From Marinobacter adhaerens HP15 (GTDB lineage: Bacteria > Pseudomonadota > Gammaproteobacteria > Pseudomonadales > Oleiphilaceae), in the NCBI RefSeq assembly GCF_000166295.1, contig NC_017506.1:2728001-2792000 (forward strand): a stretch of 64,000 bases of DNA, in the 5' to 3' direction. Of the stretch, positions 1 to 64,000 are shown one piece after another. The notes beneath the pieces were generated by a model, which worked only from the letters and a program-made list of their open reading frames with translations, ran no database searches and had not been told where the DNA came from. Position 1 is the first letter of the stretch. Each line of letters opens with the position of its first letter. The position numbers and the translations under genes were made by a program.

Positions 1-2698
<2,698 letters not shown>

Positions 2699-5500
2699 AT
2701 GTCGCTACCGCTGGTTGTTTTACTGCCTTTTCTGGGTGCCATAGCCGCACCCCTGTTCGCCCAGGGCGGCAGAACGGCGATTGCCGTTGCATCTTCTGTA
2801 CCCGCGTTGATCGCACTCGCAGCCCTTTTCCCGCATTGGGAAACCCTTGCTGACGGCGGCGTTGTGCTGCACAGCTACGAATGGCTCCCTGCGCTCGGCC
2901 TCTCCTTCAGTTTTCGTCTGGACGGGCTGTCCCTGCTATTCGCTCTGCTGATCCTGATTATCGGGCTGCTGATCATTCTTTACGCCCGCTACTACCTGAA
3001 AGCCCATGAAAACGTCGGCAAGTTCTACGCCCTGCTGCTGTGCTTCAAGGGATCGATGCTCGGCATCGTGCTCTCAAGCAACCTGCTCCTGATGATGATT
3101 TTCTGGGAACTGACCAGCCTGACCTCGTTCCTGCTGATCAGTTTCTGGACCCATAAACAGGACGCCCGCCGTGGCGCCCGGATGGCACTCGCGGTAACCG
3201 GCGGCGGCGGCCTTGCACTGCTCGCCGGCATCCTGATCATCGGCAACATTGTTGGCAGCTTCGAGCTTGATGACGTTCTGGCAGCCGGAGACCAGATAAA
3301 GGCTCATGCCATGTATCCGGTCGCCCTGACCCTGGTTCTGCTGGGCGCGTTCACCAAATCGGCCCAGTTCCCGTTCCATTTCTGGCTGCCTCACGCCATG
3401 CAGGCACCGACACCGGTATCTGCCTACCTGCACTCGGCTACCATGGTCAAAGCCGGCATCTTTCTCATGGCCCGGCTGTATCCGGCCCTGGCAGGCACTG
3501 AACAGTGGTTTTACATGGTCAGTTTTACCGGCATGGCCACCCTGCTCATTGGTGCCTATGTGGCCATGTTCAAGCACGACCTGAAAGGCCTGCTTGCCCA
3601 CTCGACGGTCAGTCACCTGGGCCTGATCACCCTGCTGTTCGGCATGGGCACCCAGCTTGCCGCCGTGGCTGCGGTTTTCCACGTCATCAACCACGCCACG
3701 TTCAAAGCCTCCCTGTTTATGGCCGCCGGTATCATCGACCATGAAACCGGCACCCGGGACATGCGGCGCATCAATGGCCTTTGGCGTTACATGCCGCACA
3801 CCGCAACCCTGGCCATGGTGGCCGCCTCATCCATGGCAGGCGTACCTTTGCTGAATGGCTTCCTGAGCAAGGAGATGTTCTTTGCCGAATCCCTGGAGCT
3901 GAACCTGCCGGGGCTCTGGGCCTGGCTACCTCCGATCGTTGCCACACTCGCGGGTATTTTCGCGGTGGCGTACTCAGCACGTTTTGTCCACGATGTGTTC
4001 TTCAACGGCAAGCCCGTCGATCTCCCGATCTACCCACCGCATGAGCCTCCACGCTACATGAAGTTTCCGGTGGAGATCCTGGTATTTGCCTGCATCATGG
4101 TCGGCGTGTTCCCTGCTGTTTCCGTTGGCCCGCTGCTCCAGATTGCAGCGTCCGCCACGCTTGGCGGCGATGTGCCGGACTACACGCTTTCTGTTTACCA
4201 CGGCTTTAACCTGCCGCTGGTCATGAGCTTCGTCGCTTTCTTCGGTGGACTGTTGATGTACAGCCAGCGTCAACGCTTCTTCGACTTCCACGCCCGGTTC
4301 AAGGAAATTGATGAGAAGGCGGTATTTGAAGCGGTGGTGCTGAGGGTTGTCGATCTGGCCAACAGATTTACCACGCGCATCGAAAATGGCTCGCTTCAGC
4401 GATACGCCATGCTTCTTCTGGTAAGCGCTATCGCGGTCGCAGCCATGCCGCTTCTCGGGCTTGGCATTTTTGTCGGCGAAAACGGACTGAGCCCGGTGGA
4501 TTTACCAACAGGGATCGCGGCCGTTCTGTTGATCTTCTGTGCTCTGACAACGGCCATCCTGCACCGTCAAAGGTTCTATGCCCTTGTTTTGCTGAGCGTC
4601 GTCGGTCTGATCGTGGCTCTGGCTTTCGCCCGTTTCTCAGCACCAGATCTGGCAATGACACAACTTTCCGTTGAGGTCGTCACCATTGTTCTCCTGATGC
4701 TGGCAATCTTTTACATGCCTGCATGGACGCCTATCGAGACACCACTGAAACGCCGGTTGCGGGATATTGCCATTGCGGCGGTTGCCGGCATTGGCATGAC
4801 GCTGGTCACACTGGCGATGCTGACCCAACCGTTCAGTTCGATTTCTGATTTCTTCCTCGAAAACAGCAAAACCGGTGGCGGCGGCACCAACGTGGTCAAC
4901 GTGATCCTGGTGGACTTCCGGGGCTTCGATACCCTGGGTGAGATTACCGTCCTTGCCATTGCTGCCCTTGGCATCTACGCCATGCTGAAGGACACGGCCC
5001 TGACGCCACCTCCCAGCGACGGCGAGGGACATGCATGGACCCGGGATTCCCACCCGCTGATGCTGAGGTTGATTGCCCGGCCCATGCTGCCACTGGCACT
5101 GATGGTATCCGCCTTCATTTTTCTGCGGGGTCACAATTTGCCCGGGGGCGGCTTTATCGCCGGCCTAGTGACTTCGGTTGCCCTTATTCTCCAGTACATT
5201 GCCAGCGGTATGGACTGGACCGAAGACCGAATCACTGTCCGTTACCACAACGTGATCGGCCTGGGCCTGCTCTTCGCAACGGTTGCGGGCGCCGGAAGCC
5301 TCGCCTTTGGCTATCCGTTCCTGACCTCCACGTTCGATTACATAACCTGGCCTGTGGTTGGCAAATTCGAGGTCGCGTCTGCACTGATTTTTGATCTGGG
5401 CGTCTATCTCACTGTGATCGGCGCTACCCTGCTTGCGCTGGTCAGTATCGGCCGGATATCTCCCCACTCCGCCATAAAGAGTAAAAAGGAGGGTGCATAA
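2699..5500 (+). CDS. mrpA: Mrp/Pha-type cation:proton antiporter subunit A fused to subunit B
   Basis: Largest membrane subunit of a Mrp complex that exchanges Na+ or K+ for H+ across the cytoplasmic membrane. The first roughly 700 residues are related to the NuoL family: FWELTSLTSF near residue 138 carries the conserved TM5 glutamate, and GAFTKSAQFPFHFWLPHA followed by PTPVSAYLHSATMVKAG carries the proton-path lysines. A DUF4040-like stretch follows (RFSAPDLAMTQLSVEVV). The last 150 residues are an MrpB domain (FLRGHNLPGGGFIAGL). At 933 residues this is the A-B fusion typical of group 2 (Pha) operons, so no separate mrpB is needed before mrpC. The stop overlaps the mrpC start (TAATG). Confidence 0.93.
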   Translation: MSLPLVVLLPFLGAIAAPLFAQGGRTAIAVASSVPALIALAALFPHWETLADGGVVLHSYEWLPALGLSFSFRLDGLSLLFALLILIIGLLIILYARYYLKAHENVGKFYALLLCFKGSMLGIVLSSNLLLMMIFWELTSLTSFLLISFWTHKQDARRGARMALAVTGGGGLALLAGILIIGNIVGSFELDDVLAAGDQIKAHAMYPVALTLVLLGAFTKSAQFPFHFWLPHAMQAPTPVSAYLHSATMVKAGIFLMARLYPALAGTEQWFYMVSFTGMATLLIGAYVAMFKHDLKGLLAHSTVSHLGLITLLFGMGTQLAAVAAVFHVINHATFKASLFMAAGIIDHETGTRDMRRINGLWRYMPHTATLAMVAASSMAGVPLLNGFLSKEMFFAESLELNLPGLWAWLPPIVATLAGIFAVAYSARFVHDVFFNGKPVDLPIYPPHEPPRYMKFPVEILVFACIMVGVFPAVSVGPLLQIAASATLGGDVPDYTLSVYHGFNLPLVMSFVAFFGGLLMYSQRQRFFDFHARFKEIDEKAVFEAVVLRVVDLANRFTTRIENGSLQRYAMLLLVSAIAVAAMPLLGLGIFVGENGLSPVDLPTGIAAVLLIFCALTTAILHRQRFYALVLLSVVGLIVALAFARFSAPDLAMTQLSVEVVTIVLLMLAIFYMPAWTPIETPLKRRLRDIAIAAVAGIGMTLVTLAMLTQPFSSISDFFLENSKTGGGGTNVVNVILVDFRGFDTLGEITVLAIAALGIYAMLKDTALTPPPSDGEGHAWTRDSHPLMLRLIARPMLPLALMVSAFIFLRGHNLPGGGFIAGLVTSVALILQYIASGMDWTEDRITVRYHNVIGLGLLFATVAGAGSLAFGYPFLTSTFDYITWPVVGKFEVASALIFDLGVYLTVIGATLLALVSIGRISPHSAIKSKKEGA

Positions 5501-5868
5501 TGGAGCTTGTTTTTGCGCTGGTCATTGGTGCCCTGACGGCATCCGGCGTTTATCTGATTCTGCGGGCTCGCACCTTTCCTGTCGTGGTGGGACTGACCAT
5601 GCTGTCCTACGGGGTGAATCTCTTTCTCTTCTCCAGCGGTCGCCTGGCGACCGGCCAGCAACCGGTCCTCGGAACGGCTGCGAGCTATTCCGACCCGCTG
5701 CCACAGGCACTGGTACTGACTGCTATCGTGATTGGTTTCGCCATGACCGCGTTCGTTGTCGTCCTGTCACTGCGCAACCTGGCGGACAACGAGGACGACC
5801 ACGTGGATGGTAAACAGCCCTACAAATCGCCTGCTCCGGAACAGGAAGAGGAGGTAAACGGTAAATGA
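5500..5868 (+). CDS. mrpC: Mrp antiporter subunit C (group 2 operon)
   Basis: A 122-residue, three-helix membrane protein of the MnhC/NuoK family. The segments YLILRARTFPVVVGLTMLSYGVNLFLF and DPLPQALVLTAIVIGFAMTAF (given here only as landmarks) are the family hallmarks. A polar tail rich in Asp, Glu and Lys follows the last helix. The gene starts inside the stop of the fused mrpA and ends in an ATGA overlap with mrpD, so the complex is translated from tightly coupled cistrons. Confidence 0.92.
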   Translation: MELVFALVIGALTASGVYLILRARTFPVVVGLTMLSYGVNLFLFSSGRLATGQQPVLGTAASYSDPLPQALVLTAIVIGFAMTAFVVVLSLRNLADNEDDHVDGKQPYKSPAPEQEEEVNGK

Positions 5869-7382
5869 ACCACTGGCTTACCGCTCCTGTTCTGATTCCG
5901 CTGCTAGGTGGCATTCTTCAGGCTTTCATGGGCTATGCACCCATCAGTCTTCGCCGCACCCTGGCACTGGCTACAACCGTTTTGATGCTGGTTTCCGCCA
6001 TCGTGCTTCTGGTACTGGCAGACGACGGCAGCTATCGCATCTATGCGTTCGGCAACTGGCAGCCACCGTTCGGGATCGTACTGGTCCTGGACCGTCTCGC
6101 AGCACTGATGCTGGTCATGACGGCCGTGCTGGCCCTGTTCTGTCACATCTATTCGATTGGCGGTGCCGACGAGGGCAACCGCCAGTTCCATGCACTTTTC
6201 CTGTTCCAGCTGATGGGGCTGAACATCGCCTTCCTGACCGGTGACCTGTTCAACCTGTTTGTTGCCTTCGAGGTGCTGCTCATTGCCTCCTACGGGTTGC
6301 TGATGCATGGCGGTGGCACGGTAAGGACCGTTCCGGGCCTGCACTATGTCGTGCTGAACCTGATAGGCTCCGCCGTGTTCCTTATCAGTGTTGGCATGAT
6401 CTACAGCGTCACCGGCACCCTCAATATGGCAGACCTGGCCGTCAAGATTCCGCAGGTGTCCGGGGAAGGTCTGAACATCGTTAAAGCCGGCGGCATGATG
6501 TTGCTGGTGGTGTTCGGTCTCAAGGCCGCGATTCTCCCCCTATGCTTCTGGTTACCCCGTGCCTACTCCAAAGCCACGGCGCCCGTGGCCGCGCTGTTTG
6601 CGGTGATGACCAAGGTTGGCATATACGCCATTCTGCGGGTGTATCTGCTGATCTTCGGCGACGACGCCGGCGAACTCGCCAATCTGGGCATGGACTGGCT
6701 GTTCCCGATTGCCCTGGCCACCCTCGCCATGGGGGTTATTGGTGCGCTGGGGTCCGGCAGCCTGAAAACCCTGGTCGCCTGGCAGGTCATCATTTCCGTG
6801 GGCACTTTGCTGGCACCGATTTCGCTCGGGTCCGAAGCCGGTCTGTCTGCTGCCCTGTTCTATCTTTTGAGCACCACCTGGACGGTTGGCGGCCTGTTCC
6901 TGGTATCGGAGCTGGTGGCCAACCAGAGGGGCTCGGCCAAGGATCGAATCGTTACCGCCCCCAAAATGCAGAACCGTACTTTCCTGAGCGTGCTGTTCCT
7001 GGTCGGAGCCGTAGCTGCGGCTGGCCTTCCGCCATTGAGTGGCTTTTTCGGCAAGGTCCTGATTCTGCAATCTGTTCAGTCGGGAACCGAAATGGCATGG
7101 CTCTGGTCAGTACTTCTGATCGGCAGTTTCCTGACCGTTATCGCGTACAGCCGCGCTGGCAGTATCGTTTTCTGGCGCACGGTGGATGGTCATCTGGAAA
7201 AGCCAGATCCGCTCAACGGCCGGATTTCTGTCGCAGCCGGTGCCCTGACTGCACTGGCAGTGGTGATCGTTGTGCTGGCTGGCCCGATTACCCGCTACAC
7301 CGATGCCACGGCCGAACAGTTGCACAACAAGGATGCCTATATTGAGATCCTGCAAACCAAGATGGTCAGGGAGGACAGCTGA
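5865..7382 (+). CDS. mrpD: Mrp antiporter subunit D (group 2 operon)
   Basis: A NuoN/NuoM-like proton-translocating membrane subunit of 505 residues with about 14 predicted helices. NLFVAFEVLLIASYGLLMHG holds the TM5 glutamate, and VFGLKAAILPLCFWLPRAY holds the TM7 lysine expected in functional Mrp D subunits. A late segment, GLPPLSGFFGKVLILQ, is also typical. It overlaps its neighbours at both ends (ATGA with mrpC, TGATG with mrpE). I see no missing key residue. Confidence 0.93.
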   Translation: MNHWLTAPVLIPLLGGILQAFMGYAPISLRRTLALATTVLMLVSAIVLLVLADDGSYRIYAFGNWQPPFGIVLVLDRLAALMLVMTAVLALFCHIYSIGGADEGNRQFHALFLFQLMGLNIAFLTGDLFNLFVAFEVLLIASYGLLMHGGGTVRTVPGLHYVVLNLIGSAVFLISVGMIYSVTGTLNMADLAVKIPQVSGEGLNIVKAGGMMLLVVFGLKAAILPLCFWLPRAYSKATAPVAALFAVMTKVGIYAILRVYLLIFGDDAGELANLGMDWLFPIALATLAMGVIGALGSGSLKTLVAWQVIISVGTLLAPISLGSEAGLSAALFYLLSTTWTVGGLFLVSELVANQRGSAKDRIVTAPKMQNRTFLSVLFLVGAVAAAGLPPLSGFFGKVLILQSVQSGTEMAWLWSVLLIGSFLTVIAYSRAGSIVFWRTVDGHLEKPDPLNGRISVAAGALTALAVVIVVLAGPITRYTDATAEQLHNKDAYIEILQTKMVREDS

Positions 7383-7870
7383 TGCTTGATCGCCTGAGTT
7401 TTCCCCAGCCCTGGCTGAGCCTTACCCTTTTTATCACCTGGCAGTTTCTGAGTGACGGAATAAGCGGTGGCAGCGCAGTACTGGGCCTGATCCTGGCATG
7501 GGCGATACCGCAGATAACCCAGGGCTTCTGGCCGGATCCGCCGGCATTCATCAAAGCCTGGAGGGTGCCCGCCTACCTCCTGCGCGTTGTCTGGGATATT
7601 GTTATCGCGAGTGTTGAAGTGGCACGGCTCATCCTCAGCCCGAGGCCGGCACGTCCTGCATTTGTCTGTTATCCCCTGGAGCTGGAGCACCCTCTGGCCA
7701 TCACAATTCTGGCCAGCACTATCTCGTTGACGCCCGGCACTGTGAGCGCTGACGTCAGCGATGACAACAAGCTGCTGCTGATTCACGCGCTTGACGCCGA
7801 GGACGACCAGACAGTTATCGATACGATCAAAACCCGCTACGAGAAGCCTCTGCTGGAGATGTTCCAATGA
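7382..7870 (+). CDS. mrpE: Mrp antiporter subunit E (group 2 operon)
   Basis: A 162-residue MnhE-family protein: two N-terminal membrane helices, a membrane-associated middle and a cytoplasmic C-terminus. The signature STISLTPGTVSADVSDD at about residues 110-126 is diagnostic for the family. The stop overlaps the start of mrpF (ATGA). It shares low but clear similarity with the subunit E of the second operon, as expected for divergent paralogues rather than a recent duplication. Confidence 0.92.
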   Translation: MLDRLSFPQPWLSLTLFITWQFLSDGISGGSAVLGLILAWAIPQITQGFWPDPPAFIKAWRVPAYLLRVVWDIVIASVEVARLILSPRPARPAFVCYPLELEHPLAITILASTISLTPGTVSADVSDDNKLLLIHALDAEDDQTVIDTIKTRYEKPLLEMFQ

Positions 7871-8136
7871 TAGCCATCGCCCTCTACATCACCATTGCCA
7901 TGGTCACTGTGGCGGCGCTTCTGAATGTATACCGTCTGATCAAGGGACCGGATGCACCCGATAGAGTGCTGGCACTCGACACGCTCTATATCAACGCCAT
8001 TGCCTTGATTATTCTGCTCGGCCTCACACTCGGAACACGCATGTACCTTGAGGCGGCTCTTCTGATTGCTGTCATGGGCTTTGTTGGAACCGTCGCCATG
8101 GCCAAATATCTGAAGCGGGGCAGCGTCATTGAGTAA
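7867..8136 (+). CDS. mrpF: Mrp antiporter subunit F (group 2 operon)
   Basis: A small 89-residue subunit with three membrane helices. LIKGPDAPDRVLALDTLYIN is the typical MnhF cytoplasmic loop with the conserved Gly-Pro and Asp-Arg. It begins inside the mrpE stop. A 41-base gap separates it from mrpG, the only gap of more than a few bases in this operon. Confidence 0.9.
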   Translation: MIAIALYITIAMVTVAALLNVYRLIKGPDAPDRVLALDTLYINAIALIILLGLTLGTRMYLEAALLIAVMGFVGTVAMAKYLKRGSVIE

Positions 8137-8177
8137 GCCCACACCCGGCACACAAATGCTCCTGGAGGAAACATCCG

Positions 8178-8510
8178 ATGAATCCCTACGCTGAATTCGC
8201 CATCTGCCTGCTTTTGATCATCGGGGGCGCATTTACCCTGATCGGCGCTATTGGCCTGGCTCGCCTACCGGACTTCTTTACTCGCCTTCATGGCCCCACC
8301 AAAGCAACCACGGTTGGAGTGGGCGCCATCGTCATCAGCTCTGTGATCTACTTCAGCACACTTGGACAGGGCATCGGTATTGAGGAATTCCTGATCACGG
8401 CCTTTCTGTTCATGACGGCCCCTGTGAGTGCCAACTTCCTGGCAAAAGCTGCCATGCATTTGAAGGTTAACACCACAGAAAACACCCGGGGCCATCCCTG
8501 GGACCAGTAA
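8178..8510 (+). CDS. mrpG: Mrp antiporter subunit G (group 2 operon)
   Basis: A 110-residue MnhG-family membrane protein. GAIGLARLPDFFTRLHGPTK and the last helix LFMTAPVSANFLAKAA are the family signature. A good ribosome-binding site (CTGGAGGAAA) precedes the ATG. It closes the six-gene group 2 operon; 115 bases then separate it from the next mrpA. No strong terminator is visible in that gap, so readthrough into the second operon is possible. Confidence 0.9.
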   Translation: MNPYAEFAICLLLIIGGAFTLIGAIGLARLPDFFTRLHGPTKATTVGVGAIVISSVIYFSTLGQGIGIEEFLITAFLFMTAPVSANFLAKAAMHLKVNTTENTRGHPWDQ

Positions 8511-8625
8511 TTCAATCGACAAGTCCAAGAACTTTTTGTGAGAAGGAATCGTATTAAATACTGATTATAAAAACCGCCGTTAACTGCAGGACGTTTTAAC
8601 TTGGGTCTTAAAGGAGCACCCTTGA

Positions 8626-10931
<2,306 letters not shown>

Positions 10932-10935
<4 letters not shown>

Positions 10936-11357
10936 AAACCAATACGCTCATACTCCACACCGCCGCTCTCGCGATTATGCCGCTACAACTGATGTTTTCG
11001 GTGTTCCTGCTTTTGCGCGGGCACGACGAACCCGGTGGCGGTTTTATCGGTGGACTGGTGGCGGCAAGTGCGTTTGTGCTCTATGCCTTCGCGTTTGGCG
11101 CCGAATCAACACGCAAGCTGCTGCGTGTCAGCCCCCGGGATATTCTGGCGGCCGGGCTGCTCTTCGGTCTCGCCTCAACAATCCCTGCCTTCTGGACTGG
11201 CCAGGCCATGCTTACCGCACTCTGGTGGGAGGTTCCACTCCCCGGTGAAGGCTACCTGAAACTATCAACCGTTCTGATTTTCGACATTGGCGTGTACCTG
11301 GCCGTCCTGGGCACGCTGATGACCTTTGTGATCAGCCTGATGGAGTCGGACGAATGA
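10932..11357 (+). CDS. mrpB: Mrp antiporter subunit B (group 1 operon)
   Basis: A 141-residue MnhB-family membrane protein with four predicted helices. [20 protein letters not shown] matches the motif fused to the end of the first operon's subunit A, which shows directly that the two operons differ in A/B architecture. The end ([20 protein letters not shown]) is the conserved last helix. It is followed by a 34-base gap and a strong AGGGAGGGGG ribosome-binding site for mrpC. Confidence 0.92.
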
Positions 11358-11391
11358 ACCGTGCATTCATTGCCAGGGAGGGGGCTCAGTT

Positions 11392-11739
11392 ATGGAAACC
11401 TTGATGGCCTATGTCGTTGGGCTGCTTTTTACAGCCAGCATATACATGATGCTGCGCCGCTCTATCGTCAAACTCGTCATTGGCCTGATCATTCTGAGCA
11501 ACGCGGCCAACCTTCTGATTTTCGTGGTCGCGGGTTTGACCCGGGGCGCACCACCGCTGATTCCCGAGGGGGCGAGTGAAGTCGTTGGAGCAGTGGCCGA
11601 TCCCCTGCCGCAGGCCCTTATTCTCACCGCCATTGTGATTGCTTTCAGCGTCCTGGCGTTCGCCGTGGTTCTGATCCGTCGTGCCTACGAAGTGGTTGGA
11701 ACCGATGACCTGGACAAGATGAAGGATACGGATACTTGA
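11392..11739 (+). CDS. mrpC: Mrp antiporter subunit C (group 1 operon)
   Basis: A 115-residue MnhC/NuoK-like protein with three helices; [14 protein letters not shown] and [20 protein letters not shown] are typical. It ends in GATACTTGA, where the stop overlaps a TTG start for mrpD. This is one of the few non-ATG starts in the window. Confidence 0.92.
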
Positions 11740-13250
11740 ACCCGGAACTCGTTCTCCCGATCCTGATACCCCTGACAGCCGGAGCTCTGTCCCTGGCATT
11801 CTGGCGCTCCATCACGCTTCAGCGGGTCCTTGCAGTTGTTGCCACCGGGCTGTTGCTGGCAGCCGGCATCTGGCTCATGAGTTCAACCATTGAGCAGGGC
11901 TTTCTGGTGGTTGAAATGGGCAGTTGGCCTGCGCCCTTCAGCATCGTGCTGGTGTCCGATGTTCTTGGCGCCATCATGATTGTGCTAACCGGCATTATCG
12001 GCCTTGCCATCGCAATCTATTCGCTGGCCTCAACACCGAAAGGTCATGAAAAATTCGGTTATTACCCCCTGATGCACCTGCTGCTCGCCGGCGTAGCCGG
12101 AGCCTTTCTGACTGGCGATATATTCAACCTGTTTGTCTGGTTCGAGGTGATGCTGCTGGCATCGTTTGCCCTCCTGACCCTGGGCGGGGAGCGAGCCCAG
12201 ATGGAAGGCGCCATCAAGTACGTGACCCTGAACCTGTTCTCGTCGGCCATTTTTCTCTCCGCCGTGGGCCTGCTCTACGGGATGGTGGGCACCCTGAACA
12301 TGGCGGACATCGCCCAGAAACTGAACAGCGTGGAAGACCCTGGCATGGTGACGGTGGTCTCGCTGATGTTCATGGTATCGTTCGGCATCAAGGCGGCGGC
12401 GTTCCCCCTGTTTTTCTGGCTCCCTGCCTCCTATCACACGCCGCAAGTCGCCGTCTCAGCGCTGTTTGCAGGGCTCCTGACCAAGGTAGGGGTTTACGCA
12501 CTCTATCGGGTGTTTACGCTGATCTTCACGCAGGACGTCGCCTACACACACACCATATTACTCTGGGCCGCGGCCCTGACAATGCTGACCGGCGTTCTCG
12601 GCGCGGCGGCGCAGTTCGAATTCCGGCGAATCCTTTCTTTCCACATTGTCAGCCAGATCGGCTACATGCTGCTCGGGCTGGCGCTATTCACGCCTCTGGC
12701 CCTGATTGGCGGCGTGTTTTACATCATGCACCACATCATTGTGAAGACGAATCTGTTCCTGGTGAGCGGCATCACCTACCGTCTGCTTGGGAGCTATGAG
12801 CTGAAGAACCTGGGCGGTGTGTACCGTCAGCGCCCGTACCTCGCTCTGTTGTTTTTGATTCCGGCGCTCTCGCTCGCCGGTATTCCGCCTTTGTCCGGTT
12901 TTTTCGCCAAGTTCATTGTGGTGAAAGCCAGCCTGGAGGCCAGTGAATATGTGATCTCTGCCATCGCTCTGCTGGTTGGCTTGCTGACCCTGTACTCAAT
13001 GATCAAGATCTGGGCGGAAGTCTTCTGGAAAAAGGTTCCCGACCATGTGACCGATGTCGGCAGGCTCAACGGCGAGATTAAAAATACGCACAACTGGGCC
13101 TACTATGTGCCGGTGGTCGGGCTTGCGGCTTGCACGCTCATTATTGGCCTGTACGGCCAGCCGATTTACGTTCTGGCCGAGACGGCCGCAGACCAGTTGA
13201 TGAACCCGCAGCTATACATAGAAGCGGTTCTTGGAGGGACGCCGAAATGA
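11736..13250 (+). CDS. mrpD: Mrp antiporter subunit D (group 1 operon)
   Basis: A 504-residue NuoN/M-like subunit. [20 protein letters not shown] carries the TM5 glutamate and [20 protein letters not shown] the TM7 lysine; [17 protein letters not shown] is a late conserved helix. The start is a TTG overlapping the mrpC stop, chosen because it places [15 protein letters not shown] at the N-terminus, as in other D subunits. It ends in an ATGA overlap with mrpE. Confidence 0.92.
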
Positions 13251-13720
13251 TTGGCCTGTTCTGGAACCTGCTGCTTGCAATCGCCTGGGTGGTTCTCAGT
13301 GGCAGCGTCACTGCCATGAACCTGCTGGCCGGCTTCTGCTTTGGCTACATTGCGCTCATGGTTCTACAAAACCAGGTGCCCGCGTTGAAGGGCTACTCCC
13401 GGAGAATTCCGAGATTAATCGCCTTCCTCGCCTTTTTCCTGAAAGAGCTGGTGAAATCCAACCTGCGGGTTGCCTACGATGTCGCCACGCCGGTTTGGCA
13501 CATGAAGCCCGGTGTGATCGCATTTCCGCTACAGGCACGTACCGATATGGAGATCATGTTCGTCAGTAGTGTGATCTCACTGACACCGGGGACCCTCAGC
13601 CTGGACGTTTCCGATGATCGACGGGTGCTGTTCATCCACGCCATGTTTCTTCAGGACGAGGAACAGCTCAGAAATGACCTGAGAGAACTGGAACACCGAA
13701 TCCTCAAGGTTATGCGCTAG
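13247..13720 (+). CDS. mrpE: Mrp antiporter subunit E (group 1 operon)
   Basis: An MnhE-family protein of 157 residues. A longer open frame extends upstream to 13130, but the ATG at 13247 gives a normal N-terminus ([19 protein letters not shown]), has GGAGGG upstream and forms the usual ATGA overlap with mrpD. The signature [18 protein letters not shown] is present near residue 110. It is followed after 9 bases by mrpF. Confidence 0.92.
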
Positions 13721-13729
13721 GAGCCCACC

Positions 13730-14002
13730 ATGCTTGGAATCGCCATTAATATTGTGTATCTCATGCTGTCCCTGGCGTTACTTTTTGCCTTCATCCGTTT
13801 AACCCGAGGCCCTTCCCTGGCAGACCGCGTGGTTGCACTTGAGCTGATTGCTTCCGTGGTGGTTGGCTACGTTGGGGTTCACGCCATTGATACCGGTGTC
13901 TCCAGTTTTCTTGATGTGGCGATCGTGATATCCCTCACCGCTTTCCTCGCGGCAATAGGGTTCGCCAGGTTCCTGGAACGTGGAGGCGTCAAGGATGAGT
14001 GA
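13730..14002 (+). CDS. mrpF: Mrp antiporter subunit F (group 1 operon)
   Basis: A 90-residue, three-helix MnhF protein with the loop RLTRGPSLADRVVALELIAS. The ATG is preceded by TAGGAGCC. Its last 8 bases overlap the start of mrpG, so translation of the two is likely coupled. Confidence 0.9.
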   Translation: MLGIAINIVYLMLSLALLFAFIRLTRGPSLADRVVALELIASVVVGYVGVHAIDTGVSSFLDVAIVISLTAFLAAIGFARFLERGGVKDE

Positions 14003-14402
14003 AATTTTCGTTTCCATCCTGTTGCTGGCAGGGGCCTCATTCATGGTGCTTGCGGCCATCGGCATTGTCAGGCTGCCAGACCTGCCAACACGCATGCACG
14101 CATCCACCAAAGCAGGCGCGATGGGCGCGATACTCACGATGGCCGGGGTAGCACTGCACTTTTCAGACAGCGCTGTCGCGGCAAGGGCAATCGCCTTCAT
14201 CGTGTTTATACTTTTGACCGCTCCGATCGCTGCTCATGTCATCGGGCGGGCAGGTTACTTCACCGGAATTTCGCTCTGGAGCGGTACCACCAAGGACGAA
14301 CTGCGGGAACGATACGATCCGGACACCCACAAGCTTTACAGCGGACTTGAAACCAAAACAGACCGAGCAGTGCCCGACAATAACAAGGACGGCTCAGGCT
14401 GA
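13995..14402 (+). CDS. mrpG: Mrp antiporter subunit G (group 1 operon)
   Basis: A 135-residue MnhG-family protein with AAIGIVRLPDLPTRMHASTK and the helix LLTAPIAAHVIGRAGYFTG. The open frame could begin at 13980, but the ATG at 13995 gives the expected short N-terminus (MSEIFVSILLLAG). Compared with the first operon's G subunit it carries about 25 extra, charged C-terminal residues. It ends the seven-gene group 1 operon. Confidence 0.9.
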   Translation: MSEIFVSILLLAGASFMVLAAIGIVRLPDLPTRMHASTKAGAMGAILTMAGVALHFSDSAVAARAIAFIVFILLTAPIAAHVIGRAGYFTGISLWSGTTKDELRERYDPDTHKLYSGLETKTDRAVPDNNKDGSG

Positions 14403-14413
14403 TTATTTTGTCA

Positions 14414-14441
14414 TTGGAAGTGCACGAAATTCCCGTATAGT
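14414..14441 (+). promoter_or_regulatory. Sigma-70-like promoter for ppnP
   Basis: TTGGAA (14414-14419) and TATAGT (14436-14441) are separated by 16 bases. They lie just after mrpG and about 30 bases before the ppnP start, so ppnP probably has its own promoter rather than depending only on the antiporter operon. Confidence 0.5.
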
Positions 14442-14472
14442 AGGCTGCCCACATCATTCGAGGAGCCAGCAC

Positions 14473-14754
14473 ATGCTGCAAGTAAATGAATATTTCGAAG
14501 GCCAGGCCAAGTCCATTTCCTTCCAGACCTCGACTCTGCCAGCCACCGTTGGCGTGATCAGCCCGGGCGAGTACGAGTTTGGTACCAGCAAGAAAGAAAC
14601 CATGACCGTCATCAGCGGCGCCCTCACTGTGCTGCTCCCCGGCATGGAAGAGTGGATGACCTACGGTGCCGGCGAGAGTTTTGACGTAGCGGGTCAGGCC
14701 AGCTTCAAGGCAAAGACCGACATCGACACGGCTTACCTCTGCACCTACGAGTAA
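14473..14754 (+). CDS. ppnP: Pyrimidine/purine nucleoside phosphorylase
   Basis: A small cupin-fold enzyme of 93 residues that splits nucleosides with phosphate into a base and ribose-1-phosphate (former YaiE, DUF1255). The start MLQVNEYFEGQAKSI, the core EETMTVISG-like segment (here KKETMTVISGALTVLLPG) and the end TAYLCTYE match E. coli PpnP. GAGGAG lies 9 bases before the ATG; the longer frame upstream to 14236 has no family similarity. It is a single gene with its own likely promoter and terminator. Confidence 0.93.
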   Translation: MLQVNEYFEGQAKSISFQTSTLPATVGVISPGEYEFGTSKKETMTVISGALTVLLPGMEEWMTYGAGESFDVAGQASFKAKTDIDTAYLCTYE

Positions 14755-14773
14755 TTCCGCACCTACGAGTAAT
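14741..14773 (+). repeat. 18-base tandem duplication at the ppnP stop codon
   Basis: GCACCTACGAGTAAT occurs at 14741-14755 and again at 14759-14773, so the last codons plus the TAA stop are present twice in tandem. The second copy lies outside the gene. It looks like a recent slippage duplication that left the protein unchanged. Confidence 0.85.
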
Positions 14774-14798
14774 ATCGCTGCCCCTGAGGGGCGCGTCC

Positions 14799-14849
14799 GC
14801 AGAGCGAAACGGATTTCGCACCTAAGCCACCGTTCGCTCTGCATTTTTT
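14799..14849 (+). terminator. Rho-independent terminator after ppnP
   Basis: GCAGAGCGAA (14799-14808) pairs perfectly with TTCGCTCTGC (14833-14842). The stem extends by CGG/CCG with one bulged A, and ATTTTTT follows. Confidence 0.8.
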
Positions 14850-14941
14850 CACCCTTTTCGGTTCCTGTTTCAGCCAATCTGTGTCAGATTTATTCCTGTT
14901 TCTCGCGATAACACCAACAACTGGGAAAGAGGACACACGTA

Positions 14942-16585
14942 ATGGCACAGACACGCATTCTACCCCCGGCTGAAAACGCCTATGAGTACCCGCTGCTGAT
15001 CAAACGACTCCTGCTCTCGGGCCCCAGGTACAATCCAGACCAGGAAATTGTCTACTCCAACCGCAGCAAGTACACCTATACGGATCTCGTCGAGCGCATT
15101 CACCGTCTGGCAAACGCATTGACCGATGCCGGCGTGAAACCGGGCGATACCGTTGCGGTCATGGACTGGGATACCCCCCGGTACCTGGAGTGCTTCTTTG
15201 CCATTCCGATGATTGGCGCCATTCTGCACACGGTCAACATCCGGTTGTCGCCGGACCAGATCGTTTACACCATGAACCACGCCGAAGACGATGTGGTTCT
15301 GGTTCACGACGACTTCCTCCCGATCATTGAGGCCGTCAAAGACGAGATCAAAACGGTCAAGACCTGGATTCAGCTCACCGACAGCGATAACGCACAACAG
15401 GCACCTGTTGAGGCTGTCGGGGAGTATGAGGACCTTCTCGCAAGAGCCAATGACAAGTTCGACTTCCCCGATTTCGACGAAAACAGTGTAGCGACCACCT
15501 TCTACACCACGGGCACCACCGGCAATCCCAAAGGTGTCTACTTCAGCCACCGCCAGCTGGTACTGCACACGCTGGCCATGACGGGCACCGTGGCGTCATT
15601 CGACGAGATGCCGCTGATGCGTTCCTCATCGGTCTACATGCCAGTGACGCCCATGTTCCATGTGCATGCCTGGGGCGTGCCCTATGCCGCCACTATGATG
15701 GGCATCAAACAGGTATATCCGGGCCGCTATGAGCCGGAGCTACTGGTGGATCTGCTCAAGGAACACAAAGTGACTTTCTCTCACTGCGTGCCCACGATCA
15801 TGCAGATGATGATGGCCACCGAATCCATCAAGACGGCCGACCTGAGCAACTGGCACGTCTTGATCGGCGGCAGCGCACTCACCAAAGGGCTTTGCGACGC
15901 CGGGGCCAAGCTCGGCATCAAACTTTACACCGCCTACGGCATGTCTGAGACCTGTCCGCTGCTCTGCGCGTCGCACCTGAAGCCCGAAGACCTGGAACTG
16001 CCTCTTGAGCAGCAAACTGCGATCCGGGTGAAGACCGGTATTGCGACGCCCATGGTTGAGCTGGAAATTGTGGACCCCGAAGGCAACCCGGTCCCCCATG
16101 ATGGCGAGGCCAAGGGAGAGATCGTGGCCCGCGCGCCATGGCTGACCCAGGGTTACTTCAAGGAGCCCGAGAAAGGCGAACAGCTCTGGGAAGGTGGCTG
16201 GCTTCACACCGGCGACGTGGCTTCCATGGAGCCGGACAACACCATCACCATCAAGGATCGCATCAAGGACGTGATCAAGACCGGTGGCGAGTGGCTGTCT
16301 TCACTGGATCTGGAAAACCTGATCAGCCAGCATTCCGCTGTCGCCGGTGCTGCGGTGGTTGGCGTGCCTGATGAAAAATGGGGCGAACGCCCGCATGCTC
16401 TGGTCACCTTGAAGCCGGGCGAGCAAGCCAGTGCAGAGGATATCCAGAACCATCTGAAGCAGTTTGTGGAAAGCGGCGAGATCAATAAATGGGCGATCCC
16501 GGAGCATATTGATTTCGTGGAAGATATTCCGAAGACCAGTGTTGGCAAGATCAACAAGAAACTGATTCGGGATCAGTTGCAGTAA
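14942..16585 (+). CDS. Fatty acid-CoA ligase (AMP-binding, AlkK-like)
   Basis: Activates a carboxylic acid to its CoA thioester through an acyl-adenylate. The 547-residue protein has the P-loop-like motif YTTGTTGNPKG at 188-198, YGMSETCP near 330, GWLHTGDVA near 420 and the C-terminal lysine region KTSVGKINKK. Overall it resembles the medium/long-chain acyl-CoA synthetases of the AlkK type, but DMSP- or propionate-type substrates cannot be excluded. It is a single gene, preceded by the ppnP terminator, with GGAAAGAGGA before the ATG, and converges on the Rid-family gene. Confidence 0.85.
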   Translation: MAQTRILPPAENAYEYPLLIKRLLLSGPRYNPDQEIVYSNRSKYTYTDLVERIHRLANALTDAGVKPGDTVAVMDWDTPRYLECFFAIPMIGAILHTVNIRLSPDQIVYTMNHAEDDVVLVHDDFLPIIEAVKDEIKTVKTWIQLTDSDNAQQAPVEAVGEYEDLLARANDKFDFPDFDENSVATTFYTTGTTGNPKGVYFSHRQLVLHTLAMTGTVASFDEMPLMRSSSVYMPVTPMFHVHAWGVPYAATMMGIKQVYPGRYEPELLVDLLKEHKVTFSHCVPTIMQMMMATESIKTADLSNWHVLIGGSALTKGLCDAGAKLGIKLYTAYGMSETCPLLCASHLKPEDLELPLEQQTAIRVKTGIATPMVELEIVDPEGNPVPHDGEAKGEIVARAPWLTQGYFKEPEKGEQLWEGGWLHTGDVASMEPDNTITIKDRIKDVIKTGGEWLSSLDLENLISQHSAVAGAAVVGVPDEKWGERPHALVTLKPGEQASAEDIQNHLKQFVESGEINKWAIPEHIDFVEDIPKTSVGKINKKLIRDQLQ

Positions 16586-16593
16586 ACCCACGC

Positions 16594-16623
16594 ATTGCCA
16601 CCCGGTTAGGGCCGGGTGGCAAT
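16594..16623. terminator. Hairpin between convergent genes
   Basis: ATTGCCACCCGG (16594-16605) and CCGGGTGGCAAT (16612-16623) form a perfect 12-base stem around the loop TTAGGG. Neither strand has a U-tract after it, so termination may be inefficient or Rho-assisted. The right half is also the last coding segment of the minus-strand Rid gene. Confidence 0.55.
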
Positions 16624-16998
16624 CACATCCAGCTCAACCATCAATTCTGGCAGGGCCAGTGCGGACACACCGACCGTCGTATCTGCAGGCCAGGGTTTGT
16701 CAAAGTAGCGTTCCCGCATCTTTATAACGCTTTCAAAGTTATTCATGTCTGTAAGGTATACAGTGATCTTGAAAATGCGATCGACGCCCGACCCTACGGC
16801 ATTCAGTGCCCGCTCAATATTCGCCATTGCCTGATCAATCTGGGCATCAATATCCCCCGGGCCAACGACGCCCCCAATCTGATCAATCGCTGCTTGGCCC
16901 GACAGAAATATCAGATTTCCCACACAGTGGCCTTGGCCAATGAAGAAATGTTCAAAGGGGTCGGGGTCAAGGTGGACCGGTTCTGTACCTATTGCCAT
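16606..16998 (-). CDS. Rid (YjgF/YER057c/UK114) family protein lacking the catalytic arginine
   Basis: A 130-residue chorismate-mutase-like fold protein. RidA members hydrolyse reactive enamines and imines formed during amino-acid or heterocycle metabolism. GQGHCVGNLIFLSGQAAID and KITVYLTDMNNFESV fit the family. At the position of the RidA catalytic arginine (PARS.V.V) this protein reads PADTTVGV, so classical imine deaminase activity is doubtful; it belongs to another Rid subgroup. The start at 16998 has GGAG seven bases upstream and gives the normal family length; an upstream ATG at 17043 would overlap the regulator gene. It is the last gene of the 14-gene minus-strand block, directly after the activator gene. 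Confidence 0.85.
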   Translation of the reverse strand: MAIGTEPVHLDPDPFEHFFIGQGHCVGNLIFLSGQAAIDQIGGVVGPGDIDAQIDQAMANIERALNAVGSGVDRIFKITVYLTDMNNFESVIKMRERYFDKPWPADTTVGVSALALPELMVELDVIATRP

Positions 16999-16999
16999 A

Positions 17000-18904
17000 T
17001 TATTCTCCGGATTGATCGTTACCCACTGCCCGGGGATCGGCACTCATCTGTTTCAATCGACGCCAGAGTGTGGTCTGGCTGATGCCGAGGTACTCCGCAG
17101 CTTTGGTCTTGTTGCCCCCGAAGCGACCAAGCACCTTAAGGATTTCCTCCTGCTCGACGGACTGCAGGTGACAGCCCTCGGTTAACCCGGATTGGCCCAG
17201 ATCTGTCAACTCGAACAACTCCGGGGCCAAGCTTTGAAGATGGGACGCGAACTGTTCCGTTGATGAATAAAGCGTGGACGACACCAGCAAACGCTCCATC
17301 AGATTTTCCAGCTGGCGAACATTGCCAGGCCAACCATATCGCCTGAATCGGGGAACCAAGACCTCGGCCAAGGCATTTTCATCGGCATCAATTCCGTACT
17401 GCCTGCCGAGTGACTGGATAAAGTGGCGGGTCAGGGGTTCAATATCGTCTGGCCTCTCACGTAGTGGCGGCAGATTCACTATGAACACGTTGAGCCGGTA
17501 GTAAAGATCTTCCCGAAACCGACCAGCTCGAACCTCCTCCAGCAGATCGTGGTTACATGCAGCGACAAACTTGATGTTGAGAGCTATGGACCTTCGCGAG
17601 CCGACCGGCCGGACTTCCCGCTCTTGCAGCACCCTCAGAAGTTTAGCCTGCTGCGGCAAAGGCAAAGAGTTGATTTCGTCCATGAAAAAGGTGCCGTTGT
17701 TGGCGGTTTCCAGCAACCCGGATTTGCCACCACTACGCGAGCTTGTAAAAGCGCCATCGGCATAACCAAACAATTCTGACTCAAAGAGCTCACTGGGAAT
17801 AGCGGCACAGTTGATAGCAACAAAAGGTCCCTCTTTGTTGGCGCTGGAGTCGTGAATCATTCTCGCCGCAAGCTCCTTACCAGTCCCGGTTTCACCTCTA
17901 AGCAAAACTGCGCCCGGAGTAGCGCCGTAAACTTGAAGAAAGTGCGCGACCTCCGCCATGCGACCAGACTCATAAATAAGCCCGCTGGTCTTACCTTCAG
18001 ATCCAGACTTGCTCTGCGGCGCCGCGGTTAAGGCATAAAGGTGCCCCACTCGCACACCATCGACTTCAAAGGCGCTCTTCTGAACCCGACACAGCCGATC
18101 TCCCACTTGAATGCCCTCGGCAACCGTATCTGGTGTTTGCAGAAACCGGCTATCCAAAAACCGATCAATGCGTTTGTTGCGAGCTAGTCCCTTCACCAGA
18201 CCCAGAGCACTTCGATTAAATCCAATGATCTGTTCGTCCCGGTTGGTGATGATGGTTGGACTGCTTGCGCTATCCATAAGGAACTGCACAAACGCTCGGC
18301 GTTCGCCTTCGCGCTTGTGCTCTCCGGCCACAGAGATCGCCTTTCGGACCATGTAACGGCAGGATTCCCTCGAATACACCATGACAAACGGCAGGCCTTC
18401 CTGCTCAGCCAGGTCACAGATAAAGCTGGAGCCGATCACCACACCAATACCGTCTTTCTCTACACCGTGGAAGGTTTCCCGGGCCTCTTCTGCAGTCTTA
18501 TAGGTGCGATGAACAATGTCGACACCTTCCACGTAATCGAGAAACTCAGTCCAGGTGCTCTGGTGTTCATAGGTCAGCAGAAGAATCTTGTTGCTGATCT
18601 GGCGGGCCTTGAGTACGGCATTGACCAAATCGGATTGCCTGAGCTCCAGTGCCACGACCGGCACCGGCAAGGTGTCCTTCAGATAGTGCGCATTCGCTCC
18701 GGCGCTAATGAACACATCCACCGCGTCATGCTCGACCAGACGCCGCGCAGACATGAGGGCATCGTTGAAGATGCTGTCGATGATGACGATCTCAGCGATG
18801 GATTGGAATTCCGGAATCAGGGAGTGAACCATCTTGCTGAGCTTGGAGTTGCCGATCAGGCACAACTTAACTCGATCTGCTTCGGCGTTATTGAACTCCA
18901 TCAT
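17000..18904 (-). CDS. PrpR-type sigma-54-dependent enhancer-binding regulator
   Basis: A 634-residue activator. Residues 10-195 form a PrpR_N sensor domain, which in PrpR senses 2-methylcitrate. A PAS-like segment follows (about 200-290). The AAA+ domain has Walker A GETGTGKE at 337-344, a modified sigma-54 contact loop GAFTSS at 384-389 (canonical GAFTGA) and Walker B NGTFFMDEI at 403-411. A Fis-type helix-turn-helix is at about 595-620 (NKTKAAEYLGISQTTLWRRL). It lies between leuD and the Rid gene, all in one direction. Since a sigma-54 promoter with upstream palindromes heads this block at 34508-34662, it is the obvious candidate regulator of the block. The ligand is unknown; a branched di- or tricarboxylate is a fair guess from the PrpR_N domain. 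Confidence 0.9.
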   Translation of the reverse strand: MMEFNNAEADRVKLCLIGNSKLSKMVHSLIPEFQSIAEIVIIDSIFNDALMSARRLVEHDAVDVFISAGANAHYLKDTLPVPVVALELRQSDLVNAVLKARQISNKILLLTYEHQSTWTEFLDYVEGVDIVHRTYKTAEEARETFHGVEKDGIGVVIGSSFICDLAEQEGLPFVMVYSRESCRYMVRKAISVAGEHKREGERRAFVQFLMDSASSPTIITNRDEQIIGFNRSALGLVKGLARNKRIDRFLDSRFLQTPDTVAEGIQVGDRLCRVQKSAFEVDGVRVGHLYALTAAPQSKSGSEGKTSGLIYESGRMAEVAHFLQVYGATPGAVLLRGETGTGKELAARMIHDSSANKEGPFVAINCAAIPSELFESELFGYADGAFTSSRSGGKSGLLETANNGTFFMDEINSLPLPQQAKLLRVLQEREVRPVGSRRSIALNIKFVAACNHDLLEEVRAGRFREDLYYRLNVFIVNLPPLRERPDDIEPLTRHFIQSLGRQYGIDADENALAEVLVPRFRRYGWPGNVRQLENLMERLLVSSTLYSSTEQFASHLQSLAPELFELTDLGQSGLTEGCHLQSVEQEEILKVLGRFGGNKTKAAEYLGISQTTLWRRLKQMSADPRAVGNDQSGE

Positions 18905-18922
18905 CCCCTCCTCAATCCGGTT

Positions 18923-19558
18923 CTACTCAAAAAGCCAGGGTTCCAGGGTTCTTCGGTTCGCCTCGTAGGCCTGAATGGAGCCTGAAAAAGTCAGGGTACG
19001 ACCTATCTCATCCAGACCGCTGAGGAGGTTCTCCCGCCGACCCGACTCAACCACGAAACGCCAGGTCTTCTTCGGACTGCGAATCTCGCATTGCTCCAAA
19101 TCCACCGTCAGTTCCAGACCGTCCGTGTCACTGGCCAAATTGAACAATTCGTCAATGGTTGACTCGTCGAGTATTACCGGAAGCAGGCCATTGTTAAAGC
19201 AGTTGTTAAAGAAAATATCCCCAAAACTGCTGGCAATAACCGCTCGAACGCCAAAGTCCTTCAGGGCCCAGACCGCGTGTTCCCGGGATGACCCACAGCC
19301 AAAGTTTGCCCTGGCCAGCAGGATGGAAGCACGGTCGTAGGGCGCCCGGTTCAGAATGAAGTCGGGATCCGGTCTGCGCTCCGACACGGGGATGTCCACA
19401 TCACCGGGGTCCAGATATCGCTCATCATCAAAGAGGAAGTCTGCAAACCCGGTTTTCTCCAGCATTTTAAGATACTGCTTGGGCAGAATTGCGTCGGTGT
19501 CCACATTCGACCGGTCGAAAGGAACGACCAGACCGGTGTGTGTTTTGAATGCCTCCAT
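18923..19558 (-). CDS. leuD: Isopropylmalate-isomerase-type dehydratase, small subunit
   Basis: A 211-residue aconitase-superfamily small subunit that pairs with LeuC. It has DRSNVDTDAILPKQYLK near the N-terminus and the substrate-recognition segment ANFGCGSSREHAVWAL at about 85-100. Sequence alone says LeuD-like. No leuB follows; the next gene is a PrpR-type activator, and the genes before leuC belong to a catabolic set. It may therefore hydrate or dehydrate another branched dicarboxylate (citraconate- or dimethylmaleate-like substrates are known for LeuCD relatives) rather than serve leucine synthesis. Confidence 0.85.
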   Translation of the reverse strand: MEAFKTHTGLVVPFDRSNVDTDAILPKQYLKMLEKTGFADFLFDDERYLDPGDVDIPVSERRPDPDFILNRAPYDRASILLARANFGCGSSREHAVWALKDFGVRAVIASSFGDIFFNNCFNNGLLPVILDESTIDELFNLASDTDGLELTVDLEQCEIRSPKKTWRFVVESGRRENLLSGLDEIGRTLTFSGSIQAYEANRRTLEPWLFE

Positions 19559-19559
19559 C

Positions 19560-20969
19560 CTATACCTCCCTCACATCGGTGATTTCGCCCGCCAACGCAG
19601 CCGCAGCGGCCATCAGCGGACTCATCAGATGAGTCCGACCACCCTTGCCCTGCCTGCCTTCAAAGTTCCTGTTAGAAGTGGAGGCACAGCGCTCGCCAGG
19701 GTTAAGCCGATCATCATTCATACCGAGGCACATTGAGCATCCCGCCGCCCGCCACTCGAAACCAGCATTTCGAAAAATCATATCCAGACCTTCCCGCTCT
19801 GCCTGCAGGCGAACCTGGCCAGACCCTGGAACAATCAGAGCCTGTTTCACCGACCGGTGCACTTTCTGTCCCTGCACCAGATTAGCGACGGCTCTCAAGT
19901 CCTCCATGCGGGCATTGGTGCAAGAACCAATGAAAACCTTGTCGATTGACAACCCCTTCAGGGGGCGCCCGGGCTCAAGCCCCATGTAGTCCAGAGCCCG
20001 CCTGGCCGATTCCCGCTTCTCCGGCGCCAGCTGAGAAAGATCCGGGGTTTTGCCATCAATACCGGTGACCATCTCTGGGGATGTGCCCCAGGTTACCTGC
20101 GGCACCAGGGCTTCCAGCGGAAAATGCTCCTCGCGATCAAAATCTGCCTCCGCATCCGAAACCAACGTGCGCCAATACTCACGAGCCTGCTCCAGGCGCT
20201 CGCCAACTGGCGCCTGGGGTCTGCCCTCCACGTATTGTTCCGTCACCCGGTCATAAGCAACCATGCCTGCCCGGGCACCGGCTTCAATGCTCATGTTGCA
20301 GATGGTCATGCGCCCCTCCATGGACAGGTTACGAATGGCTGCACCGGCGTATTCAATGGCATATCCGTTGCCGCCAGCGGTCCCTATACGCCCAATCAGC
20401 GCCAGAATCAGGTCTTTTGGGGTCACCCCGAAACCTGGCTGACCTTCGAACACCACTCGCATGTTTTTCTGTTTCTGGGTCCGCAGGGTCTGGGTGGCCA
20501 GCACATGCTCCACCTCGCTGGTACCGATTCCCATGGCGAGCGTCGCGAAAGCGCCGTGAGTGGAGGTATGAGAGTCGCCGCAAACGATGGTCATGCCCGG
20601 CAAGGTCAGGCCCTGCTCCGGACCCACCACGTGTACGATCCCTTGCCGGGCATCTTCCAGTTCAATCAACGGAATACCGAATTCCTCGCAATTACGCGAC
20701 AGGGTTTCCACCTGTTTTCGCGCAACACGGTCGGCAATACCTGCGACGCCGAGTTCCCGTTTCCGGGTTGGTACGGCATGATCGGGCACCGCTACATTGG
20801 CCGGAATTCGCCAGGGCTTTCGACCAGCCGAGCGCAGACCGGAAAAAGCCTGGGGCGTGGTCACTTCGTGCAGCAAATGACGGTCGATGTAGAGCAACGC
20901 GGAACCGTCAGGCAGTTCATCCACCAGGTGGCGCTGCCAGAGTTTGTCGTAGAGCGTACGCGCAGCCAT
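19560..20969 (-). CDS. leuC: Isopropylmalate-isomerase-type dehydratase, large subunit
   Basis: A 469-residue 4Fe-4S aconitase-family protein. [21 protein letters not shown] at about 130-150, the cluster cysteine in [13 protein letters not shown] near 348 and the pair in [11 protein letters not shown] near 410 are all intact. Overall it is very close to standard LeuC. One base separates it from leuD. Upstream is a small lipoprotein gene and then the hydantoinase/amidase genes, all co-directional. Whether this is the only LeuCD of the genome or a catabolic paralogue cannot be decided from the window; the neighbourhood favours a paralogue. Confidence 0.88.
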
Positions 20970-20983
20970 GTTTGTTGTCCTCG

Positions 20984-21445
20984 TTATTGGCGTTGCACCG
21001 CAGCCTGAACGGTCTCCCAGTCAAGCCATTGATAGAGTTCCTCACCCCTGTCGGCATCCAGACGATAGCCGCACCAGGTTTCGAGCTTACCTTCCTGAAG
21101 CGGTTCGATGATGCAGTAAGGGCGAGCGCAGTCAGGTTCGCTTAATCCCGCCGCCAGCAGACGTTCACGGGCCTGACTGAGCTGCCGCGCGGCCTCTGCC
21201 TGGCCAGCCTGATCTGACTGCGCCAAAGCGCTGACGTTCTCCCGAAATCCACGCACATAGGCTTCGCGGTAGGTTTGGCAGGCCTGCGGATCGGATGAGA
21301 GTCGTTCCAGAAACGCCTGCCGGTTACTGCCGATTTCCTGGCCGGCGGGTGTTGCCGCACACCCTACGAGGAGGGCCAAATATGCGGCCATCACCGCTCT
21401 AGTCAAGAAACGCAAGCAATTCGCTGAGAGACATAACGTCCGCAT
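20984..21445 (-). CDS. Small predicted lipoprotein of unknown function
   Basis: An N-terminal hydrophobic stretch ends in the lipobox-like LLVGC followed by AATPAGQ, so the mature protein of about 125 residues is probably lipid-anchored. Its body is rich in Gln, Arg, Glu and Ala with a helical look, and it has Cys pairs ([20 protein letters not shown]) that could form disulfides in the periplasm. The start is uncertain: the ATG at 21445 has a GGGGA-like ribosome-binding site and a charged n-region but overlaps the upstream gene by 47 bases; a TTG at 21406 and an ATG at 21391 are alternatives. I do not recognise the family. It lies between the amidase gene and leuC. Confidence 0.6.
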
Positions 21446-21989
21446 ATTTGATCCCCAGATCCCGCAGGTTCGCTTCGTGGGCGTCAGGATCCCTGTCTCC
21501 GACCGCTTCCCGCGGGATCAGGGTCCGATAGTTATGCTGAAGGCTGTCCAGCGCCGTGGCCCGCACACAGCCACTGGTTGTCAGACCCGTAACCACCGTT
21601 CCGTCCACGCCAGCGGCCTTGAGCCGGTCATCCAGATCGGTACCAAAAAATCCGCTGGCCCAGTGTTTTACGAGGACCGGCTCGTCGCTCCGGGGTTGCA
21701 GTCTTGAGTCCATCTCCACGAGCCCGGAACCGGCTTCCAGTACGTTGAGTGCCGGCAGTTTCTCCCGGAATACCGAAGCCTGGGACGGCTCCGAATACGC
21801 GACGGTGGTGAAAAACACCGGCCAGCCGCGTTCCCGGAAACGTTCAAGCAACACCCGGTTGGCTTCAACCACGTCGTCAGACTCGGACGCCAAAGGGCTC
21901 TGTGACGGGTCGGTAAAGCCGACGCTGAGATCCACGAGGATCAGCGCATAGCGCTGTCCCCGTTTCAGCACGTTGGATGACAGGGCCAT
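21399..21989 (-). CDS. Isochorismatase-fold cysteine amidohydrolase
   Basis: A 196-residue cysteine hydrolase. The catalytic triad is visible as Asp20 (LILVDLSVGF), Lys108 (LVKHWASGFFGT) and Cys141 (TTSGCVRATA). Relatives with this KHWxSGFxGT pattern include N-carbamoylsarcosine amidohydrolase and maleamate amidohydrolase, which hydrolyse carbamoyl or half-amide groups. The start at 21989 sits in a TGATG overlap with hyuB, which argues for coupled expression and a shared pathway: a HyuAB-type ring opening followed by amide hydrolysis. The precise substrate is not deducible. Confidence 0.88.
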   Translation of the reverse strand: MALSSNVLKRGQRYALILVDLSVGFTDPSQSPLASESDDVVEANRVLLERFRERGWPVFFTTVAYSEPSQASVFREKLPALNVLEAGSGLVEMDSRLQPRSDEPVLVKHWASGFFGTDLDDRLKAAGVDGTVVTGLTTSGCVRATALDSLQHNYRTLIPREAVGDRDPDAHEANLRDLGIKYADVMSLSELLAFLD

Positions 21990-23860
21990 CAGTGCACCCC
22001 TGCGGTGTTCCAAACCGGCGTTGCCGGCGCGGGCAATCCCGTCTCAGCTTCACAACGAGCCTTGATCTGCTCGATGGTGCCACCCCTTGAGAACAGAGCG
22101 TCGTTATCACGACTGCCGGCCATCTCTGTACGCAAGGCCTCGGTGGCCGACTGGTCAATGGCGCCTTTAGCATCCAGGACCACACCATAGCGACGGGCAC
22201 CGTCAACGCTGATCAGCCCTTTCACCACGTCGGTTGCCACTGCCGCCGGATCCCGCTCCAGGGGGTTGCCCCAACCGCCGCCACCCCAGGTGTCAAAGAC
22301 AACGAGATCGCCTTTTTCCACCTTGATATGGTCGCACTTGGAGGGCAGTACCCGGCGTTCGCCATTTGCCTTCACCAATTCCTTCCGACTGCGCATCCCG
22401 GGGTCGCCTCCGTTAACGCCCCAAGGGTAGGTCAACCAGCGATCATCGTGGATGGAAATTTCTCCGTCTGCCAGCAAGCGATACCCTACACGGATGCCGT
22501 TGCCGCCGCGGTGTTTGCCCGCACCACCGGAATCAATGATGGTTTCATAGGTTTCGATGCGGAGCGGGAAGTAAGCCTCCACGAATTCGTTGGGCACGTT
22601 GGTAAAGCCGGGCCAAAGACTGTGGCCATCCGGGCCATCGCCGACCGGCCGGCCAGGAATACCACCGAAACCGATCTGGAAGAGCTGGAACCACTCGCCC
22701 TTGTCATCGTAGCCGGAGTACATGAAGTGCGGAGAATCAGAGAATCCCGCGGCACTCATGGCATCCGGCGTGCCCTGACCCAGCAGCCCGCCCATCACGT
22801 CGAAAATGCGACCGAGCAGGTGAGTCCGGCAAGACAGCGCCGCCGGGAAATTCGGCTTGAGAATACTACCCTGGGGAATCCGAACCTCCACCAGATCGTA
22901 GAAGCCATCGTTGAACAGGATCGACGGGTCAAACAGGTTGATGGTAAAGGCACCGAAGAACATCTTGAACATCTCCTCGTTGAGGTAGAAGTTCACTGAG
23001 GACGGAGCCTGGGGGTCGGTACCCTCGAAATCAAAAATCGCTTTGTCACCTTCACGCCACATGGTGCAACGGATGGTATAGGGCCCAAGACCAGCGCCGT
23101 CGTCACAGATGTAGTCTTCAAACGAGCGCTTGTCCTCGGGCACCACGTTGCGGATGATTTCCCGCATCGCGATATAGTTACGCTCCAGCATCATGCCAAG
23201 GGCACTGCTGAAGATGTCGTCACCGAATCGCTGGGCAAGCTCTACGCAGCGGCGTCCGGCGGTGCGGCAGGAAGCGACGATGGCGTTGAAATCCGAGCGG
23301 TTCCAGCGCGGCATCCGCACGTTATGGAGGATCAATTCCAGCACATCGTGGTTCAGCTCGCCCTTCTTGTAGATCTTCACGGGCGGGATGCGAATCCCCT
23401 CCTCGAAGATGGTCTGGGCGTCGGTGGGCAGACTACCCGGTACCTTGCCGCCAACGTCCGACATATGGCCGAACATGGCAGCCCAGTTAATCAGGCGGCC
23501 GTCCTTGAACACCGGGACCAGCACCAGCCAGTCCGGCAGGTGGCTCACTGCCCCGTCACACATGTAGGGGTCATTGGTGAGGAAGATGTCGCCTTCCTCG
23601 ATATCGCCGTTGTAGGACTGGATGAAGCCTGTGATGAAAGAGCCGAACTGCCCTACCACCATCTTGCCCTCGTGATTGGCAATCATCGGAAAAGCATCAC
23701 CCTGCTCCCGGATGCCCGGGGACATGGCGGTCCGAAACAGGACTGCATCCATCTCATTGCGGGCGTTCGCCATGGCGTTCTCGATGATGTCGAGTGTCAC
23801 GGTATCCACGTCGACCTTTTGCAACGGGGTGCTGTTTGGCTGAATGATATTCGCAGGCAT
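21989..23860 (-). CDS. hyuB: Hydantoinase B/oxoprolinase-family subunit
   Basis: A 623-residue beta subunit of an ATP-dependent hydantoinase, lactamase or carboxylase family enzyme (N-methylhydantoinase, oxoprolinase, caprolactamase, acetophenone carboxylase). Family features include SPGIREQGDAFPMI, FLTNDPYMCDGAVSHLPD (metal-binding Asp/His region) and HRGGNGIRVGYRLLADGE (metal site and subunit interface). The start at 23860 has AAGGAG at good spacing and follows the hyuA stop by 4 bases. No acetone-carboxylase-like third subunit is nearby, which favours amide-ring hydrolysis over carboxylation. Confidence 0.9.
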   Translation of the reverse strand: MPANIIQPNSTPLQKVDVDTVTLDIIENAMANARNEMDAVLFRTAMSPGIREQGDAFPMIANHEGKMVVGQFGSFITGFIQSYNGDIEEGDIFLTNDPYMCDGAVSHLPDWLVLVPVFKDGRLINWAAMFGHMSDVGGKVPGSLPTDAQTIFEEGIRIPPVKIYKKGELNHDVLELILHNVRMPRWNRSDFNAIVASCRTAGRRCVELAQRFGDDIFSSALGMMLERNYIAMREIIRNVVPEDKRSFEDYICDDGAGLGPYTIRCTMWREGDKAIFDFEGTDPQAPSSVNFYLNEEMFKMFFGAFTINLFDPSILFNDGFYDLVEVRIPQGSILKPNFPAALSCRTHLLGRIFDVMGGLLGQGTPDAMSAAGFSDSPHFMYSGYDDKGEWFQLFQIGFGGIPGRPVGDGPDGHSLWPGFTNVPNEFVEAYFPLRIETYETIIDSGGAGKHRGGNGIRVGYRLLADGEISIHDDRWLTYPWGVNGGDPGMRSRKELVKANGERRVLPSKCDHIKVEKGDLVVFDTWGGGGWGNPLERDPAAVATDVVKGLISVDGARRYGVVLDAKGAIDQSATEALRTEMAGSRDNDALFSRGGTIEQIKARCEAETGLPAPATPVWNTAGVH

Positions 23861-23864
23861 ACGA

Positions 23865-25937
23865 TTACTCCTTGCCCTGGCGGCCGACAGGTTCAATCAA
23901 CAGGTTACCCACCTTATCCACTTCCGCCTGATAGCCGGGGAAGACGACGGTGGTGGAATCCATTTCGGTCACGATAGCCGGTCCAGGCAAGACGTGCCCC
24001 GGACAGAGCCGCTCGCGATCATAAAGCGTGGCGTTATGATCGGCACCGTTGAAATAGATCGGACTTTCACCGGTAATAGCAGCGGACAGATCGGTGGCTT
24101 CGGTCGCCCATTCCCGCTCGGTTATATTCGGGCGTGGCGCCCGGGCAATAGCGCGCAGGTTCACCAGTTCGTGTTCTTCGTCGAGGGAGAAGCTGAAGAG
24201 CTGCTCGTGCTCCGCATCAAATGCGCTCTGAAGAAGAGCGAGGCCCTGGTCCCGGAGGGCATCCGGCGACACATCCTGGGTCAGCAGCAATGCCTGGCCC
24301 TGGTAACGCACGTCCGCCTGCCAAGTGATGGTCTGCTGGTCAGCCGGAATATCCTGCTTCTCCAGGGACTCGGTAACCTGACGGGTCAACCCTTCCAAAA
24401 TGCTAACCACGCTCTCTTTGTCCAGCTGAGAGAAGCCTTTGATCAGGGATCGGGACGCCTCGTCCTTCACTCGGGTGGTCGCATCGCCGTAGGCGCAGAG
24501 AACGCCGGGAGATGGCGGTACAATCACCGGCCAGGCATCCATCAGGATACCAAGCGCGTTGGCGTGCAGCGGACCTGCGCCACCAAAGCCACACAGGGCG
24601 AATTCCCGGGGGTCATAGCCCTGTTCGACAGAGATCAGTCGAAGGGCTCCGAACATGTGCTCATTGGCGATGCGAACAATTCCCTCCGCCGCTTCTTTCA
24701 GTGGCACGCCCATGGCGTCCGCAACTTTCTGGACCGCAGCCTCGGCCAAGTCCTTCCGGATTTCCATGTCGCCGCCCAGTTTTTGATTAGCAGGCAGGTA
24801 GCCCAGTACCACGTTGGCGTCGGTCACGGTAGGCTGCTCGCCACCCTTGTTGTAGGCCGCCGGGCCCGGCTCTGCGCCGGCACTGTCAGGGCCTACACGG
24901 AGTGCTTTCGTCAGTTCCGGTACGAACGCGATGGAACCACCGCCGGCACCCACGGTACGAACATCGACCGATGGAGCACGAACGGCCACGTCCCCCACTC
25001 TTGTCTCCCGGCGCAGGCGTGCATGGTTGTCTTCGATCAGCGCTACGTCCGTGGAGGTACCGCCGACATCGAAGGTAAGTACTTTGTCAAAGCCACCCCG
25101 GGAACAGAACCAGATCGCACCGGCAACACCGCCGGCGGGGCCCGAGAGGAGCAGGTTGACCGGTGTGTAGGATGCCGAGTCACAGGTTGCCAGGCCACCG
25201 TCGGAGCGCAGGATCGAAAGCTGCACATCATCGGCCAGACGAGCCTGGATTTCCGCTTCGAGATGGTCCAGGTAACTTGAAACCTCTGGACGCACAAAGC
25301 TGTTGACCACCGTGGTTTCGGTGCGCTCATATTCCTGCATTTCCGGAACCACGCGGGAAGAGAGCGATACCGGGATGCCAGGCATTACCTCCTCGGCGAT
25401 CTCGGCTATCCTCTCTTCGTGGACACCGCTGGCGTATGCGTTGATCAGTGACACTGTCAGCGCTTCAATGTCGGCGTCACGCAACTCTTCGAGCTTCGTC
25501 CGGATATCCGCCTCGTCCAACGACGTGACCACCTCGCCGCTGGCGCTCAGGCGCTCCACCGCTTCCACTGTGTGCTCAAGCGGGGCCAGCAGCGGCTGTT
25601 TATTGAAGATAACCCAGCCCCCCAAGCCACCTGGCACAAACGAGCGGGCAATATGCAGAACCTGTTTGTACCCCTGGGTAGTCACCAAACCGACCTTGGC
25701 ACCCTTCTGGGTGAGGATGGCGTTGGTGGCGACCGTGGTGCCATGCATCACCGAGCGGATCTGTTTTGGATCAATACCCGAGGTGCGGCAGATCTTCTCG
25801 ATCCCGTTCAGTACCCCCACGGACGAATCCGAGGGGGTAGAGGGAACCTTGGCGGTATAGGTTGCCCCGGTATCATCGTTGATGAGGAGCAAGTCCGTGA
25901 AGGTACCACCCACATCAACCCCTAGTCGAAAGCTCAT
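23865..25937 (-). CDS. hyuA: Hydantoinase A/oxoprolinase-family ATPase subunit
   Basis: A 690-residue ASKHA-fold ATP-binding alpha subunit. It shows DVGGTFTDLL at 8-17, a second phosphate-binding segment TFDVGGTSTDVALI near 290, and SGPAGGVAGA. With HyuB it would use ATP to activate a cyclic amide or imide oxygen (hydantoinase/lactamase chemistry) or bicarbonate. RBS-like GGAG precedes the ATG. It follows the DUF1329 gene by 40 bases and keeps the same direction as the entire block. Confidence 0.9.
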   Translation of the reverse strand: MSFRLGVDVGGTFTDLLLINDDTGATYTAKVPSTPSDSSVGVLNGIEKICRTSGIDPKQIRSVMHGTTVATNAILTQKGAKVGLVTTQGYKQVLHIARSFVPGGLGGWVIFNKQPLLAPLEHTVEAVERLSASGEVVTSLDEADIRTKLEELRDADIEALTVSLINAYASGVHEERIAEIAEEVMPGIPVSLSSRVVPEMQEYERTETTVVNSFVRPEVSSYLDHLEAEIQARLADDVQLSILRSDGGLATCDSASYTPVNLLLSGPAGGVAGAIWFCSRGGFDKVLTFDVGGTSTDVALIEDNHARLRRETRVGDVAVRAPSVDVRTVGAGGGSIAFVPELTKALRVGPDSAGAEPGPAAYNKGGEQPTVTDANVVLGYLPANQKLGGDMEIRKDLAEAAVQKVADAMGVPLKEAAEGIVRIANEHMFGALRLISVEQGYDPREFALCGFGGAGPLHANALGILMDAWPVIVPPSPGVLCAYGDATTRVKDEASRSLIKGFSQLDKESVVSILEGLTRQVTESLEKQDIPADQQTITWQADVRYQGQALLLTQDVSPDALRDQGLALLQSAFDAEHEQLFSFSLDEEHELVNLRAIARAPRPNITEREWATEATDLSAAITGESPIYFNGADHNATLYDRERLCPGHVLPGPAIVTEMDSTTVVFPGYQAEVDKVGNLLIEPVGRQGKE

Positions 25938-25977
25938 AGGTGTCTCCTGACTGTTCTATATCGGGTTTGGGCCGGCT

Positions 25978-27243
25978 TCAGCGAACTGCTGCCTGCTCAA
26001 GCTCGCGCAAACTGATGGAATTGCCATCAAACCCATCCGTGTTAAGTTTGGCGCTGGGCGCCAGAACAAAGATGGTGGCGTGACGACGCTGGTAATCGAT
26101 GGTGAAGCCCGCGTTGGAGACAATGCCCCGGTCGCCATCCTCGGTTTCAATGGTGCGCAGGTTGTAGTTCATCCATTTCCAGAACTCGCCTTTACGATCG
26201 TAAACGTCTGCCATGTAGAATCGAGGGAACTGCGCATCCATGTACATGACTTTCTTGCTGTACGGATGCTCGGGCGGAGCGACGGCCTCAATCACCCAGA
26301 CCTCACGGGGCTCCCACTGGTCCTTCGGGTTCCAGTAGGGGGCGTTGTCCAGATCGACAATCGGGAAGGCAGCACTGCCGCTGGCGTCTTCATTCCAGGC
26401 GGTGGACTGACTGTTGGCAACAACCAGAACCTTGCGCTTGCCCAGCAGCTTGTACTCGGGGTACCAGGTGGGGTGGGCGTTAAAGATCTCGATGTCGTCA
26501 TTCAGCTGGTCGGTACCGCCGATCGGATCCATCCAGGTGCCACCGGATAGGCGGCGGGTGCGGCGTACCGACTTGATGTACGCCCAGCTGTCATCCAGCT
26601 TCGGACTGTCATAGCGTACGGTGAAAAGGCCCAGGCCACGGATATCGGCAGGGTAGGTGGCGTAGAGCAGCTGCTTCCAAAGTACATCGCCGTCGCCCTC
26701 CACGGTGCTTTCTTCACCCAGGCGACCTTTCATGTAGTAGCGGCGCAGGACCCACTCCTGGGTACGCTCCAGGCCCCGTTCGTCATCCACAAACAGGTAC
26801 GCAAACTCCGGGTAGTCCTGGAAGTTCTTGGTGGGCTGGGCAACATGATGGTTCCAGATGAGTTTTTCTGCAGCGTACGCGGTGTTCTCGTCCACGTTCG
26901 GGAACGGCATGCCGGCCTGCCAGCCTTCCATCATCCGGGTATCCGGGTTGAACGTGGCGCTGGCCGAATACTGCTCGGTGGCTTCTAGGTAATCCTCACC
27001 CAGTTTGATGGGCTCCGGATCCTTCAGGGTGATCTCCAGGCCCTCTTCGCGGATCAGTCGCTTCTGCAGATCGGTCAGCAGACCGTCGAGGCTGTCACCA
27101 TGAAAGGTATCTGACAGGCGCTGGTCCAGGTTACCCGAGTTTATGGTGTCACCCGCCGACAGTTCAGCGGCCTGCAGGAAGCCCGAGCCGGCCATAAGGC
27201 CTACAGCGAGGGTGAGACTTTTAACGGATGTGATTGTTTTCAT
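25978..27243 (-). CDS. DUF1329 exported protein
   Basis: A 421-residue protein with a clear signal peptide (MKTITSVKSLTLAVGLMAG, cleavage after QAA near residue 26). It is probably periplasmic or outer-membrane associated. DUF1329 and DUF1302 proteins are repeatedly found side by side with MMPL-type transporters near catabolic genes for hydrophobic compounds, but their function is not established. The C-terminus has a conserved-looking segment on membrane-protein-like beta strands (RRHATIFVLAPSAKLN). The start at 27243 has GAGGAGAG upstream; the frame open to 27258 has no signal at its first ATG. Confidence 0.85.
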   Translation of the reverse strand: MKTITSVKSLTLAVGLMAGSGFLQAAELSAGDTINSGNLDQRLSDTFHGDSLDGLLTDLQKRLIREEGLEITLKDPEPIKLGEDYLEATEQYSASATFNPDTRMMEGWQAGMPFPNVDENTAYAAEKLIWNHHVAQPTKNFQDYPEFAYLFVDDERGLERTQEWVLRRYYMKGRLGEESTVEGDGDVLWKQLLYATYPADIRGLGLFTVRYDSPKLDDSWAYIKSVRRTRRLSGGTWMDPIGGTDQLNDDIEIFNAHPTWYPEYKLLGKRKVLVVANSQSTAWNEDASGSAAFPIVDLDNAPYWNPKDQWEPREVWVIEAVAPPEHPYSKKVMYMDAQFPRFYMADVYDRKGEFWKWMNYNLRTIETEDGDRGIVSNAGFTIDYQRRHATIFVLAPSAKLNTDGFDGNSISLRELEQAAVR

Positions 27244-27262
27244 TGTTACTCTCCTCATATGC

Positions 27263-28933
27263 TCAGAACTGGTAGGTCAACCGCGCAAGCAGTTGATCGT
27301 TGCCGGAGAAGTACCCGAACAGGTTCGTATCGTTGAAGCCCTGAAGAGGGCGTTCCTGATCCTTCTCGTGGAAGAAGATGTCCGCCTCCAGGCGCACACG
27401 GATGTGGTCGCCATAGGCCAGCTCGACCGCCGGAATAACAAAGCCACCGCCATAGGTCAGGTCCGAGCCAATGGCGAGGGAAGGGTTGATCTGGTCGTTG
27501 GCGTAGTTGGTGGCAAGCACCGCGGTGATGATGCTGCTGAATTCCTCGGTCTCGCCGCCGAAGCCGGCAAGGTTGACCAGTTGCTCTTCTTTCTCGTAGT
27601 CGGTAATCCAGTTGTTAAACAGCTGAACAGTGAAGAAGGATGGGCGGCTGGTACCCAGCACGTCCTGCAGATCCAGCTGCTTGTCGATCCGGAACATGGA
27701 CCGGAACAGCTTCTTCTCTTCAATTCCACAGAAGCCCGGGAAGAAACCACATCCGGGCCCTTCGGCGATGCTCTCGATGCCCACGTTGTAGGGAGCATTC
27801 GGTATGTAGGCCAGTTCAGTACTGAACACCAGGTCCGGACCCGCGAAGTAGTTGTTGGCGGTTACGCCAAAGACATCAATGAACGGATAGATGAACTCAC
27901 CGGCCTCGGTGGCACCGCCTTCATACACGCCCTCGTAGGGGCCGGTCTGCAACTGCGGCTGACCCGGATTGGTGGCGGGGTTCGGATTCACAACAGGATT
28001 AGGGTTGGGACCCCGGAACCACCCGACCGAGTATCCCCAGTCACCGGCCAGACCGCTCCAACGCAGACCGAAGGAGTCGTCATCCATATCGGCGTCCGGA
28101 TGGTCGTAGTTATACTTCACGTTGGCACCAAACGGGGCAGAGGCAAAGGTGATGCCCTTGTTCGGATTGTTAGCCCAGCGGCCGCCTTCCACGTCGTAAC
28201 TGTTGCCCCTGTCTTCGCCATCATTAAGTTTTCCGGGGATGTACAGCACCTGCAGGCTGCCATCGAGGTCGTAGAACTGCTGGGTCAGGTTGACCATGTT
28301 GAGCGGTTTGCGAAGCTCCTCGTTTTCCGGTTCCAGGAAGGAGCGCCAGCGGAAGTCGTAGCCGTGCACCACATCCAGCAATTGGAAGAAGTCCGTTTCG
28401 CCCCAAACCACCTGCTGGCGACCCACCTTGATGTTGGTGGAATCGGTAAGGTCACCCTGCACCCAGAATTCCCGGAGTTCCTCGTCGTCGTAGACGTCAT
28501 CGCGTAGGTTAACGCTGGAGCCTGCAGCACCACCGGTAGCCGCCCATTCATCCATGACATCCTGAAGATCTTTACCGTAGTCAGTAGGCGATTCACGGGA
28601 AATCCGGCCAGTTATCTTGGTCCGCCAGTTGCCGAAGTCACGGTACAGATCGAGCTTTCCAACGGTGCGCGCCATGGACAGGTCGTAGCGATAGTCGTCC
28701 CTCTGCTCACCGTCCGGGCCGATCAATGTCGGATTCTCGAGGTTCCAGGACAGGTACTGGCGAATGTAACCGCTGACCTCCCAGTCCTTGGTGAGCCAGT
28801 CTTCCTCGGCCGAAGCTATCTGAGGCACACTCACCGACGCTGCCAGCACAGCACTGGCCAGAAGGCCTCGCTGCCAGGGACGGTGAATCGAGGTTGAGTT
28901 TTTGTTGTCTCTCTTCATTTTGGTACCCATCAT
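27263..28933 (-). CDS. DUF1302 outer-membrane beta-barrel-like protein
   Basis: A 556-residue protein with a long signal sequence (cleavage ASA/EED near residue 42), alternating beta-strand pattern and a terminal phenylalanine (LLARLTYQF), as in outer-membrane barrels. WVQGDLTDSTNIKVGRQQVV and EFWV-type strands are typical of the family. Residues about 309-326 form an unusual Asn-Pro repeat (GPNPNPVVNPNPATNP), probably an exposed loop. The start overlaps the RND gene stop (TGATG); a second ATG at 28918 (MKRDNKN) is also possible. It likely forms the outer-membrane part of an uptake or export path with the RND and DUF1329 proteins. Confidence 0.87.
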   Translation of the reverse strand: MMGTKMKRDNKNSTSIHRPWQRGLLASAVLAASVSVPQIASAEEDWLTKDWEVSGYIRQYLSWNLENPTLIGPDGEQRDDYRYDLSMARTVGKLDLYRDFGNWRTKITGRISRESPTDYGKDLQDVMDEWAATGGAAGSSVNLRDDVYDDEELREFWVQGDLTDSTNIKVGRQQVVWGETDFFQLLDVVHGYDFRWRSFLEPENEELRKPLNMVNLTQQFYDLDGSLQVLYIPGKLNDGEDRGNSYDVEGGRWANNPNKGITFASAPFGANVKYNYDHPDADMDDDSFGLRWSGLAGDWGYSVGWFRGPNPNPVVNPNPATNPGQPQLQTGPYEGVYEGGATEAGEFIYPFIDVFGVTANNYFAGPDLVFSTELAYIPNAPYNVGIESIAEGPGCGFFPGFCGIEEKKLFRSMFRIDKQLDLQDVLGTSRPSFFTVQLFNNWITDYEKEEQLVNLAGFGGETEEFSSIITAVLATNYANDQINPSLAIGSDLTYGGGFVIPAVELAYGDHIRVRLEADIFFHEKDQERPLQGFNDTNLFGYFSGNDQLLARLTYQF

Positions 28934-31323
28934 CAGTGAGTGGATTGCGCCAGCCGTTCCATACCTTGATCGGATTCGGCCTTTACTGGGCGGTCACCGA
29001 AGATGAACTTCGGCTTCAACACCCGAACCAGGGATGGCATCACGAACAGCGAAGTGAACGCTGAAACGAGCAGCCACAGCCCAATTAAGGTGCCCATCTC
29101 CGCCTGGAATCGCAGCGAAGACAGGGACCAGAACAAAACGCCGGCCGCAAGGGTCACAGACGTGAGGAGCACGCCGCGGCCGGCAGAAAACAGGGATTGG
29201 CGAATAGCATCCATGGGGTCTGCCCCGGGATCTTTTTCCAGGTATTCCTTCACCGAATCGACGATGTAAAACGCGTAGTCCACGCCCAGACCAATCCCGA
29301 GGGCGACGACAGGCAGAGTGCTGATACTCATGCCGATGCCTTGCCAGGCCATGAAGGCAAAGGTCACCACGTTGGAGATCAGCACCGGAACAATGAAAAA
29401 GATGCCGCTGGCCGACGAGCGGTAAACGGCAAGGCAGGAAAGGATGACCACCAAAAGCGCCAGAGCGATGGCCTCGATCTGATCGGACAGCAGGATTTCG
29501 TTGACCGCGGCAATAATTCCCAGGGAACCACCCGCCAGACGCACATCCACGCCTTCGAGGGGATTTTCCTCAATGTACCGACGGATCTGGTAGGTGGCGT
29601 GACGCAGGGTCTCGCCCTGACGGTCCCGGAAGAACAGGATCACCGAGCCGTTCTGGAACAGCGGGTCGGCGAACTGGGCGAGATCGTCCGGCGCAGCCCC
29701 CTGCATGTAGAAGCTGATCAGTTCGCCATTTTCCAGTTGGGTAGCGCCCAGCTCCCGGTACCGGGGGTTGCCCTCGTACAGGTTGCGGCGCACGTCCACC
29801 ACAATGTCAGCCAGTGAGACACTGCCTCCCACTGAGGGCAGGCGTTCCATACGGCGCTGGAAACCCTGCATCCAGGCCAGGACATCCGGGCGCTTGAGCG
29901 CGTCCTCCTTCTCGCCCTCCAGCACCACGAACATCTGCTCGGTGCCCGGGTAATTGGCGTTGATCAGGGCACTGTCCCGGTTGAACTGGGAATCTTCCCA
30001 AAGGATGGGGGAACCGGTGGTCGCGTCGCCAATGGTCAGATCGGTGGCCTTGAACACAAGAGCGGCAACAAGTATCAGTGTGACTGGAAGGACGAAGAAC
30101 CTGGCCCGGGTTTCGACCACTTTCACGGCCACAGACAGCACGGCATTCAGGAGGAAGCGCAGGTTCAGTGGGTGGGCATTGCGCAGGGGCGCCTTGACCC
30201 AGCTCAGCAGCACTGGCGTGAGAATCACGGCAGAGAAGCCGATGGTCATCACCCAGATCGCACCGATGATCGACACCTTCTGCAGCAGCGGAATGGGTGT
30301 GAGCACCACACACAGGATGGCACCGGCATCGGACACCAGCCCCAGCAGACCGGGACGGAACAGTTCCTTCATGGTCTGCTCGGCGGCCTTTCGCGGCTCC
30401 ACACCCTCGCCGTCGCAGAGGTCGTCAAACCGGGTGATTAACTGCACTGCATGGCTGAAGCAGCGCGCGGTGATGATGAACGCCACCACAATCACCAGTG
30501 GATCGAAGTTGAAGCCCAGCAGAACCCCGATACCCAGGGCCCAGATGGTAGACACCACGCCACTGAGTAGAGGCAGCAGGGTGCCGCGCCAAGTGCGGTT
30601 CAGCAGGAACAGGGCAAACAGCATGGCGCCTAGGGAGATCAGGGCAATGGAGACAGTCTCATCCAGGTAGAAGTCGACCCAACCATAGAGAATAGGCTCC
30701 CCCACCACATGATGCGTTACCTGATCGGCCACCGGGGAGGCATCCAGAATCCCCTGGACCTGCGGGAAAATCTTGCTGTAGTCCACCAGATGGTCATAGA
30801 AATCCATCTGAATCAGAGTCGAGGACAGGTCGGGCTCGACGTAGATTCCGTAAACCAGCGGGTTGTTGATGATGGCCTCGCGAAGGGCCTCAATGCCGGC
30901 ATCGGATTCCGGGACATCCGGCCACATCAGCGGTACGCTCTCGATACCCATCGACGAAGCACTGACGGACTTGAGCTTGCGGGAAGCAAGAGATACTACC
31001 TGGAACGGGTTAACGCCGCTCACCTTTGCCAACTCCCGGGTAATCCGTTTAACTTCCTCAAGGATCGGCTGGGTCATGATATCGCCGTCACGGGCCTGGA
31101 CCAGGATCGACACCTTGTTGCTGCCGCCGAAGGTATCCTTGTAGGTCTCATGCACGTCCACGTATTCATGGTCGCTTGGCACCATATCGCTGAATACGGT
31201 TCGTACGTCGATCTTCAGCAGGGTCAGTGCCATTAACAGAGTGGACACGAAGATAATGGCAGTCACCCAAACACGGTGACGGATGCAGAATTCGGAGAGG
31301 GAACGGGCAAATGCACTGATCAT
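28933..31323 (-). CDS. MMPL/RND-superfamily inner-membrane transporter
   Basis: A 796-residue protein with one helix at about 20-40, a long periplasmic domain, then helices in two repeated sets (about 12 in total), as in hopanoid/lipid RND exporters. Landmarks are VALGIGLGVDYAFYIVDSVKE and LLSGVVSTIWALGIGVLLG. Such proteins usually move lipids or hydrophobic molecules using the proton gradient. The start at 31323 follows the YCF48 gene stop by 2 bases with GGGGGA upstream; the ATG at 31356 would begin inside that gene. Neighbouring DUF1302, DUF1329 and YCF48 genes form its usual companion set. Confidence 0.88.
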   Translation of the reverse strand: MISAFARSLSEFCIRHRVWVTAIIFVSTLLMALTLLKIDVRTVFSDMVPSDHEYVDVHETYKDTFGGSNKVSILVQARDGDIMTQPILEEVKRITRELAKVSGVNPFQVVSLASRKLKSVSASSMGIESVPLMWPDVPESDAGIEALREAIINNPLVYGIYVEPDLSSTLIQMDFYDHLVDYSKIFPQVQGILDASPVADQVTHHVVGEPILYGWVDFYLDETVSIALISLGAMLFALFLLNRTWRGTLLPLLSGVVSTIWALGIGVLLGFNFDPLVIVVAFIITARCFSHAVQLITRFDDLCDGEGVEPRKAAEQTMKELFRPGLLGLVSDAGAILCVVLTPIPLLQKVSIIGAIWVMTIGFSAVILTPVLLSWVKAPLRNAHPLNLRFLLNAVLSVAVKVVETRARFFVLPVTLILVAALVFKATDLTIGDATTGSPILWEDSQFNRDSALINANYPGTEQMFVVLEGEKEDALKRPDVLAWMQGFQRRMERLPSVGGSVSLADIVVDVRRNLYEGNPRYRELGATQLENGELISFYMQGAAPDDLAQFADPLFQNGSVILFFRDRQGETLRHATYQIRRYIEENPLEGVDVRLAGGSLGIIAAVNEILLSDQIEAIALALLVVILSCLAVYRSSASGIFFIVPVLISNVVTFAFMAWQGIGMSISTLPVVALGIGLGVDYAFYIVDSVKEYLEKDPGADPMDAIRQSLFSAGRGVLLTSVTLAAGVLFWSLSSLRFQAEMGTLIGLWLLVSAFTSLFVMPSLVRVLKPKFIFGDRPVKAESDQGMERLAQSTH

Positions 31324-31325
31324 GA

Positions 31326-32315
31326 TCAGATTCCCCCTGCCATGGCATCCGGCCAAGTCTGCCAGCTGTCATCAGAAAGCAGTCCAATCGTCTGGCCCGC
31401 GATCAGTACACCATTCTTTACAGGCTCCAGGCGTGCGTGGTATCCGTTGGCAAAGTTACCAGGCTGGAGCGCCTGCCACCGAGTTCCGTCCTCTGAGCTA
31501 AGCAGCACCCCGCCATTGCCGGTGGCGAGCCAGCGTTGGCTGTCGTGAATCACGTCGTAGAGATGCTCCGTAGTCGGTGAAGGGGTCTTTTCCCAGGTCT
31601 GGCCGCCGTCGACGCTGCGGAATATCACGCCGCCATTGCCAACAATCACGCCGTCATTGCCATGGAAGGCCACCGAACGCAGGCTTTCGTAGCCCAGTTC
31701 TTCGCCCTGCCAGGACTGACCGTTATCCCGGGAGTGATAGAGAGTGCCAAATTCAGCGGTAATCCAGAGTTCGCCGGCTTCAGTCCGGGCAATATCGTTG
31801 AGGGCAACGTCACCTTCGATACTGAGGTTCTGCCACTGGTTCGCCTGGGCGTCGGAGCGGAACACTGCACCCATCTCGCCAATGGCCCAGAAATGACCGT
31901 CAAGCCAGGCCACTTCTATCAATTTACCGGCAATGTCGGACACCGGTAACTGCAACGGCTCCCACTCGCCATCGCCATGATGACGGAAAGTCCAGCCAGC
32001 ATTCCCCACCGCCAGCACGGTACCGTTATCATCGGCAGCAATACCCTGGAGGTTCACGTTTTCGGGCATCACATGCCGATGCCAGTCCTCAAGGGTTTCT
32101 CCAGCTTCCAGCACTAGGCCGTTGTTGCCAGCGAACCAGTACCGGCCAGCTTCCGAGGCGCTGACGTCATAGAACAGATCCCGCGGTTCGTTCAGTGGCT
32201 GAGGCAGAGGCAGAGGTTCCACACCGGGCTTGATAAAAGCCGCGGCGTAGGCCAGGCCACCAACGATGGCCCAGGGCGCCAGCTGCGCGGTAATCCCAAG
32301 CACCTTAGCCAACAT
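31326..32315 (-). CDS. YCF48/BNR-repeat beta-propeller protein, membrane anchored
   Basis: A 329-residue protein beginning with a hydrophobic helix (LGITAQLAPWAIVGGLAYAA), followed by repeated beta-propeller blades: FAGNNGLVLEAGETLEDWH, AVGNAGWTFRHHGDGEWEP, EFGTLYHSRDNGQSWQ, GNGGVIFRSVDGGQTWEK and GNGGVLLSSEDGTRWQ. These Asp-box-like repeats resemble photosystem II assembly factor YCF48. It is a common partner of MMPL transporters next to DUF1302/1329. The start at 32315 overlaps the end of the HMGL gene by 11 bases and has GGGGAGG upstream. Confidence 0.85.
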   Translation of the reverse strand: MLAKVLGITAQLAPWAIVGGLAYAAAFIKPGVEPLPLPQPLNEPRDLFYDVSASEAGRYWFAGNNGLVLEAGETLEDWHRHVMPENVNLQGIAADDNGTVLAVGNAGWTFRHHGDGEWEPLQLPVSDIAGKLIEVAWLDGHFWAIGEMGAVFRSDAQANQWQNLSIEGDVALNDIARTEAGELWITAEFGTLYHSRDNGQSWQGEELGYESLRSVAFHGNDGVIVGNGGVIFRSVDGGQTWEKTPSPTTEHLYDVIHDSQRWLATGNGGVLLSSEDGTRWQALQPGNFANGYHARLEPVKNGVLIAGQTIGLLSDDSWQTWPDAMAGGI

Positions 32316-33228
32316 GACCGGCCTCCCCGAGCAGCTTGGCACGCTGCTGGCTCAACCAGCGAAAGCTCTTGCCACCGAGGGGCACGCCCGTGAGCTCTTC
32401 GGCCAGGTGAACCAGAGGCACCAGATCCAGCGGATCAATACCGGTGTCATGGCCCATACTGTTGAGCAGGAGTACCACATCCTCCGTGGCGACATTGCCG
32501 GTCGCGCCCGGTGAGAAAGGGCAACCGCCGAGACCGCCGATGGAGGAATCGAATTCACAAACACCCCGATCCACCGCCACTGTGATATTGGCGAGGGCCA
32601 TGCCCCGGGTATCGTGGAAGTGGCAGGAAAGTCGGTCTGCCCCAACTTCCGGAACCACGAGGTCCAGAACCTGACGGACCTGGGTCGGGTTGGCAGCACC
32701 AATGGTATCGGCGATGATAATTTTGGCGGCTCCGGCCGAATGCATCAGCCGCGCATATCGGGCAACGACCTCCGGATCAACCAGACCTTCGAAGGGACAT
32801 TCAAAGGCAACCGCCAGATAGGCCTGCACCTCGACCCCTTCCAGATGCCCGCGTTCCACAATGGCTTTGCATACATCAGCAGTCTCATCCAGGGACATCC
32901 GAATATTTTTCTGATTCATGGTATCGGTAACCGACAGAACCACGTTGACAACCTTTGCGCCGGCGGCGGTGGCCAGCTGGTAACCCTTCATATTGGGCAC
33001 CAGCCCTGCATAGCGAACCTTGTCGCTCGCTGGCAGACGGCTGAAAAGTTCGTCGGTGCCCGCCATTTGCGGAACCGCTTTCGGGGAAACGAAACTGCCG
33101 GCTTCAATATTTCTCAGCCCGGCACCCACAAGCGCCTCGATCAACTGCGCCCTGGCGTCCACACTCAATGTCTTGCCCTGGCTCTGTAAGCCGTCGCGGG
33201 GTCCGACGTCGTTGACACGCACCTTCAT
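32305..33228 (-). CDS. HMG-CoA lyase-family (HMGL-like) enzyme
   Basis: A 307-residue TIM-barrel lyase. It carries DVGPRDGLQSQ at the N-terminus (catalytic Arg-Asp), CHFHDTRGMALAN (metal-binding His) and the signature cysteine loop GGLGGCPFSPGATGNVATED near residue 230. Enzymes of this group cleave 3-hydroxy-3-methylglutaryl-CoA, or a related 3-hydroxyacyl-CoA, into acetyl-CoA and a keto acid. AAGGAGG precedes the ATG at 33228; the open frame to 33282 overlaps the CoA-transferase. With the adjacent CaiB protein it makes a likely activation-and-cleavage pair for a branched hydroxy-dicarboxylate. Confidence 0.88.
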   Translation of the reverse strand: MKVRVNDVGPRDGLQSQGKTLSVDARAQLIEALVGAGLRNIEAGSFVSPKAVPQMAGTDELFSRLPASDKVRYAGLVPNMKGYQLATAAGAKVVNVVLSVTDTMNQKNIRMSLDETADVCKAIVERGHLEGVEVQAYLAVAFECPFEGLVDPEVVARYARLMHSAGAAKIIIADTIGAANPTQVRQVLDLVVPEVGADRLSCHFHDTRGMALANITVAVDRGVCEFDSSIGGLGGCPFSPGATGNVATEDVVLLLNSMGHDTGIDPLDLVPLVHLAEELTGVPLGGKSFRWLSQQRAKLLGEAGHVG

Positions 33229-33238
33229 GGCTGCCTCC

Positions 33239-34435
33239 TTATCCGATGGCCTGCATGGCTTTGAGTTCTGCAATCCGCTCATCGCTATAGCCCAGGGACT
33301 TCAGGACATCCTCGGTGTGCTGGCCCAGCAGGGGCGGCGCGGTGTAGGAATCTGAAGAGTCGACGCTGAGCTTGATCGGGTTGCCCGGCGCCTTGACGGT
33401 GCCACCATCGAACTGGGGAATATCCACCACCATGTTGCGGAACAACACTTGGGGGTCGCTAAGGGCATCGGAGAACTTGTTGACCGGAGCACACGGAATG
33501 CGGGCGCTGGAGAGCAGCTCCACCCAGTGTTCGGTGGTGTTGGTCTTGAGCAGATCGGTAAGGATGCCGTTGATCTTGTGTTTGTCGGCAAATCGCCCGG
33601 GCTGAGTTTTGTAGGCTGGATCCCGCAGCTCATCAATGCCCAAAAGCTCCACCAAGTTGTCCCAGAAGCTGTCGAAGATCACCGCAATAATTACGAAGCC
33701 GTTGCTGGTGCGGAAGGCATCGTAGGGCACATGGACAAAATGACCGTTCCCGATCGGAGACGGATTATCGCCGCTGAGGAAATACATTGTTGCCATGTAG
33801 TTGAGCATGCTGATCTGGCAGTCGAGCATGGAAATGTCCACATGCTGTCCGTAGCCGTTGACCGCGCGGGAATGTAAGGCCGCCAGGACCCCCATCACCG
33901 CAAACATGCCTCCACCAAGGTCGCCAATGGGTATACCAGCCCGGGCCGGATGTTCAGCATCATGTCCGGTGATCGACATGCCGCCACCAATACCCTGGAC
34001 CACCTGATCAAATGCCGGGCGCTTGAAATTGGGCCCGGCCTGCCCGAATCCAGTTACCGAACAGGTAATGATGCGAGGATTCACCCTCGATAGATGCTCG
34101 TGATCAATCTTGAGCTTCGCTGGCACGCCGGCGGAGAAGTTATCAAGCACGATGTCGGCGTCTTTGACCAAATCATAGAAGGTCTGTAGACCAGCCTCGG
34201 ACTTCAGATCAATGCAGACACTCTTCTTGTTGCGATTGAGGGTAATGAAGTAGGCGCCGTGACCGTTGTAGGAATTGCGGGGATCCTTGGCAAGTAATGA
34301 GCGGGTGCCTTCGCCTTTCAGGGGCTCTACCTTGATGGATTCTGCTCCCATGTCGGCCAGCAGCATTCCTGCGTAAGGGCCGGACAGCATATGGGTCAGA
34401 TCGATTATCCGGACGCCTTCCAGTGGTTTAGTCAT
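33239..34435 (-). CDS. CaiB/BaiF family (class III) CoA-transferase
   Basis: A 398-residue CoA-transferase. The N-terminus LEGVRIIDLTHMLSGPYAG and catalytic Asp172 in IPIGDLGGG are typical; the family transfers CoA between carboxylates through an aspartyl-CoA anhydride. Members act on glutarate, 3-hydroxy-3-methylglutarate, itaconate, oxalate and carnitine. It is the first gene after the sigma-54 promoter, 10 bases ahead of the HMG-CoA-lyase-like gene, which supports a role in activating a branched dicarboxylate for lyase cleavage. Confidence 0.88.
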   Translation of the reverse strand: MTKPLEGVRIIDLTHMLSGPYAGMLLADMGAESIKVEPLKGEGTRSLLAKDPRNSYNGHGAYFITLNRNKKSVCIDLKSEAGLQTFYDLVKDADIVLDNFSAGVPAKLKIDHEHLSRVNPRIITCSVTGFGQAGPNFKRPAFDQVVQGIGGGMSITGHDAEHPARAGIPIGDLGGGMFAVMGVLAALHSRAVNGYGQHVDISMLDCQISMLNYMATMYFLSGDNPSPIGNGHFVHVPYDAFRTSNGFVIIAVIFDSFWDNLVELLGIDELRDPAYKTQPGRFADKHKINGILTDLLKTNTTEHWVELLSSARIPCAPVNKFSDALSDPQVLFRNMVVDIPQFDGGTVKAPGNPIKLSVDSSDSYTAPPLLGQHTEDVLKSLGYSDERIAELKAMQAIG

Positions 34436-34507
34436 AGTCAGTCAGCACACGGTTGTTGGATTGATGTTGTTGTTCATCAACAGGACGAACCTTTTACATC
34501 CACCATC

Positions 34508-34523
34508 GCAAAGCCGGTGCCAA
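34508..34523 (-). promoter_or_regulatory. Sigma-54 (-24/-12) promoter heading the 14-gene block
   Basis: Read on the minus strand the site is TTGGCACCGGCTTTGC: the -24 box TGGCAC (34522-34517), five bases, then the -12 box TTGC (34511-34508). This fits the sigma-54 consensus TGGCACR-N4-TTGCW almost perfectly. The expected start of transcription is near 34497, about 60 bases before the CoA-transferase ATG. The only sigma-54 activator gene in the window is the PrpR-type gene within this same block. Confidence 0.8.
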
Positions 34524-34550
34524 CTCTTGATAGACACAAAGAGAATCTTT

Positions 34551-34563
34551 CAAGCTGTTGAAA
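34551..34563 (-). promoter_or_regulatory. IHF-like site between promoter and upstream palindromes
   Basis: On the plus strand CAAGCTGTTGAAA matches the inverted IHF consensus YAANNNNTTGATW with one mismatch. It lies between the sigma-54 promoter and the paired palindromes, where a DNA bend would bring a bound activator to the polymerase. IHF consensus matches are common by chance, so this is supportive only. Confidence 0.4.
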
Positions 34564-34619
34564 ATTAGGTATTATTTCGTAGGTAGAAACACGTAACGGA
34601 GGGTTATCGGATGAAGAAA

Positions 34620-34662
34620 AACCATTTCATTTTGAAATCCTTTAATTCAAAGTGAAATGGTT
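34620..34662. promoter_or_regulatory. Paired palindromes: candidate activator-binding sites (or dadA terminator)
   Basis: Two tandem palindromes of the form ATTTCA-N3-TGAAAT lie at 34624-34638 (perfect) and 34644-34658 (one mismatch), with centres 20 bases apart, close to two helical turns. Together they also form one larger inverted repeat (34620-34636 with 34646-34662, 16 of 17 matches). They lie about 145 bases upstream of the predicted sigma-54 start, a normal enhancer distance. Alternative reading: on the minus strand the AT-rich hairpin is followed by TTTTTCTT and stands about 50 bases after the dadA stop, so it could instead terminate dadA. Both roles are possible at once. Confidence 0.55.
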
Positions 34663-34710
34663 TGGGGCTTGACCGAGATGCTCGCACCGGACTGGAGGTA
34701 GCCAGACCTT

Positions 34711-35964
34711 CTAGAGCCCGGAAAACGTAAAATCCACCTCAGGCTTGCGGCCGTCAATAATGTCCGCAAGGGCCGCGGCGGAACCACAGGAATGGGTCCA
34801 TCCAAGGGTGCCGTGTCCGGTATTCAGGTAAAGGTTGGCGAAGTGGCTTTTTCCGATGTACGGCACGTTGGAAGGCGTCGCAGGCCGTAAACCGGTCCAG
34901 AACTCCGCCTGATCCCAGTAACCTGCTTCGGGCATGACTTCCGCTGTGCGGCGCACGATAGCCCGGCAGCGGGTATAGTTCAGTTTCCGGCTGTAGCCGT
35001 TCAGTTCGGCCGTGCCCGCCACGCGCATGCGATCACCCAGGCGGGAATAAACCAGCTTGTACTCGTCGTCAGTGAGGCTGACATTGAACGCCGCCTCCTC
35101 GTTCTTCACCGGTACCGTAATCGAATAGCCTTTGGCCGGATAGATGTTGAGGAAAATACCGAGCTGACTGGCAAGCGCTGCACTGAAGCTGCCCATGCTC
35201 AGCACGTAGGCATCCGCGCGCAGCGTCTCATGATGGCCGTCCCGAAGGGTCTGGATCCCAAGTACCCGCTCGCCGGCGCGTTCGAAGCTCAGGATTTCAG
35301 TGCCGTACCGGAACTCTACGCCGGCCTCCGCGCAGCGTTTTGCAAGGTTCTGGGTAAACATCCGGGCATCACCGGATTCGTCTTCCGAGGTGTAGGTTGC
35401 CCCGGCAATCCGGTTGCGGATCGGCTTGAGTGCCGGCTCCAGCTCTACCGCCCGGTCTGCATCGATAATCTGGCGGTCACACCCCAGATCCTGCATGATC
35501 CGGGTCGGCTCCATGGCACCGTCAAACTCCGCAGGATTGGTGTAGAAGTGCAGGATACCCTTCTCGAGATGGTTGTACTCGATGCCCGCTTCCTCACGCA
35601 GAGCCTGCAACTGGCTGCAGCTGTAGGTGCCGAGATTTACCATCTGGCGGATGTTGTGGGCAGCCCGGGCCAAGGTGCACTGCCCCAGAAAAGAGAGCGC
35701 CCAGCGCCACTGGGCAGGATCCAGTCTTGGCCGGAACAGCAGAGGCGCGTCGGGCTGGAACAGCCACTTCATGACTTTCAGAGGGGCGGACGGGTTGGCC
35801 CACGGCTCCGCATGGGAAACGGAGATCTGACCGCCGTTGGCATAACTGGTTTCCAGGCCGGCCTGGTTCTGGCGATCAACCACAGTTACCTGGTGCCCCT
35901 GCTTCTGCAGATACCAGGCCGTGGTAGTACCCACAACGCCTGCGCCCAAAACCAGTATATGCAT
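34711..35964 (-). CDS. dadA: D-amino acid dehydrogenase
   Basis: An FAD-dependent, membrane-associated enzyme (417 residues) that oxidises D-amino acids, especially D-alanine, to keto acids and feeds electrons to the respiratory chain. The N-terminal MHILVLGAGVVGTTTAWYL is the dinucleotide-binding fold; SYANGGQISVSHAEPWA and GLRPATPSNVPYIG are DadA hallmarks. The start at 35964 has GGAGG five bases upstream. No dadX or dadR is adjacent. The sigma-54-controlled block begins downstream after about 275 bases. Confidence 0.93.
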   Translation of the reverse strand: MHILVLGAGVVGTTTAWYLQKQGHQVTVVDRQNQAGLETSYANGGQISVSHAEPWANPSAPLKVMKWLFQPDAPLLFRPRLDPAQWRWALSFLGQCTLARAAHNIRQMVNLGTYSCSQLQALREEAGIEYNHLEKGILHFYTNPAEFDGAMEPTRIMQDLGCDRQIIDADRAVELEPALKPIRNRIAGATYTSEDESGDARMFTQNLAKRCAEAGVEFRYGTEILSFERAGERVLGIQTLRDGHHETLRADAYVLSMGSFSAALASQLGIFLNIYPAKGYSITVPVKNEEAAFNVSLTDDEYKLVYSRLGDRMRVAGTAELNGYSRKLNYTRCRAIVRRTAEVMPEAGYWDQAEFWTGLRPATPSNVPYIGKSHFANLYLNTGHGTLGWTHSCGSAAALADIIDGRKPEVDFTFSGL

Positions 35965-36107
35965 GCTTGCCTCCGGTCGAACAGAATCCGCCATCCAACG
36001 GCATAATTGCAGGGATTTCTGGGCAGATTCCGGTTGGTATGAAAGTCGGGATTTGTTAACGCGGGCTCTATTGTAACGTGAGCGTGGGGGATTTGCGTGT
36101 TATACCA

Positions 36108-36464
36108 TCAGCCACCGGCGCGCTTCACCGTCCACCCGTTTTGCTCAAGCAGCGGAACCAGAAGATCCCGCTGGTCGCCCTGAATTTCGACCACACCATC
36201 TTTTACCGTGCCACCGGTGCCGCATTTGGCTTTCAACACCTTGGCATAGGCTTTCAGTTCTTTGTCGTCCAGTGGAATGCCGGTAATCAGGGTGACACCC
36301 TTACCCTTGCGGCCCTTGGTCTCCCGGCTCACTCTGACAATGCCATCCCCGGCAGGCCGTGATGATGTACCGCAGGTACATTCATTCAAGGGGTTACGGC
36401 AATCCGGGCACATACGCCCCTGCTCGGTCGAAAAAACCAGACCGCCCTCAGATCGCTTCTTCAT
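36108..36464 (-). CDS. yciH: Translation initiation factor SUI1/eIF1-like protein
   Basis: A 118-residue YciH-family protein. The N-terminus holds a zinc-ribbon-like [13 protein letters not shown], and the SUI1 domain contains the basic loop [15 protein letters not shown] and [19 protein letters not shown]. It is thought to affect start-codon fidelity in bacteria, but its physiological role is unclear. It stands 34 bases after the DUF4136 gene in the same direction. Confidence 0.92.
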
Positions 36465-36498
36465 TCTGTCTCCGTGCTATTCCTGTCTTGTAACGCCT

Positions 36499-37029
36499 TC
36501 AATCGAGACCAGGAGGATACTTGGTAAACATTTCGGCCACGACCTCGTCGATCAATTCTCTTCGGGTCTCGGGTGACTGGTTTTCATTGAGATAACGCCG
36601 ACTGGCGGCGCGCCAGACAACTTCTTTCGACTTGCTGTCTGCCAGCTCTACAACCAGCTTTCCCTCTTCAATTTCACGTACCGGTGGCGGCGCAGACAGG
36701 GCCCAGCCGAAATTCCCGCTACCAAAACCAAATCCGAGTCCCAGCCCCGTCTGCTCAAGGCGCTCCTCGGGCACGATCTGCCAGCTTACCAGCAAGTCGG
36801 CCTCTGCTTCAGGGACCTGTTTCAGCGCTTTGCGATTCAGCTCTCGCTCGACGGCACTGCGCACCCGAGTGCCGTCGAGTGAGGTAAAGGAAGACGAATC
36901 GGTGCCACCGGCAAACGCCCAGGAGGAATAATTACCGAAAACCACGGAAGAGTTGTAGTCGGTCACCACGTTGCTGGCACAACCGGTCATGGCCAGTGCA
37001 ACAACCGCTAACATCAGAAAACGCATCAT
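36499..37029 (-). CDS. DUF4136 lipoprotein
   Basis: A 176-residue lipoprotein: MMRFLMLAVVALAMTGC gives a clear lipobox, and ASNVVTDYNSSVVFGNYSSWAF is the usual DUF4136 start. The mature protein also contains a glycine/phenylalanine-rich stretch (LGLGFGFGSGNFGW). The function of the family is unknown; it is probably anchored in the outer membrane. The ATG at 37029 was chosen over 37089 because only it gives a signal peptide at the N-terminus. Confidence 0.85.
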   Translation of the reverse strand: MMRFLMLAVVALAMTGCASNVVTDYNSSVVFGNYSSWAFAGGTDSSSFTSLDGTRVRSAVERELNRKALKQVPEAEADLLVSWQIVPEERLEQTGLGLGFGFGSGNFGWALSAPPPVREIEEGKLVVELADSKSKEVVWRAASRRYLNENQSPETRRELIDEVVAEMFTKYPPGLD

Positions 37030-37107
37030 GATTCCTGTCCTCGATTGAGACTCAGATTTACGAACAGTATACGCCTCGCAGACGCACAACGATGCCCCCG
37101 GGATCCG

Positions 37108-37713
37108 TCACCTTTCTAAACTGTAATCCAGTTTATGGGCATCGCAGAAGGCTCCGAATGCCTCGACCTGATCCTCGGGAACCAGAACACCAGCCCGTAC
37201 CGAGGCCCCGTAATCCACCGATTCCACCGATGCCCCGTTCATCTCACACCAGTGCCGCAGCGGTTGCTCGTCAGCAAATGACAGGAGCACCAGCACGTCC
37301 ACCATGGGCTTCTGGACCACCCGGTCAACAGCCGACAGCACGCTCTCTGCAGCTCCGGCATAGGCTCGCACCAGGCCACCGGCGCCCAGTTTGATGCCAC
37401 CAAAGTACCGGACCACCATCACCAGCACATCTCCCATATCCTTGTGCTGAATCACGTTGAGAATCGGCTTTCCGGCCGTTCCGGACGGCTCACCATCATC
37501 GTTCATCCCAGCTTCGGCGGCAGAACCGGGACGCCCGATCTGGTAGGCCCAGCAGATATGCCGGGCGTCCGGATGGTCCTGGTGGGCCTGTTCCAGCCAG
37601 TCCTTCACCTCCTCCCGCGAACTCACCGGGGCTACCCGGGCAATGAACCGGCTTTTCTTCACTTCCGTTTCACGCTCAAGGTATCCTGCCGGAACGGGGT
37701 AATCTTTTTTCAT
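37108..37713 (-). CDS. yigZ: YigZ/IMPACT-family protein
   Basis: A 201-residue protein of the UPF0029/IMPACT family. KKSRFIARVAPVSSREE, DDGEPSGTAGKPILNV and VVRYFGGIKLGAGGLVRAY are the conserved blocks. Its biochemical role is not settled. The ATG at 37713 is used; the frame could start at a TTG two codons earlier. It is divergent from a small gene at 37726 with only 12 bases between the starts. Confidence 0.92.
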   Translation of the reverse strand: MKKDYPVPAGYLERETEVKKSRFIARVAPVSSREEVKDWLEQAHQDHPDARHICWAYQIGRPGSAAEAGMNDDGEPSGTAGKPILNVIQHKDMGDVLVMVVRYFGGIKLGAGGLVRAYAGAAESVLSAVDRVVQKPMVDVLVLLSFADEQPLRHWCEMNGASVESVDYGASVRAGVLVPEDQVEAFGAFCDAHKLDYSLER

Positions 37714-37725
37714 GGACAACGACCT

Positions 37726-37926
37726 ATGGCCTCTGAAGACGAATACAACAACCCGGGCACGGCAAAGCCCGCGAAGATTCGGAAAGCGGCCTGCGGAATC
37801 CGCTTTGACGAAGACGAGCTGCAGGAGGGTATCGACTTTTCCGGCGCCGAAAAACTGAAACCTTCCGACCCGGAGCCGGAGTCAGCCGCCCCCGAAAAAC
37901 ACCGGAAGGCGAAGCGTCACCCGTAA
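37726..37926 (+). CDS. Small acidic/charged hypothetical protein
   Basis: A 66-residue frame (MASEDEYNNPGTAKPAKIRK...) with no hydrophobic segment, rich in Glu, Asp, Lys and Pro and ending in a basic tail (KHRKAKRHP). It starts 12 bases from yigZ on the opposite strand and overlaps the end of the kinase gene by 45 bases. There is no strong ribosome-binding site. It could be a real small protein or a chance frame; the length and biased composition favour real only weakly. Confidence 0.35.
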   Translation: MASEDEYNNPGTAKPAKIRKAACGIRFDEDELQEGIDFSGAEKLKPSDPEPESAAPEKHRKAKRHP

Positions 37927-39204
37927 GCCGCCAGTTTCTCCCGCTGCTGCCCCGATCACGCCATCGTGGGCCGCTACGATGTCTCTGGCAATAGCCAGGC
38001 CAAGCCCCCAGCCCGTGCCCCCGCGAGACTTGTCTGCGCGGAAGAACGGCTCGAAAAGCTGGCCGATCAGCTCATCCGGAACGCCCGGCCCCTCGTCATC
38101 AACCGTTAGCGTCAACCAGTCATCGGCCACCGTCACGGCGAGATGAACAGCCCTGCCAGGTGGCGTGTGGTCGAGGGCATTCTGCAGGATGTTGTCGATG
38201 GCTCGCTGTAAAAGCCCTTCATCACCCAGCACCGACGCCCTTGAACTTTCCGGCGACACCACGAGTTTGCAGTCCACACCCTGGTGTTCGGCATAGTCCG
38301 CTGCATCCTTGAGGACCTGATTGATCACATGCACCAGCCGGAGGGGCTCGCGCTCGATATCGCCGCCGGCTTCGGTGACCCGGTATAACGTCAGTATCTG
38401 ACCAGTCATGGTTTCAAGCCGTTCGTTCTGGCGCAGAATGCTGGCCATCAGCTCTTCATCTGCACCGGCCTCGTTTGCCAGCTCAATGGCGATACGCTGG
38501 CGGGTGAGCGGCGTTCGCAAATCGTGGGAAATATCCCGAAGCAGATGTTTCTGGCGTTCCAGCAGACTGCAGAGCTGTTCGGTCATGGCATTGAAAGCCG
38601 TGGCCAGTTGTCCCACCTCATCCCGGCGTTGGGCGATCTTTTCGCTGACTCTCAGAGAATTATCACCGGCCGCAATCGCCTGGGCGGTGCTTTCCATGTG
38701 TTTCAACGGTCGCGATACCAGGCGGGCGATCCACCAGCACGCCAGTGAAATCATCAGCAGGGCCAGCCCGAGCTCGATGGCCCTGAAGAATCTCGGGTTG
38801 AGCCAGCCAGCGCCCTGCACCCGTGGCCAGGCCACCAGCCGGTAACCGCCGCCAACGTCCAGTACCGCGGGTTTCTGCGGGTACCAGCCGGATTTCATGC
38901 GGTCGCGGATGAACGAGGGCAGCTTGCCATCGTTTTCATCCTGTTCGAGCAACACCAGAAACAGTTCAAGACGCTCGCCTTCGTCCCGCAGAAAGCGCCA
39001 CGCTTCGCCACGGTCACCGGCCTCGCGGATTGCGATAGCTTCTTCGGCCAGATCCCTTAGACCTGCCTGGCGCTCGATGGCTTCCCGCTCCCGGTCCAGA
39101 AGCATCCTGGTTGCAAGGTTACTGGCCACCACGGTGACCGCCATAGCCAGCCAGATCGACAGGAAGATCCGCCAGAACAGAGGGAACATGGGCCGCTGTT
39201 TCAT
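37882..39204 (-). CDS. Two-component sensor histidine kinase (OmpR-partner class)
   Basis: A 440-residue membrane kinase: helices at about 10-30 and 143-162 flank a periplasmic domain of some 110 residues, then HAMP, the phospho-acceptor His227 in HLLRDISHDLRTPL, and ATP-binding motifs (NILQNALDH, VDDEGPGVPDE, GTGWGLGLAIARDIV). The ATG overlaps the response regulator's TGA. The overall layout resembles RstB or CpxA, but the sensed signal cannot be inferred. Confidence 0.92.
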   Translation of the reverse strand: MKQRPMFPLFWRIFLSIWLAMAVTVVASNLATRMLLDREREAIERQAGLRDLAEEAIAIREAGDRGEAWRFLRDEGERLELFLVLLEQDENDGKLPSFIRDRMKSGWYPQKPAVLDVGGGYRLVAWPRVQGAGWLNPRFFRAIELGLALLMISLACWWIARLVSRPLKHMESTAQAIAAGDNSLRVSEKIAQRRDEVGQLATAFNAMTEQLCSLLERQKHLLRDISHDLRTPLTRQRIAIELANEAGADEELMASILRQNERLETMTGQILTLYRVTEAGGDIEREPLRLVHVINQVLKDAADYAEHQGVDCKLVVSPESSRASVLGDEGLLQRAIDNILQNALDHTPPGRAVHLAVTVADDWLTLTVDDEGPGVPDELIGQLFEPFFRADKSRGGTGWGLGLAIARDIVAAHDGVIGAAAGETGGLRVTLRLPVFFGGG

Positions 39205-39887
39205 TCCGGCACCCTATAGCTGTAACCCAGCCCCCTAACGGTTTCGATACGGGGCGGGTCGTCGTTGCCCAGCTTTTTGCGAAGGTTACTGATGTGCATA
39301 TCAAGGGTGCGGTCGTAAGCTTCAAGGCGCCGGCCCAGCGCCCATTGCATGAGATCGGTTTTGCGGACCACGCTGCCTGCATGTGCCAGAAGAACCTGCA
39401 GAACCTCGTACTCGGTGGCGGTCAGCTCCATCGCCACATCATTCTGGTAAATTCGGCGATGACCCGGCTCGACACGGAGGTCGCCATAGGTCCGGGCCGC
39501 ATTGACTTCGGTTTTCTGGTCCCAGGCAATCCGCCGCAAAAGCGCCTGCAGCCGGGCCACCAGCTCGCGCGGATTACAGGGTTTGGGAATATAGTCATCG
39601 GCACCAACCTCGAAACCGACGATCCGATCCGTTTCGTCGCCCCGGGCGGTCAGTAATACCACGGGCAGATGGGTCTCTGCCCTCAGTTCCCGCAACACCT
39701 CGAGGCCACTGATATCCGGCAGCATGATGTCCAGCACGACAATATCGCAGTCCTGACCCAGCGCCAGGGCGAGGCCGTCCCGGCCATTGGCAGCTTCCCG
39801 AATGGTAAATCCCTGATTGGTCAGGTAACGGGCAAGCAATTCCCGCAATTCATCATCGTCCTCGACCAGTAACACCCTGTTCTGCAT
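39201..39887 (-). CDS. OmpR-family response regulator
   Basis: A 228-residue protein: receiver domain with phospho-acceptor Asp53 (VVLDIMLPD) and Lys102, then a winged-helix DNA-binding domain (ELTATEYEVLQVLLAHAGSV and RTLDMHISNLRKKLG). The start at 39887 has GGAG upstream; the frame open to 39938 adds an unrelated N-terminus. It forms an operon with the kinase gene (ATGA overlap). Targets are unknown; autoregulation is usual for such pairs. Confidence 0.93.
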   Translation of the reverse strand: MQNRVLLVEDDDELRELLARYLTNQGFTIREAANGRDGLALALGQDCDIVVLDIMLPDISGLEVLRELRAETHLPVVLLTARGDETDRIVGFEVGADDYIPKPCNPRELVARLQALLRRIAWDQKTEVNAARTYGDLRVEPGHRRIYQNDVAMELTATEYEVLQVLLAHAGSVVRKTDLMQWALGRRLEAYDRTLDMHISNLRKKLGNDDPPRIETVRGLGYSYRVPE

Positions 39888-40060
39888 GTCGCTTCTCCAC
39901 CTGTCGTGCCGACCACAGTTGCTGCTGAAGTCTAACACGCTACCCGCAAACCACTGATTCGGGCCAGGTCACTTTGCAGAACCTTTACACTGACCCCGGG
40001 GTGATCAAAAGCCGTCTTCTGACGTATGGTATCGGGTACATAAAGGAGTTTTCCCTCACC

Positions 40061-41227
40061 ATGTCAGAACCCGGACCAGCGACTCTCACACTGGAAACCT
40101 GCACCAGCATCAATGATATTCCCGCCCCTGAGTGGGAGCGGCTGGCTGGGCATAGCAATCCATTTCTTCGTTACGAGTTTTTCCAGGCACTGGAAGCGTC
40201 CGGATGCACATCCCCGGAGACCGGGTGGTCGCCACGTCACCTCGTGTTCCGAAAGGCTGGCAGAATCGTCGGCCTTGCGCCGGCTTTTCTGAAGAGCCAC
40301 TCCATGGGGGAATATGTGTTTGACTGGGCCTGGGCCGATGCATACCAGCGGCATGGGCTGGCGTACTATCCAAAATTACTGATCGCCATTCCCTTCACGC
40401 CATCCTCAGGCCCAAGGCTGCTGCTGGATCCGGACATTCGACAACAGCTGGTACCGGAACAGGTTCATCACCTGTTGGACAGGCTGACCGATGAACTGGG
40501 AGCCCACTCCTGGCACCTGCTGTTTCCCGGCAAAGAGGACCAGGAGCTGCTTCAACACGAGCAGGCCTTACATCGCATCGGATGCCAGTTCCACTGGCAT
40601 AACCATGATTACCGTAATTTCGAGGACTTCCTGGCGGCGCTGACTTCCCGCAAGCGCAAGTCCATCCGCAAGGAACGTCGCCAGGTTGCGGACCAGGGAA
40701 TTTCCTTTACACGCTTTCATGGCCGGGATATTCCGGAGCACGTGCTTTCCGCGTTCTATGTGTTTTACCAGGCGACTTATCTGAAACGGGGCCAACGACC
40801 TTACCTCAACAAGCGATTCTTTGAGCTGCTTCAGGAACAGCTACCCGAACACGTACATCTGGTGATGGCAGTGCGCGAGGGCGAAATGATTGCCGGTGCC
40901 CTGTTCCTGGCGGGCACAACCACCCTCTACGGGCGTTACTGGGGTTGCCTTGATGAATACAACCACCTGCACTTTGAAACCTGCTACTACCAGGGCATCG
41001 AACTGGCGATGGACCTCGGCCTCAGCCATATTGATGCCGGAGCCCAGGGCGAACACAAACTGGTACGTGGCTTTGAGCCGGTAATCACCCACTCCTGGCA
41101 TGGCGTTCTGCACCCCGGCTTCCGCGAAGCCATAGAAAACTTCACCCGAGAGGAGGCAGACCACGTGCGTGCTTATTTCAGCGATGCGGAAGCCGCCCTG
41201 CCCTTCCGACAGCAGACGCCGGATTAA
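40061..41227 (+). CDS. GNAT-fold acyltransferase of the FemAB-like/COG3146 type
   Basis: A 388-residue protein with two GNAT-like halves. Landmarks are GWSPRHLVFRKAGRIVGLAP, the basic RKRKSIRKERRQV and the C-terminal HFETCYYQGIELAMDLGL and DAGAQGEHKLVRGFEP, which are conserved in the peptidogalycan-biosynthesis-labelled COG3146 family. The real substrate is unknown. The start is unsure: AAAGGAG precedes the chosen ATG by 12 bases, and the frame is open to 39974. It is divergent from the response regulator across a gap of about 170 bases with no clear promoter. Confidence 0.8.
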   Translation: MSEPGPATLTLETCTSINDIPAPEWERLAGHSNPFLRYEFFQALEASGCTSPETGWSPRHLVFRKAGRIVGLAPAFLKSHSMGEYVFDWAWADAYQRHGLAYYPKLLIAIPFTPSSGPRLLLDPDIRQQLVPEQVHHLLDRLTDELGAHSWHLLFPGKEDQELLQHEQALHRIGCQFHWHNHDYRNFEDFLAALTSRKRKSIRKERRQVADQGISFTRFHGRDIPEHVLSAFYVFYQATYLKRGQRPYLNKRFFELLQEQLPEHVHLVMAVREGEMIAGALFLAGTTTLYGRYWGCLDEYNHLHFETCYYQGIELAMDLGLSHIDAGAQGEHKLVRGFEPVITHSWHGVLHPGFREAIENFTREEADHVRAYFSDAEAALPFRQQTPD

Positions 41228-41275
41228 CTTCTATACTGATAGACCCAGACTGGATTTACGCGGGGGTCAGACACC

Positions 41276-41940
41276 ATGGATACAGACCCATTGTGGAGCA
41301 TGTTATCGGCAGGCGGCCTGCCGCTTCTGCTTTCAGCGGCCGCCCTGGGCCTGGCCGTGATTGCCCTGTTCATCGGATCGGGCGCTCGCCGGCGTAGCGA
41401 GGACCAGTTGACCGCATTACGGGAACGTTCCGATACTCTGTGGCGGGAAGTTGACGACATACGGGTGGCACAATTCAATCGTCCGGGTGAGTCCGGCAAT
41501 GGCGCTCCAGGCTCCCCAGTGGAAGAAGCCCGCTATCAGAAAGAAGTGGAAGCCTACGCCAGGATCTGGCCCCAGGTATGGAATCTTCATGAACGCCTGG
41601 GCATGTTCCTGAGGGCGGTTGAAGGCGGCGAAGCGGCCGGCGAACTCAGACTGGAAGCTCGCAATGCGGCCCTGGAGGCCCGAGAGCTGCTTAACCGGAA
41701 CCGCCCCTTCTGCACAGAGTCCGTCGATGAACTGGTTACCCGGCTGATTGATGCCGAGATCAAGGCGCACCTTGCGGCCTGCCAGTATCTGGACCTGCTA
41801 AAGATGTCCCCAGTGACTCATCCAATCACGACCGCCGGGTCTTGCAGGACAAGTGCCACAGCCTGCACGAGGGCGAAGCCCGGGAGCTGATGAACCAGTT
41901 GGTCTCGTCCATTCGGCACCGGGCGATTCGCAGTAACTAG
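41276..41940 (+). pseudogene. Frameshifted membrane-anchored protein of unknown function
   Basis: The first frame encodes a helix (LPLLLSAAALGLAVIALFIG) and a cytoplasmic helical domain with Leu/Glu/Arg-rich segments to residue about 176 (HLAACQYLDLLK). The plus-strand frame then decays into low-information sequence and stops at 41890. If one A is added to the AAA run at 41800-41802 the reading continues as DVPSDSSNHDRRVLQDKC... to a stop at 41938-41940, which keeps the same charged, helical character. This suggests a one-base loss, either in the genome or in the sequencing. I do not recognise the family. Confidence 0.65.
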
Positions 41941-41951
41941 GGAGCGCCTGT

Positions 41952-42167
41952 TCAGCTGTTGGCGATACGGAAACCGACTTTCATTACGACCTGATAGTGG
42001 CCCACCTTGCCATCAACGATATGGCCGCGGGTTTCGGTTACCTCAAACCACTCCATGTTGCGAACGCTTTTACCACATTCCTCAAGTGCATTCTCAATGG
42101 CGTCTTCAATGCTTTTCTTGGAAGACCCGACAATTTCCACTTTTTTGTACACGTGATGGTCAGACAT
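41952..42167 (-). CDS. Dodecin
   Basis: A 71-residue flavin-storage protein. YKKVEIVGSSKKSIEDAI, the central flavin-stacking Trp in MEWFEV and the C-terminal VGHYQVVMKVGFR are the dodecin signature; twelve copies assemble into a hollow sphere that binds riboflavin or FMN. AGGAGG precedes the ATG at 42167; the frame extends upstream to 42215 without family similarity. It converges on the preceding frameshifted gene. Confidence 0.9.
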   Translation of the reverse strand: MSDHHVYKKVEIVGSSKKSIEDAIENALEECGKSVRNMEWFEVTETRGHIVDGKVGHYQVVMKVGFRIANS

Positions 42168-42359
42168 TAAAGCCTCCTGGGAATTGCGATTTGTATGTCT
42201 GAGCCTAGAAGACAAGCGTCCTCACGGCAAACCACAACCCGGCACAAGCCTCATCCGCCAACCCACGGCTGGCGTATCTGTCCCCTATAATCCAGGTAGT
42301 CGTGAGGAACTTTCTGTCACTCAGAGGGTCCCGTCTACCCCACGCTTCGGACTGAGTTC

Positions 42360-43129
42360 ATGAAACGATTTTTCAGATACACCGGCTGGTTTTTCGGCGC
42401 CGTGCTCCTGCTGCTGGCTGGCCCGATTCTGCTTGCCACCAGTGGCAGCCTGCAGGGAGCCGAGAGCTGGCAAACAGCCACCCGGGAAAGCGCCCGGATT
42501 GCCCCTCTGCCAGAACAGGCCGAGGAAGCAATCGTTCAGGTATACGGCGCCCGGGCATGGAGCTGGCGAGGTTACTTTGCTGTCCATACCTGGATAGCCA
42601 CCAAGGAAAAGGGGCCAGCCATTATCGGGTTCATGAAGTGACCGGCTGGCGCAGCTACGTGGTCAATTCCCGGCCCGGTGAGCCCGACAGACACTGGTAC
42701 GGTTCAAAGCCGAACCTCTATGCCGATATCCGCGGCGAAGAAGCCGAAAAGCTGATTCCCGACATCTACCAGGCAGTGGCGTCTTACCCCTACCCGACCG
42801 AATACGAAGCTTGGCCCGGCCCCAACAGCAACACTTTCGTGGCCTGGGTAATCAGGGAGGTTGAGGGCCTCAATGTGGCTCTGCCGAACCACGCGATCGG
42901 CAAGGACTACCTCGGCGACCGTATTATCGCAGAGGTTCCGGGTGGCGCGGGTTATCAGGTCTCACTGGGTGGGTACTTTGGTGTGCTGGCGGGTGTCCGC
43001 GAGGGACTGGAGCTGAACCTTCTGGGCCTATCCTTCGGTATCAACCCGTTGGCTTTGGGGATCAAACTGCCAGGCATCGGCGAGTTAGCGCTTAGAAACC
43101 CCAACCCGATAGCTGAAAATTCCCCTTAG
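42360..43129 (+). pseudogene. DUF3750 protein gene interrupted by a one-base frameshift
   Basis: Frame 1 (from 42360) begins with a membrane helix (WFFGAVLLLLAGPILLA) and runs through VYGARAWSWRGYFAVHTWIATKEKG. Its continuation sits in a second frame as ASHYRVHEVTGWRSYVVNSR and onward to 43129. Adding one G to the GGGG run at 42611-42614 would join them into a single protein of about 257 residues with the DUF3750 layout, including PYPTEYEAWPGPNSNTFVAW. As the sequence stands the protein would stop at 42641. The function of DUF3750 is unknown; it is probably exported and membrane-anchored. Confidence 0.8.
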
Positions 43130-43135
43130 GTTCGG

Positions 43136-43244
43136 GAAACAGGCGGGCAGGGGTTCCCAAAAATGTGCGGAGCCATGGATGGCGGAGCCAAGCGTACACG
43201 GACGTATTTACAGCGTTTTTTGGGAACCCCTGCCCGCCTGTTTC
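43136..43244 (+). ncRNA. Structured palindromic element with two AYGGAY hexaloops (TwoAYGGAY-like), copy 1
   Basis: A perfect 28-base inverted repeat (arms 43136-43163 and 43217-43244) encloses 53 bases. Inside are two small hairpins with ANGGAN loops: GCC-ATGGAT-GGC (43172-43183) and TAC-ACGGAC-GTA (43195-43206). I recall a TwoAYGGAY RNA motif from comparative genomics with exactly such paired loops; I cannot check it here. The element lies just after the DUF3750 gene and before a convergent gene, so it would be in the 3' UTR of a plus-strand transcript and may also terminate transcription. Hexaloops with GGA are also typical CsrA/RsmA ligands. Confidence 0.65.
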
Positions 43245-43262
43245 GTGCTCCAAATCCAGACA

Positions 43263-44579
43263 TCAAAGACTGGCAAACTCCAGATACCGGCTCGCCGCCT
43301 GCTTCTTCTCGTCCTGGCTGTTCAGCATTTCCAGCCGCATCTTATCGATCAGCTTCAAATAGTCTGCAATGGGAGACTCGGGCTTGCCGGCGTCTTTCGA
43401 TTCTTCGATAAACGCCTTCTGCTTTTCACGAATTTCATTCAGCTTCTCGAGCGCCGAACGTATCGCTTCCACCCTGGCCTCCACCAAGCCACTACCGCCG
43501 CGGTCTGGCGAGCCACGCTCCGCGCTCAGGACCGTCTCAGCGGTCGGCGCTTCGACGGTATTCTGTTCTGCAAGGTCGATTTCTTCCAGGGTGCGAACCT
43601 CGCCGTCGGTGCTCAGATAGATTCCCGAACCCTTGATCTGGCCCAGCGGCACACCCTGACTGTTGGCCAGCGTGAAGCGGTCTTCGACATTGTCCACATA
43701 AAGCGCCTGAACGCCGACTTCTGAGAGGGATTTCAGAGCCTGTGAGCCGTCTGCAGCCTGGACCCACACGGACAACGACGCGAAGATCTCATCGTTGGCG
43801 TCAATCCAGCGGTTACCGTCGTCATCAAAACGGGCCAGCTCCCCAAAGCCGGAGCCGCTCCGGGGACCAAACAGTTCGGAGCCGTCGTCCACTTTGCCGT
43901 TGCCATTTCGGTCCAGCACCAGGTAGCCGCTACCGCTGCCCAGGGTGGCAAACTGCCCGGTGTCACCGTTACCGTTCAGGTCGAACTCGAAGAGGGTATC
44001 GGTCAGGCGGGCTGTGGCAGAGCCGAAGTTGATCACCAGAGGGTCGGTGAGTGGCCGTTCCTGAATCTGCACCAGTTCCGAGTACTCGTAGGTCCGGGAC
44101 TGGGACTGTCGCAGTGAGAGGGTGAAGTCGATGGTCTCGCCATTCTCCAATGCGATGGTGCCAGTGGAGGCAAAGCTTCTGGATTCGCTCTCCGAGTAAA
44201 ACATATAGCGTCCGGCAGAAACCGAGAGACTGCCCCGACCCTCGACACCCGCATCACCACCGAGCGCGGCACGGCTAACGCTCAGTGCCTGCTGGCCCAT
44301 CAGAAACAACTCTGAGGTTTTCTCGGCAAGCTGCGCACTGGTAAAGACGCTCTGCTGACCGCCATCCGTCACGGTGCTGCTGCCGCTGAAGGCGAGCTGC
44401 TCCTGGCTGCTGTAACGATAGGCAGCCTGGCGCATGAGCGTTAACTCTGAGCCAACCGCGTTTTCATTGGCCTGCGGCGCAGCGGCAGATTGCCGGTTGA
44501 TGCGGAGCTGCGTGCTGTCGAAAGCCGATACCTGGCGGGAACTGTCCTGGAAAAGCGAAATCTGGCTGGAGGAAATCAT
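43263..44579 (-). CDS. Protein with calcium-binding D-x-N-x-N repeats, unknown function
   Basis: A 438-residue protein rich in Ser and Gln at the N-terminus without a classical signal peptide. Residues about 200-265 contain EF-hand-like loops: FDLNGNGDTGQF, LDRNGNGKVDDGSELFG and FDDDGNRWIDANDE. Similar segments occur in large RTX-like or secreted proteins of marine bacteria. The C-terminal 90 residues are strongly helical and charged (RSALEKLNEIREKQKAF), probably a coiled coil. The ATG at 44579 is chosen; a GTG at 44591 is possible. It may be secreted by a non-classical route; this is inference. Confidence 0.7.
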   Translation of the reverse strand: MISSSQISLFQDSSRQVSAFDSTQLRINRQSAAAPQANENAVGSELTLMRQAAYRYSSQEQLAFSGSSTVTDGGQQSVFTSAQLAEKTSELFLMGQQALSVSRAALGGDAGVEGRGSLSVSAGRYMFYSESESRSFASTGTIALENGETIDFTLSLRQSQSRTYEYSELVQIQERPLTDPLVINFGSATARLTDTLFEFDLNGNGDTGQFATLGSGSGYLVLDRNGNGKVDDGSELFGPRSGSGFGELARFDDDGNRWIDANDEIFASLSVWVQAADGSQALKSLSEVGVQALYVDNVEDRFTLANSQGVPLGQIKGSGIYLSTDGEVRTLEEIDLAEQNTVEAPTAETVLSAERGSPDRGGSGLVEARVEAIRSALEKLNEIREKQKAFIEESKDAGKPESPIADYLKLIDKMRLEMLNSQDEKKQAASRYLEFASL

Positions 44580-44667
44580 GGCTCTGGGCACCTGTAATTA
44601 CTACACAGGTATATCGGCCGCAGCCCCCCGGACTTGAGCACTTTTTAATCGCTTCAGATTCGAAAGG

Positions 44668-44979
44668 TTAGGCCAGAAACCGCACGATTCCGGCAGCCGC
44701 AATCCCGGCGGCAATGGCCGGGAGAGGTTTACGCAACGCCAGCATGGTAACCGCCGTCGTGGTCAGGGCCGCCAGCGCACCAGCGTCCCCCGTCACTGCC
44801 ATGGGCACAATGATGGCAATCAGGACCGAGCTGGCCATGGTGTTGATAAAGCTCTCGATACGAGGATTGATCTTCACGAACGACATGATGAACACGCCGC
44901 CAAAACGGGTTACCAGTGTAACGGCGGTCATGATCGCAATCAGGAACAGAATACCGGCTGTGGTGGTCTCAACGGTCAT
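44668..44979 (-). CDS. azlD: AzlD-family branched-chain amino acid exporter small subunit
   Basis: A 103-residue membrane protein with three or four helices, including FLIAIMTAVTLVTRFGGVF and NTMASSVLIAIIVPMAVTG. It pairs with AzlC in exporters of branched-chain amino acids. The start at 44979 overlaps the azlC end by 11 bases; the longer frame upstream is only the azlC shadow. It is the second gene of the azlCD pair. Confidence 0.9.
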   Translation of the reverse strand: MTVETTTAGILFLIAIMTAVTLVTRFGGVFIMSFVKINPRIESFINTMASSVLIAIIVPMAVTGDAGALAALTTTAVTMLALRKPLPAIAAGIAAAGIVRFLA

Positions 44980-45715
44980 GGGTGCTGTCCTCCGCGTCAG
45001 AAGCAGGCGCAGGCTTTCGCTCGAGCCAGAAGAACCCGATCGCACCACCGGCGAGCGCGCCCACGACGACGTGGGTATTCGCCGGCAACCATTTCCAGGC
45101 CGCCAATGAAGCCAGCGCTGTAACGGTCCAGGCCACGAGCACTCTCGGGGATTTCTTGCCGCCCAGCGCCATGGCCAGGAGGAAACAGCCGAGAACCATG
45201 TCCAGGCCCAGGGATTTGGGATCCTGCAGAAGGCCACCAAAATAGACGCCCAGACCGGTCCCGATGATCCAGGCCAGCCAAAGAGCCAACCCGCCACCAA
45301 GGATAACTTCCAGGTTTCTCCGGCCACTCTGGTATTCCTGGGCCGAAACCGCCCAGTTGGCATCGGTCAGCAGCAGCAAGAGACCATAGCGCTTGCCCGG
45401 CGAGACATCTTTCAGCATCGGGTACAGCGAAGCGCCCATAAGCAGATGGCGGGAATTGATGGCAAAGACCACCGCGATCATCGGCAGTACAGATACCTCG
45501 GTGCCCCACATATCGACGGCGGCAAACTGGGAGGCCCCGGCAAACACCGTCGCACTCATCAGCACCGCCTGGAGCGGCTCAAGGCCTTTCTGGGTAGCTG
45601 CCAATCCAAAGGCAGCGCCAAATGCCACCACGAATAACGAGATGGGAAGCAGCCGGAAAAACTCCACCCGTACCCGGGCCGGCTGTAGCTGATAAGAATA
45701 GGAAGCGACAGACAT
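44969..45715 (-). CDS. azlC: AzlC-family branched-chain amino acid exporter large subunit
   Basis: A 248-residue inner-membrane protein. LPISLFVVAFGAAFGLAATQ, SATVFAGASQFAAVDMWG and VFAINSRHLLMGASLYPML are AzlC hallmarks. Together with AzlD it would release excess leucine, isoleucine or valine. A perfect inverted repeat sits directly upstream of the ATG, leaving no normal ribosome-binding site, so translation may be regulated by structure. The gene is divergent from a leucine-dehydrogenase-like gene, which supports the substrate assignment. Confidence 0.9.
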   Translation of the reverse strand: MSVASYSYQLQPARVRVEFFRLLPISLFVVAFGAAFGLAATQKGLEPLQAVLMSATVFAGASQFAAVDMWGTEVSVLPMIAVVFAINSRHLLMGASLYPMLKDVSPGKRYGLLLLLTDANWAVSAQEYQSGRRNLEVILGGGLALWLAWIIGTGLGVYFGGLLQDPKSLGLDMVLGCFLLAMALGGKKSPRVLVAWTVTALASLAAWKWLPANTHVVVGALAGGAIGFFWLERKPAPASDAEDSTHDR

Positions 45716-45717
45716 CC

Positions 45718-45740
45718 GGGGAAACTAGGTCAGTTTCCCC
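45718..45740. promoter_or_regulatory. Inverted repeat touching the azlC start
   Basis: GGGGAAACT (45718-45726) and AGTTTCCCC (45732-45740) are perfect 9-base arms around AGGTC, ending two bases before the azlC ATG. In the azlC mRNA it would be a hairpin covering the ribosome-binding region; as DNA it could be an operator. Confidence 0.5.
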
Positions 45741-45905
45741 GATCCGCGTATAGGTAGTTTCCGCAGAAAGGGGCACATCTGCGACTAATGGACCAGATCC
45801 GCGCAACGCAAGAGGCCATTTAACCTCATGATTGCCTCAAATGTTTACCGGGGAGGCGCCCGAATCCGGGGGTGAGCCTTGTATCGGATAGTTCACATTC
45901 GCATG

Positions 45906-45921
45906 TTGACGTTAACGTCAA
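45906..45921 (+). promoter_or_regulatory. LiuR-like palindromic operator
   Basis: TTGACGTTAACGTCAA is a perfect 16-base palindrome, 165 bases before the leucine-dehydrogenase-like start. It resembles the binding sites described for LiuR, the MerR-family regulator of branched-chain amino acid breakdown in proteobacteria (TTxACGTxxACGTxAA type). Its first six bases, TTGACG, could also be a -35 box with TAGTTT at 45929-45934 (17-base spacing), which would place the operator over the promoter as MerR-type regulators do. Confidence 0.55.
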
Positions 45922-46086
45922 TTGCCGCTAGTTTGTTTTTCGTCCAGCCCCAAAAGGGCACTTTCGGTGGGCCACCCCCCAGCGGATATACCGGACACCT
46001 GAAATCGGAACGCCGGCCACAAGCCGGCAGACAAGAACAAGATACCCGCTCATGCCGAGATCCGGCCGGTGGGAGAGGATTTCACA

Positions 46087-47184
46087 ATGCTATTCAGCCA
46101 TCCCGAGTTCGATAACCACGAACATCTGTCCTTTTTCTGCGATCCCGAAACCGGCCTGAAGGCCATCGTTGCCATCCATAACACTTCCCGCGGCCCCGCA
46201 TTGGGAGGCTGTCGAATGTTTCCCTATGCCTCCGATGAAGAGGCGGTTCGCGATGTCTTGCGCCTTTCGAGGGGCATGACCTACAAATCGGCACTCGCCA
46301 ACCTGGATCTGGGTGGCGGCAAGTCAGTGATTATTGGCGACCCGCGCAAACAGAAAACCGAAGCGCTGATGGAGGCCATGGGCCGCCATCTGGAAAGTCT
46401 TGGCGGGCAGTACATTGCGGCGGAAGACTCGGGCACCAGCGTACCCGACCTCAAGGTCATGGGCCGACACACCAGCCACGTTGCGGGAATTGCCTCGCGC
46501 ACCGGCTTCGACGGCAACCCAAGCAACGGCGACCCGTCACCGGCGACAGCCTACGGCACCTTTATCGGCCTCAAAGCAGCGGTAAAACACAAACTTGGGC
46601 GGGACGACCTCAACGGTTTGAAGGTAGCCATTCAGGGCATCGGTAATGTTGGTTTCCGGTTGGCCAGACACCTGAAGGACGCCGGCGCTGATCTCTGGGT
46701 CTATGACATCCATGACGACAATATGCGGCGGGCCGTGGATCAGCTGGGAGCCAAGCCAGCGGCTGCCGAGGACATATTGTCACTGCCTGTGGACGTGGTA
46801 GCGCCCTGTGCCATGGGGGCAGTACTGAACGATGACAGCATTCCCCAACTGAAGGCCCGGATCGTCGCCGGCGCCGCCAACAATCTGCTGGAACACCCTG
46901 AGCACGATGCCATGCTGCAGGACCGGGGCGTTCTCTATGCACCGGACTTTGCCATCAATGCAGGTGGCATCATCGATGTGTTCTACGAGCGCGCCGGCGC
47001 CACACCGGAAACCGTTCGCGCCCACGTCGATACCATCGGCGATACCCTGACCGAAATCTTCAACCGTTCCGACCGCTCGGGTCGCCCCACCGGGGAGATT
47101 GCCAACGAGCTTGCCGAGGAACGGTTCAAAAAGCACACCGCCGGAGCCGGACAGGCGTCCGAGCGATTGGCCCGCACCGGCTGA
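46087..47184 (+). CDS. Glu/Leu/Phe/Val dehydrogenase family enzyme (leucine dehydrogenase type)
   Basis: Oxidatively deaminates a branched-chain or similar amino acid to its 2-oxo acid with NAD+. The 365-residue protein has the active-site lysines Lys67 (GMTYKSAL) and Lys79 (LGGGKSVI) and the Rossmann motif [16 protein letters not shown] at 46069 is in frame, but the ATG at 46087 has GAGAGGA at good spacing. Location between AzlCD and an amino acid transporter, and a LiuR-like operator, support a leucine/valine/isoleucine substrate over phenylalanine. Confidence 0.9.
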
Positions 47185-47274
47185 GCTGACACCGGCGCAC
47201 CCCCAGGAAGCTGCGGATAGCTGCGGCTTCCCTCTTAAACCCTGATACAAAAACAAATACTTCGGGAGATAGTT

Positions 47275-48687
47275 ATGTCCGTCACTTCTTCAGATTCCGC
47301 CGCTTATTCCGGGGCGCTTGAAGGTTCAAACGCCCAACGCGGGCTCTGGTCATCACGTCTGGCCTTTATTCTTGCCGCTACCGGCTCTGCCGTGGGCCTG
47401 GGCAATATCTGGAAATTTCCTTATGTCACCGGTGAGAACGGTGGCGGCGCCTTCGTGCTGGTGTATCTGCTGTGCATCGCGGTCGTCGGGATTCCTATCA
47501 TGATGGCGGAAGTCATGATCGGTCGTCGCGGTGGCAGGAGCCCTGTCAAGAGTCTGAGCCTGATCGCCGAGCATGACCGACTCAAGCCGGCCTGGAAGCT
47601 GGTCGGTGCCATCGGCATTCTGGCGGGTTTTCTGATTCTGTCGTTCTACTCGGTCATCGGCGGCTGGGCCATTTCCTACGTAGGCACAACCGCCAGCGGC
47701 CAGCTTGCCGGGCAGTCTGCCGACACCGTAGGCGCGGTCTTCTCGGGCCTTCTAAGCGACCCCACCAAACTGCTGGCCTGGCACACCCTGTTCATGGCTA
47801 TGGTGATGGTTGTGGTAGTGCGAGGCGTTCGCTCGGGGCTTGAGCGGGCTGTCAGCATTCTCATGCCGGCCCTGTTCGTGCTGCTGCTGATCGTGGTCGG
47901 CTATGCAATGACAACCGGGCACTTCGGACAAGCCGCCGCATTCCTGTTCCAGCCCGATTTCTCCAAGCTCACAACATCCGGAATACTGGTAGCCCTGGGG
48001 CACGCGTTCTTCACCCTGAGCCTTGGTATGGCGGTCATGATGGCTTATGGCTCTTACCTGCCCAAGAACATTTCCATTGCCAAGACCTCGATCACCGTAT
48101 CGGTCATCGACACCGGCGTGGCGCTGCTCGCAGGCCTGGCCATCTTCCCGATTGTGTTCGCCAACGGCCTTGAGCCGGGAGCGGGGCCGGGGCTGATCTT
48201 CCAGACGCTGCCGCTGGCCTTCGGTCAGATGCCCATGGGCTCCCTGTTCGGCACCCTGTTCTTCGTACTTCTGATCTTTGCCGCCTGGACGTCGGGGATT
48301 TCGCTTTTGGAGCCGATTGTGGAATGGCTGGAAGAGCGTAAAGGCATGAACCGCACCGTCAGCACACTCGGCGCCGGTTTTGTCTGCTGGGGACTGGGCA
48401 TTGCCTCGATTCTGTCCCTGAACCTCTGGTCCGACTTCGCACCGCTTGGCTTTGTCCCCATGCTGGAAGGCAAGACCATTTTCGACCTGCTGGACTTCTT
48501 CACCGCCAACATCATGCTGCCCCTGGGCGGGTTGCTGGTGGCCCTGTTTGCGGGCTGGGTGATGTCACGTCAGGCCATGGAGCGTGAACTGGCACTGTCT
48601 CCGGCCATGTTTAACCTGTGGCTGATCACCGTGCGTTTCATCACTCCGGTTGCCGTGGCAGTGGTGTTTATCTACAACCTGATGTAA
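47275..48687 (+). CDS. NSS-family (sodium:neurotransmitter symporter-like) amino acid transporter
   Basis: A 470-residue, 12-helix sodium-coupled symporter of the LeuT fold. The first helix region carries the classic SRLAFILAATGSAVGLGNIW and FPYVTGENGGGAFVLVYL; the first two Asn/Gly-rich turns form the sodium and substrate site. It stands 90 bases after the dehydrogenase gene in the same direction and likely imports its substrate. It converges on the Sir2 gene with only 7 bases between the stops. Confidence 0.92.
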   Translation: MSVTSSDSAAYSGALEGSNAQRGLWSSRLAFILAATGSAVGLGNIWKFPYVTGENGGGAFVLVYLLCIAVVGIPIMMAEVMIGRRGGRSPVKSLSLIAEHDRLKPAWKLVGAIGILAGFLILSFYSVIGGWAISYVGTTASGQLAGQSADTVGAVFSGLLSDPTKLLAWHTLFMAMVMVVVVRGVRSGLERAVSILMPALFVLLLIVVGYAMTTGHFGQAAAFLFQPDFSKLTTSGILVALGHAFFTLSLGMAVMMAYGSYLPKNISIAKTSITVSVIDTGVALLAGLAIFPIVFANGLEPGAGPGLIFQTLPLAFGQMPMGSLFGTLFFVLLIFAAWTSGISLLEPIVEWLEERKGMNRTVSTLGAGFVCWGLGIASILSLNLWSDFAPLGFVPMLEGKTIFDLLDFFTANIMLPLGGLLVALFAGWVMSRQAMERELALSPAMFNLWLITVRFITPVAVAVVFIYNLM

Positions 48688-48694
48688 GCCGACG

Positions 48695-49597
48695 CTACAA
48701 CTGATCGAGGGAGGCCTTCAGGGTCTCCCCGATCCTCGCGTTCAACTTCAAATCCACCAGATCTTCAGCCCGAGTCCGCCCCAGGTTCAGGGTGGCAATG
48801 GGCTTGTTCCATTCGTTGGCGTACCGGCAGAAACGGAACCCGGAATACACCATCAACGACGAACCGATGACCAAGAGGCCATCACTGGCCTTCAGCGTAT
48901 CCAGGGCCGAATACACCCGGTCCTTTGGGACATAGTCACCAAAGAACACCACATCCGGCTTCAGAATCCCTTCGCACTTCGGACAATCCGCCAGCCGGAA
49001 ATCCTCGAAATCCACATCCAGATCGGCATCGCCATCCGGCGCTGTCTCGGCGGTGTATTTCTGGAAACCCGGGTTCAGATCTGCGCAGCGGTCGTGCACC
49101 TCATCGCGGGGACAACGGTAGCCGCAACTCATGCACACCACCTCATCGGCCCGACCGTGGAGATCCGTCACTGCCCGGGTGCCCGCCTTCTGGTGCAAGC
49201 GGTCCACGTTCTGGGTAACCACCAGGCTGCTGTGGTTGAGCAGTTCCAGGTCAGAGATGTAATGGTGGGAAGGATTGGGCCTGGCATTGCGCATGACCGG
49301 CCAGCCAATCAGGCTCCGGCCCCAGTAGCGCTGGCGGGTGTAAACATCTTCCATGAACGCCTTGTGCTGAACCGGCTGCTTGCGCTTCCAGGCGCCATCG
49401 CCGTCCCGGTAGTCCGGGATGCCCGAATCGGTACTGACCCCTGCGCCAGTCAGGATCAGCAAGCGAGGATGGCGCTGGATAAACTCCGCCAGCAACGCCC
49501 CGGCCTCCTCCGGCTCATGCAACACCGGCGGCTGCTCCGGCTCGGGCAGGCGCTGGCTGGAGCTGAAAGGTCGGCTGCGGTGCGTGGTTAAAGACAT
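48695..49597 (-). CDS. Sir2-family NAD-dependent protein deacylase
   Basis: A 300-residue sirtuin. LTGAGVSTDSGIPDYRDGDG is the NAD-binding motif, TQNVDRLHQKAG includes the catalytic region with the following HGRADEVVC (catalytic His), and zinc is bound by CMSCGYRC together with CPKC. GGAG precedes the ATG. It seems to be the last gene of a minus-strand operon with the spermidine-synthase-like gene and the DUF1415 gene (gap of 15 bases). Targets are unknown. Confidence 0.92.
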   Translation of the reverse strand: MSLTTHRSRPFSSSQRLPEPEQPPVLHEPEEAGALLAEFIQRHPRLLILTGAGVSTDSGIPDYRDGDGAWKRKQPVQHKAFMEDVYTRQRYWGRSLIGWPVMRNARPNPSHHYISDLELLNHSSLVVTQNVDRLHQKAGTRAVTDLHGRADEVVCMSCGYRCPRDEVHDRCADLNPGFQKYTAETAPDGDADLDVDFEDFRLADCPKCEGILKPDVVFFGDYVPKDRVYSALDTLKASDGLLVIGSSLMVYSGFRFCRYANEWNKPIATLNLGRTRAEDLVDLKLNARIGETLKASLDQL

Positions 49598-49612
49598 ACA
49601 GACTCCGGTTTC

Positions 49613-50344
49613 TCAGCCCGGCTTACGGGCCACATACACGGTGTTGAACGATTCCCTGTTCTGAAATGGATTGAAAAAGGATACGACATGGCAGGCCACA
49701 TCGGTGAACACCTCGTTGAGAACGGCCATGAACTCGTCATCCTCGCCCTCGTTCGACCACATGGCAAAAACCCCTCGGGGCTTCAGTTGCCGGGCCATCA
49801 GCCTCAGGTTGTTAGCGGTGTAGAAGCTGGCACTGGAATCGTGCAGAAGCGCCCGGGGGGAATGGTCGATATCCAGAAGAATGGCATCGAATGGCTTGCC
49901 GGGGTTCTTCGGATCGAAACCACCCTCTGCCGGATCGGCAATTGCCAGGTCGAAGAAACTGCCATGAACGTAGCGGTTCCGGGGATCGGCATTCAGATCT
50001 TTACCAAGAGGCACCAGCTCCTGCTGATGCCATCCGATAACGGGTTTCAGATACTCAACCACCAGCAGTTCGGCAACACGCTCGTGCCTGAGCGCCGCCA
50101 CCGCGGTGTAACCCAGGCCCAGGCCACCAACAACCACCCGAAGATCATCGCCCTCGGTTTCGCCCAGCCCGATATCAGAGAGAGCCACTTCGGCATCCAC
50201 GAACATGCTGGACATCAGGAATTCCTCGCCCAGCTTCACCTCGTAGATATCCCTGTCGCCAATCGCCGGAATCCGGCGTCTGCGAAGCGTAATCTCACCA
50301 ATCACCGAAGGCTGGCTGTCAATCTGTTCGAAAAGCAGTCCCAT
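49613..50344 (-). CDS. Spermidine-synthase-like Rossmann-fold protein
   Basis: A 243-residue protein with an AdoMet-type binding segment (RVVVGGLGLGYTAVAALRH) and a following acidic residue region (LLVVEYLKPVIG), then DAILLDIDHSPRALLHD. It lacks obvious polyamine-site residues, so spermidine synthase activity is unproven. The ATG at 50344 follows the DUF1415 stop by 4 bases; the frame is open to 50374, but that start lies inside the upstream gene. Confidence 0.75.
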   Translation of the reverse strand: MGLLFEQIDSQPSVIGEITLRRRRIPAIGDRDIYEVKLGEEFLMSSMFVDAEVALSDIGLGETEGDDLRVVVGGLGLGYTAVAALRHERVAELLVVEYLKPVIGWHQQELVPLGKDLNADPRNRYVHGSFFDLAIADPAEGGFDPKNPGKPFDAILLDIDHSPRALLHDSSASFYTANNLRLMARQLKPRGVFAMWSNEGEDDEFMAVLNEVFTDVACHVVSFFNPFQNRESFNTVYVARKPG

Positions 50345-50348
50345 CTGT

Positions 50349-50909
50349 TCAGACCTTGCGAGTGGATTCATCAAGACAGGAACGCAGAATACTCCGCATC
50401 TTCTCCGAGCCCAGCTCGTTCATCAGTTCAATGCTTCTCTGCGGGATCCCATCCACATCAGGATAACTGTCAATCGCCGCTTCCAGACTGGCTTCCCGCA
50501 AAAGGTGCAGCATGGGAAATGGCGACCGATTGGTGTAGTTCTCCGCCGCATCGGGCTCGGTGCCCGCAAACTGGTAATCCGGGTGGAAACTGGCGATTTG
50601 GTAAACGCCTTCCATATCCAGATACGCCAGCAAACCATCAGCCGCATCAAGGAATTCATTGTAGGGCCCGAAATCCTGCAATACGCCCGGATGGATCAAC
50701 AGCGTGGTTTCAATCTCCGGCTCATCTTCCAGACGCTGAAGCTCCGAGTGCAAGGCCTGTAACAGCTCGTCTTCCGTTTCAGCTTCCGACACAACGAAAC
50801 GAACCCTGTTCCGGACCAGTTCGCGTTTGGCGAACGGACACAGGTTGTAGCCAACGACGACGTCCTCGACCCATTTCCGGGTTGCAGTAACTATTTCGGT
50901 CTCACCCAT
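50349..50909 (-). CDS. DUF1415 family protein
   Basis: A 186-residue cytoplasmic protein. It has WVEDVVVGYNLCPFAKREL near the N-terminus (with a CPFAK motif) and HPDYQFAGTEPDAAENYTNR in the middle, both typical of DUF1415, whose function is unknown. It is the first gene of the probable operon DUF1415, spermidine-synthase-like, Sir2. A structured palindrome lies directly upstream (50952-51063). Confidence 0.88.
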   Translation of the reverse strand: MGETEIVTATRKWVEDVVVGYNLCPFAKRELVRNRVRFVVSEAETEDELLQALHSELQRLEDEPEIETTLLIHPGVLQDFGPYNEFLDAADGLLAYLDMEGVYQIASFHPDYQFAGTEPDAAENYTNRSPFPMLHLLREASLEAAIDSYPDVDGIPQRSIELMNELGSEKMRSILRSCLDESTRKV

Positions 50910-50951
50910 GCTGATCGCTCATTTTCACGAAGCCCACTCAAAAGTCTGGTC

Positions 50952-51063
50952 GGGCAGCCGGGGAGGGCTGTCCAAAACTGTGCGGAGCCAGGGATGGCGG
51001 AGCCCAAGCGTCACATGGATGTGCCGCAAGGAGCGTGTTTTGGACAGCCCTCCCCGGCTGCCC
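50952..51063 (+). ncRNA. Structured palindromic element with two ANGGAN hexaloops (TwoAYGGAY-like), copy 2
   Basis: A perfect 27-base inverted repeat (50952-50978 and 51037-51063) encloses 58 bases that align closely with copy 1 (both begin TGTGCGGAGCCA and end AGCGT). It contains GCC-AGGGAT-GGC (50987-50998) and CAC-ATGGAT-GTG (51012-51023). The arms differ from copy 1 at nine of 27 positions, and every change is compensated in the opposite arm. The GGA-bearing strand is plus, whereas both neighbouring genes are on minus, so either a separate plus transcript exists or the element works as DNA or as a minus-strand terminator after ybiT. Confidence 0.6.
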
Positions 51064-51101
51064 AGTCTCCGAAACCTGGGCCTAAGAAGAGCCTCAGAGG
51101 C

Positions 51102-52688
51102 TCACAAATACCCCTGGCTACGAAGGTAATCATCATAGGAGCCGCTGAAGTCAGTCACCCCATCAGCCTTAAGCTCAATAATTCGAGTCGCAAGCGAAGA
51201 AACAAACTCCCGATCATGGCTGACGAAAATCAGTGTACCCGGATAGTTCTCCAGCGCCAGGTTCAATGCCTCGATGGACTCCATATCCAGGTGGTTCGTG
51301 GGCTCATCCATCAGCATCACATTGGGCTTCTGCAGAATCAGCTTGCCGAACAGCATCCTGCCCTGCTCGCCGCCCGAGATCACCCGCACCGATTTCCAGA
51401 TATCGTCACCGGAGAACAGCATGCGGCCCAAAGTACCGCGCACCAGCTGCTCGCCGCCCTTGGTCCACTGGGCCATCCAGTCGGTCAGGGTTTCATCCTC
51501 GGCAAAGTCCGCCGTGTGGTCCTGGGCGAAGTAGCCCACTTCCGCACTGTCGGTCCACTTCACCTCGCCACTGTCGGGCGTAAAGGCCCCTGACATACAT
51601 TGCAGAAGCGTGGTTTTGCCGATGCCGTTGGGACCAATGATGGCGATTCGCTCACCGGCTTCGACCTGCAGGTTCAGATTCTTGAACAGGGGCTTATCAT
51701 CAAAGCCCTTGGTCATGTTCTTGAGAGTCACCGCCTGGCGGTGAAGTTTCTTGCCCTGTTCAAAACGGATAAACGGGCTCACCCGACTTGAGGGCTTCAC
51801 CTCTTCCAGCTGGATCTTGTCGATCTGGCGGGCACGGGAGGTAGCCTGCTTGGCCTTGGAGGCGTTGGCCGAAAAGCGGCTGACAAACTGCTGTAGTTCG
51901 GCAATCTGCGCCTTTTTCTTGGCGTTGTCCGACAGCATACGCTCGCGAGCCTGGGTGGCGGCGGTCATGTATTCGTCGTAGTTGCCCGGGAACAGGCGCA
52001 GTTCGCCATAGTCCAGATCCGCCATGTGGGTGCACACGCTGTTCAGGAAGTGGCGGTCGTGGGAAATGATAATCATGGTGCTGTTGCGGGCCACCAGTAT
52101 GTTTTCCAGCCAGCGGATGGTGTTGATGTCCAGGTGGTTGGTGGGCTCGTCCAACAGCAACACATCGGGATCGGAGAACAGCGCCTGGGCCAGCAACACC
52201 CGCAGCTTCCAGCCCGGTGCCAGCGCGCTCATCGGGCCGTTGTGTTGCTCCAGCGGAATATCCAGGCCAAGCAACAGCTCGCCGGCGCGGGCATCGGCGG
52301 TATAGCCGTCCATTTCAGCGAACTGGACTTCCAGGTCCGCGACCGCCATCCCGTCTTCTTCGCTCATCTCGGGCAGGGAATAGATCCGATCACGCTCTTT
52401 CTTGACGTTCCAGAGTTCCTCATGGCCCATGATCACGGTATCGATCACCGAGCAATCCTCATAGGCAAACTGGTCCTGGCGCAGTTTGCCCAGCCGAACA
52501 TTGGGCTCCAGCATGACCTGGCCGGCGGAGGGCTCGAGATCGCCACCCAGGATTTTCATCAGTGTGGACTTGCCACAGCCATTGGCCCCGATCAGGCCAT
52601 AGCGATTACCGTTACCAAATTTGGCGGAGACGTTTTCAAACAGGGGTTTAGCCCCGAATTGCATGGTGATATTGGCGGTGGAGATCAA
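51102..52688 (-). CDS. ybiT: ABC-F family ATPase YbiT
   Basis: A soluble ABC protein with two nucleotide-binding domains (528 residues), acting on ribosomes rather than membranes. Walker A motifs GANGCGKST and GPNGIGKTT, signatures [14 protein letters not shown] and [14 protein letters not shown], and two DEPTNHLD Walker B segments are present. It aligns along its length with E. coli YbiT. The first motif-matching codon is a TTG at 52688 ([11 protein letters not shown]), with ACAGG eight bases upstream; this gives the usual family length. An ATG at 52661 (MQFGAK) is the alternative. The frame open to 52847 adds an unrelated Cys-rich leader. Confidence 0.92.
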
Positions 52689-52871
52689 GAAACAAACCTG
52701 TCGATGTGGGGCCGGGCATGCGCCGGCGAAAAGAAAGCCGGCATTGTACAGGTTTGCCCGGTGGACTGTGAGGCCGCAGAAACACGGATAAAAAGGGCTT
52801 GCCTCTGACGAACTCTGCGGGCAGCATTCCGGTTCTGATGTATACATTCATCCGACACAAGGACATTGATC

Positions 52872-53150
52872 ATGGCACAGGCTACAGCGCGCCACATTCT
52901 GGTAGACAGCGAAGCGAAATGCGAAGAACTGAAAAAGGCGATTGAAGGCGGACAGGACTTTGCCGAAGTGGCAAAGCAGCACTCCTCCTGCCCCTCCGGT
53001 CGCAACGGCGGAGATCTTGGCTCCTTTGGCCCGGGCCAGATGGTTCCCGAGTTCGACAAGGCGGTTTTCAACGGTGAACTGAACACCGTTATCGGTCCGG
53101 TCAAGACCCAGTTTGGTTATCACCTGCTGGAAGTGACCAGCCGCAGCTGA
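52872..53150 (+). CDS. ppiC: Parvulin-type peptidyl-prolyl cis-trans isomerase
   Basis: A 92-residue stand-alone parvulin: [41 protein letters not shown] and [14 protein letters not shown] are the hallmarks, including the active-site His and Phe. It assists folding of proteins in the cytoplasm. AAGGA lies eight bases before the ATG at 52872. The TGA overlaps the start of the next gene (TGATG). Confidence 0.93.
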
Positions 53151-54090
53151 TGATTCCTGGTTCCATACCGGGACTGCAAACCACCGGCCGGCGGCTACCG
53201 CTGCTGGCCGGTGCCGCTTCTCTGCTCATCGCGCCTTTCCTGTTTGTCGGCGGGCCTCGGGGCCACTCCTCAAATCGGCCTGGAACCTTGGCCACATCCT
53301 TCTGTTTGCACTACTCACTCTGGCGGTCAGACCCTGGCAGTGGCTAAGTGGCTGGCGTCTCTGGCTCGCTGTTACCGTCGTCTTGCTGGTGCTCGGAATT
53401 GGTATCGAGTTGATCCAGGGCGGACACAATCGCGACATGGATGGGCGGGACCTCCTGCGCAACCTGATTGGCAGTTGGCTGGTTATCGCATGGCGCCCCT
53501 TGTTTACATCAGAGCGGCGAAACTCTCTCGGCGAGGGCCTGGTGGCCGCATCCGTTGCGCTGCTACTGTGTTTTGAGCTGGGAGCTACCGGCATGGTGGC
53601 TGCCCGGCAATGGCAGGTACACGAACAACTTCCTCTGCTATACGATTTCACCCACCAGGATCCCGGCGCATTCTGGACCGGCAGGCTCACGGTCTCTGCC
53701 GACCACTCGCTGAATAATGCGCAGAGCCTGAAACTTGATCTGGGCACTGAAACCTACTCGGGGGTCTCACTCAACAATCTCCCGGCCGATTGGCGTGATT
53801 ACGAGACACTGAGCATTACCCTGTTCAATCCCTCAACCGCTCCCCTGACGCTGACGCTTCGAATCAATGACGTAGCCCATGACCGCAGCGATCATGCCTA
53901 CAACGACCGCTACAACACCCGCCTGACCCTGGGTCCTGGTGCCAATACCTTCACCCGGAAACTGGCCGACATCAAGAACGCTCCCGATGGCCGGTCCATG
54001 GATATGTCCCAAGTCAGAAGAATAGGGCTTTTTGCGGTTCGCCTGCCCGAGCCACGCACTGTTTATCTGTTGGATCTGAGACTGGACTAA
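53150..54090 (+). pseudogene. VanZ-like membrane protein gene with a one-base frameshift
   Basis: Frame 1 starts in a TGATG overlap with ppiC and encodes a first helix (LPLLAGAASLLIAPFLFVGG), then loses sense after GPRG. The continuation lies in another frame: LLKSAWNLGHILLFALLTLA, a further helix, IELIQGGHNRDMDGRDLLRN (VanZ-like) and a third helix. Adding one G to the GGGG run at 53259-53262 restores a single protein of about 313 residues. The C-terminal 150 residues (YETLSITLFNPSTAPLTL) look like a beta-sandwich carbohydrate-binding or CIA30-like domain facing the periplasm. A role in cell-envelope sugars is possible; nothing more specific is supported. Confidence 0.75.
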
Positions 54091-55268
54091 CCGAGCGTCC
54101 AGGGATTATCGGTTATCGGTTCGGCGCCAGCGTCGGTAACCAGAATCGTCTCACTACACCCAATGCCCCATTGCCCGGGAATACGCAAACAGATGGGCAG
54201 GTGGAAAACCATGCCCGGTCGAAATTCCACATTGCCACCCCTGGCGATGAAGCCCGAGCCCTCCACCCAGGATGGCGGGAACTGCGCGCCCACCGTGTAG
54301 CCAAATACCCCGGAGAAAAACACCTTTCCGGCCAATGGCTGAAGCGCCTTCTCGGCGTTCTGGGCGGCCTCGTCGAAAGTGACTCCCGGGCGGATCGACG
54401 TCAGCAGGGTATCCACAATCCGACGGCAGCTGTCATGGACCCGACGCATTTCAGCCGATGGCTCGCCACCAGCAACAACGGTCTGCATCATGGGTGCGGT
54501 GTAGCGGTTCCAGGCCGAGCCGAATTCCAGAAAAACAGGGTCGCCTTTTTGCACCACCATACGTTTGTGATTGCAGTGGATCACGCTGCTGCGACGGCCG
54601 GTAACAACAATTGGCTGCATGCTCATGAATTCACTGCCGGCCGCCAGCAGCGCCCTGGCGCCTTCGGCGGCAATGTCATTATCAGTGACGCCCGGCTGGA
54701 CCGCGGCCACGGCCGCCCTGAAACCTTCGGCTGTTATCCGGGCGCTTTCACGCAGGCACCGGATTTCGGCATCGGACTTGACGATCCGGATCTGCTTCAA
54801 CAGACCGCCGTTGTTCATAAATCTTACTCCGGGCATCCGAGCTTGCAGGCCTTCCAGCACGCCCTGGCGCAGAGAGCCATGCCAGGCATCAATACCCACG
54901 GTCTCCACGCCGTCGTTCAGGGCCTGAACCAGTGGTTCCAATACCTCGCCGATGCCTTCCCACCGGTATCCGCTGACCCGGGCGACCCGGGTTGTCATCA
55001 TCGCAGGCCCCATCTCGATGGACGGCACCTGCAAAAGCAGGTCCTCCTGGGTAACCACCAGGGCCACGTGAACGGATACTTCAAAAGTGCTATAGCCGGT
55101 CAGGTAAAAAATATCCGAAGGATCGGTCAACAGCAGGGCGCCAAAATCCTCCCGGGCCATCCCATCCCGGACACGAGCAAGTCGCTCGTCGAACTCCTGC
55201 TCCGGAAACGGACACTCCAGCCCCCTCAGTTGTGAGGACAAGGCTTCCTGATAGGCATTGAAATCCAT
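54087..55268 (-). CDS. M24-fold hydrolase of the creatinase/ectoine-hydrolase type
   Basis: A 393-residue pita-bread-fold protein: N-terminal domain with FGALLLTDPSDIFYLTGYST, then the M24 catalytic domain. The Asp ligands of metallo-aminopeptidases are not preserved (EFGSAWNRYTAPMMQT replaces the usual D..D pattern), and GYTVGAQFPPSW replaces GHGIG. This is the pattern of creatinase or DoeA-like ectoine hydrolase, which act without metals on C-N bonds. Given a halotolerant host, ectoine-type breakdown is an attractive guess, but doeB and other ectoine genes are not adjacent. GAGGAG precedes the ATG at 55268. Confidence 0.78.
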   Translation of the reverse strand: MDFNAYQEALSSQLRGLECPFPEQEFDERLARVRDGMAREDFGALLLTDPSDIFYLTGYSTFEVSVHVALVVTQEDLLLQVPSIEMGPAMMTTRVARVSGYRWEGIGEVLEPLVQALNDGVETVGIDAWHGSLRQGVLEGLQARMPGVRFMNNGGLLKQIRIVKSDAEIRCLRESARITAEGFRAAVAAVQPGVTDNDIAAEGARALLAAGSEFMSMQPIVVTGRRSSVIHCNHKRMVVQKGDPVFLEFGSAWNRYTAPMMQTVVAGGEPSAEMRRVHDSCRRIVDTLLTSIRPGVTFDEAAQNAEKALQPLAGKVFFSGVFGYTVGAQFPPSWVEGSGFIARGGNVEFRPGMVFHLPICLRIPGQWGIGCSETILVTDAGAEPITDNPWTLG

Positions 55269-55365
55269 AACGACACTCCTCACTCGCATATACTAGGGAG
55301 ATTGGACCCTATTCTGGCTTTGCACAAATCGCACTCACCAAATAATTCAACAATCGGGAGAGCCT

Positions 55366-56445
55366 ATGGACCGCGAGCAACAGGGTAACGGTGCCGTCCA
55401 GGTCAGTGTTGAATTGGGAGCGCTGACCAGCGTTGCCAACGACCCGCAAGTGGCAGTCCGTGTCGGCCCCGTGGTTGCCTCCCTGGTGAACGGTGTGTGT
55501 GGCGACCCGTTGTTGCAGCTCCGGCTTCTGCACCAATCCCGCAGCCTGCTGTTTGATCTGGGAGATACCGGTCGGATGCCGCTAAGGTCCGCGCATCAGG
55601 TGACCGACATTTTCATCACCCATTGCCACGCCGATCACATTGGCGGTTTCATGTGGTTCCTGCGCAGCCGGATCGGCTACTTTCCGCCCTGCCGGCTGTT
55701 CGGCCCGCCCGGCCTGATGCGGCACATTGCCGGAATGATCAGTGGCATCCTGTGGGATCGTGTGGAAGACCGTGGCCCCAGATTCGTGGTGCACGAATGC
55801 CATGGCGACCACCTGAAACGCTGGGAAATCACCGCTGGCGACACCGCTCCCACGCCTCTGGAAGACCAGGCCACACCAGACGGGGTTTTGCTCCGGGAAC
55901 CGGACTTCCAGATTCGTGCAGCCATGCTAGACCACGGCACGCCTGTTCTCGCTTTCGCCTGGGAACCCTTTGGCAAGCTTCAGGTTCGCAACGACCAGTT
56001 GCAGGCTGAGGGCCTGAAACCCGGCGCCTGGCTGCACGATTTGAAAATGGCTGTGCTGCGCCAGCGGCCGGACGAACTGATCTCGCCGGACACAGGGCGC
56101 ACGCTGCGCGCCGAAGACCTGGCCAGGAAGCTGCTGATTCAGGCGCCGGGGGAAAAGGTGGTCTACGGAACGGATTTCGCCGATACGCCCGAGAACATCC
56201 GCAAAATGACGGAACTGGCGGAAGGTGCCCACACGCTGTTCTGCGAGGCCTCATTCATGGCCGCAGATGAAGCGCAGGCCCGGCACACCCACCACCTGAC
56301 CACAAGGGCCTGCGCGCGCATCGCTGAAGCGGGACAGGTCCGGCAGCTGATTGCCTTCCACTTCTCACATCGCTATGACCGGAGGCGGGACGAAGTGTAC
56401 CGGGAACTGAAGGGATTCACTGACCGCCTGGTGATTCCGGACTGA
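55366..56445 (+). CDS. Metallo-beta-lactamase-fold hydrolase (ribonuclease Z-like)
   Basis: A 359-residue MBL protein. ITHCHADHIGGFMWFL near residues 83-98 is the zinc-binding HxHxDH motif; further ligands are His in LDHGTPVLAF, Asp in VYGTDFAD and His in AFHFSHRY near the end, as in the RNase Z/ElaC branch. It is not a tRNA maturation enzyme by proof: the long N-terminus and lack of the flexible arm leave the substrate open. The end overlaps the convergent DUF2059 gene by 29 bases. Confidence 0.82.
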   Translation: MDREQQGNGAVQVSVELGALTSVANDPQVAVRVGPVVASLVNGVCGDPLLQLRLLHQSRSLLFDLGDTGRMPLRSAHQVTDIFITHCHADHIGGFMWFLRSRIGYFPPCRLFGPPGLMRHIAGMISGILWDRVEDRGPRFVVHECHGDHLKRWEITAGDTAPTPLEDQATPDGVLLREPDFQIRAAMLDHGTPVLAFAWEPFGKLQVRNDQLQAEGLKPGAWLHDLKMAVLRQRPDELISPDTGRTLRAEDLARKLLIQAPGEKVVYGTDFADTPENIRKMTELAEGAHTLFCEASFMAADEAQARHTHHLTTRACARIAEAGQVRQLIAFHFSHRYDRRRDEVYRELKGFTDRLVIPD

Positions 56446-57247
56446 CAAACCGCGACATCTGCTTGCCTATGCTTTCCACCGGCTCGGTAATCGCCTGCTG
56501 GATGCTGTTGGTTACAACTTTCGAGAAAGCCGAGCCGGCAGAGCTCTCCAGGAACTCCAGATAGAGATCCATCTCCTGGGCACCGATGTTCTGGTAGGTA
56601 TACAGATAGCTGTCGTAAACCTGCTGACCTACCACGCCCCTGAGCATGCTGCGCTGGCTTTCAATGCGTTGGCGCAGCTGCTCGTAATTGGCCGAATCAC
56701 TGCTGAACGCCGCCATTGCCGTTGCCAGGCCGAGCTGCACTGCGATCGTTGTATCCACCGCGCTTTCTGTGGCCCGCGCAGCCCGATCAAACCGATCGAA
56801 CATTTCCGCTTTGCGCGTGCCCTTGTACCGGCTGTTCAATTCCATGGCACTGGACTGGATTTTCGGCCAGGCCGAGGGTTCCGAAGCTGCAATCTCGGCC
56901 GAAGAAATCTTTCTGGCCACAGGGGTTTCGTACCAGTCATGGACTGCCTGGAGCTGCGAATCCGTGAGTTTGGCTTGCAGATCTTTAATGATCTGCTGCT
57001 CGATATCCACGGAATTGAAACCGCTGCTCACGATGTTCCCGATGGTATTGGCCATCATTGGAGGAAGCTGACCATTCTGTTTGAGTCCTTCCCGGATTCC
57101 CTGGCTCATCATGGCCGGGTAACGGGCCACGATATCGTCAACAGGCGATACTTCCAGCACCTGGCGGGCATCCGGCGCTGCCTGGGCAGTACCAGTAGCA
57201 AGAAGTGCTTTGATTAAAAGAGGTTTAATTATGGGAAATCGCGTCAT
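56417..57247 (-). CDS. DUF2059 exported protein
   Basis: A 276-residue protein with an N-terminal signal-like helix (PLLIKALLATGTAQAAPD). The rest is helical; the family has two DUF2059-type halves, seen here as TDSQLQAVHDWYETPVARKI and YTYQNIGAQEMDLYLEFLESS. It is probably periplasmic; the function is unknown. The 3' end overlaps the MBL gene on the other strand. Confidence 0.8.
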   Translation of the reverse strand: MTRFPIIKPLLIKALLATGTAQAAPDARQVLEVSPVDDIVARYPAMMSQGIREGLKQNGQLPPMMANTIGNIVSSGFNSVDIEQQIIKDLQAKLTDSQLQAVHDWYETPVARKISSAEIAASEPSAWPKIQSSAMELNSRYKGTRKAEMFDRFDRAARATESAVDTTIAVQLGLATAMAAFSSDSANYEQLRQRIESQRSMLRGVVGQQVYDSYLYTYQNIGAQEMDLYLEFLESSAGSAFSKVVTNSIQQAITEPVESIGKQMSRFVSPESPGGQ

Positions 57248-57346
57248 TTACCTATCATCCCGAGTGAATCATTGATTCCCTTATGCCATGGGTTCGAGGC
57301 AGGCAGCAAGCAATCCCGCGGCCCTGGAGATGACGGTTTGGTAGGA

Positions 57347-58054
57347 ATGCGAAAGAAACGTACCCGCAAGACCAGAAGTCGGCAACTGACTCTGGAAACC
57401 TGGAAAAGCCGGGCAAGATGGTATGGGCTTCCAATGCTGGGGCTGCTGATGGGTCTCTGGGCAACGCTCCGCTTCAGCCTGTTGGCACCGGATCCTCCGG
57501 CAAACCCGGAGAACATCTGTGAAATCTTCCGGGAACACCCGGTGTGGTATGACTACGCCAACGACTCCAGGCAACGCTGGGGCACACCCATCGCCACCCA
57601 GTTAGCGTTTGTCTATTACGAGTCGTCATTCCGCAGCCATGCGCGTCCACCACGCACACTGCTCTGGGGCTTTATTCCCTGGACCAGGCCCACAACCGCA
57701 TACGGTTATGCCCAGGCCCTCGACCCGGCCTGGCGGGAATACCTGCAGGCCAATGGCGAAGGCTGGTTCACCGTTCGCACCGACATGGAACACGCGCTGG
57801 ATTTCGTGGGCTGGTACAACCAGCTAAGCCACCGGCAGCTTGGCATTCCCTTCTCGGCGCCCAGAAAGCTGTACCTTGCCTACCACGAAGGCCGGGGCGG
57901 ATATGCCCGCAGAAGCTTCGAAGAGAAACCGGACGTGATGGATCTGGCCGCCCGGGTACAGACCCGGGCTTTCCGATACGACAATCAGCTGAAAACCTGC
58001 GAGCAGGAATTCCAGTGCTGGCGCTGGTACCAGTTCTGGCCGTTCTGCGGCTGA
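57347..58054 (+). CDS. Membrane-anchored lytic-transglycosylase-like (SLT-fold) protein
   Basis: A 235-residue protein: a very basic N-terminus (RKKRTRKTRSR), one helix (GLPMLGLLMGLWATLRFSLL), then a periplasmic domain with FVYYESSFRSHARPP (a catalytic-glutamate-like E in the SLT position), YGYAQALDPAWREY and LYLAYHEGRGGY. These are like the short SLT proteins of gammaproteobacteria that cut peptidoglycan. A TTG at 57338 with GGAG eight bases upstream is an alternative start; the frame to 57272 has no signal. It converges on the LysR gene. Confidence 0.75.
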   Translation: MRKKRTRKTRSRQLTLETWKSRARWYGLPMLGLLMGLWATLRFSLLAPDPPANPENICEIFREHPVWYDYANDSRQRWGTPIATQLAFVYYESSFRSHARPPRTLLWGFIPWTRPTTAYGYAQALDPAWREYLQANGEGWFTVRTDMEHALDFVGWYNQLSHRQLGIPFSAPRKLYLAYHEGRGGYARRSFEEKPDVMDLAARVQTRAFRYDNQLKTCEQEFQCWRWYQFWPFCG

Positions 58055-58060
58055 CGCTCG

Positions 58061-58960
58061 TCAGAAAGCGGAAGAAATCTCCATCTGGGACTCCAGCGAC
58101 TGCAGGCGTTCCACCAGATACTCCATAACGATACGGACCCGGGCCATTTGCTGGGTATCCTGGTTGACGTGCAGCCAGAGATCCACGCTCTCACCCTCCA
58201 GCGGGTCCGACAGGCGGCGGAGTTCACGAGTGCTCTCCCCCAGATAGCAGGGCAAAACCGCCAGGCCGGCACCGGCTTTCGCCAGCGCGTGCATGGATTG
58301 CAGGCTGTTGCAGCGAATGAAAGAGGTAACGTTCTTCAACTGTTTTCTGTACCACCGGCCCGTCGCCAGATGGCTGAAGGTTTCATCCGGTATGATCCAG
58401 AGGCAACCTTCCGGACGGTTTTCCACGTCCATGTCACGATGCCGCCGGCAATAGCGGGCCGACCCGTAAACGGCGGATTCGATGGAGGCGATTCGCTCGC
58501 CTTCCAGAGTTGCCTGCGGCTTGTTCTCGGGCCGCAAGGTGAGATCCGCTTCCCGATGGCTGAGGTTCGCCACATCGTTATCAGTAAGCGTCTCCAGCTC
58601 GATATCCGGGAACTCCCGAACCAGCTCGGCCAGGATCGGGCTGAGCAGCGCGCTCATCATTGCGTCTTCAGCCGCCAGCCTGACTTTCCCCACCGGCGCC
58701 GAATCCTGCCCGACCAGTTTGCGCTCGAGATTTTCCATCTCGATGGCCAGCCGATCCGCCTCCCGGAACGCGGTCTCCCCCACGGGGGTGAGCTGAAGTC
58801 CATCCCGGCTGCGTTCAAAAAACTGCACACCCATCGACTCTTCCATCTGGTCGAGTCGCCGTAAAACTGTGGTTTGGTGCACACCCAGTAATTCGCCGGC
58901 CTTGGCTAGCGTTCCGCCTATTGCCAGCGCCCGTATATATCGAAGATAATCCCAATCCAT
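58061..58960 (-). CDS. LysR-family transcriptional regulator
   Basis: A 299-residue regulator. The winged helix-turn-helix sits at residues 1-60 (GGTLAKAGELLGVHQTTVLRRLDQMEE shown in part as GVHQTTVLRRLDQ), followed by a two-lobed effector domain. It is divergent from a small plus-strand gene across a 148-base gap, which is the usual position of its target. The ligand is unknown. Confidence 0.9.
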   Translation of the reverse strand: MDWDYLRYIRALAIGGTLAKAGELLGVHQTTVLRRLDQMEESMGVQFFERSRDGLQLTPVGETAFREADRLAIEMENLERKLVGQDSAPVGKVRLAAEDAMMSALLSPILAELVREFPDIELETLTDNDVANLSHREADLTLRPENKPQATLEGERIASIESAVYGSARYCRRHRDMDVENRPEGCLWIIPDETFSHLATGRWYRKQLKNVTSFIRCNSLQSMHALAKAGAGLAVLPCYLGESTRELRRLSDPLEGESVDLWLHVNQDTQQMARVRIVMEYLVERLQSLESQMEISSAF

Positions 58961-59001
58961 AGTTACTGCATATTTGCAACGTGAGTACGGATTTTAACGT
59001 A

Positions 59002-59030
59002 TTCAAACTGCAAATAAGAACCCTTAGAAT
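59002..59030 (+). promoter_or_regulatory. Sigma-70-like promoter of the small gene at 59109
   Basis: TTCAAA (59002-59007) and TAGAAT (59025-59030) with exactly 17 bases between. It lies about 80 bases before a strong AGGAGG ribosome-binding site, which supports expression of the small gene. The inverted GGTAG/CTACC repeat downstream (about 59047-59069) might be an operator. Confidence 0.55.
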
Positions 59031-59108
59031 CGCTTTTAAATTAAAGGTAGATCCCTAACTAACCTACCTACCAAAATCAATACACTCATTAAAAAGGAGG
59101 AAGGCGCT

Positions 59109-59303
59109 ATGACTCAGAACCATATCGCAACCGTAAACCCGCTGCCGTCCAGTATCCTCCACAACAGTGCTGAGGTCAGGCGCCAGTATACCCGTGCTGC
59201 GGCAAAGCAGGCGGTACAGTTTTTCAGTCGCAAGGTGCGGAGCTTCAACCGGAAAGCAGCAAACGTTGCTCCGGACATGAGCCAGATGCAGGGCGGCCAC
59301 TAA
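59109..59303 (+). CDS. Small basic protein of unknown function (64 residues)
   Basis: MTQNHIATVNPLPSS... with a basic, helical centre (RRQYTRAAAKQAVQFFSRKVRSF kept short here as QYTRAAAKQAVQFFSRK) and a Met/Gln/Gly/His end. No membrane segment. Strong evidence for expression comes from the AAAAAGGAGG ribosome-binding site, a good upstream promoter and a perfect terminator downstream. It is a complete monocistronic unit divergent from a LysR gene. I do not recognise the family; it could bind nucleic acid or a membrane surface. Confidence 0.65.
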   Translation: MTQNHIATVNPLPSSILHNSAEVRRQYTRAAAKQAVQFFSRKVRSFNRKAANVAPDMSQMQGGH

Positions 59304-59372
59304 AACGGCAGCCGAATCTGGCATGAGCGGGGAGATCGCTCAGGCTGAGAACAGAAAGAACATAAGGATTTG

Positions 59373-59409
59373 AAAACGCCGTTGGCTCCCAGGGAACCAA
59401 CGGCGTTTT
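59373..59409. terminator. Bidirectional Rho-independent terminator
   Basis: AAAACGCCGTTGG (59373-59385) pairs perfectly with CCAACGGCGTTTT (59397-59409), giving A-tract/T-tract on both sides. It separates the small plus-strand gene from the convergent acyl-CoA ligase. Confidence 0.9.
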
Positions 59410-59420
59410 ACGTTAGCGGA

Positions 59421-61103
59421 TCAGAATTCCCAGACGACTTTTTTCTTCTGGCTGAACCAGTCGTCCATCTTCTGGTTGTAGAAATCTTCTATCACATTCC
59501 GCTTGATCTTCATGGTCGGCGTCAGCATGCCGTTTTCCATAGTCCAGGGCTCCCGAACCACCACGACAAAAGCTACCTTCTCGTGGGACTCGCACTCCGC
59601 GTTCACCGCCTCCAGTTCGGCCGCAAGTTCCTGCTCGAGCTCACCGCGATCCATTCCGGTCTCCAGTTCATCCCTGGCCTCTTCCGACAGCAGGACCATC
59701 AGGCAAGGCTGCGGCTGGTTGGCACCGGCCACACAGACCACTTCGGCCTTTGGATGATTAAACCGGTTTTCGATGGGCACCGGCACCACGTACTTGCCTT
59801 TGGAGGTTTTGAACAGATCCTTTACCCGGCCTGTGATGCGGAGGGTGCCGTCCCGATCGATCTCGCCCATATCTCCGGTTTTCAGGAAGCCATCCTCGGT
59901 GAGGTCCTCCTTGGTTTTCTCCTCATTCTTGTAGTAACCCAGCATCTGGCCCGGGCTTTTAACCTGGACTTCTCCGCCCTCTCCGATGCGGTGCTCAACC
60001 CCTGGATTCGCCATACCTACCGAACCGGCGCGAGCCTGGCCTGGTCGGTTGGCGTGAGAATAGCCGAAGTTTTCCGACATCCCGTACACTTCCAGCAGCT
60101 CGAGCCCAAGGTTGCGATACCAGTTAACGATGTCCGCTGACAGCGGCGCTGCGCCGGTCAGGGCTGCCCGACAATAATCCAGCCCCAGCTGTTTCAAGAC
60201 CTTCTTCTTCACAAGGCCGCTGATAATGGGGAGACTGAAGAGCAGCTTCTGCTTTTTGGGCGGCAGTTTGGCGTTTACACCAAGATAGAACTTCATCCAC
60301 AGGCGCGGGACCGAGAAAAACAGCGTCGGCCTTGCCCGCTGCAGGTCCTCCTGGAAGGTATCCAGGGAATTCGCAAAATAGAGATGAAAGCCATAGTAGA
60401 GGGACTGCGTTTCGACAGCTGCCCGCTCAGCCACGTGAGCCAGGGGCAGGTAAGAAAGCATGCGCTCGTCAGAGGAAACCGGGAACAGCTGCTGCAGGCC
60501 ATCAGCTACTGAAATCATGGTCCGGAAGCTGTGCATGACGCCCTTGGGGCGGCCGGTGCTGCCGGAGGTATAGACAATCGTGGCTAGGTTATCCGGATTC
60601 GGCAGCTTGGGCTGCGCAGGCGACTGTTCGGCCACAATCTCCGACCACTTGGGCGTATCGTCCCGTGGCGACAGGGGCAGGGAAATGAGCGGCAAGTCTG
60701 CCGGAATGTGGTTCTTGATGTCGTTCCAGCCGTCCGCGGTCCCGTCCAGTTTTCCGAGGAACAGGAGCTTTGCCTCACTGTGCTCTAGAACGTAGGCAGC
60801 AGTATCTCCGTTGAGCGTGGGATAAAGTGGCACCGAAACATGGCCTGCCGCCCAGATCGCCAGATCGGCCAGGATCCAGTGCGCGCTGTTTTTTCCGAGG
60901 ATACTGATATTGCTGGGTTCCGGAAGCTTCAGGCTGTCAAGGTAAGCCGCCATGCGGGATACCTGATCGGCTGCTTCTCTCCAGGTAATATCTTCCACCC
61001 GGCCATCCGGGTAAGGCTGAGTGAGGTAAACGTTGTCGGGGGTTTCCTCTGCCCAGTAATACAGGCAATGGAGTGAGGTCTGCTTCCGGGGGTCTACCGC
61101 CAT
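59421..61103 (-). CDS. Long-chain fatty acid-CoA ligase (FAA1/ACSL type)
   Basis: A 560-residue AMP-binding enzyme. IVYTSGSTGRPKGVMHSF near residue 185 is the AMP-binding motif; LEVYGMSENFGYSH, GFLKTGDMGEIDRDGTLRI and GRVKDLFKTSKGKYV follow. The overall form matches eukaryotic-like long-chain acyl-CoA synthetases. It would activate fatty acids for beta-oxidation or storage lipid (wax ester) synthesis, the latter known in Marinobacter. It has its own promoter upstream and a shared terminator downstream. Confidence 0.9.
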   Translation of the reverse strand: MAVDPRKQTSLHCLYYWAEETPDNVYLTQPYPDGRVEDITWREAADQVSRMAAYLDSLKLPEPSNISILGKNSAHWILADLAIWAAGHVSVPLYPTLNGDTAAYVLEHSEAKLLFLGKLDGTADGWNDIKNHIPADLPLISLPLSPRDDTPKWSEIVAEQSPAQPKLPNPDNLATIVYTSGSTGRPKGVMHSFRTMISVADGLQQLFPVSSDERMLSYLPLAHVAERAAVETQSLYYGFHLYFANSLDTFQEDLQRARPTLFFSVPRLWMKFYLGVNAKLPPKKQKLLFSLPIISGLVKKKVLKQLGLDYCRAALTGAAPLSADIVNWYRNLGLELLEVYGMSENFGYSHANRPGQARAGSVGMANPGVEHRIGEGGEVQVKSPGQMLGYYKNEEKTKEDLTEDGFLKTGDMGEIDRDGTLRITGRVKDLFKTSKGKYVVPVPIENRFNHPKAEVVCVAGANQPQPCLMVLLSEEARDELETGMDRGELEQELAAELEAVNAECESHEKVAFVVVVREPWTMENGMLTPTMKIKRNVIEDFYNQKMDDWFSQKKKVVWEF

Positions 61104-61157
61104 AAACGGCTCCTTTTTGTTATTGTCCTTCGTGTTTAGGTCATGCCATTGCGATTC

Positions 61158-61185
61158 ATACTAGCGTCATTTCAGACCTGCTCAA
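61158..61185 (-). promoter_or_regulatory. Sigma-70-like promoter of the acyl-CoA ligase
   Basis: On the minus strand TTGAGC (61185-61180) and TAGTAT (61163-61158) are separated by 16 bases; transcription would start near 61151, about 48 bases before the ATG. Confidence 0.5.
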
Positions 61186-61281
61186 TAGCAATTAGTGCCC
61201 GCGCCATTGGCAAATTAATCCTCGCCCGAGAACTGTTACTCAAAATTTTTCGTAACATTTGTCAAGTTTGAGCTAGTGTGA

Positions 61282-61295
61282 AGGGTGTACACCCT
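61282..61295. promoter_or_regulatory. Perfect 14-base palindrome AGGGTGTACACCCT
   Basis: It lies in the divergent gap, 26 bases before the start of a small membrane protein gene and about 180 bases from the ligase start. The dyad with the TGTACA core looks like a repressor operator; I cannot name its protein. Confidence 0.45.
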
Positions 61296-61321
61296 CCTTT
61301 TCGAGCAAATTGGATGTAGCC

Positions 61322-61429
61322 ATGAGCAAACCAAAACGTTCGTTTTTAATCTTTCCGGCCTGGGGCATCATTCTTCTGGGTTCCGGTGCCTTTTTCTACA
61401 GCGCCTATGCGGGCATGCTGGGCACCTGA
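61322..61429 (+). CDS. Small single-helix membrane protein (35 residues)
   Basis: MSKPKRSFLIFPAWGIILLG followed by SGAFFYSAYAGMLGT. A short basic head precedes a helix of about 20 residues, the usual pattern of a small inner-membrane protein. There is a modest GGATG upstream. It sits between a divergent ligase gene and the convergent Lrp gene, with a perfect palindrome just upstream. The hydrophobic composition and clean start favour a real gene, but no family is known to me. Confidence 0.5.
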   Translation: MSKPKRSFLIFPAWGIILLGSGAFFYSAYAGMLGT

Positions 61430-61444
61430 CCCGGGAAAACCGTT

Positions 61445-61873
61445 TTAACGCCGAAACCGGGTTTCGAGGACAACGGCAGAGTTGGTCCTCTCAACTCCCT
61501 CAAGGTTGCCAATGTCATCCAGCACGGCGCTCAGTTCCTCCAAGGACTGGGCTTGAACAATGGCAATAAGGTCGTACTCCCCACTGACGGAAAACAGCTG
61601 CGATACCTGGCTGATTTGCTCCAGGGCAGCATTGGTTCTGCCGGTGAGCTTCTGGAACACCTTGATCGATACATGAGCCTCCACCTGGCTCGCCGAAAAC
61701 TCACCCCCCAACTGAACCGAGTAACCACGGATGACACCGCTGGCCTCCAGCCGCGCGATACGGTTCTGCACCGTCGACCGTGACACATGCATGGCTTTGG
61801 CGAGCTCGGTGACACTGGCCCGGGCATTCTGCCGCAGCAGCATTAGCAGTTTCTGGTCCCGTGAACTGATCAT
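61445..61873 (-). CDS. Lrp/AsnC-family transcriptional regulator
   Basis: A 142-residue protein: an N-terminal helix-turn-helix (ASVTELAKAMHVSRSTVQNR) and a RAM/AsnC ligand domain with SGEYDLIAIVQAQSLEEL. Such proteins sense amino acids. It is divergent from astA across 118 bases containing a GATCATT direct repeat (61910-61916 and 61919-61925), so control of the astA-DUF1338 pair is likely. Confidence 0.9.
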   Translation of the reverse strand: MISSRDQKLLMLLRQNARASVTELAKAMHVSRSTVQNRIARLEASGVIRGYSVQLGGEFSASQVEAHVSIKVFQKLTGRTNAALEQISQVSQLFSVSGEYDLIAIVQAQSLEELSAVLDDIGNLEGVERTNSAVVLETRFRR

Positions 61874-61991
61874 ATTGCCAAACCTACTTTACAGTTTGCA
61901 TCCATTGTAGATCATTTCGATCATTCTGCAGCTGCATTATGGCGCTGACGGCTTTCATACTGGGCCCAAAACAATGCCCAGGAAGATCGCC

Positions 61992-63113
61992 ATGATAATT
62001 CGACCGATTACCCCCAAGGATCTTGACGCCCTGATGCAGATCGCAGTGGAATCCGGCCCCGGCTTCACCTCGCTGATGCCGGATCGCGATGCCCTGAGCC
62101 GCAAGATCGATCATTCGGTTGAGAGCTTTGCACGGACTGTGACCACTCCCGGCGATGAGCATTATCTTTTTGTGCTTGAAGACAGTGCGACCGGCCAGAT
62201 TATGGGGACCACCGGCATAGAAGCTGCTGCTGGCTTATCCCGCCCGCTCGTGCATTTCCGCCGTAACGCGGTTATCCATCACGAGGAAGATCCCCGGAAA
62301 CGTCACGCCGAGGAAAGCCTTACCCGATGCCAGCATTACACCGGTTGCACCGAGGTATGCTCGCTGTATCTTCGGCCCGGATTTCGCCGGGCCAATGCGG
62401 GCAAGCTCCTGTCCCGGGTTCGATTTCTGTTCATGGCACTGCACCCGGAGCGTTTTGCGGACACCGTTATTGCAGAAATGCGCGGCGTTTCAGACCATGC
62501 CGGCCGATCCCCGTTCTGGGACTGGCTCAAACATCACGTAGCAGATCTTGATTTCATGTCTGCCACACAGCTGGCCTGCTGTGGCCAGAGCGGTTTTGTT
62601 GAACGCTTTATCCCCGCAACGCCATTGTTCACCCGGCAGATGACCGATGCAGCCAGGGCGGTTATCGGCCAGGTCCATGAAGATACGCGCCCTGCCCGAC
62701 ACATGCTGGAGCGCGAAGGTTTTCGCCACCGGGGCTTCGTGGATCTTCTGGATGGAGGGCCAACACTGGAGTGCGCCAGATCGGACATCGCCAGCGTGCG
62801 CGATACCCTTCTTACCCGCGCAAGGCTACAGAAAGGCAACCGGAGTTCCTGGAATATTGCTGGAAACACCGTTGGATCCGCTATAGTTGCCAATGCTGGC
62901 TGTTCAGGCTTCAGGGCTACGGTAACCGAGCAGGTCCTGCCGAACCCCGATGCCAATAGCCTGTCAGTGCCAGAGCAACTGGCGAACGAACTGAACCTTG
63001 GCGGATATAGCCTGGCCTGCTATCTGCCACTGGGCCAGTCCAGGGAAGAGTCACAGGGGCGTCAACAGCCCTGCCAAAAACCGGTTACTGAGGAGATTCG
63101 CTATGCACACTGA
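61992..63113 (+). CDS. astA: Arginine N-succinyltransferase
   Basis: First enzyme of the AST pathway: transfers succinyl from succinyl-CoA to arginine (or ornithine). The 373-residue protein has the AstA landmarks IRPITPKDLDALMQIA, GPGFTSLMPDRD, CSLYLRPGFRRANAGKLLS and DGGPTLEC. The ATG at 61992 has AGGA eight bases upstream; the frame begins at 61974. The rest of the ast operon (astC, B, D, E) is not in the window; instead a DUF1338 gene overlaps its end by 11 bases. Confidence 0.9.
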   Translation: MIIRPITPKDLDALMQIAVESGPGFTSLMPDRDALSRKIDHSVESFARTVTTPGDEHYLFVLEDSATGQIMGTTGIEAAAGLSRPLVHFRRNAVIHHEEDPRKRHAEESLTRCQHYTGCTEVCSLYLRPGFRRANAGKLLSRVRFLFMALHPERFADTVIAEMRGVSDHAGRSPFWDWLKHHVADLDFMSATQLACCGQSGFVERFIPATPLFTRQMTDAARAVIGQVHEDTRPARHMLEREGFRHRGFVDLLDGGPTLECARSDIASVRDTLLTRARLQKGNRSSWNIAGNTVGSAIVANAGCSGFRATVTEQVLPNPDANSLSVPEQLANELNLGGYSLACYLPLGQSREESQGRQQPCQKPVTEEIRYAH

Positions 63114-63909
63114 TCCGGACACCCTGTTTGCGAGACTCTGGGAGTCGTACCGCCAGGTAACCCCTTCGGCCGATCGCATACATAAAATCCTGGGCGCCGA
63201 AGAGGGGCAGGCCATCGTCAACGACCACATTGCGCTTCGCACCTTCAACCTGGACCCTGTTCGGCTGGACGCTCTGGCAGAGCATTTTCTCAGCCTCGGC
63301 TATGAAGAAGGCGGCGAATACCACTTCGAGGCCAAAAAGCTTTATGCCCGCCACTATGAGCACCCCTCCCGGGAACTGCCCAAGGTGTTTATTTCCGAGC
63401 TGCTTGTAGAGCAATGCTCGCCGGAGCTGCAATCGGTGGTTAAAAGTCTTGTCGGCCAGGTAAAGCCGGAGGCGGTTACTGCCGATGATTTTCTCTATTC
63501 GGGACGCCATTGGGAGGTCGACTACGACACCTACCGCCAGCTGATGAAGGAAAGCGAGTACGCCGCCTGGATGGCCGCATGGGGCTACCGCGCAAACCAT
63601 TTCACGGTCAGCATCAACCATCTGGAACAGTTCGGTTCGGTACCGGAAATCAATCAGTTGCTGAAAGATCATGGCTATACGGTGAATTCATCCGGCGGTG
63701 AAGTAAAAGGCTCCCCGGAAGACTTGCTGGAGCAGTCCTCAACCATGGCCGACAGGGTGCCGGTTACCTTTACCGACGAGACGGTAACCATACCCAGTTG
63801 TTTCTACGAGTTTGCCCTGCGTTATCCGAAACCGGATGGCCGGCTCTACTCGGGCTTCGTAGCGGCATCGGCCGACAAGATCTTCGAGAGCACGAACGCC
63901 GGCAGCTGA
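63103..63909 (+). CDS. DUF1338 (2-oxoadipate dioxygenase/decarboxylase HglS-like) protein
   Basis: A 268-residue vicinal-oxygen-chelate-type metalloenzyme. VNDHIALRTFNLDPVRLD contains the first metal His, YRANHFTVSINHL a second, and the acidic ligand is probably in YEFALRYPKPDGRLY near residue 245. Relatives (HglS, YdcJ) convert 2-oxoadipate to D-2-hydroxyglutarate in lysine catabolism. GAGGAG precedes the ATG at 63103, which lies inside the astA end, so the two are coupled. It may link arginine/lysine breakdown under the divergent Lrp regulator; this is inference. Confidence 0.82.
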   Translation: MHTDPDTLFARLWESYRQVTPSADRIHKILGAEEGQAIVNDHIALRTFNLDPVRLDALAEHFLSLGYEEGGEYHFEAKKLYARHYEHPSRELPKVFISELLVEQCSPELQSVVKSLVGQVKPEAVTADDFLYSGRHWEVDYDTYRQLMKESEYAAWMAAWGYRANHFTVSINHLEQFGSVPEINQLLKDHGYTVNSSGGEVKGSPEDLLEQSSTMADRVPVTFTDETVTIPSCFYEFALRYPKPDGRLYSGFVAASADKIFESTNAGS

Positions 63910-63931
63910 GTCTGCGTGCAAAGACTCGCGG

Positions 63932-64000
63932 TCACGACCACCCCTGTTCACCGATCAGGGGAACGAACCGGACTGCGCCGAGGTCCTCGGTCCGGAATTC
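63932..64000 (-). CDS. Possible 3' end of a minus-strand gene at the window edge
   Basis: The minus strand reads EFRTEDLGAVRFVPLIGEQG plus two residues and a TGA at 63934-63932, open to the edge. The composition looks coding, and it would converge on the DUF1338 gene with a gap of 22 bases. Too short to identify. Confidence 0.35.
   Translation of the reverse strand, partial: EFRTEDLGAVRFVPLIGEQGWS

Follow-up and report, generated by a model that had tools for sequence, protein, structure and literature searches.

A sigma-54-linked gene block of Marinobacter adhaerens HP15 that may degrade a substituted cyclic imide

Genes and promoter of the block

The window analyzed here, a stretch of 64,000 nucleotides from Marinobacter adhaerens HP15 (contig NC_017506.1, positions 2,728,001 to 2,792,000), carries a block of genes running from 34435 to 16606 on the minus strand (Table 1). 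A sequence-only reading had described 14 co-directional genes in this order, with short gaps and overlapping stops and starts. Both points were borne out: an ORF check of the window found all 14 frames, intergenic distances ranged from -47 to +40 bp, and a Pfam profile search matched the expected families in 13 of the 14 proteins. The coordinates are those of the longest ORFs, so the starts of HyuB, the amidase, the RND transporter and the Rid protein probably lie a few codons further in.

Table 1. Genes and regulatory features of the block, in window coordinates
Feature	Position	Strand	Evidence or remark
CoAT, family III CoA-transferase	33239..34435	-	PF02515, E=1e-117
HMGL, HMG-CoA-lyase-family lyase	32305..33282	-	PF00682; NF004283 above cut-off
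YCF48-like propeller, AmeC-like quartet part	31326..32342	-	PF14870
MMPL/RND transporter, AmeD-like	28933..31356	-	PF03176
DUF1302 outer-membrane protein, AmeA-like	27263..28933	-	PF06980
DUF1329 periplasmic LolA-like protein, AmeB-like	25978..27258	-	PF07044
HyuA, ATP-dependent hydantoinase/oxoprolinase subunit A	23865..25937	-	PF01968, PF05378
HyuB, hydantoinase/oxoprolinase subunit B	21989..23896	-	PF02538
Iso, isochorismatase-fold amidase	21399..22013	-	PF00857; motif GLTTSGCVRAT
Small putative lipoprotein	20984..21445	-	No Pfam match
LeuC-type hydratase large subunit	19560..20969	-	PF00330
LeuD-type hydratase small subunit	18923..19558	-	PF00694
PrpR-like sigma-54 activator with PrpR_N sensor	17000..18904	-	PF06506, PF00158, PF02954
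Rid/L-PSP family protein	16606..17043	-	PF01042; ATG at 16998 is the likelier start
Sigma-54 (-24/-12) site, TTGGCACC-N4-TTGCG	34507..34523	-	5' end 88 bp upstream of the first ATG
Inverted repeat, AAACCATTTCA / TGAAATGGTTT	34619..34663	-	Upstream of the promoter

The putative lipoprotein, of 153 amino acids, likewise lacks a PDB match at E <= 0.001. Its N-terminus is hydrophobic, and a Cys there is invariant in 10 of 10 aligned sequences, window included. Among the loci compared, its gene is restricted to Marinobacter and to loci with an RND transporter and a DUF1302 gene (hereafter RND-type), of which 6 of 16 have a Rid-like gene. Three sets of neighbors were rejected as block members: a D-amino-acid-dehydrogenase-like (DAO) gene (34711-35994), which lies upstream of the promoter and whose matches in G019 are fragments only; an acyl-CoA synthetase gene (14942-16585), which is on the opposite strand and has a homologue after the block only in Marinobacter among the loci listed; and the unrelated epimerase, protease and glycosyltransferase genes upstream of CoAT in Vreelandella.

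When 15 gene starts were scanned, the site at 34523-34507 was the sole sigma-54 site scoring >=15 at a distance of up to 200 bp. Of 13 RND-type loci, the window's among them, 12 have a comparable site ahead of the first gene, in a comparison with a null. We scanned patterns with a 5-base and a 4-base spacer, the latter being the form found here; across the whole window such patterns were no commoner than in shuffles (7 against a shuffle mean of 13.4; 2 against 3.9), so the assignment rests on position and conservation. Together with the activator gene inside the unit, this supports the sigma-54 control first proposed. The activator has the PrpR_N sensor, sigma-54 AAA+ and Fis-type HTH domains of PrpR, the activator of propionate catabolism. 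Unlike PrpR, it scores 463.9 bits against the TIGR02329 equivalog, under the cut-off of 499.2, and its block has no prp genes; we therefore call it PrpR-like only. The inverted repeat is a candidate activator site, or a terminator of the upstream DAO gene. By pattern, 6 of 13 loci have TGAAA-N-TTTCA palindromes upstream of the promoter; the window is not one of them.

Conservation and modular architecture

The unit is conserved in Marinobacter, Vreelandella, Alloalcanivorax, Pseudomonas/Halopseudomonas, Dokdonella, Rhodanobacter and Ectothiorhodospiraceae-type genomes. We kept 80 related loci for comparison, of which 52 are well-flanked (16 RND-type and 36 non-RND). All 16 RND-type loci contain the whole transport quartet, HyuAB and LeuCD, so that a genome check for separated halves did not refute the earlier view of one coherent unit.

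The DUF1302, DUF1329, YCF48/COG4447 and MMPL/RND genes are adjacent, which identifies an AmeABCD-type quartet, here placed between HMGL and HyuA. The same four families make up AmeABCD of Castellaniella defragrans, whose RND transporter is of the HAE3 type (PMC6394551), and the P. putida set PP_0765/PP_0766/PP_2018/PP_2019, in which DUF1302 and DUF1329 proteins share a functional link with a multidrug efflux transporter and a periplasmic protein (PMC10866462). Unlike both, the block quartet forms part of a catabolic operon that also encodes ring-opening and CoA-lyase enzymes.

Judged by sequence comparison, the block is modular and not one fixed system. A core of CoAT, HMGL, HyuA, HyuB and the amidase occurs without the quartet in 36 of the 52 well-flanked loci, often with a TonB receptor in its place; in 27 of these 36 we found a match to one TonB receptor within the locus, suggesting uptake of a similar substrate. 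Distance correlations are 0.90-0.98 among the quartet and HMGL, 0.96 between HyuA and HyuB, and 0.65-0.78 between both groups. At one locus (L077), gene content and a HyuB tree of 90 tips, from which matches of <=400 aligned residues were left out, indicate that quartet and core joined independently. The block had also been said to look like an undescribed system; this does not stand for the quartet, which is of the known AmeABCD kind.

An alternative is that an AmeABCD-like export or tolerance system for hydrophobic compounds was inserted into an unrelated catabolic operon, as the quartet-less cores, the lower correlations between groups and the independent joining would allow. The quartet nevertheless sits inside the operon and is complete in 16 RND-type loci across several families, and the TonB matches in most quartet-less loci also argue against two mere neighbors, an arrangement that we consider distinctly unlikely.

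Predicted reactions and their alternatives

Our preferred reading, which we hold at about even chances, is that the block forms a single sigma-54-dependent operon for the catabolism of a substituted cyclic imide with a five-membered ring, an alkylated maleimide being the likeliest. We infer its substrates, reactions and direction of transport as follows. The quartet would move the compound across the envelope, or export it as proposed for AmeABCD. HyuAB would use ATP to open the imide to a half-amide, which the amidase would convert to an alkylmaleate and LeuCD would hydrate to an alkylmalate. The CoA-transferase would form its CoA thioester, probably from succinyl-CoA, and HMGL would cleave the alkylmalyl thioester into a 2-oxo acid and an acyl-CoA, in chemical terms the opposite of what isopropylmalate or homocitrate synthase does. 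The PrpR-like activator may sense an alkylated hydroxy-acid intermediate and fire the sigma-54 promoter. The whole RND-type loci (16 of 80) and the conserved promoter site favor this reading.

HyuA and HyuB domains are present as a gene pair. Their best NCBIfam models are the caprolactamase subunits CapA and CapB, at 505 and 221.6 bits against an equivalog cut-off of 1000. As described in the available part of its report (PMC6061476), caprolactamase belongs to the HyuAB superfamily and opens its ring with ATP, as we propose for the block; the block differs in that its HyuAB is under the curated cut-offs and is accompanied by an amidase, none being described with CapAB in that part of the report. 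Lactams, among the substrates guessed earlier, lose ground since HyuAB falls below the cut-off of both models. A route in which a caprolactamase-like HyuAB opens a hydrophobic lactam, with the amidase and LeuCD in side-chain or later steps, could draw on the two best models and on the ATP dependence of CapAB; yet both scores are far too low, and an opened lactam is an amino acid, leaving no amide for the conserved amidase and no diacid for LeuCD. We regard it as highly improbable.

For the amidase, the PDB ranking was 26st (144.6 bits), 4l07 (118.9) and 3ot4 (104.7). Its TTSGCVRA motif, which we take to be the catalytic Cys region, is shared with 3ot4 and 4l07, presumably the maleamate amidases NicF (3ot4/3uao) and Ami (4l07), and with 26st, named N-carbamoylsarcosine amidohydrolase; the N-carbamoylsarcosine amidase 1nba has TAAGCVRH in the alignment. 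Among 65 Iso-labelled rows, 54 have TTSGC(V/I)RA, 8 have another TSGC form and 3 are truncated and lack the motif. The agreement with 3ot4 and 4l07 favors an imide. NicF and Ami act in aerobic nicotinate or nicotine degradation; the block amidase has the same fold and motif, but the block continues with LeuCD and CoA-dependent cleavage and not with maleate isomerase.

Creatinine degradation uses an N-methylhydantoinase and an N-carbamoylsarcosine amidase. The block likewise places an ATP-dependent HyuAB-type ring opener beside an isochorismatase-fold amidase, but has LeuCD, a CoA-transferase and a lyase instead of sarcosine oxidation. A hydantoin would fit several observations and to that extent weakens the imide proposal: the best PDB match of HyuA is the N-methylhydantoinase 7hk5 (476 bits), that of the amidase is 26st, a gene of the Asp/Glu/hydantoin racemase family sits upstream in Halopseudomonas and has homologues in Rhodanobacter and in two Pseudomonas loci, and the PuuE (allantoinase) family occurs in related islands. 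HyuAB would then be an ATP-dependent (N-methyl)hydantoinase, the amidase would remove the carbamoyl group and the other genes would process the amino-acid carbon skeleton. This leaves no role for LeuCD, the dialkylmalate-lyase-like gene described below or a dicarboxylate-type CoA-transferase, all of which recur; the unit contains no amino-acid oxidase or aminotransferase, the DAO gene lying beyond the promoter with only fragments in G019; and 1nba departs from TTSGCVRA. We judge a hydantoin route unlikely. The PuuE-type sets also bear on the imide proposal. Some islands pair PuuE-type proteins with a paralogous amidase, LeuCD, CoA-transferase and lyase. G551 (L176) combines an amidase, two PuuE-type proteins, HMGL, CoAT and LeuCD paralogues, with HyuAB elsewhere in the genome, and L022 has both HyuAB-type and PuuE-type sets. 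Two unrelated ring-opener families thus share the same downstream families, which favors an imide.

The genome that contains the window encodes a second LeuC (C1:1933450). It is 67% identical to the block LeuC, and behind it come a LeuD-sized frame and a gene of the isopropylmalate-dehydrogenase family. In the LeuC tree, the block copies of 12 RND-type genomes fall into one clade (support 0.99), from which the other LeuC of nine such genomes is separate. Given the second LeuC near leuB and the separate clade, we rejected leucine biosynthesis as an unlikely role of the block LeuCD, and the clade adds to the case for an imide. Alteromonadales block LeuCs group with other Alteromonadales LeuCs, pointing to separate recruitment, and LeuCD paralogues seem to have joined the core several times. 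The imide proposal is weakened in that the RND-type clade does not include the block LeuCs of L077 or of the Ectothiorhodospiraceae-type loci G062 and G068, and in that 24 of the 36 well-flanked non-RND loci showed no LeuCD near the core.

Anaerobic nicotinate degradation ends with dimethylmaleate hydratase, likewise a hydratase of the LeuCD type, and 2,3-dimethylmalate lyase. The sequence-only reading had compared LeuCD with the former, and this comparison gained support from a dialkylmalate-lyase-like gene of the ICL/PEP-mutase family directly after Iso in three loci (L032, L033, L041); its closest PDB entry is petal death protein, with 2,3-dimethylmalate lyase among the next. The gene also favors an imide. 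In the window, by contrast with the anaerobic route, the block has no ICL-type lyase, using a CoA-transferase and HMGL instead, and HyuAB would serve as opener of the nitrogen ring.

CoAT has a CaiB/BaiF domain with the conserved Asp, which places it in family III, where we assume this residue has its usual role. Its best NCBIfam models, succinate-glutarate and succinyl-CoA:mesaconate CoA-transferase, are of the dicarboxylate type, favoring an imide, although scores are below cut-off; its best PDB names, formyl-CoA transferase 10uh and then SUGCT 9br7, weaken the proposal through the first. HMGL weakens it too, scoring as an ordinary member of the HMG-CoA lyase subfamily (NF004283; 322 against a cut-off of 246). 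The CoA-transferase and lyase might instead act on a 3-hydroxy-3-alkylglutarate, as in leucine or acyclic terpene degradation, with LeuCD on another branch, consistent with the HMGL score and with SUGCT as a close CoAT relative. However, genes for an acyl-CoA carboxylase or a methylglutaconyl-CoA hydratase are missing from the 14, LeuCD-type enzymes work on maleate-type acids and are not known to use glutaconate-type ones, and the core retains a ring opener and an amidase; we consider this very unlikely.

Tetrapyrrole neighbors and significance

CpeT has a bilin-lyase fold and HapK belongs to a pyrrole-pigment family. We found CpeT in 6 of 31 genomes with the core against 1 of 359, an unexpected enrichment; HapK is also enriched in core-bearing genomes, and both often lie in islands with the same enzyme families as the core. 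A further set of CpeT copies comprised 14 rows, copies at <=28% identity to the L114 copy (G097) having been dropped; neither the linked copy of G083 nor the second copy of G078 carried the CpeT label, and both stand outside these rows. The CpeT-like match by fold model concerns only the L114 copy, a lipoprotein encoded at L114:10541-11725, and the CpeT-like protein of L089 gave no PDB sequence match. An Old Yellow Enzyme-type (OYE) pair upstream of CoAT in Alloalcanivorax and Pseudomonas/Halopseudomonas was rejected as bilirubin reductase BilR, as the 10 aligned sequences have HGYL or HSYL and not HGDR, the motif that marks BilR (PMC10769871).

In other bacteria, related gene sets lie next to genes of bilin-binding and pyrrole-pigment families, a hint that the substrate derives from the breakdown of heme, chlorophyll or algal pigments. 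Tetrapyrrole products had been guessed from the window; the guess finds indirect support in the sister branch, where CpeT and HapK are linked to the core, and none in the window's own branch, where neither gene occurs in the searched genomes. As a doubtful but possible extension, the HyuAB, amidase, LeuCD, CoA-transferase and lyase set could be the missing bacterial route that mineralizes the rings of linear tetrapyrroles, along with the products of their oxidation (hematinic acid, methylvinyl- and methylethylmaleimide). In the sister branch its partners would be CpeT, as a secreted bilin-binding lipoprotein with the CpcT fold, together with HapK, redox enzymes and another ring-opening set based on PuuE, and the RND-linked operon of the window would be a variant scavenging free alkylmaleimides left by heme and chlorophyll.

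Chlorophyll is made and degraded on a scale of 10^12 kg per year, and the oxidation products of chlorophyll and heme include hematinic acid and alkylmaleimides (PMC7318184). In the open-licence literature no paper turned up that describes how bacterial genes bring these compounds back into central metabolism, and none of the titles and abstract openings examined describes such a gene cluster. If the alkylmaleimide reading is true, the block and its relatives would supply named, testable enzymes for this conversion and could serve as its marker in marine genomes. Should the substrate prove to be a different cyclic imide or a hydantoin, the block would still be a widespread catabolic operon whose pathway has not yet been assigned.

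Architecture and promoter of the block

The sequence-only reading had described fourteen co-directional genes as an apparent sigma-54-controlled catabolic and transport system, and the block is present in the 4.65-Mb genome, the spacing between frames ranging from -47 to +40 bp. Pfam backed 13 of the 14 families named; the fourteenth gene encodes a putative lipoprotein of 153 aa in which Cys residues are conserved, and its predicted model (mean pLDDT 88) had no PDB match at E <= 0.001. Among the matches listed, the nearest named relative of the block was from Marinobacter santoriniensis.

The sigma-54 linkage also held, with a strong -24/-12 site ahead of the first gene. We compared upstream DNA of 13 RND-type loci (the window and loci sharing its transport quartet of MMPL/RND, DUF1302, DUF1329 and YCF48 genes) and found a site scoring at least 14 of 17 in 12 of them, 11 reaching 15 or 16, that starts 58 to 123 bp ahead of the first gene; in Rhodanobacter locus L138 none was found, although as much as 400 bp was scanned. 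For comparison, 150-bp pieces drawn at random from the fetched loci, and thus shorter than the scanned stretches, reached 14 in 2.6% and 15 in 0.57% of cases, and the 13 loci are kin and thus not independent tests. Sigma-54 sites also precede the first gene of several operons in TonB-type relatives. Farther upstream of the promoter, a pattern search identified TGAAA-N-TTTCA palindromes in 6 of the 13 loci.

Coordinates of features in the window and in related loci
Feature	Position	Strand	Remark
Fourteen-gene block	34435-16606	minus	
-24/-12 site	34523-34507		5' end 88 bp before first block gene
Longer inverted repeat	34663-34619		Upstream of promoter, instead of a TGAAA-N-TTTCA palindrome; may alternatively serve as terminator for the upstream gene
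DadA/DAO-like FAD oxidoreductase	34711-35994		Upstream of promoter; only fragments match in genome G019 (L127), where the gene may be decaying
Acyl-CoA synthetase	14942-16585		Convergent with block; homologue after the block in Marinobacter loci L027 and L082
Locus L077	L077:1-21896		Gene order differs from other RND-type loci
HyuB matches with one or two internal stops	G092 C15:3053-4897; G377 C41:304375-306249; G647 C12:216454-218328		Decay, alignment overrun or sequencing error may account for the stops

A stable core with exchangeable parts

A HyuB alignment scan of genome contigs gave at least 578 confirmed matches, from which we kept the best 80 loci, with flanks of at most 10 kb each and several ending at contig ends. 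Gene content was counted by tblastn at E <= 1e-10, so that paralogues are included. Among these best 80 of at least 578, 16 carry the RND and DUF1302 genes, and all 16 also hold YCF48, DUF1329, HyuA, HyuB, LeuC, LeuD and a PrpR match (short in L032 and L041). The family III CoA-transferase (CoAT) and HMG-CoA-lyase-family lyase (HMGL) occur in 15, being absent from L042, where the locus ends; in its genome, G069, both adjoin the block. The isochorismatase-fold amidase is likewise found in 15 (L077 has no match at threshold), the lipoprotein in 12 and the Rid protein in 6. None of the remaining 64 loci has RND, DUF1302 or DUF1329, and L026, a 14.7-kb locus, has only YCF48 of the quartet families. 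Hosts of the RND type among the best 80 are Marinobacter, Vreelandella, Alloalcanivorax, Pseudomonas, Halopseudomonas, Dokdonella, Rhodanobacter, Methylonatrum, an Ectothiorhodospiraceae MAG and a proteobacterial MAG (L077). Within Marinobacter the unit is patchy, with HyuA at 90% or more in 2 of 36 other genomes searched. The RND type forms a single branch of the HyuB tree except for L077, in which the quartet seems, from this placement, to have joined HyuAB of another branch independently.

Of the best 80, 52 loci have more than 6 kb on each side of HyuB, and 36 of these lack the quartet. CoAT-family matches (31), HMGL (31) and the amidase (29) are frequent in these 36, and on these counts CoAT, HMGL, HyuA, HyuB and the amidase form a stable core. 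One TonB receptor was matched in 27, PrpR in 15, a GntR/UTRA regulator in 9 and LeuC in 12; uptake, regulator and LeuCD are exchangeable parts around the core. Gene distances within the RND type agree closely among HMGL and the quartet (0.90-0.98) and between HyuA and HyuB (0.96), and less between the two groups (0.65-0.78); in Ectothiorhodospiraceae-type loci HyuAB is close but the quartet genes are distant. The transport quartet is of an already known kind: in the accessible part of PMC6394551, AmeABCD of Castellaniella comprises the identical four families, and the accessible part of PMC10866462 links a related Pseudomonas putida set to Tween 20 use.

Two further gene sets recur. A SAM-methyltransferase-domain protein of ~400 aa lies beside or near HyuAB with a ~120-aa partner (L064, L065, L069, L072, L075, L079, L094, L102, L024, L122); the one partner copy searched had no Pfam match. 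In TonB-type loci L043, L046, L047, L055, L063, L067, L073, L080, L085 and L088, a glyoxalase-fold protein of ~135 aa is encoded immediately upstream of the PrpR-like gene.

Proposed enzyme chemistry and ring opening

The literature searched, with subscription journals largely outside its reach, yielded no description of the cluster, and the operon's pathway is not assigned in those papers; a caprolactamase is documented in the accessible part of PMC6061476. Our preferred reading, to which we give an even chance, is that HyuAB opens a substituted cyclic imide. The imide would pass through a half-amide, an alkylmaleate, an alkylmalate and a CoA thioester to yield an acyl-CoA and a 2-oxo acid.

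The amidase groups with isochorismatase-fold amidases and shares the motif TTSGCVRA with 3ot4 and 4l07, which we take to be the maleamate amidases NicF and Ami. Its best match, 26st, is named N-carbamoylsarcosine amidohydrolase and also has TTSGCVRA; the classical N-carbamoylsarcosine amidase 1nba has TAAGCVRH at this position. TTSGC(V/I)RA occurs in 54 of 65 amidase-labelled rows and another TSGC form in 8, the other 3 being truncated without the motif. Top-scoring models for CoAT were succinate-glutarate and mesaconate CoA-transferase, with scores under their cut-offs, and in the PDB it best matched an entry named formyl-CoA transferase, with SUGCT next; HMGL scored above the HMG-CoA-lyase subfamily cut-off. 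An ICL/PEP-mutase-family gene directly follows the amidase in L032, L033 and L041. The L041 protein best matches petal death protein 1zlp, presumably a 2-alkyl/dialkylmalate lyase, and then structures including methylisocitrate lyases and the 2,3-dimethylmalate lyase 3fa3.

Near an isopropylmalate-dehydrogenase gene, the window's genome encodes another LeuC that is 67% identical to that of the block, and 18 of 21 carriers searched have two or more LeuC matches at E <= 1e-60 (one each in G062, G068 and G073). In a tree of 45 sequences, a clade with support 0.99 unites the block LeuCs from 12 RND-type genomes and excludes the other LeuC copy present in nine of them; the block LeuCs of G062, G068 and L077, RND-type as well, are placed outside it. 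Alteromonadales block LeuCs cluster with other Alteromonadales LeuCs, and those of L064/L065/L092, L068/L069 and L022/L091 are placed elsewhere. LeuCD seems, from the tree, to have been recruited to this chemistry several times, and we read its repeated addition as a sign that maleate-type hydration is needed.

A second type of putative ring opener accompanies similar families. Acidiphilium plasmid stretch L022 carries CoAT, HMGL, an amidase, two PuuE-like proteins and LeuCD and, ~6 kb further, a second HMGL, CoAT, HyuA, HyuB and amidase. Genome G551 (L176) groups an amidase, two PuuE-like proteins, HMGL, CoAT and LeuCD paralogues 1.8 Mb away from its HyuB. The PuuE-like proteins (polysaccharide-deacetylase family) scored as allantoinase relatives, and their fold includes known cyclic-imide hydrolases. 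We read this parallel as favouring HyuAB as an imide opener, but it fits hydantoins too.

A possible pyrrole-pigment link in the sister branch

Maleimides and hematinic acid are heme or chlorophyll products (accessible part of PMC7318184). As a substrate of the preferred imide route, hematinic acid would, on paper, pass via a methylated homoaconitate to 2-oxoglutarate and propionyl-CoA. The distance between HyuB and a CpeT/CpcT-family gene (bilin lyase family) is 4.9 kb in L089 and ~1.7 kb in L091/L115. CpeT occurs in 6 of 32 core-holding genomes: in none of the 14 RND-type handles, which represent 13 distinct genomes if G019 and G058 are identical, and in 6 of 18 others. HapK, which we take to be a prodigiosin-cluster family, occurs in 5 of 36 core-holding genomes.

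A class sample of 274 evenly spread genomes had CpeT in 2, HapK in 4 and the HyuB core (E <= 1e-180) in 5, the window's own among them; without that genome, association with the core gave p 0.03 for CpeT and 0.001 for HapK, kinship ignored. Among 390 genomes of the order, CpeT occurred in 7, the core in 31 and both in 6 spanning five families (one-sided Fisher p = 1e-6, kinship ignored).

Pooling the core-holding set and both samples, 13 genomes hold both. The two lie within 25 kb in six (G084, G083, G078, G329, G401, G428). In G490 and G551 they share a contig but are distant from each other, and in G070, G071, G081, G469 and G592 they are on separate contigs. One genome of the class sample, G329, combines CpeT, core and HapK within ~17 kb of a single contig, together with HMGL, CoAT and SDR genes. 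Five of the seven unlinked genomes (not G071 or G592) have CpeT beside CoA-transferase, lyase, LeuC or PuuE-like genes. In G070 and G081 it ends a run of HapK, SDR, PuuE-like, HpcH/HpaI lyase, mesaconyl-CoA-hydratase-like, acyl-CoA dehydrogenase and two CoA-transferase genes. Across 14 rows, the 15 kb around CpeT contained CoAT-type genes in 8, HMGL-type in 6, LeuC in 5 and HapK in 5. CpeT also occurs without the core in G097 and G466, where in G466 it adjoins CoAT, HMGL and LeuC and core HyuB was not found; HapK does so in G132 and G250.

For the L114 CpeT-like protein, a predicted model with mean pLDDT 79, low over the first 82 residues, matches CpcT 4o4o (E 8e-13) and phycocyanobilin-bound 4o4s (1e-12); the protein has another all-beta part and an N-terminus resembling a lipobox. 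The CpcT fold by itself is no proof that bilin is bound. Searches for CpeT and HapK found neither in the window's genome or in the 14 RND-type handles searched, a set outside which lie the genomes of L026, L027, L029, L035, L077 and L082.

Two tandem OYE/2,4-dienoyl-CoA-reductase-type flavoenzymes lie directly upstream of CoAT in 5 of 13 loci, from Alloalcanivorax and Pseudomonas/Halopseudomonas (L130-L133, L135). We rejected them as bilirubin reductases; they have HGYL or HSYL instead of the HGDR motif that defines that enzyme in the accessible part of PMC10769871. Pseudomonas/Halopseudomonas also have Asp/Glu-racemase-family and SnoaL-like genes upstream of CoAT, with homologues in Rhodanobacter L138.

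Islands with CpeT (a CpcT-fold lipoprotein) or HapK were seen in L122 (G329 C141), L115, L120-L121, L113, L114 and L171-L180, and contain LeuCD, CoA-transferases, lyases, PuuE-like proteins, FAD oxidases and MDR reductases. We regard them as a candidate bilin/oligopyrrole catabolic island of marine Gammaproteobacteria. Given the CpeT/HapK absences, the fold and the OYE motifs, tetrapyrrole origin is a lead for the sister branch (core-bearing relatives without the quartet) and a guess for the window, and we consider this extension of the cyclic-imide reading possible but rather unlikely. The block itself is a single conserved operon, linked to sigma-54 and belonging to a catabolic type that is modular and widespread.
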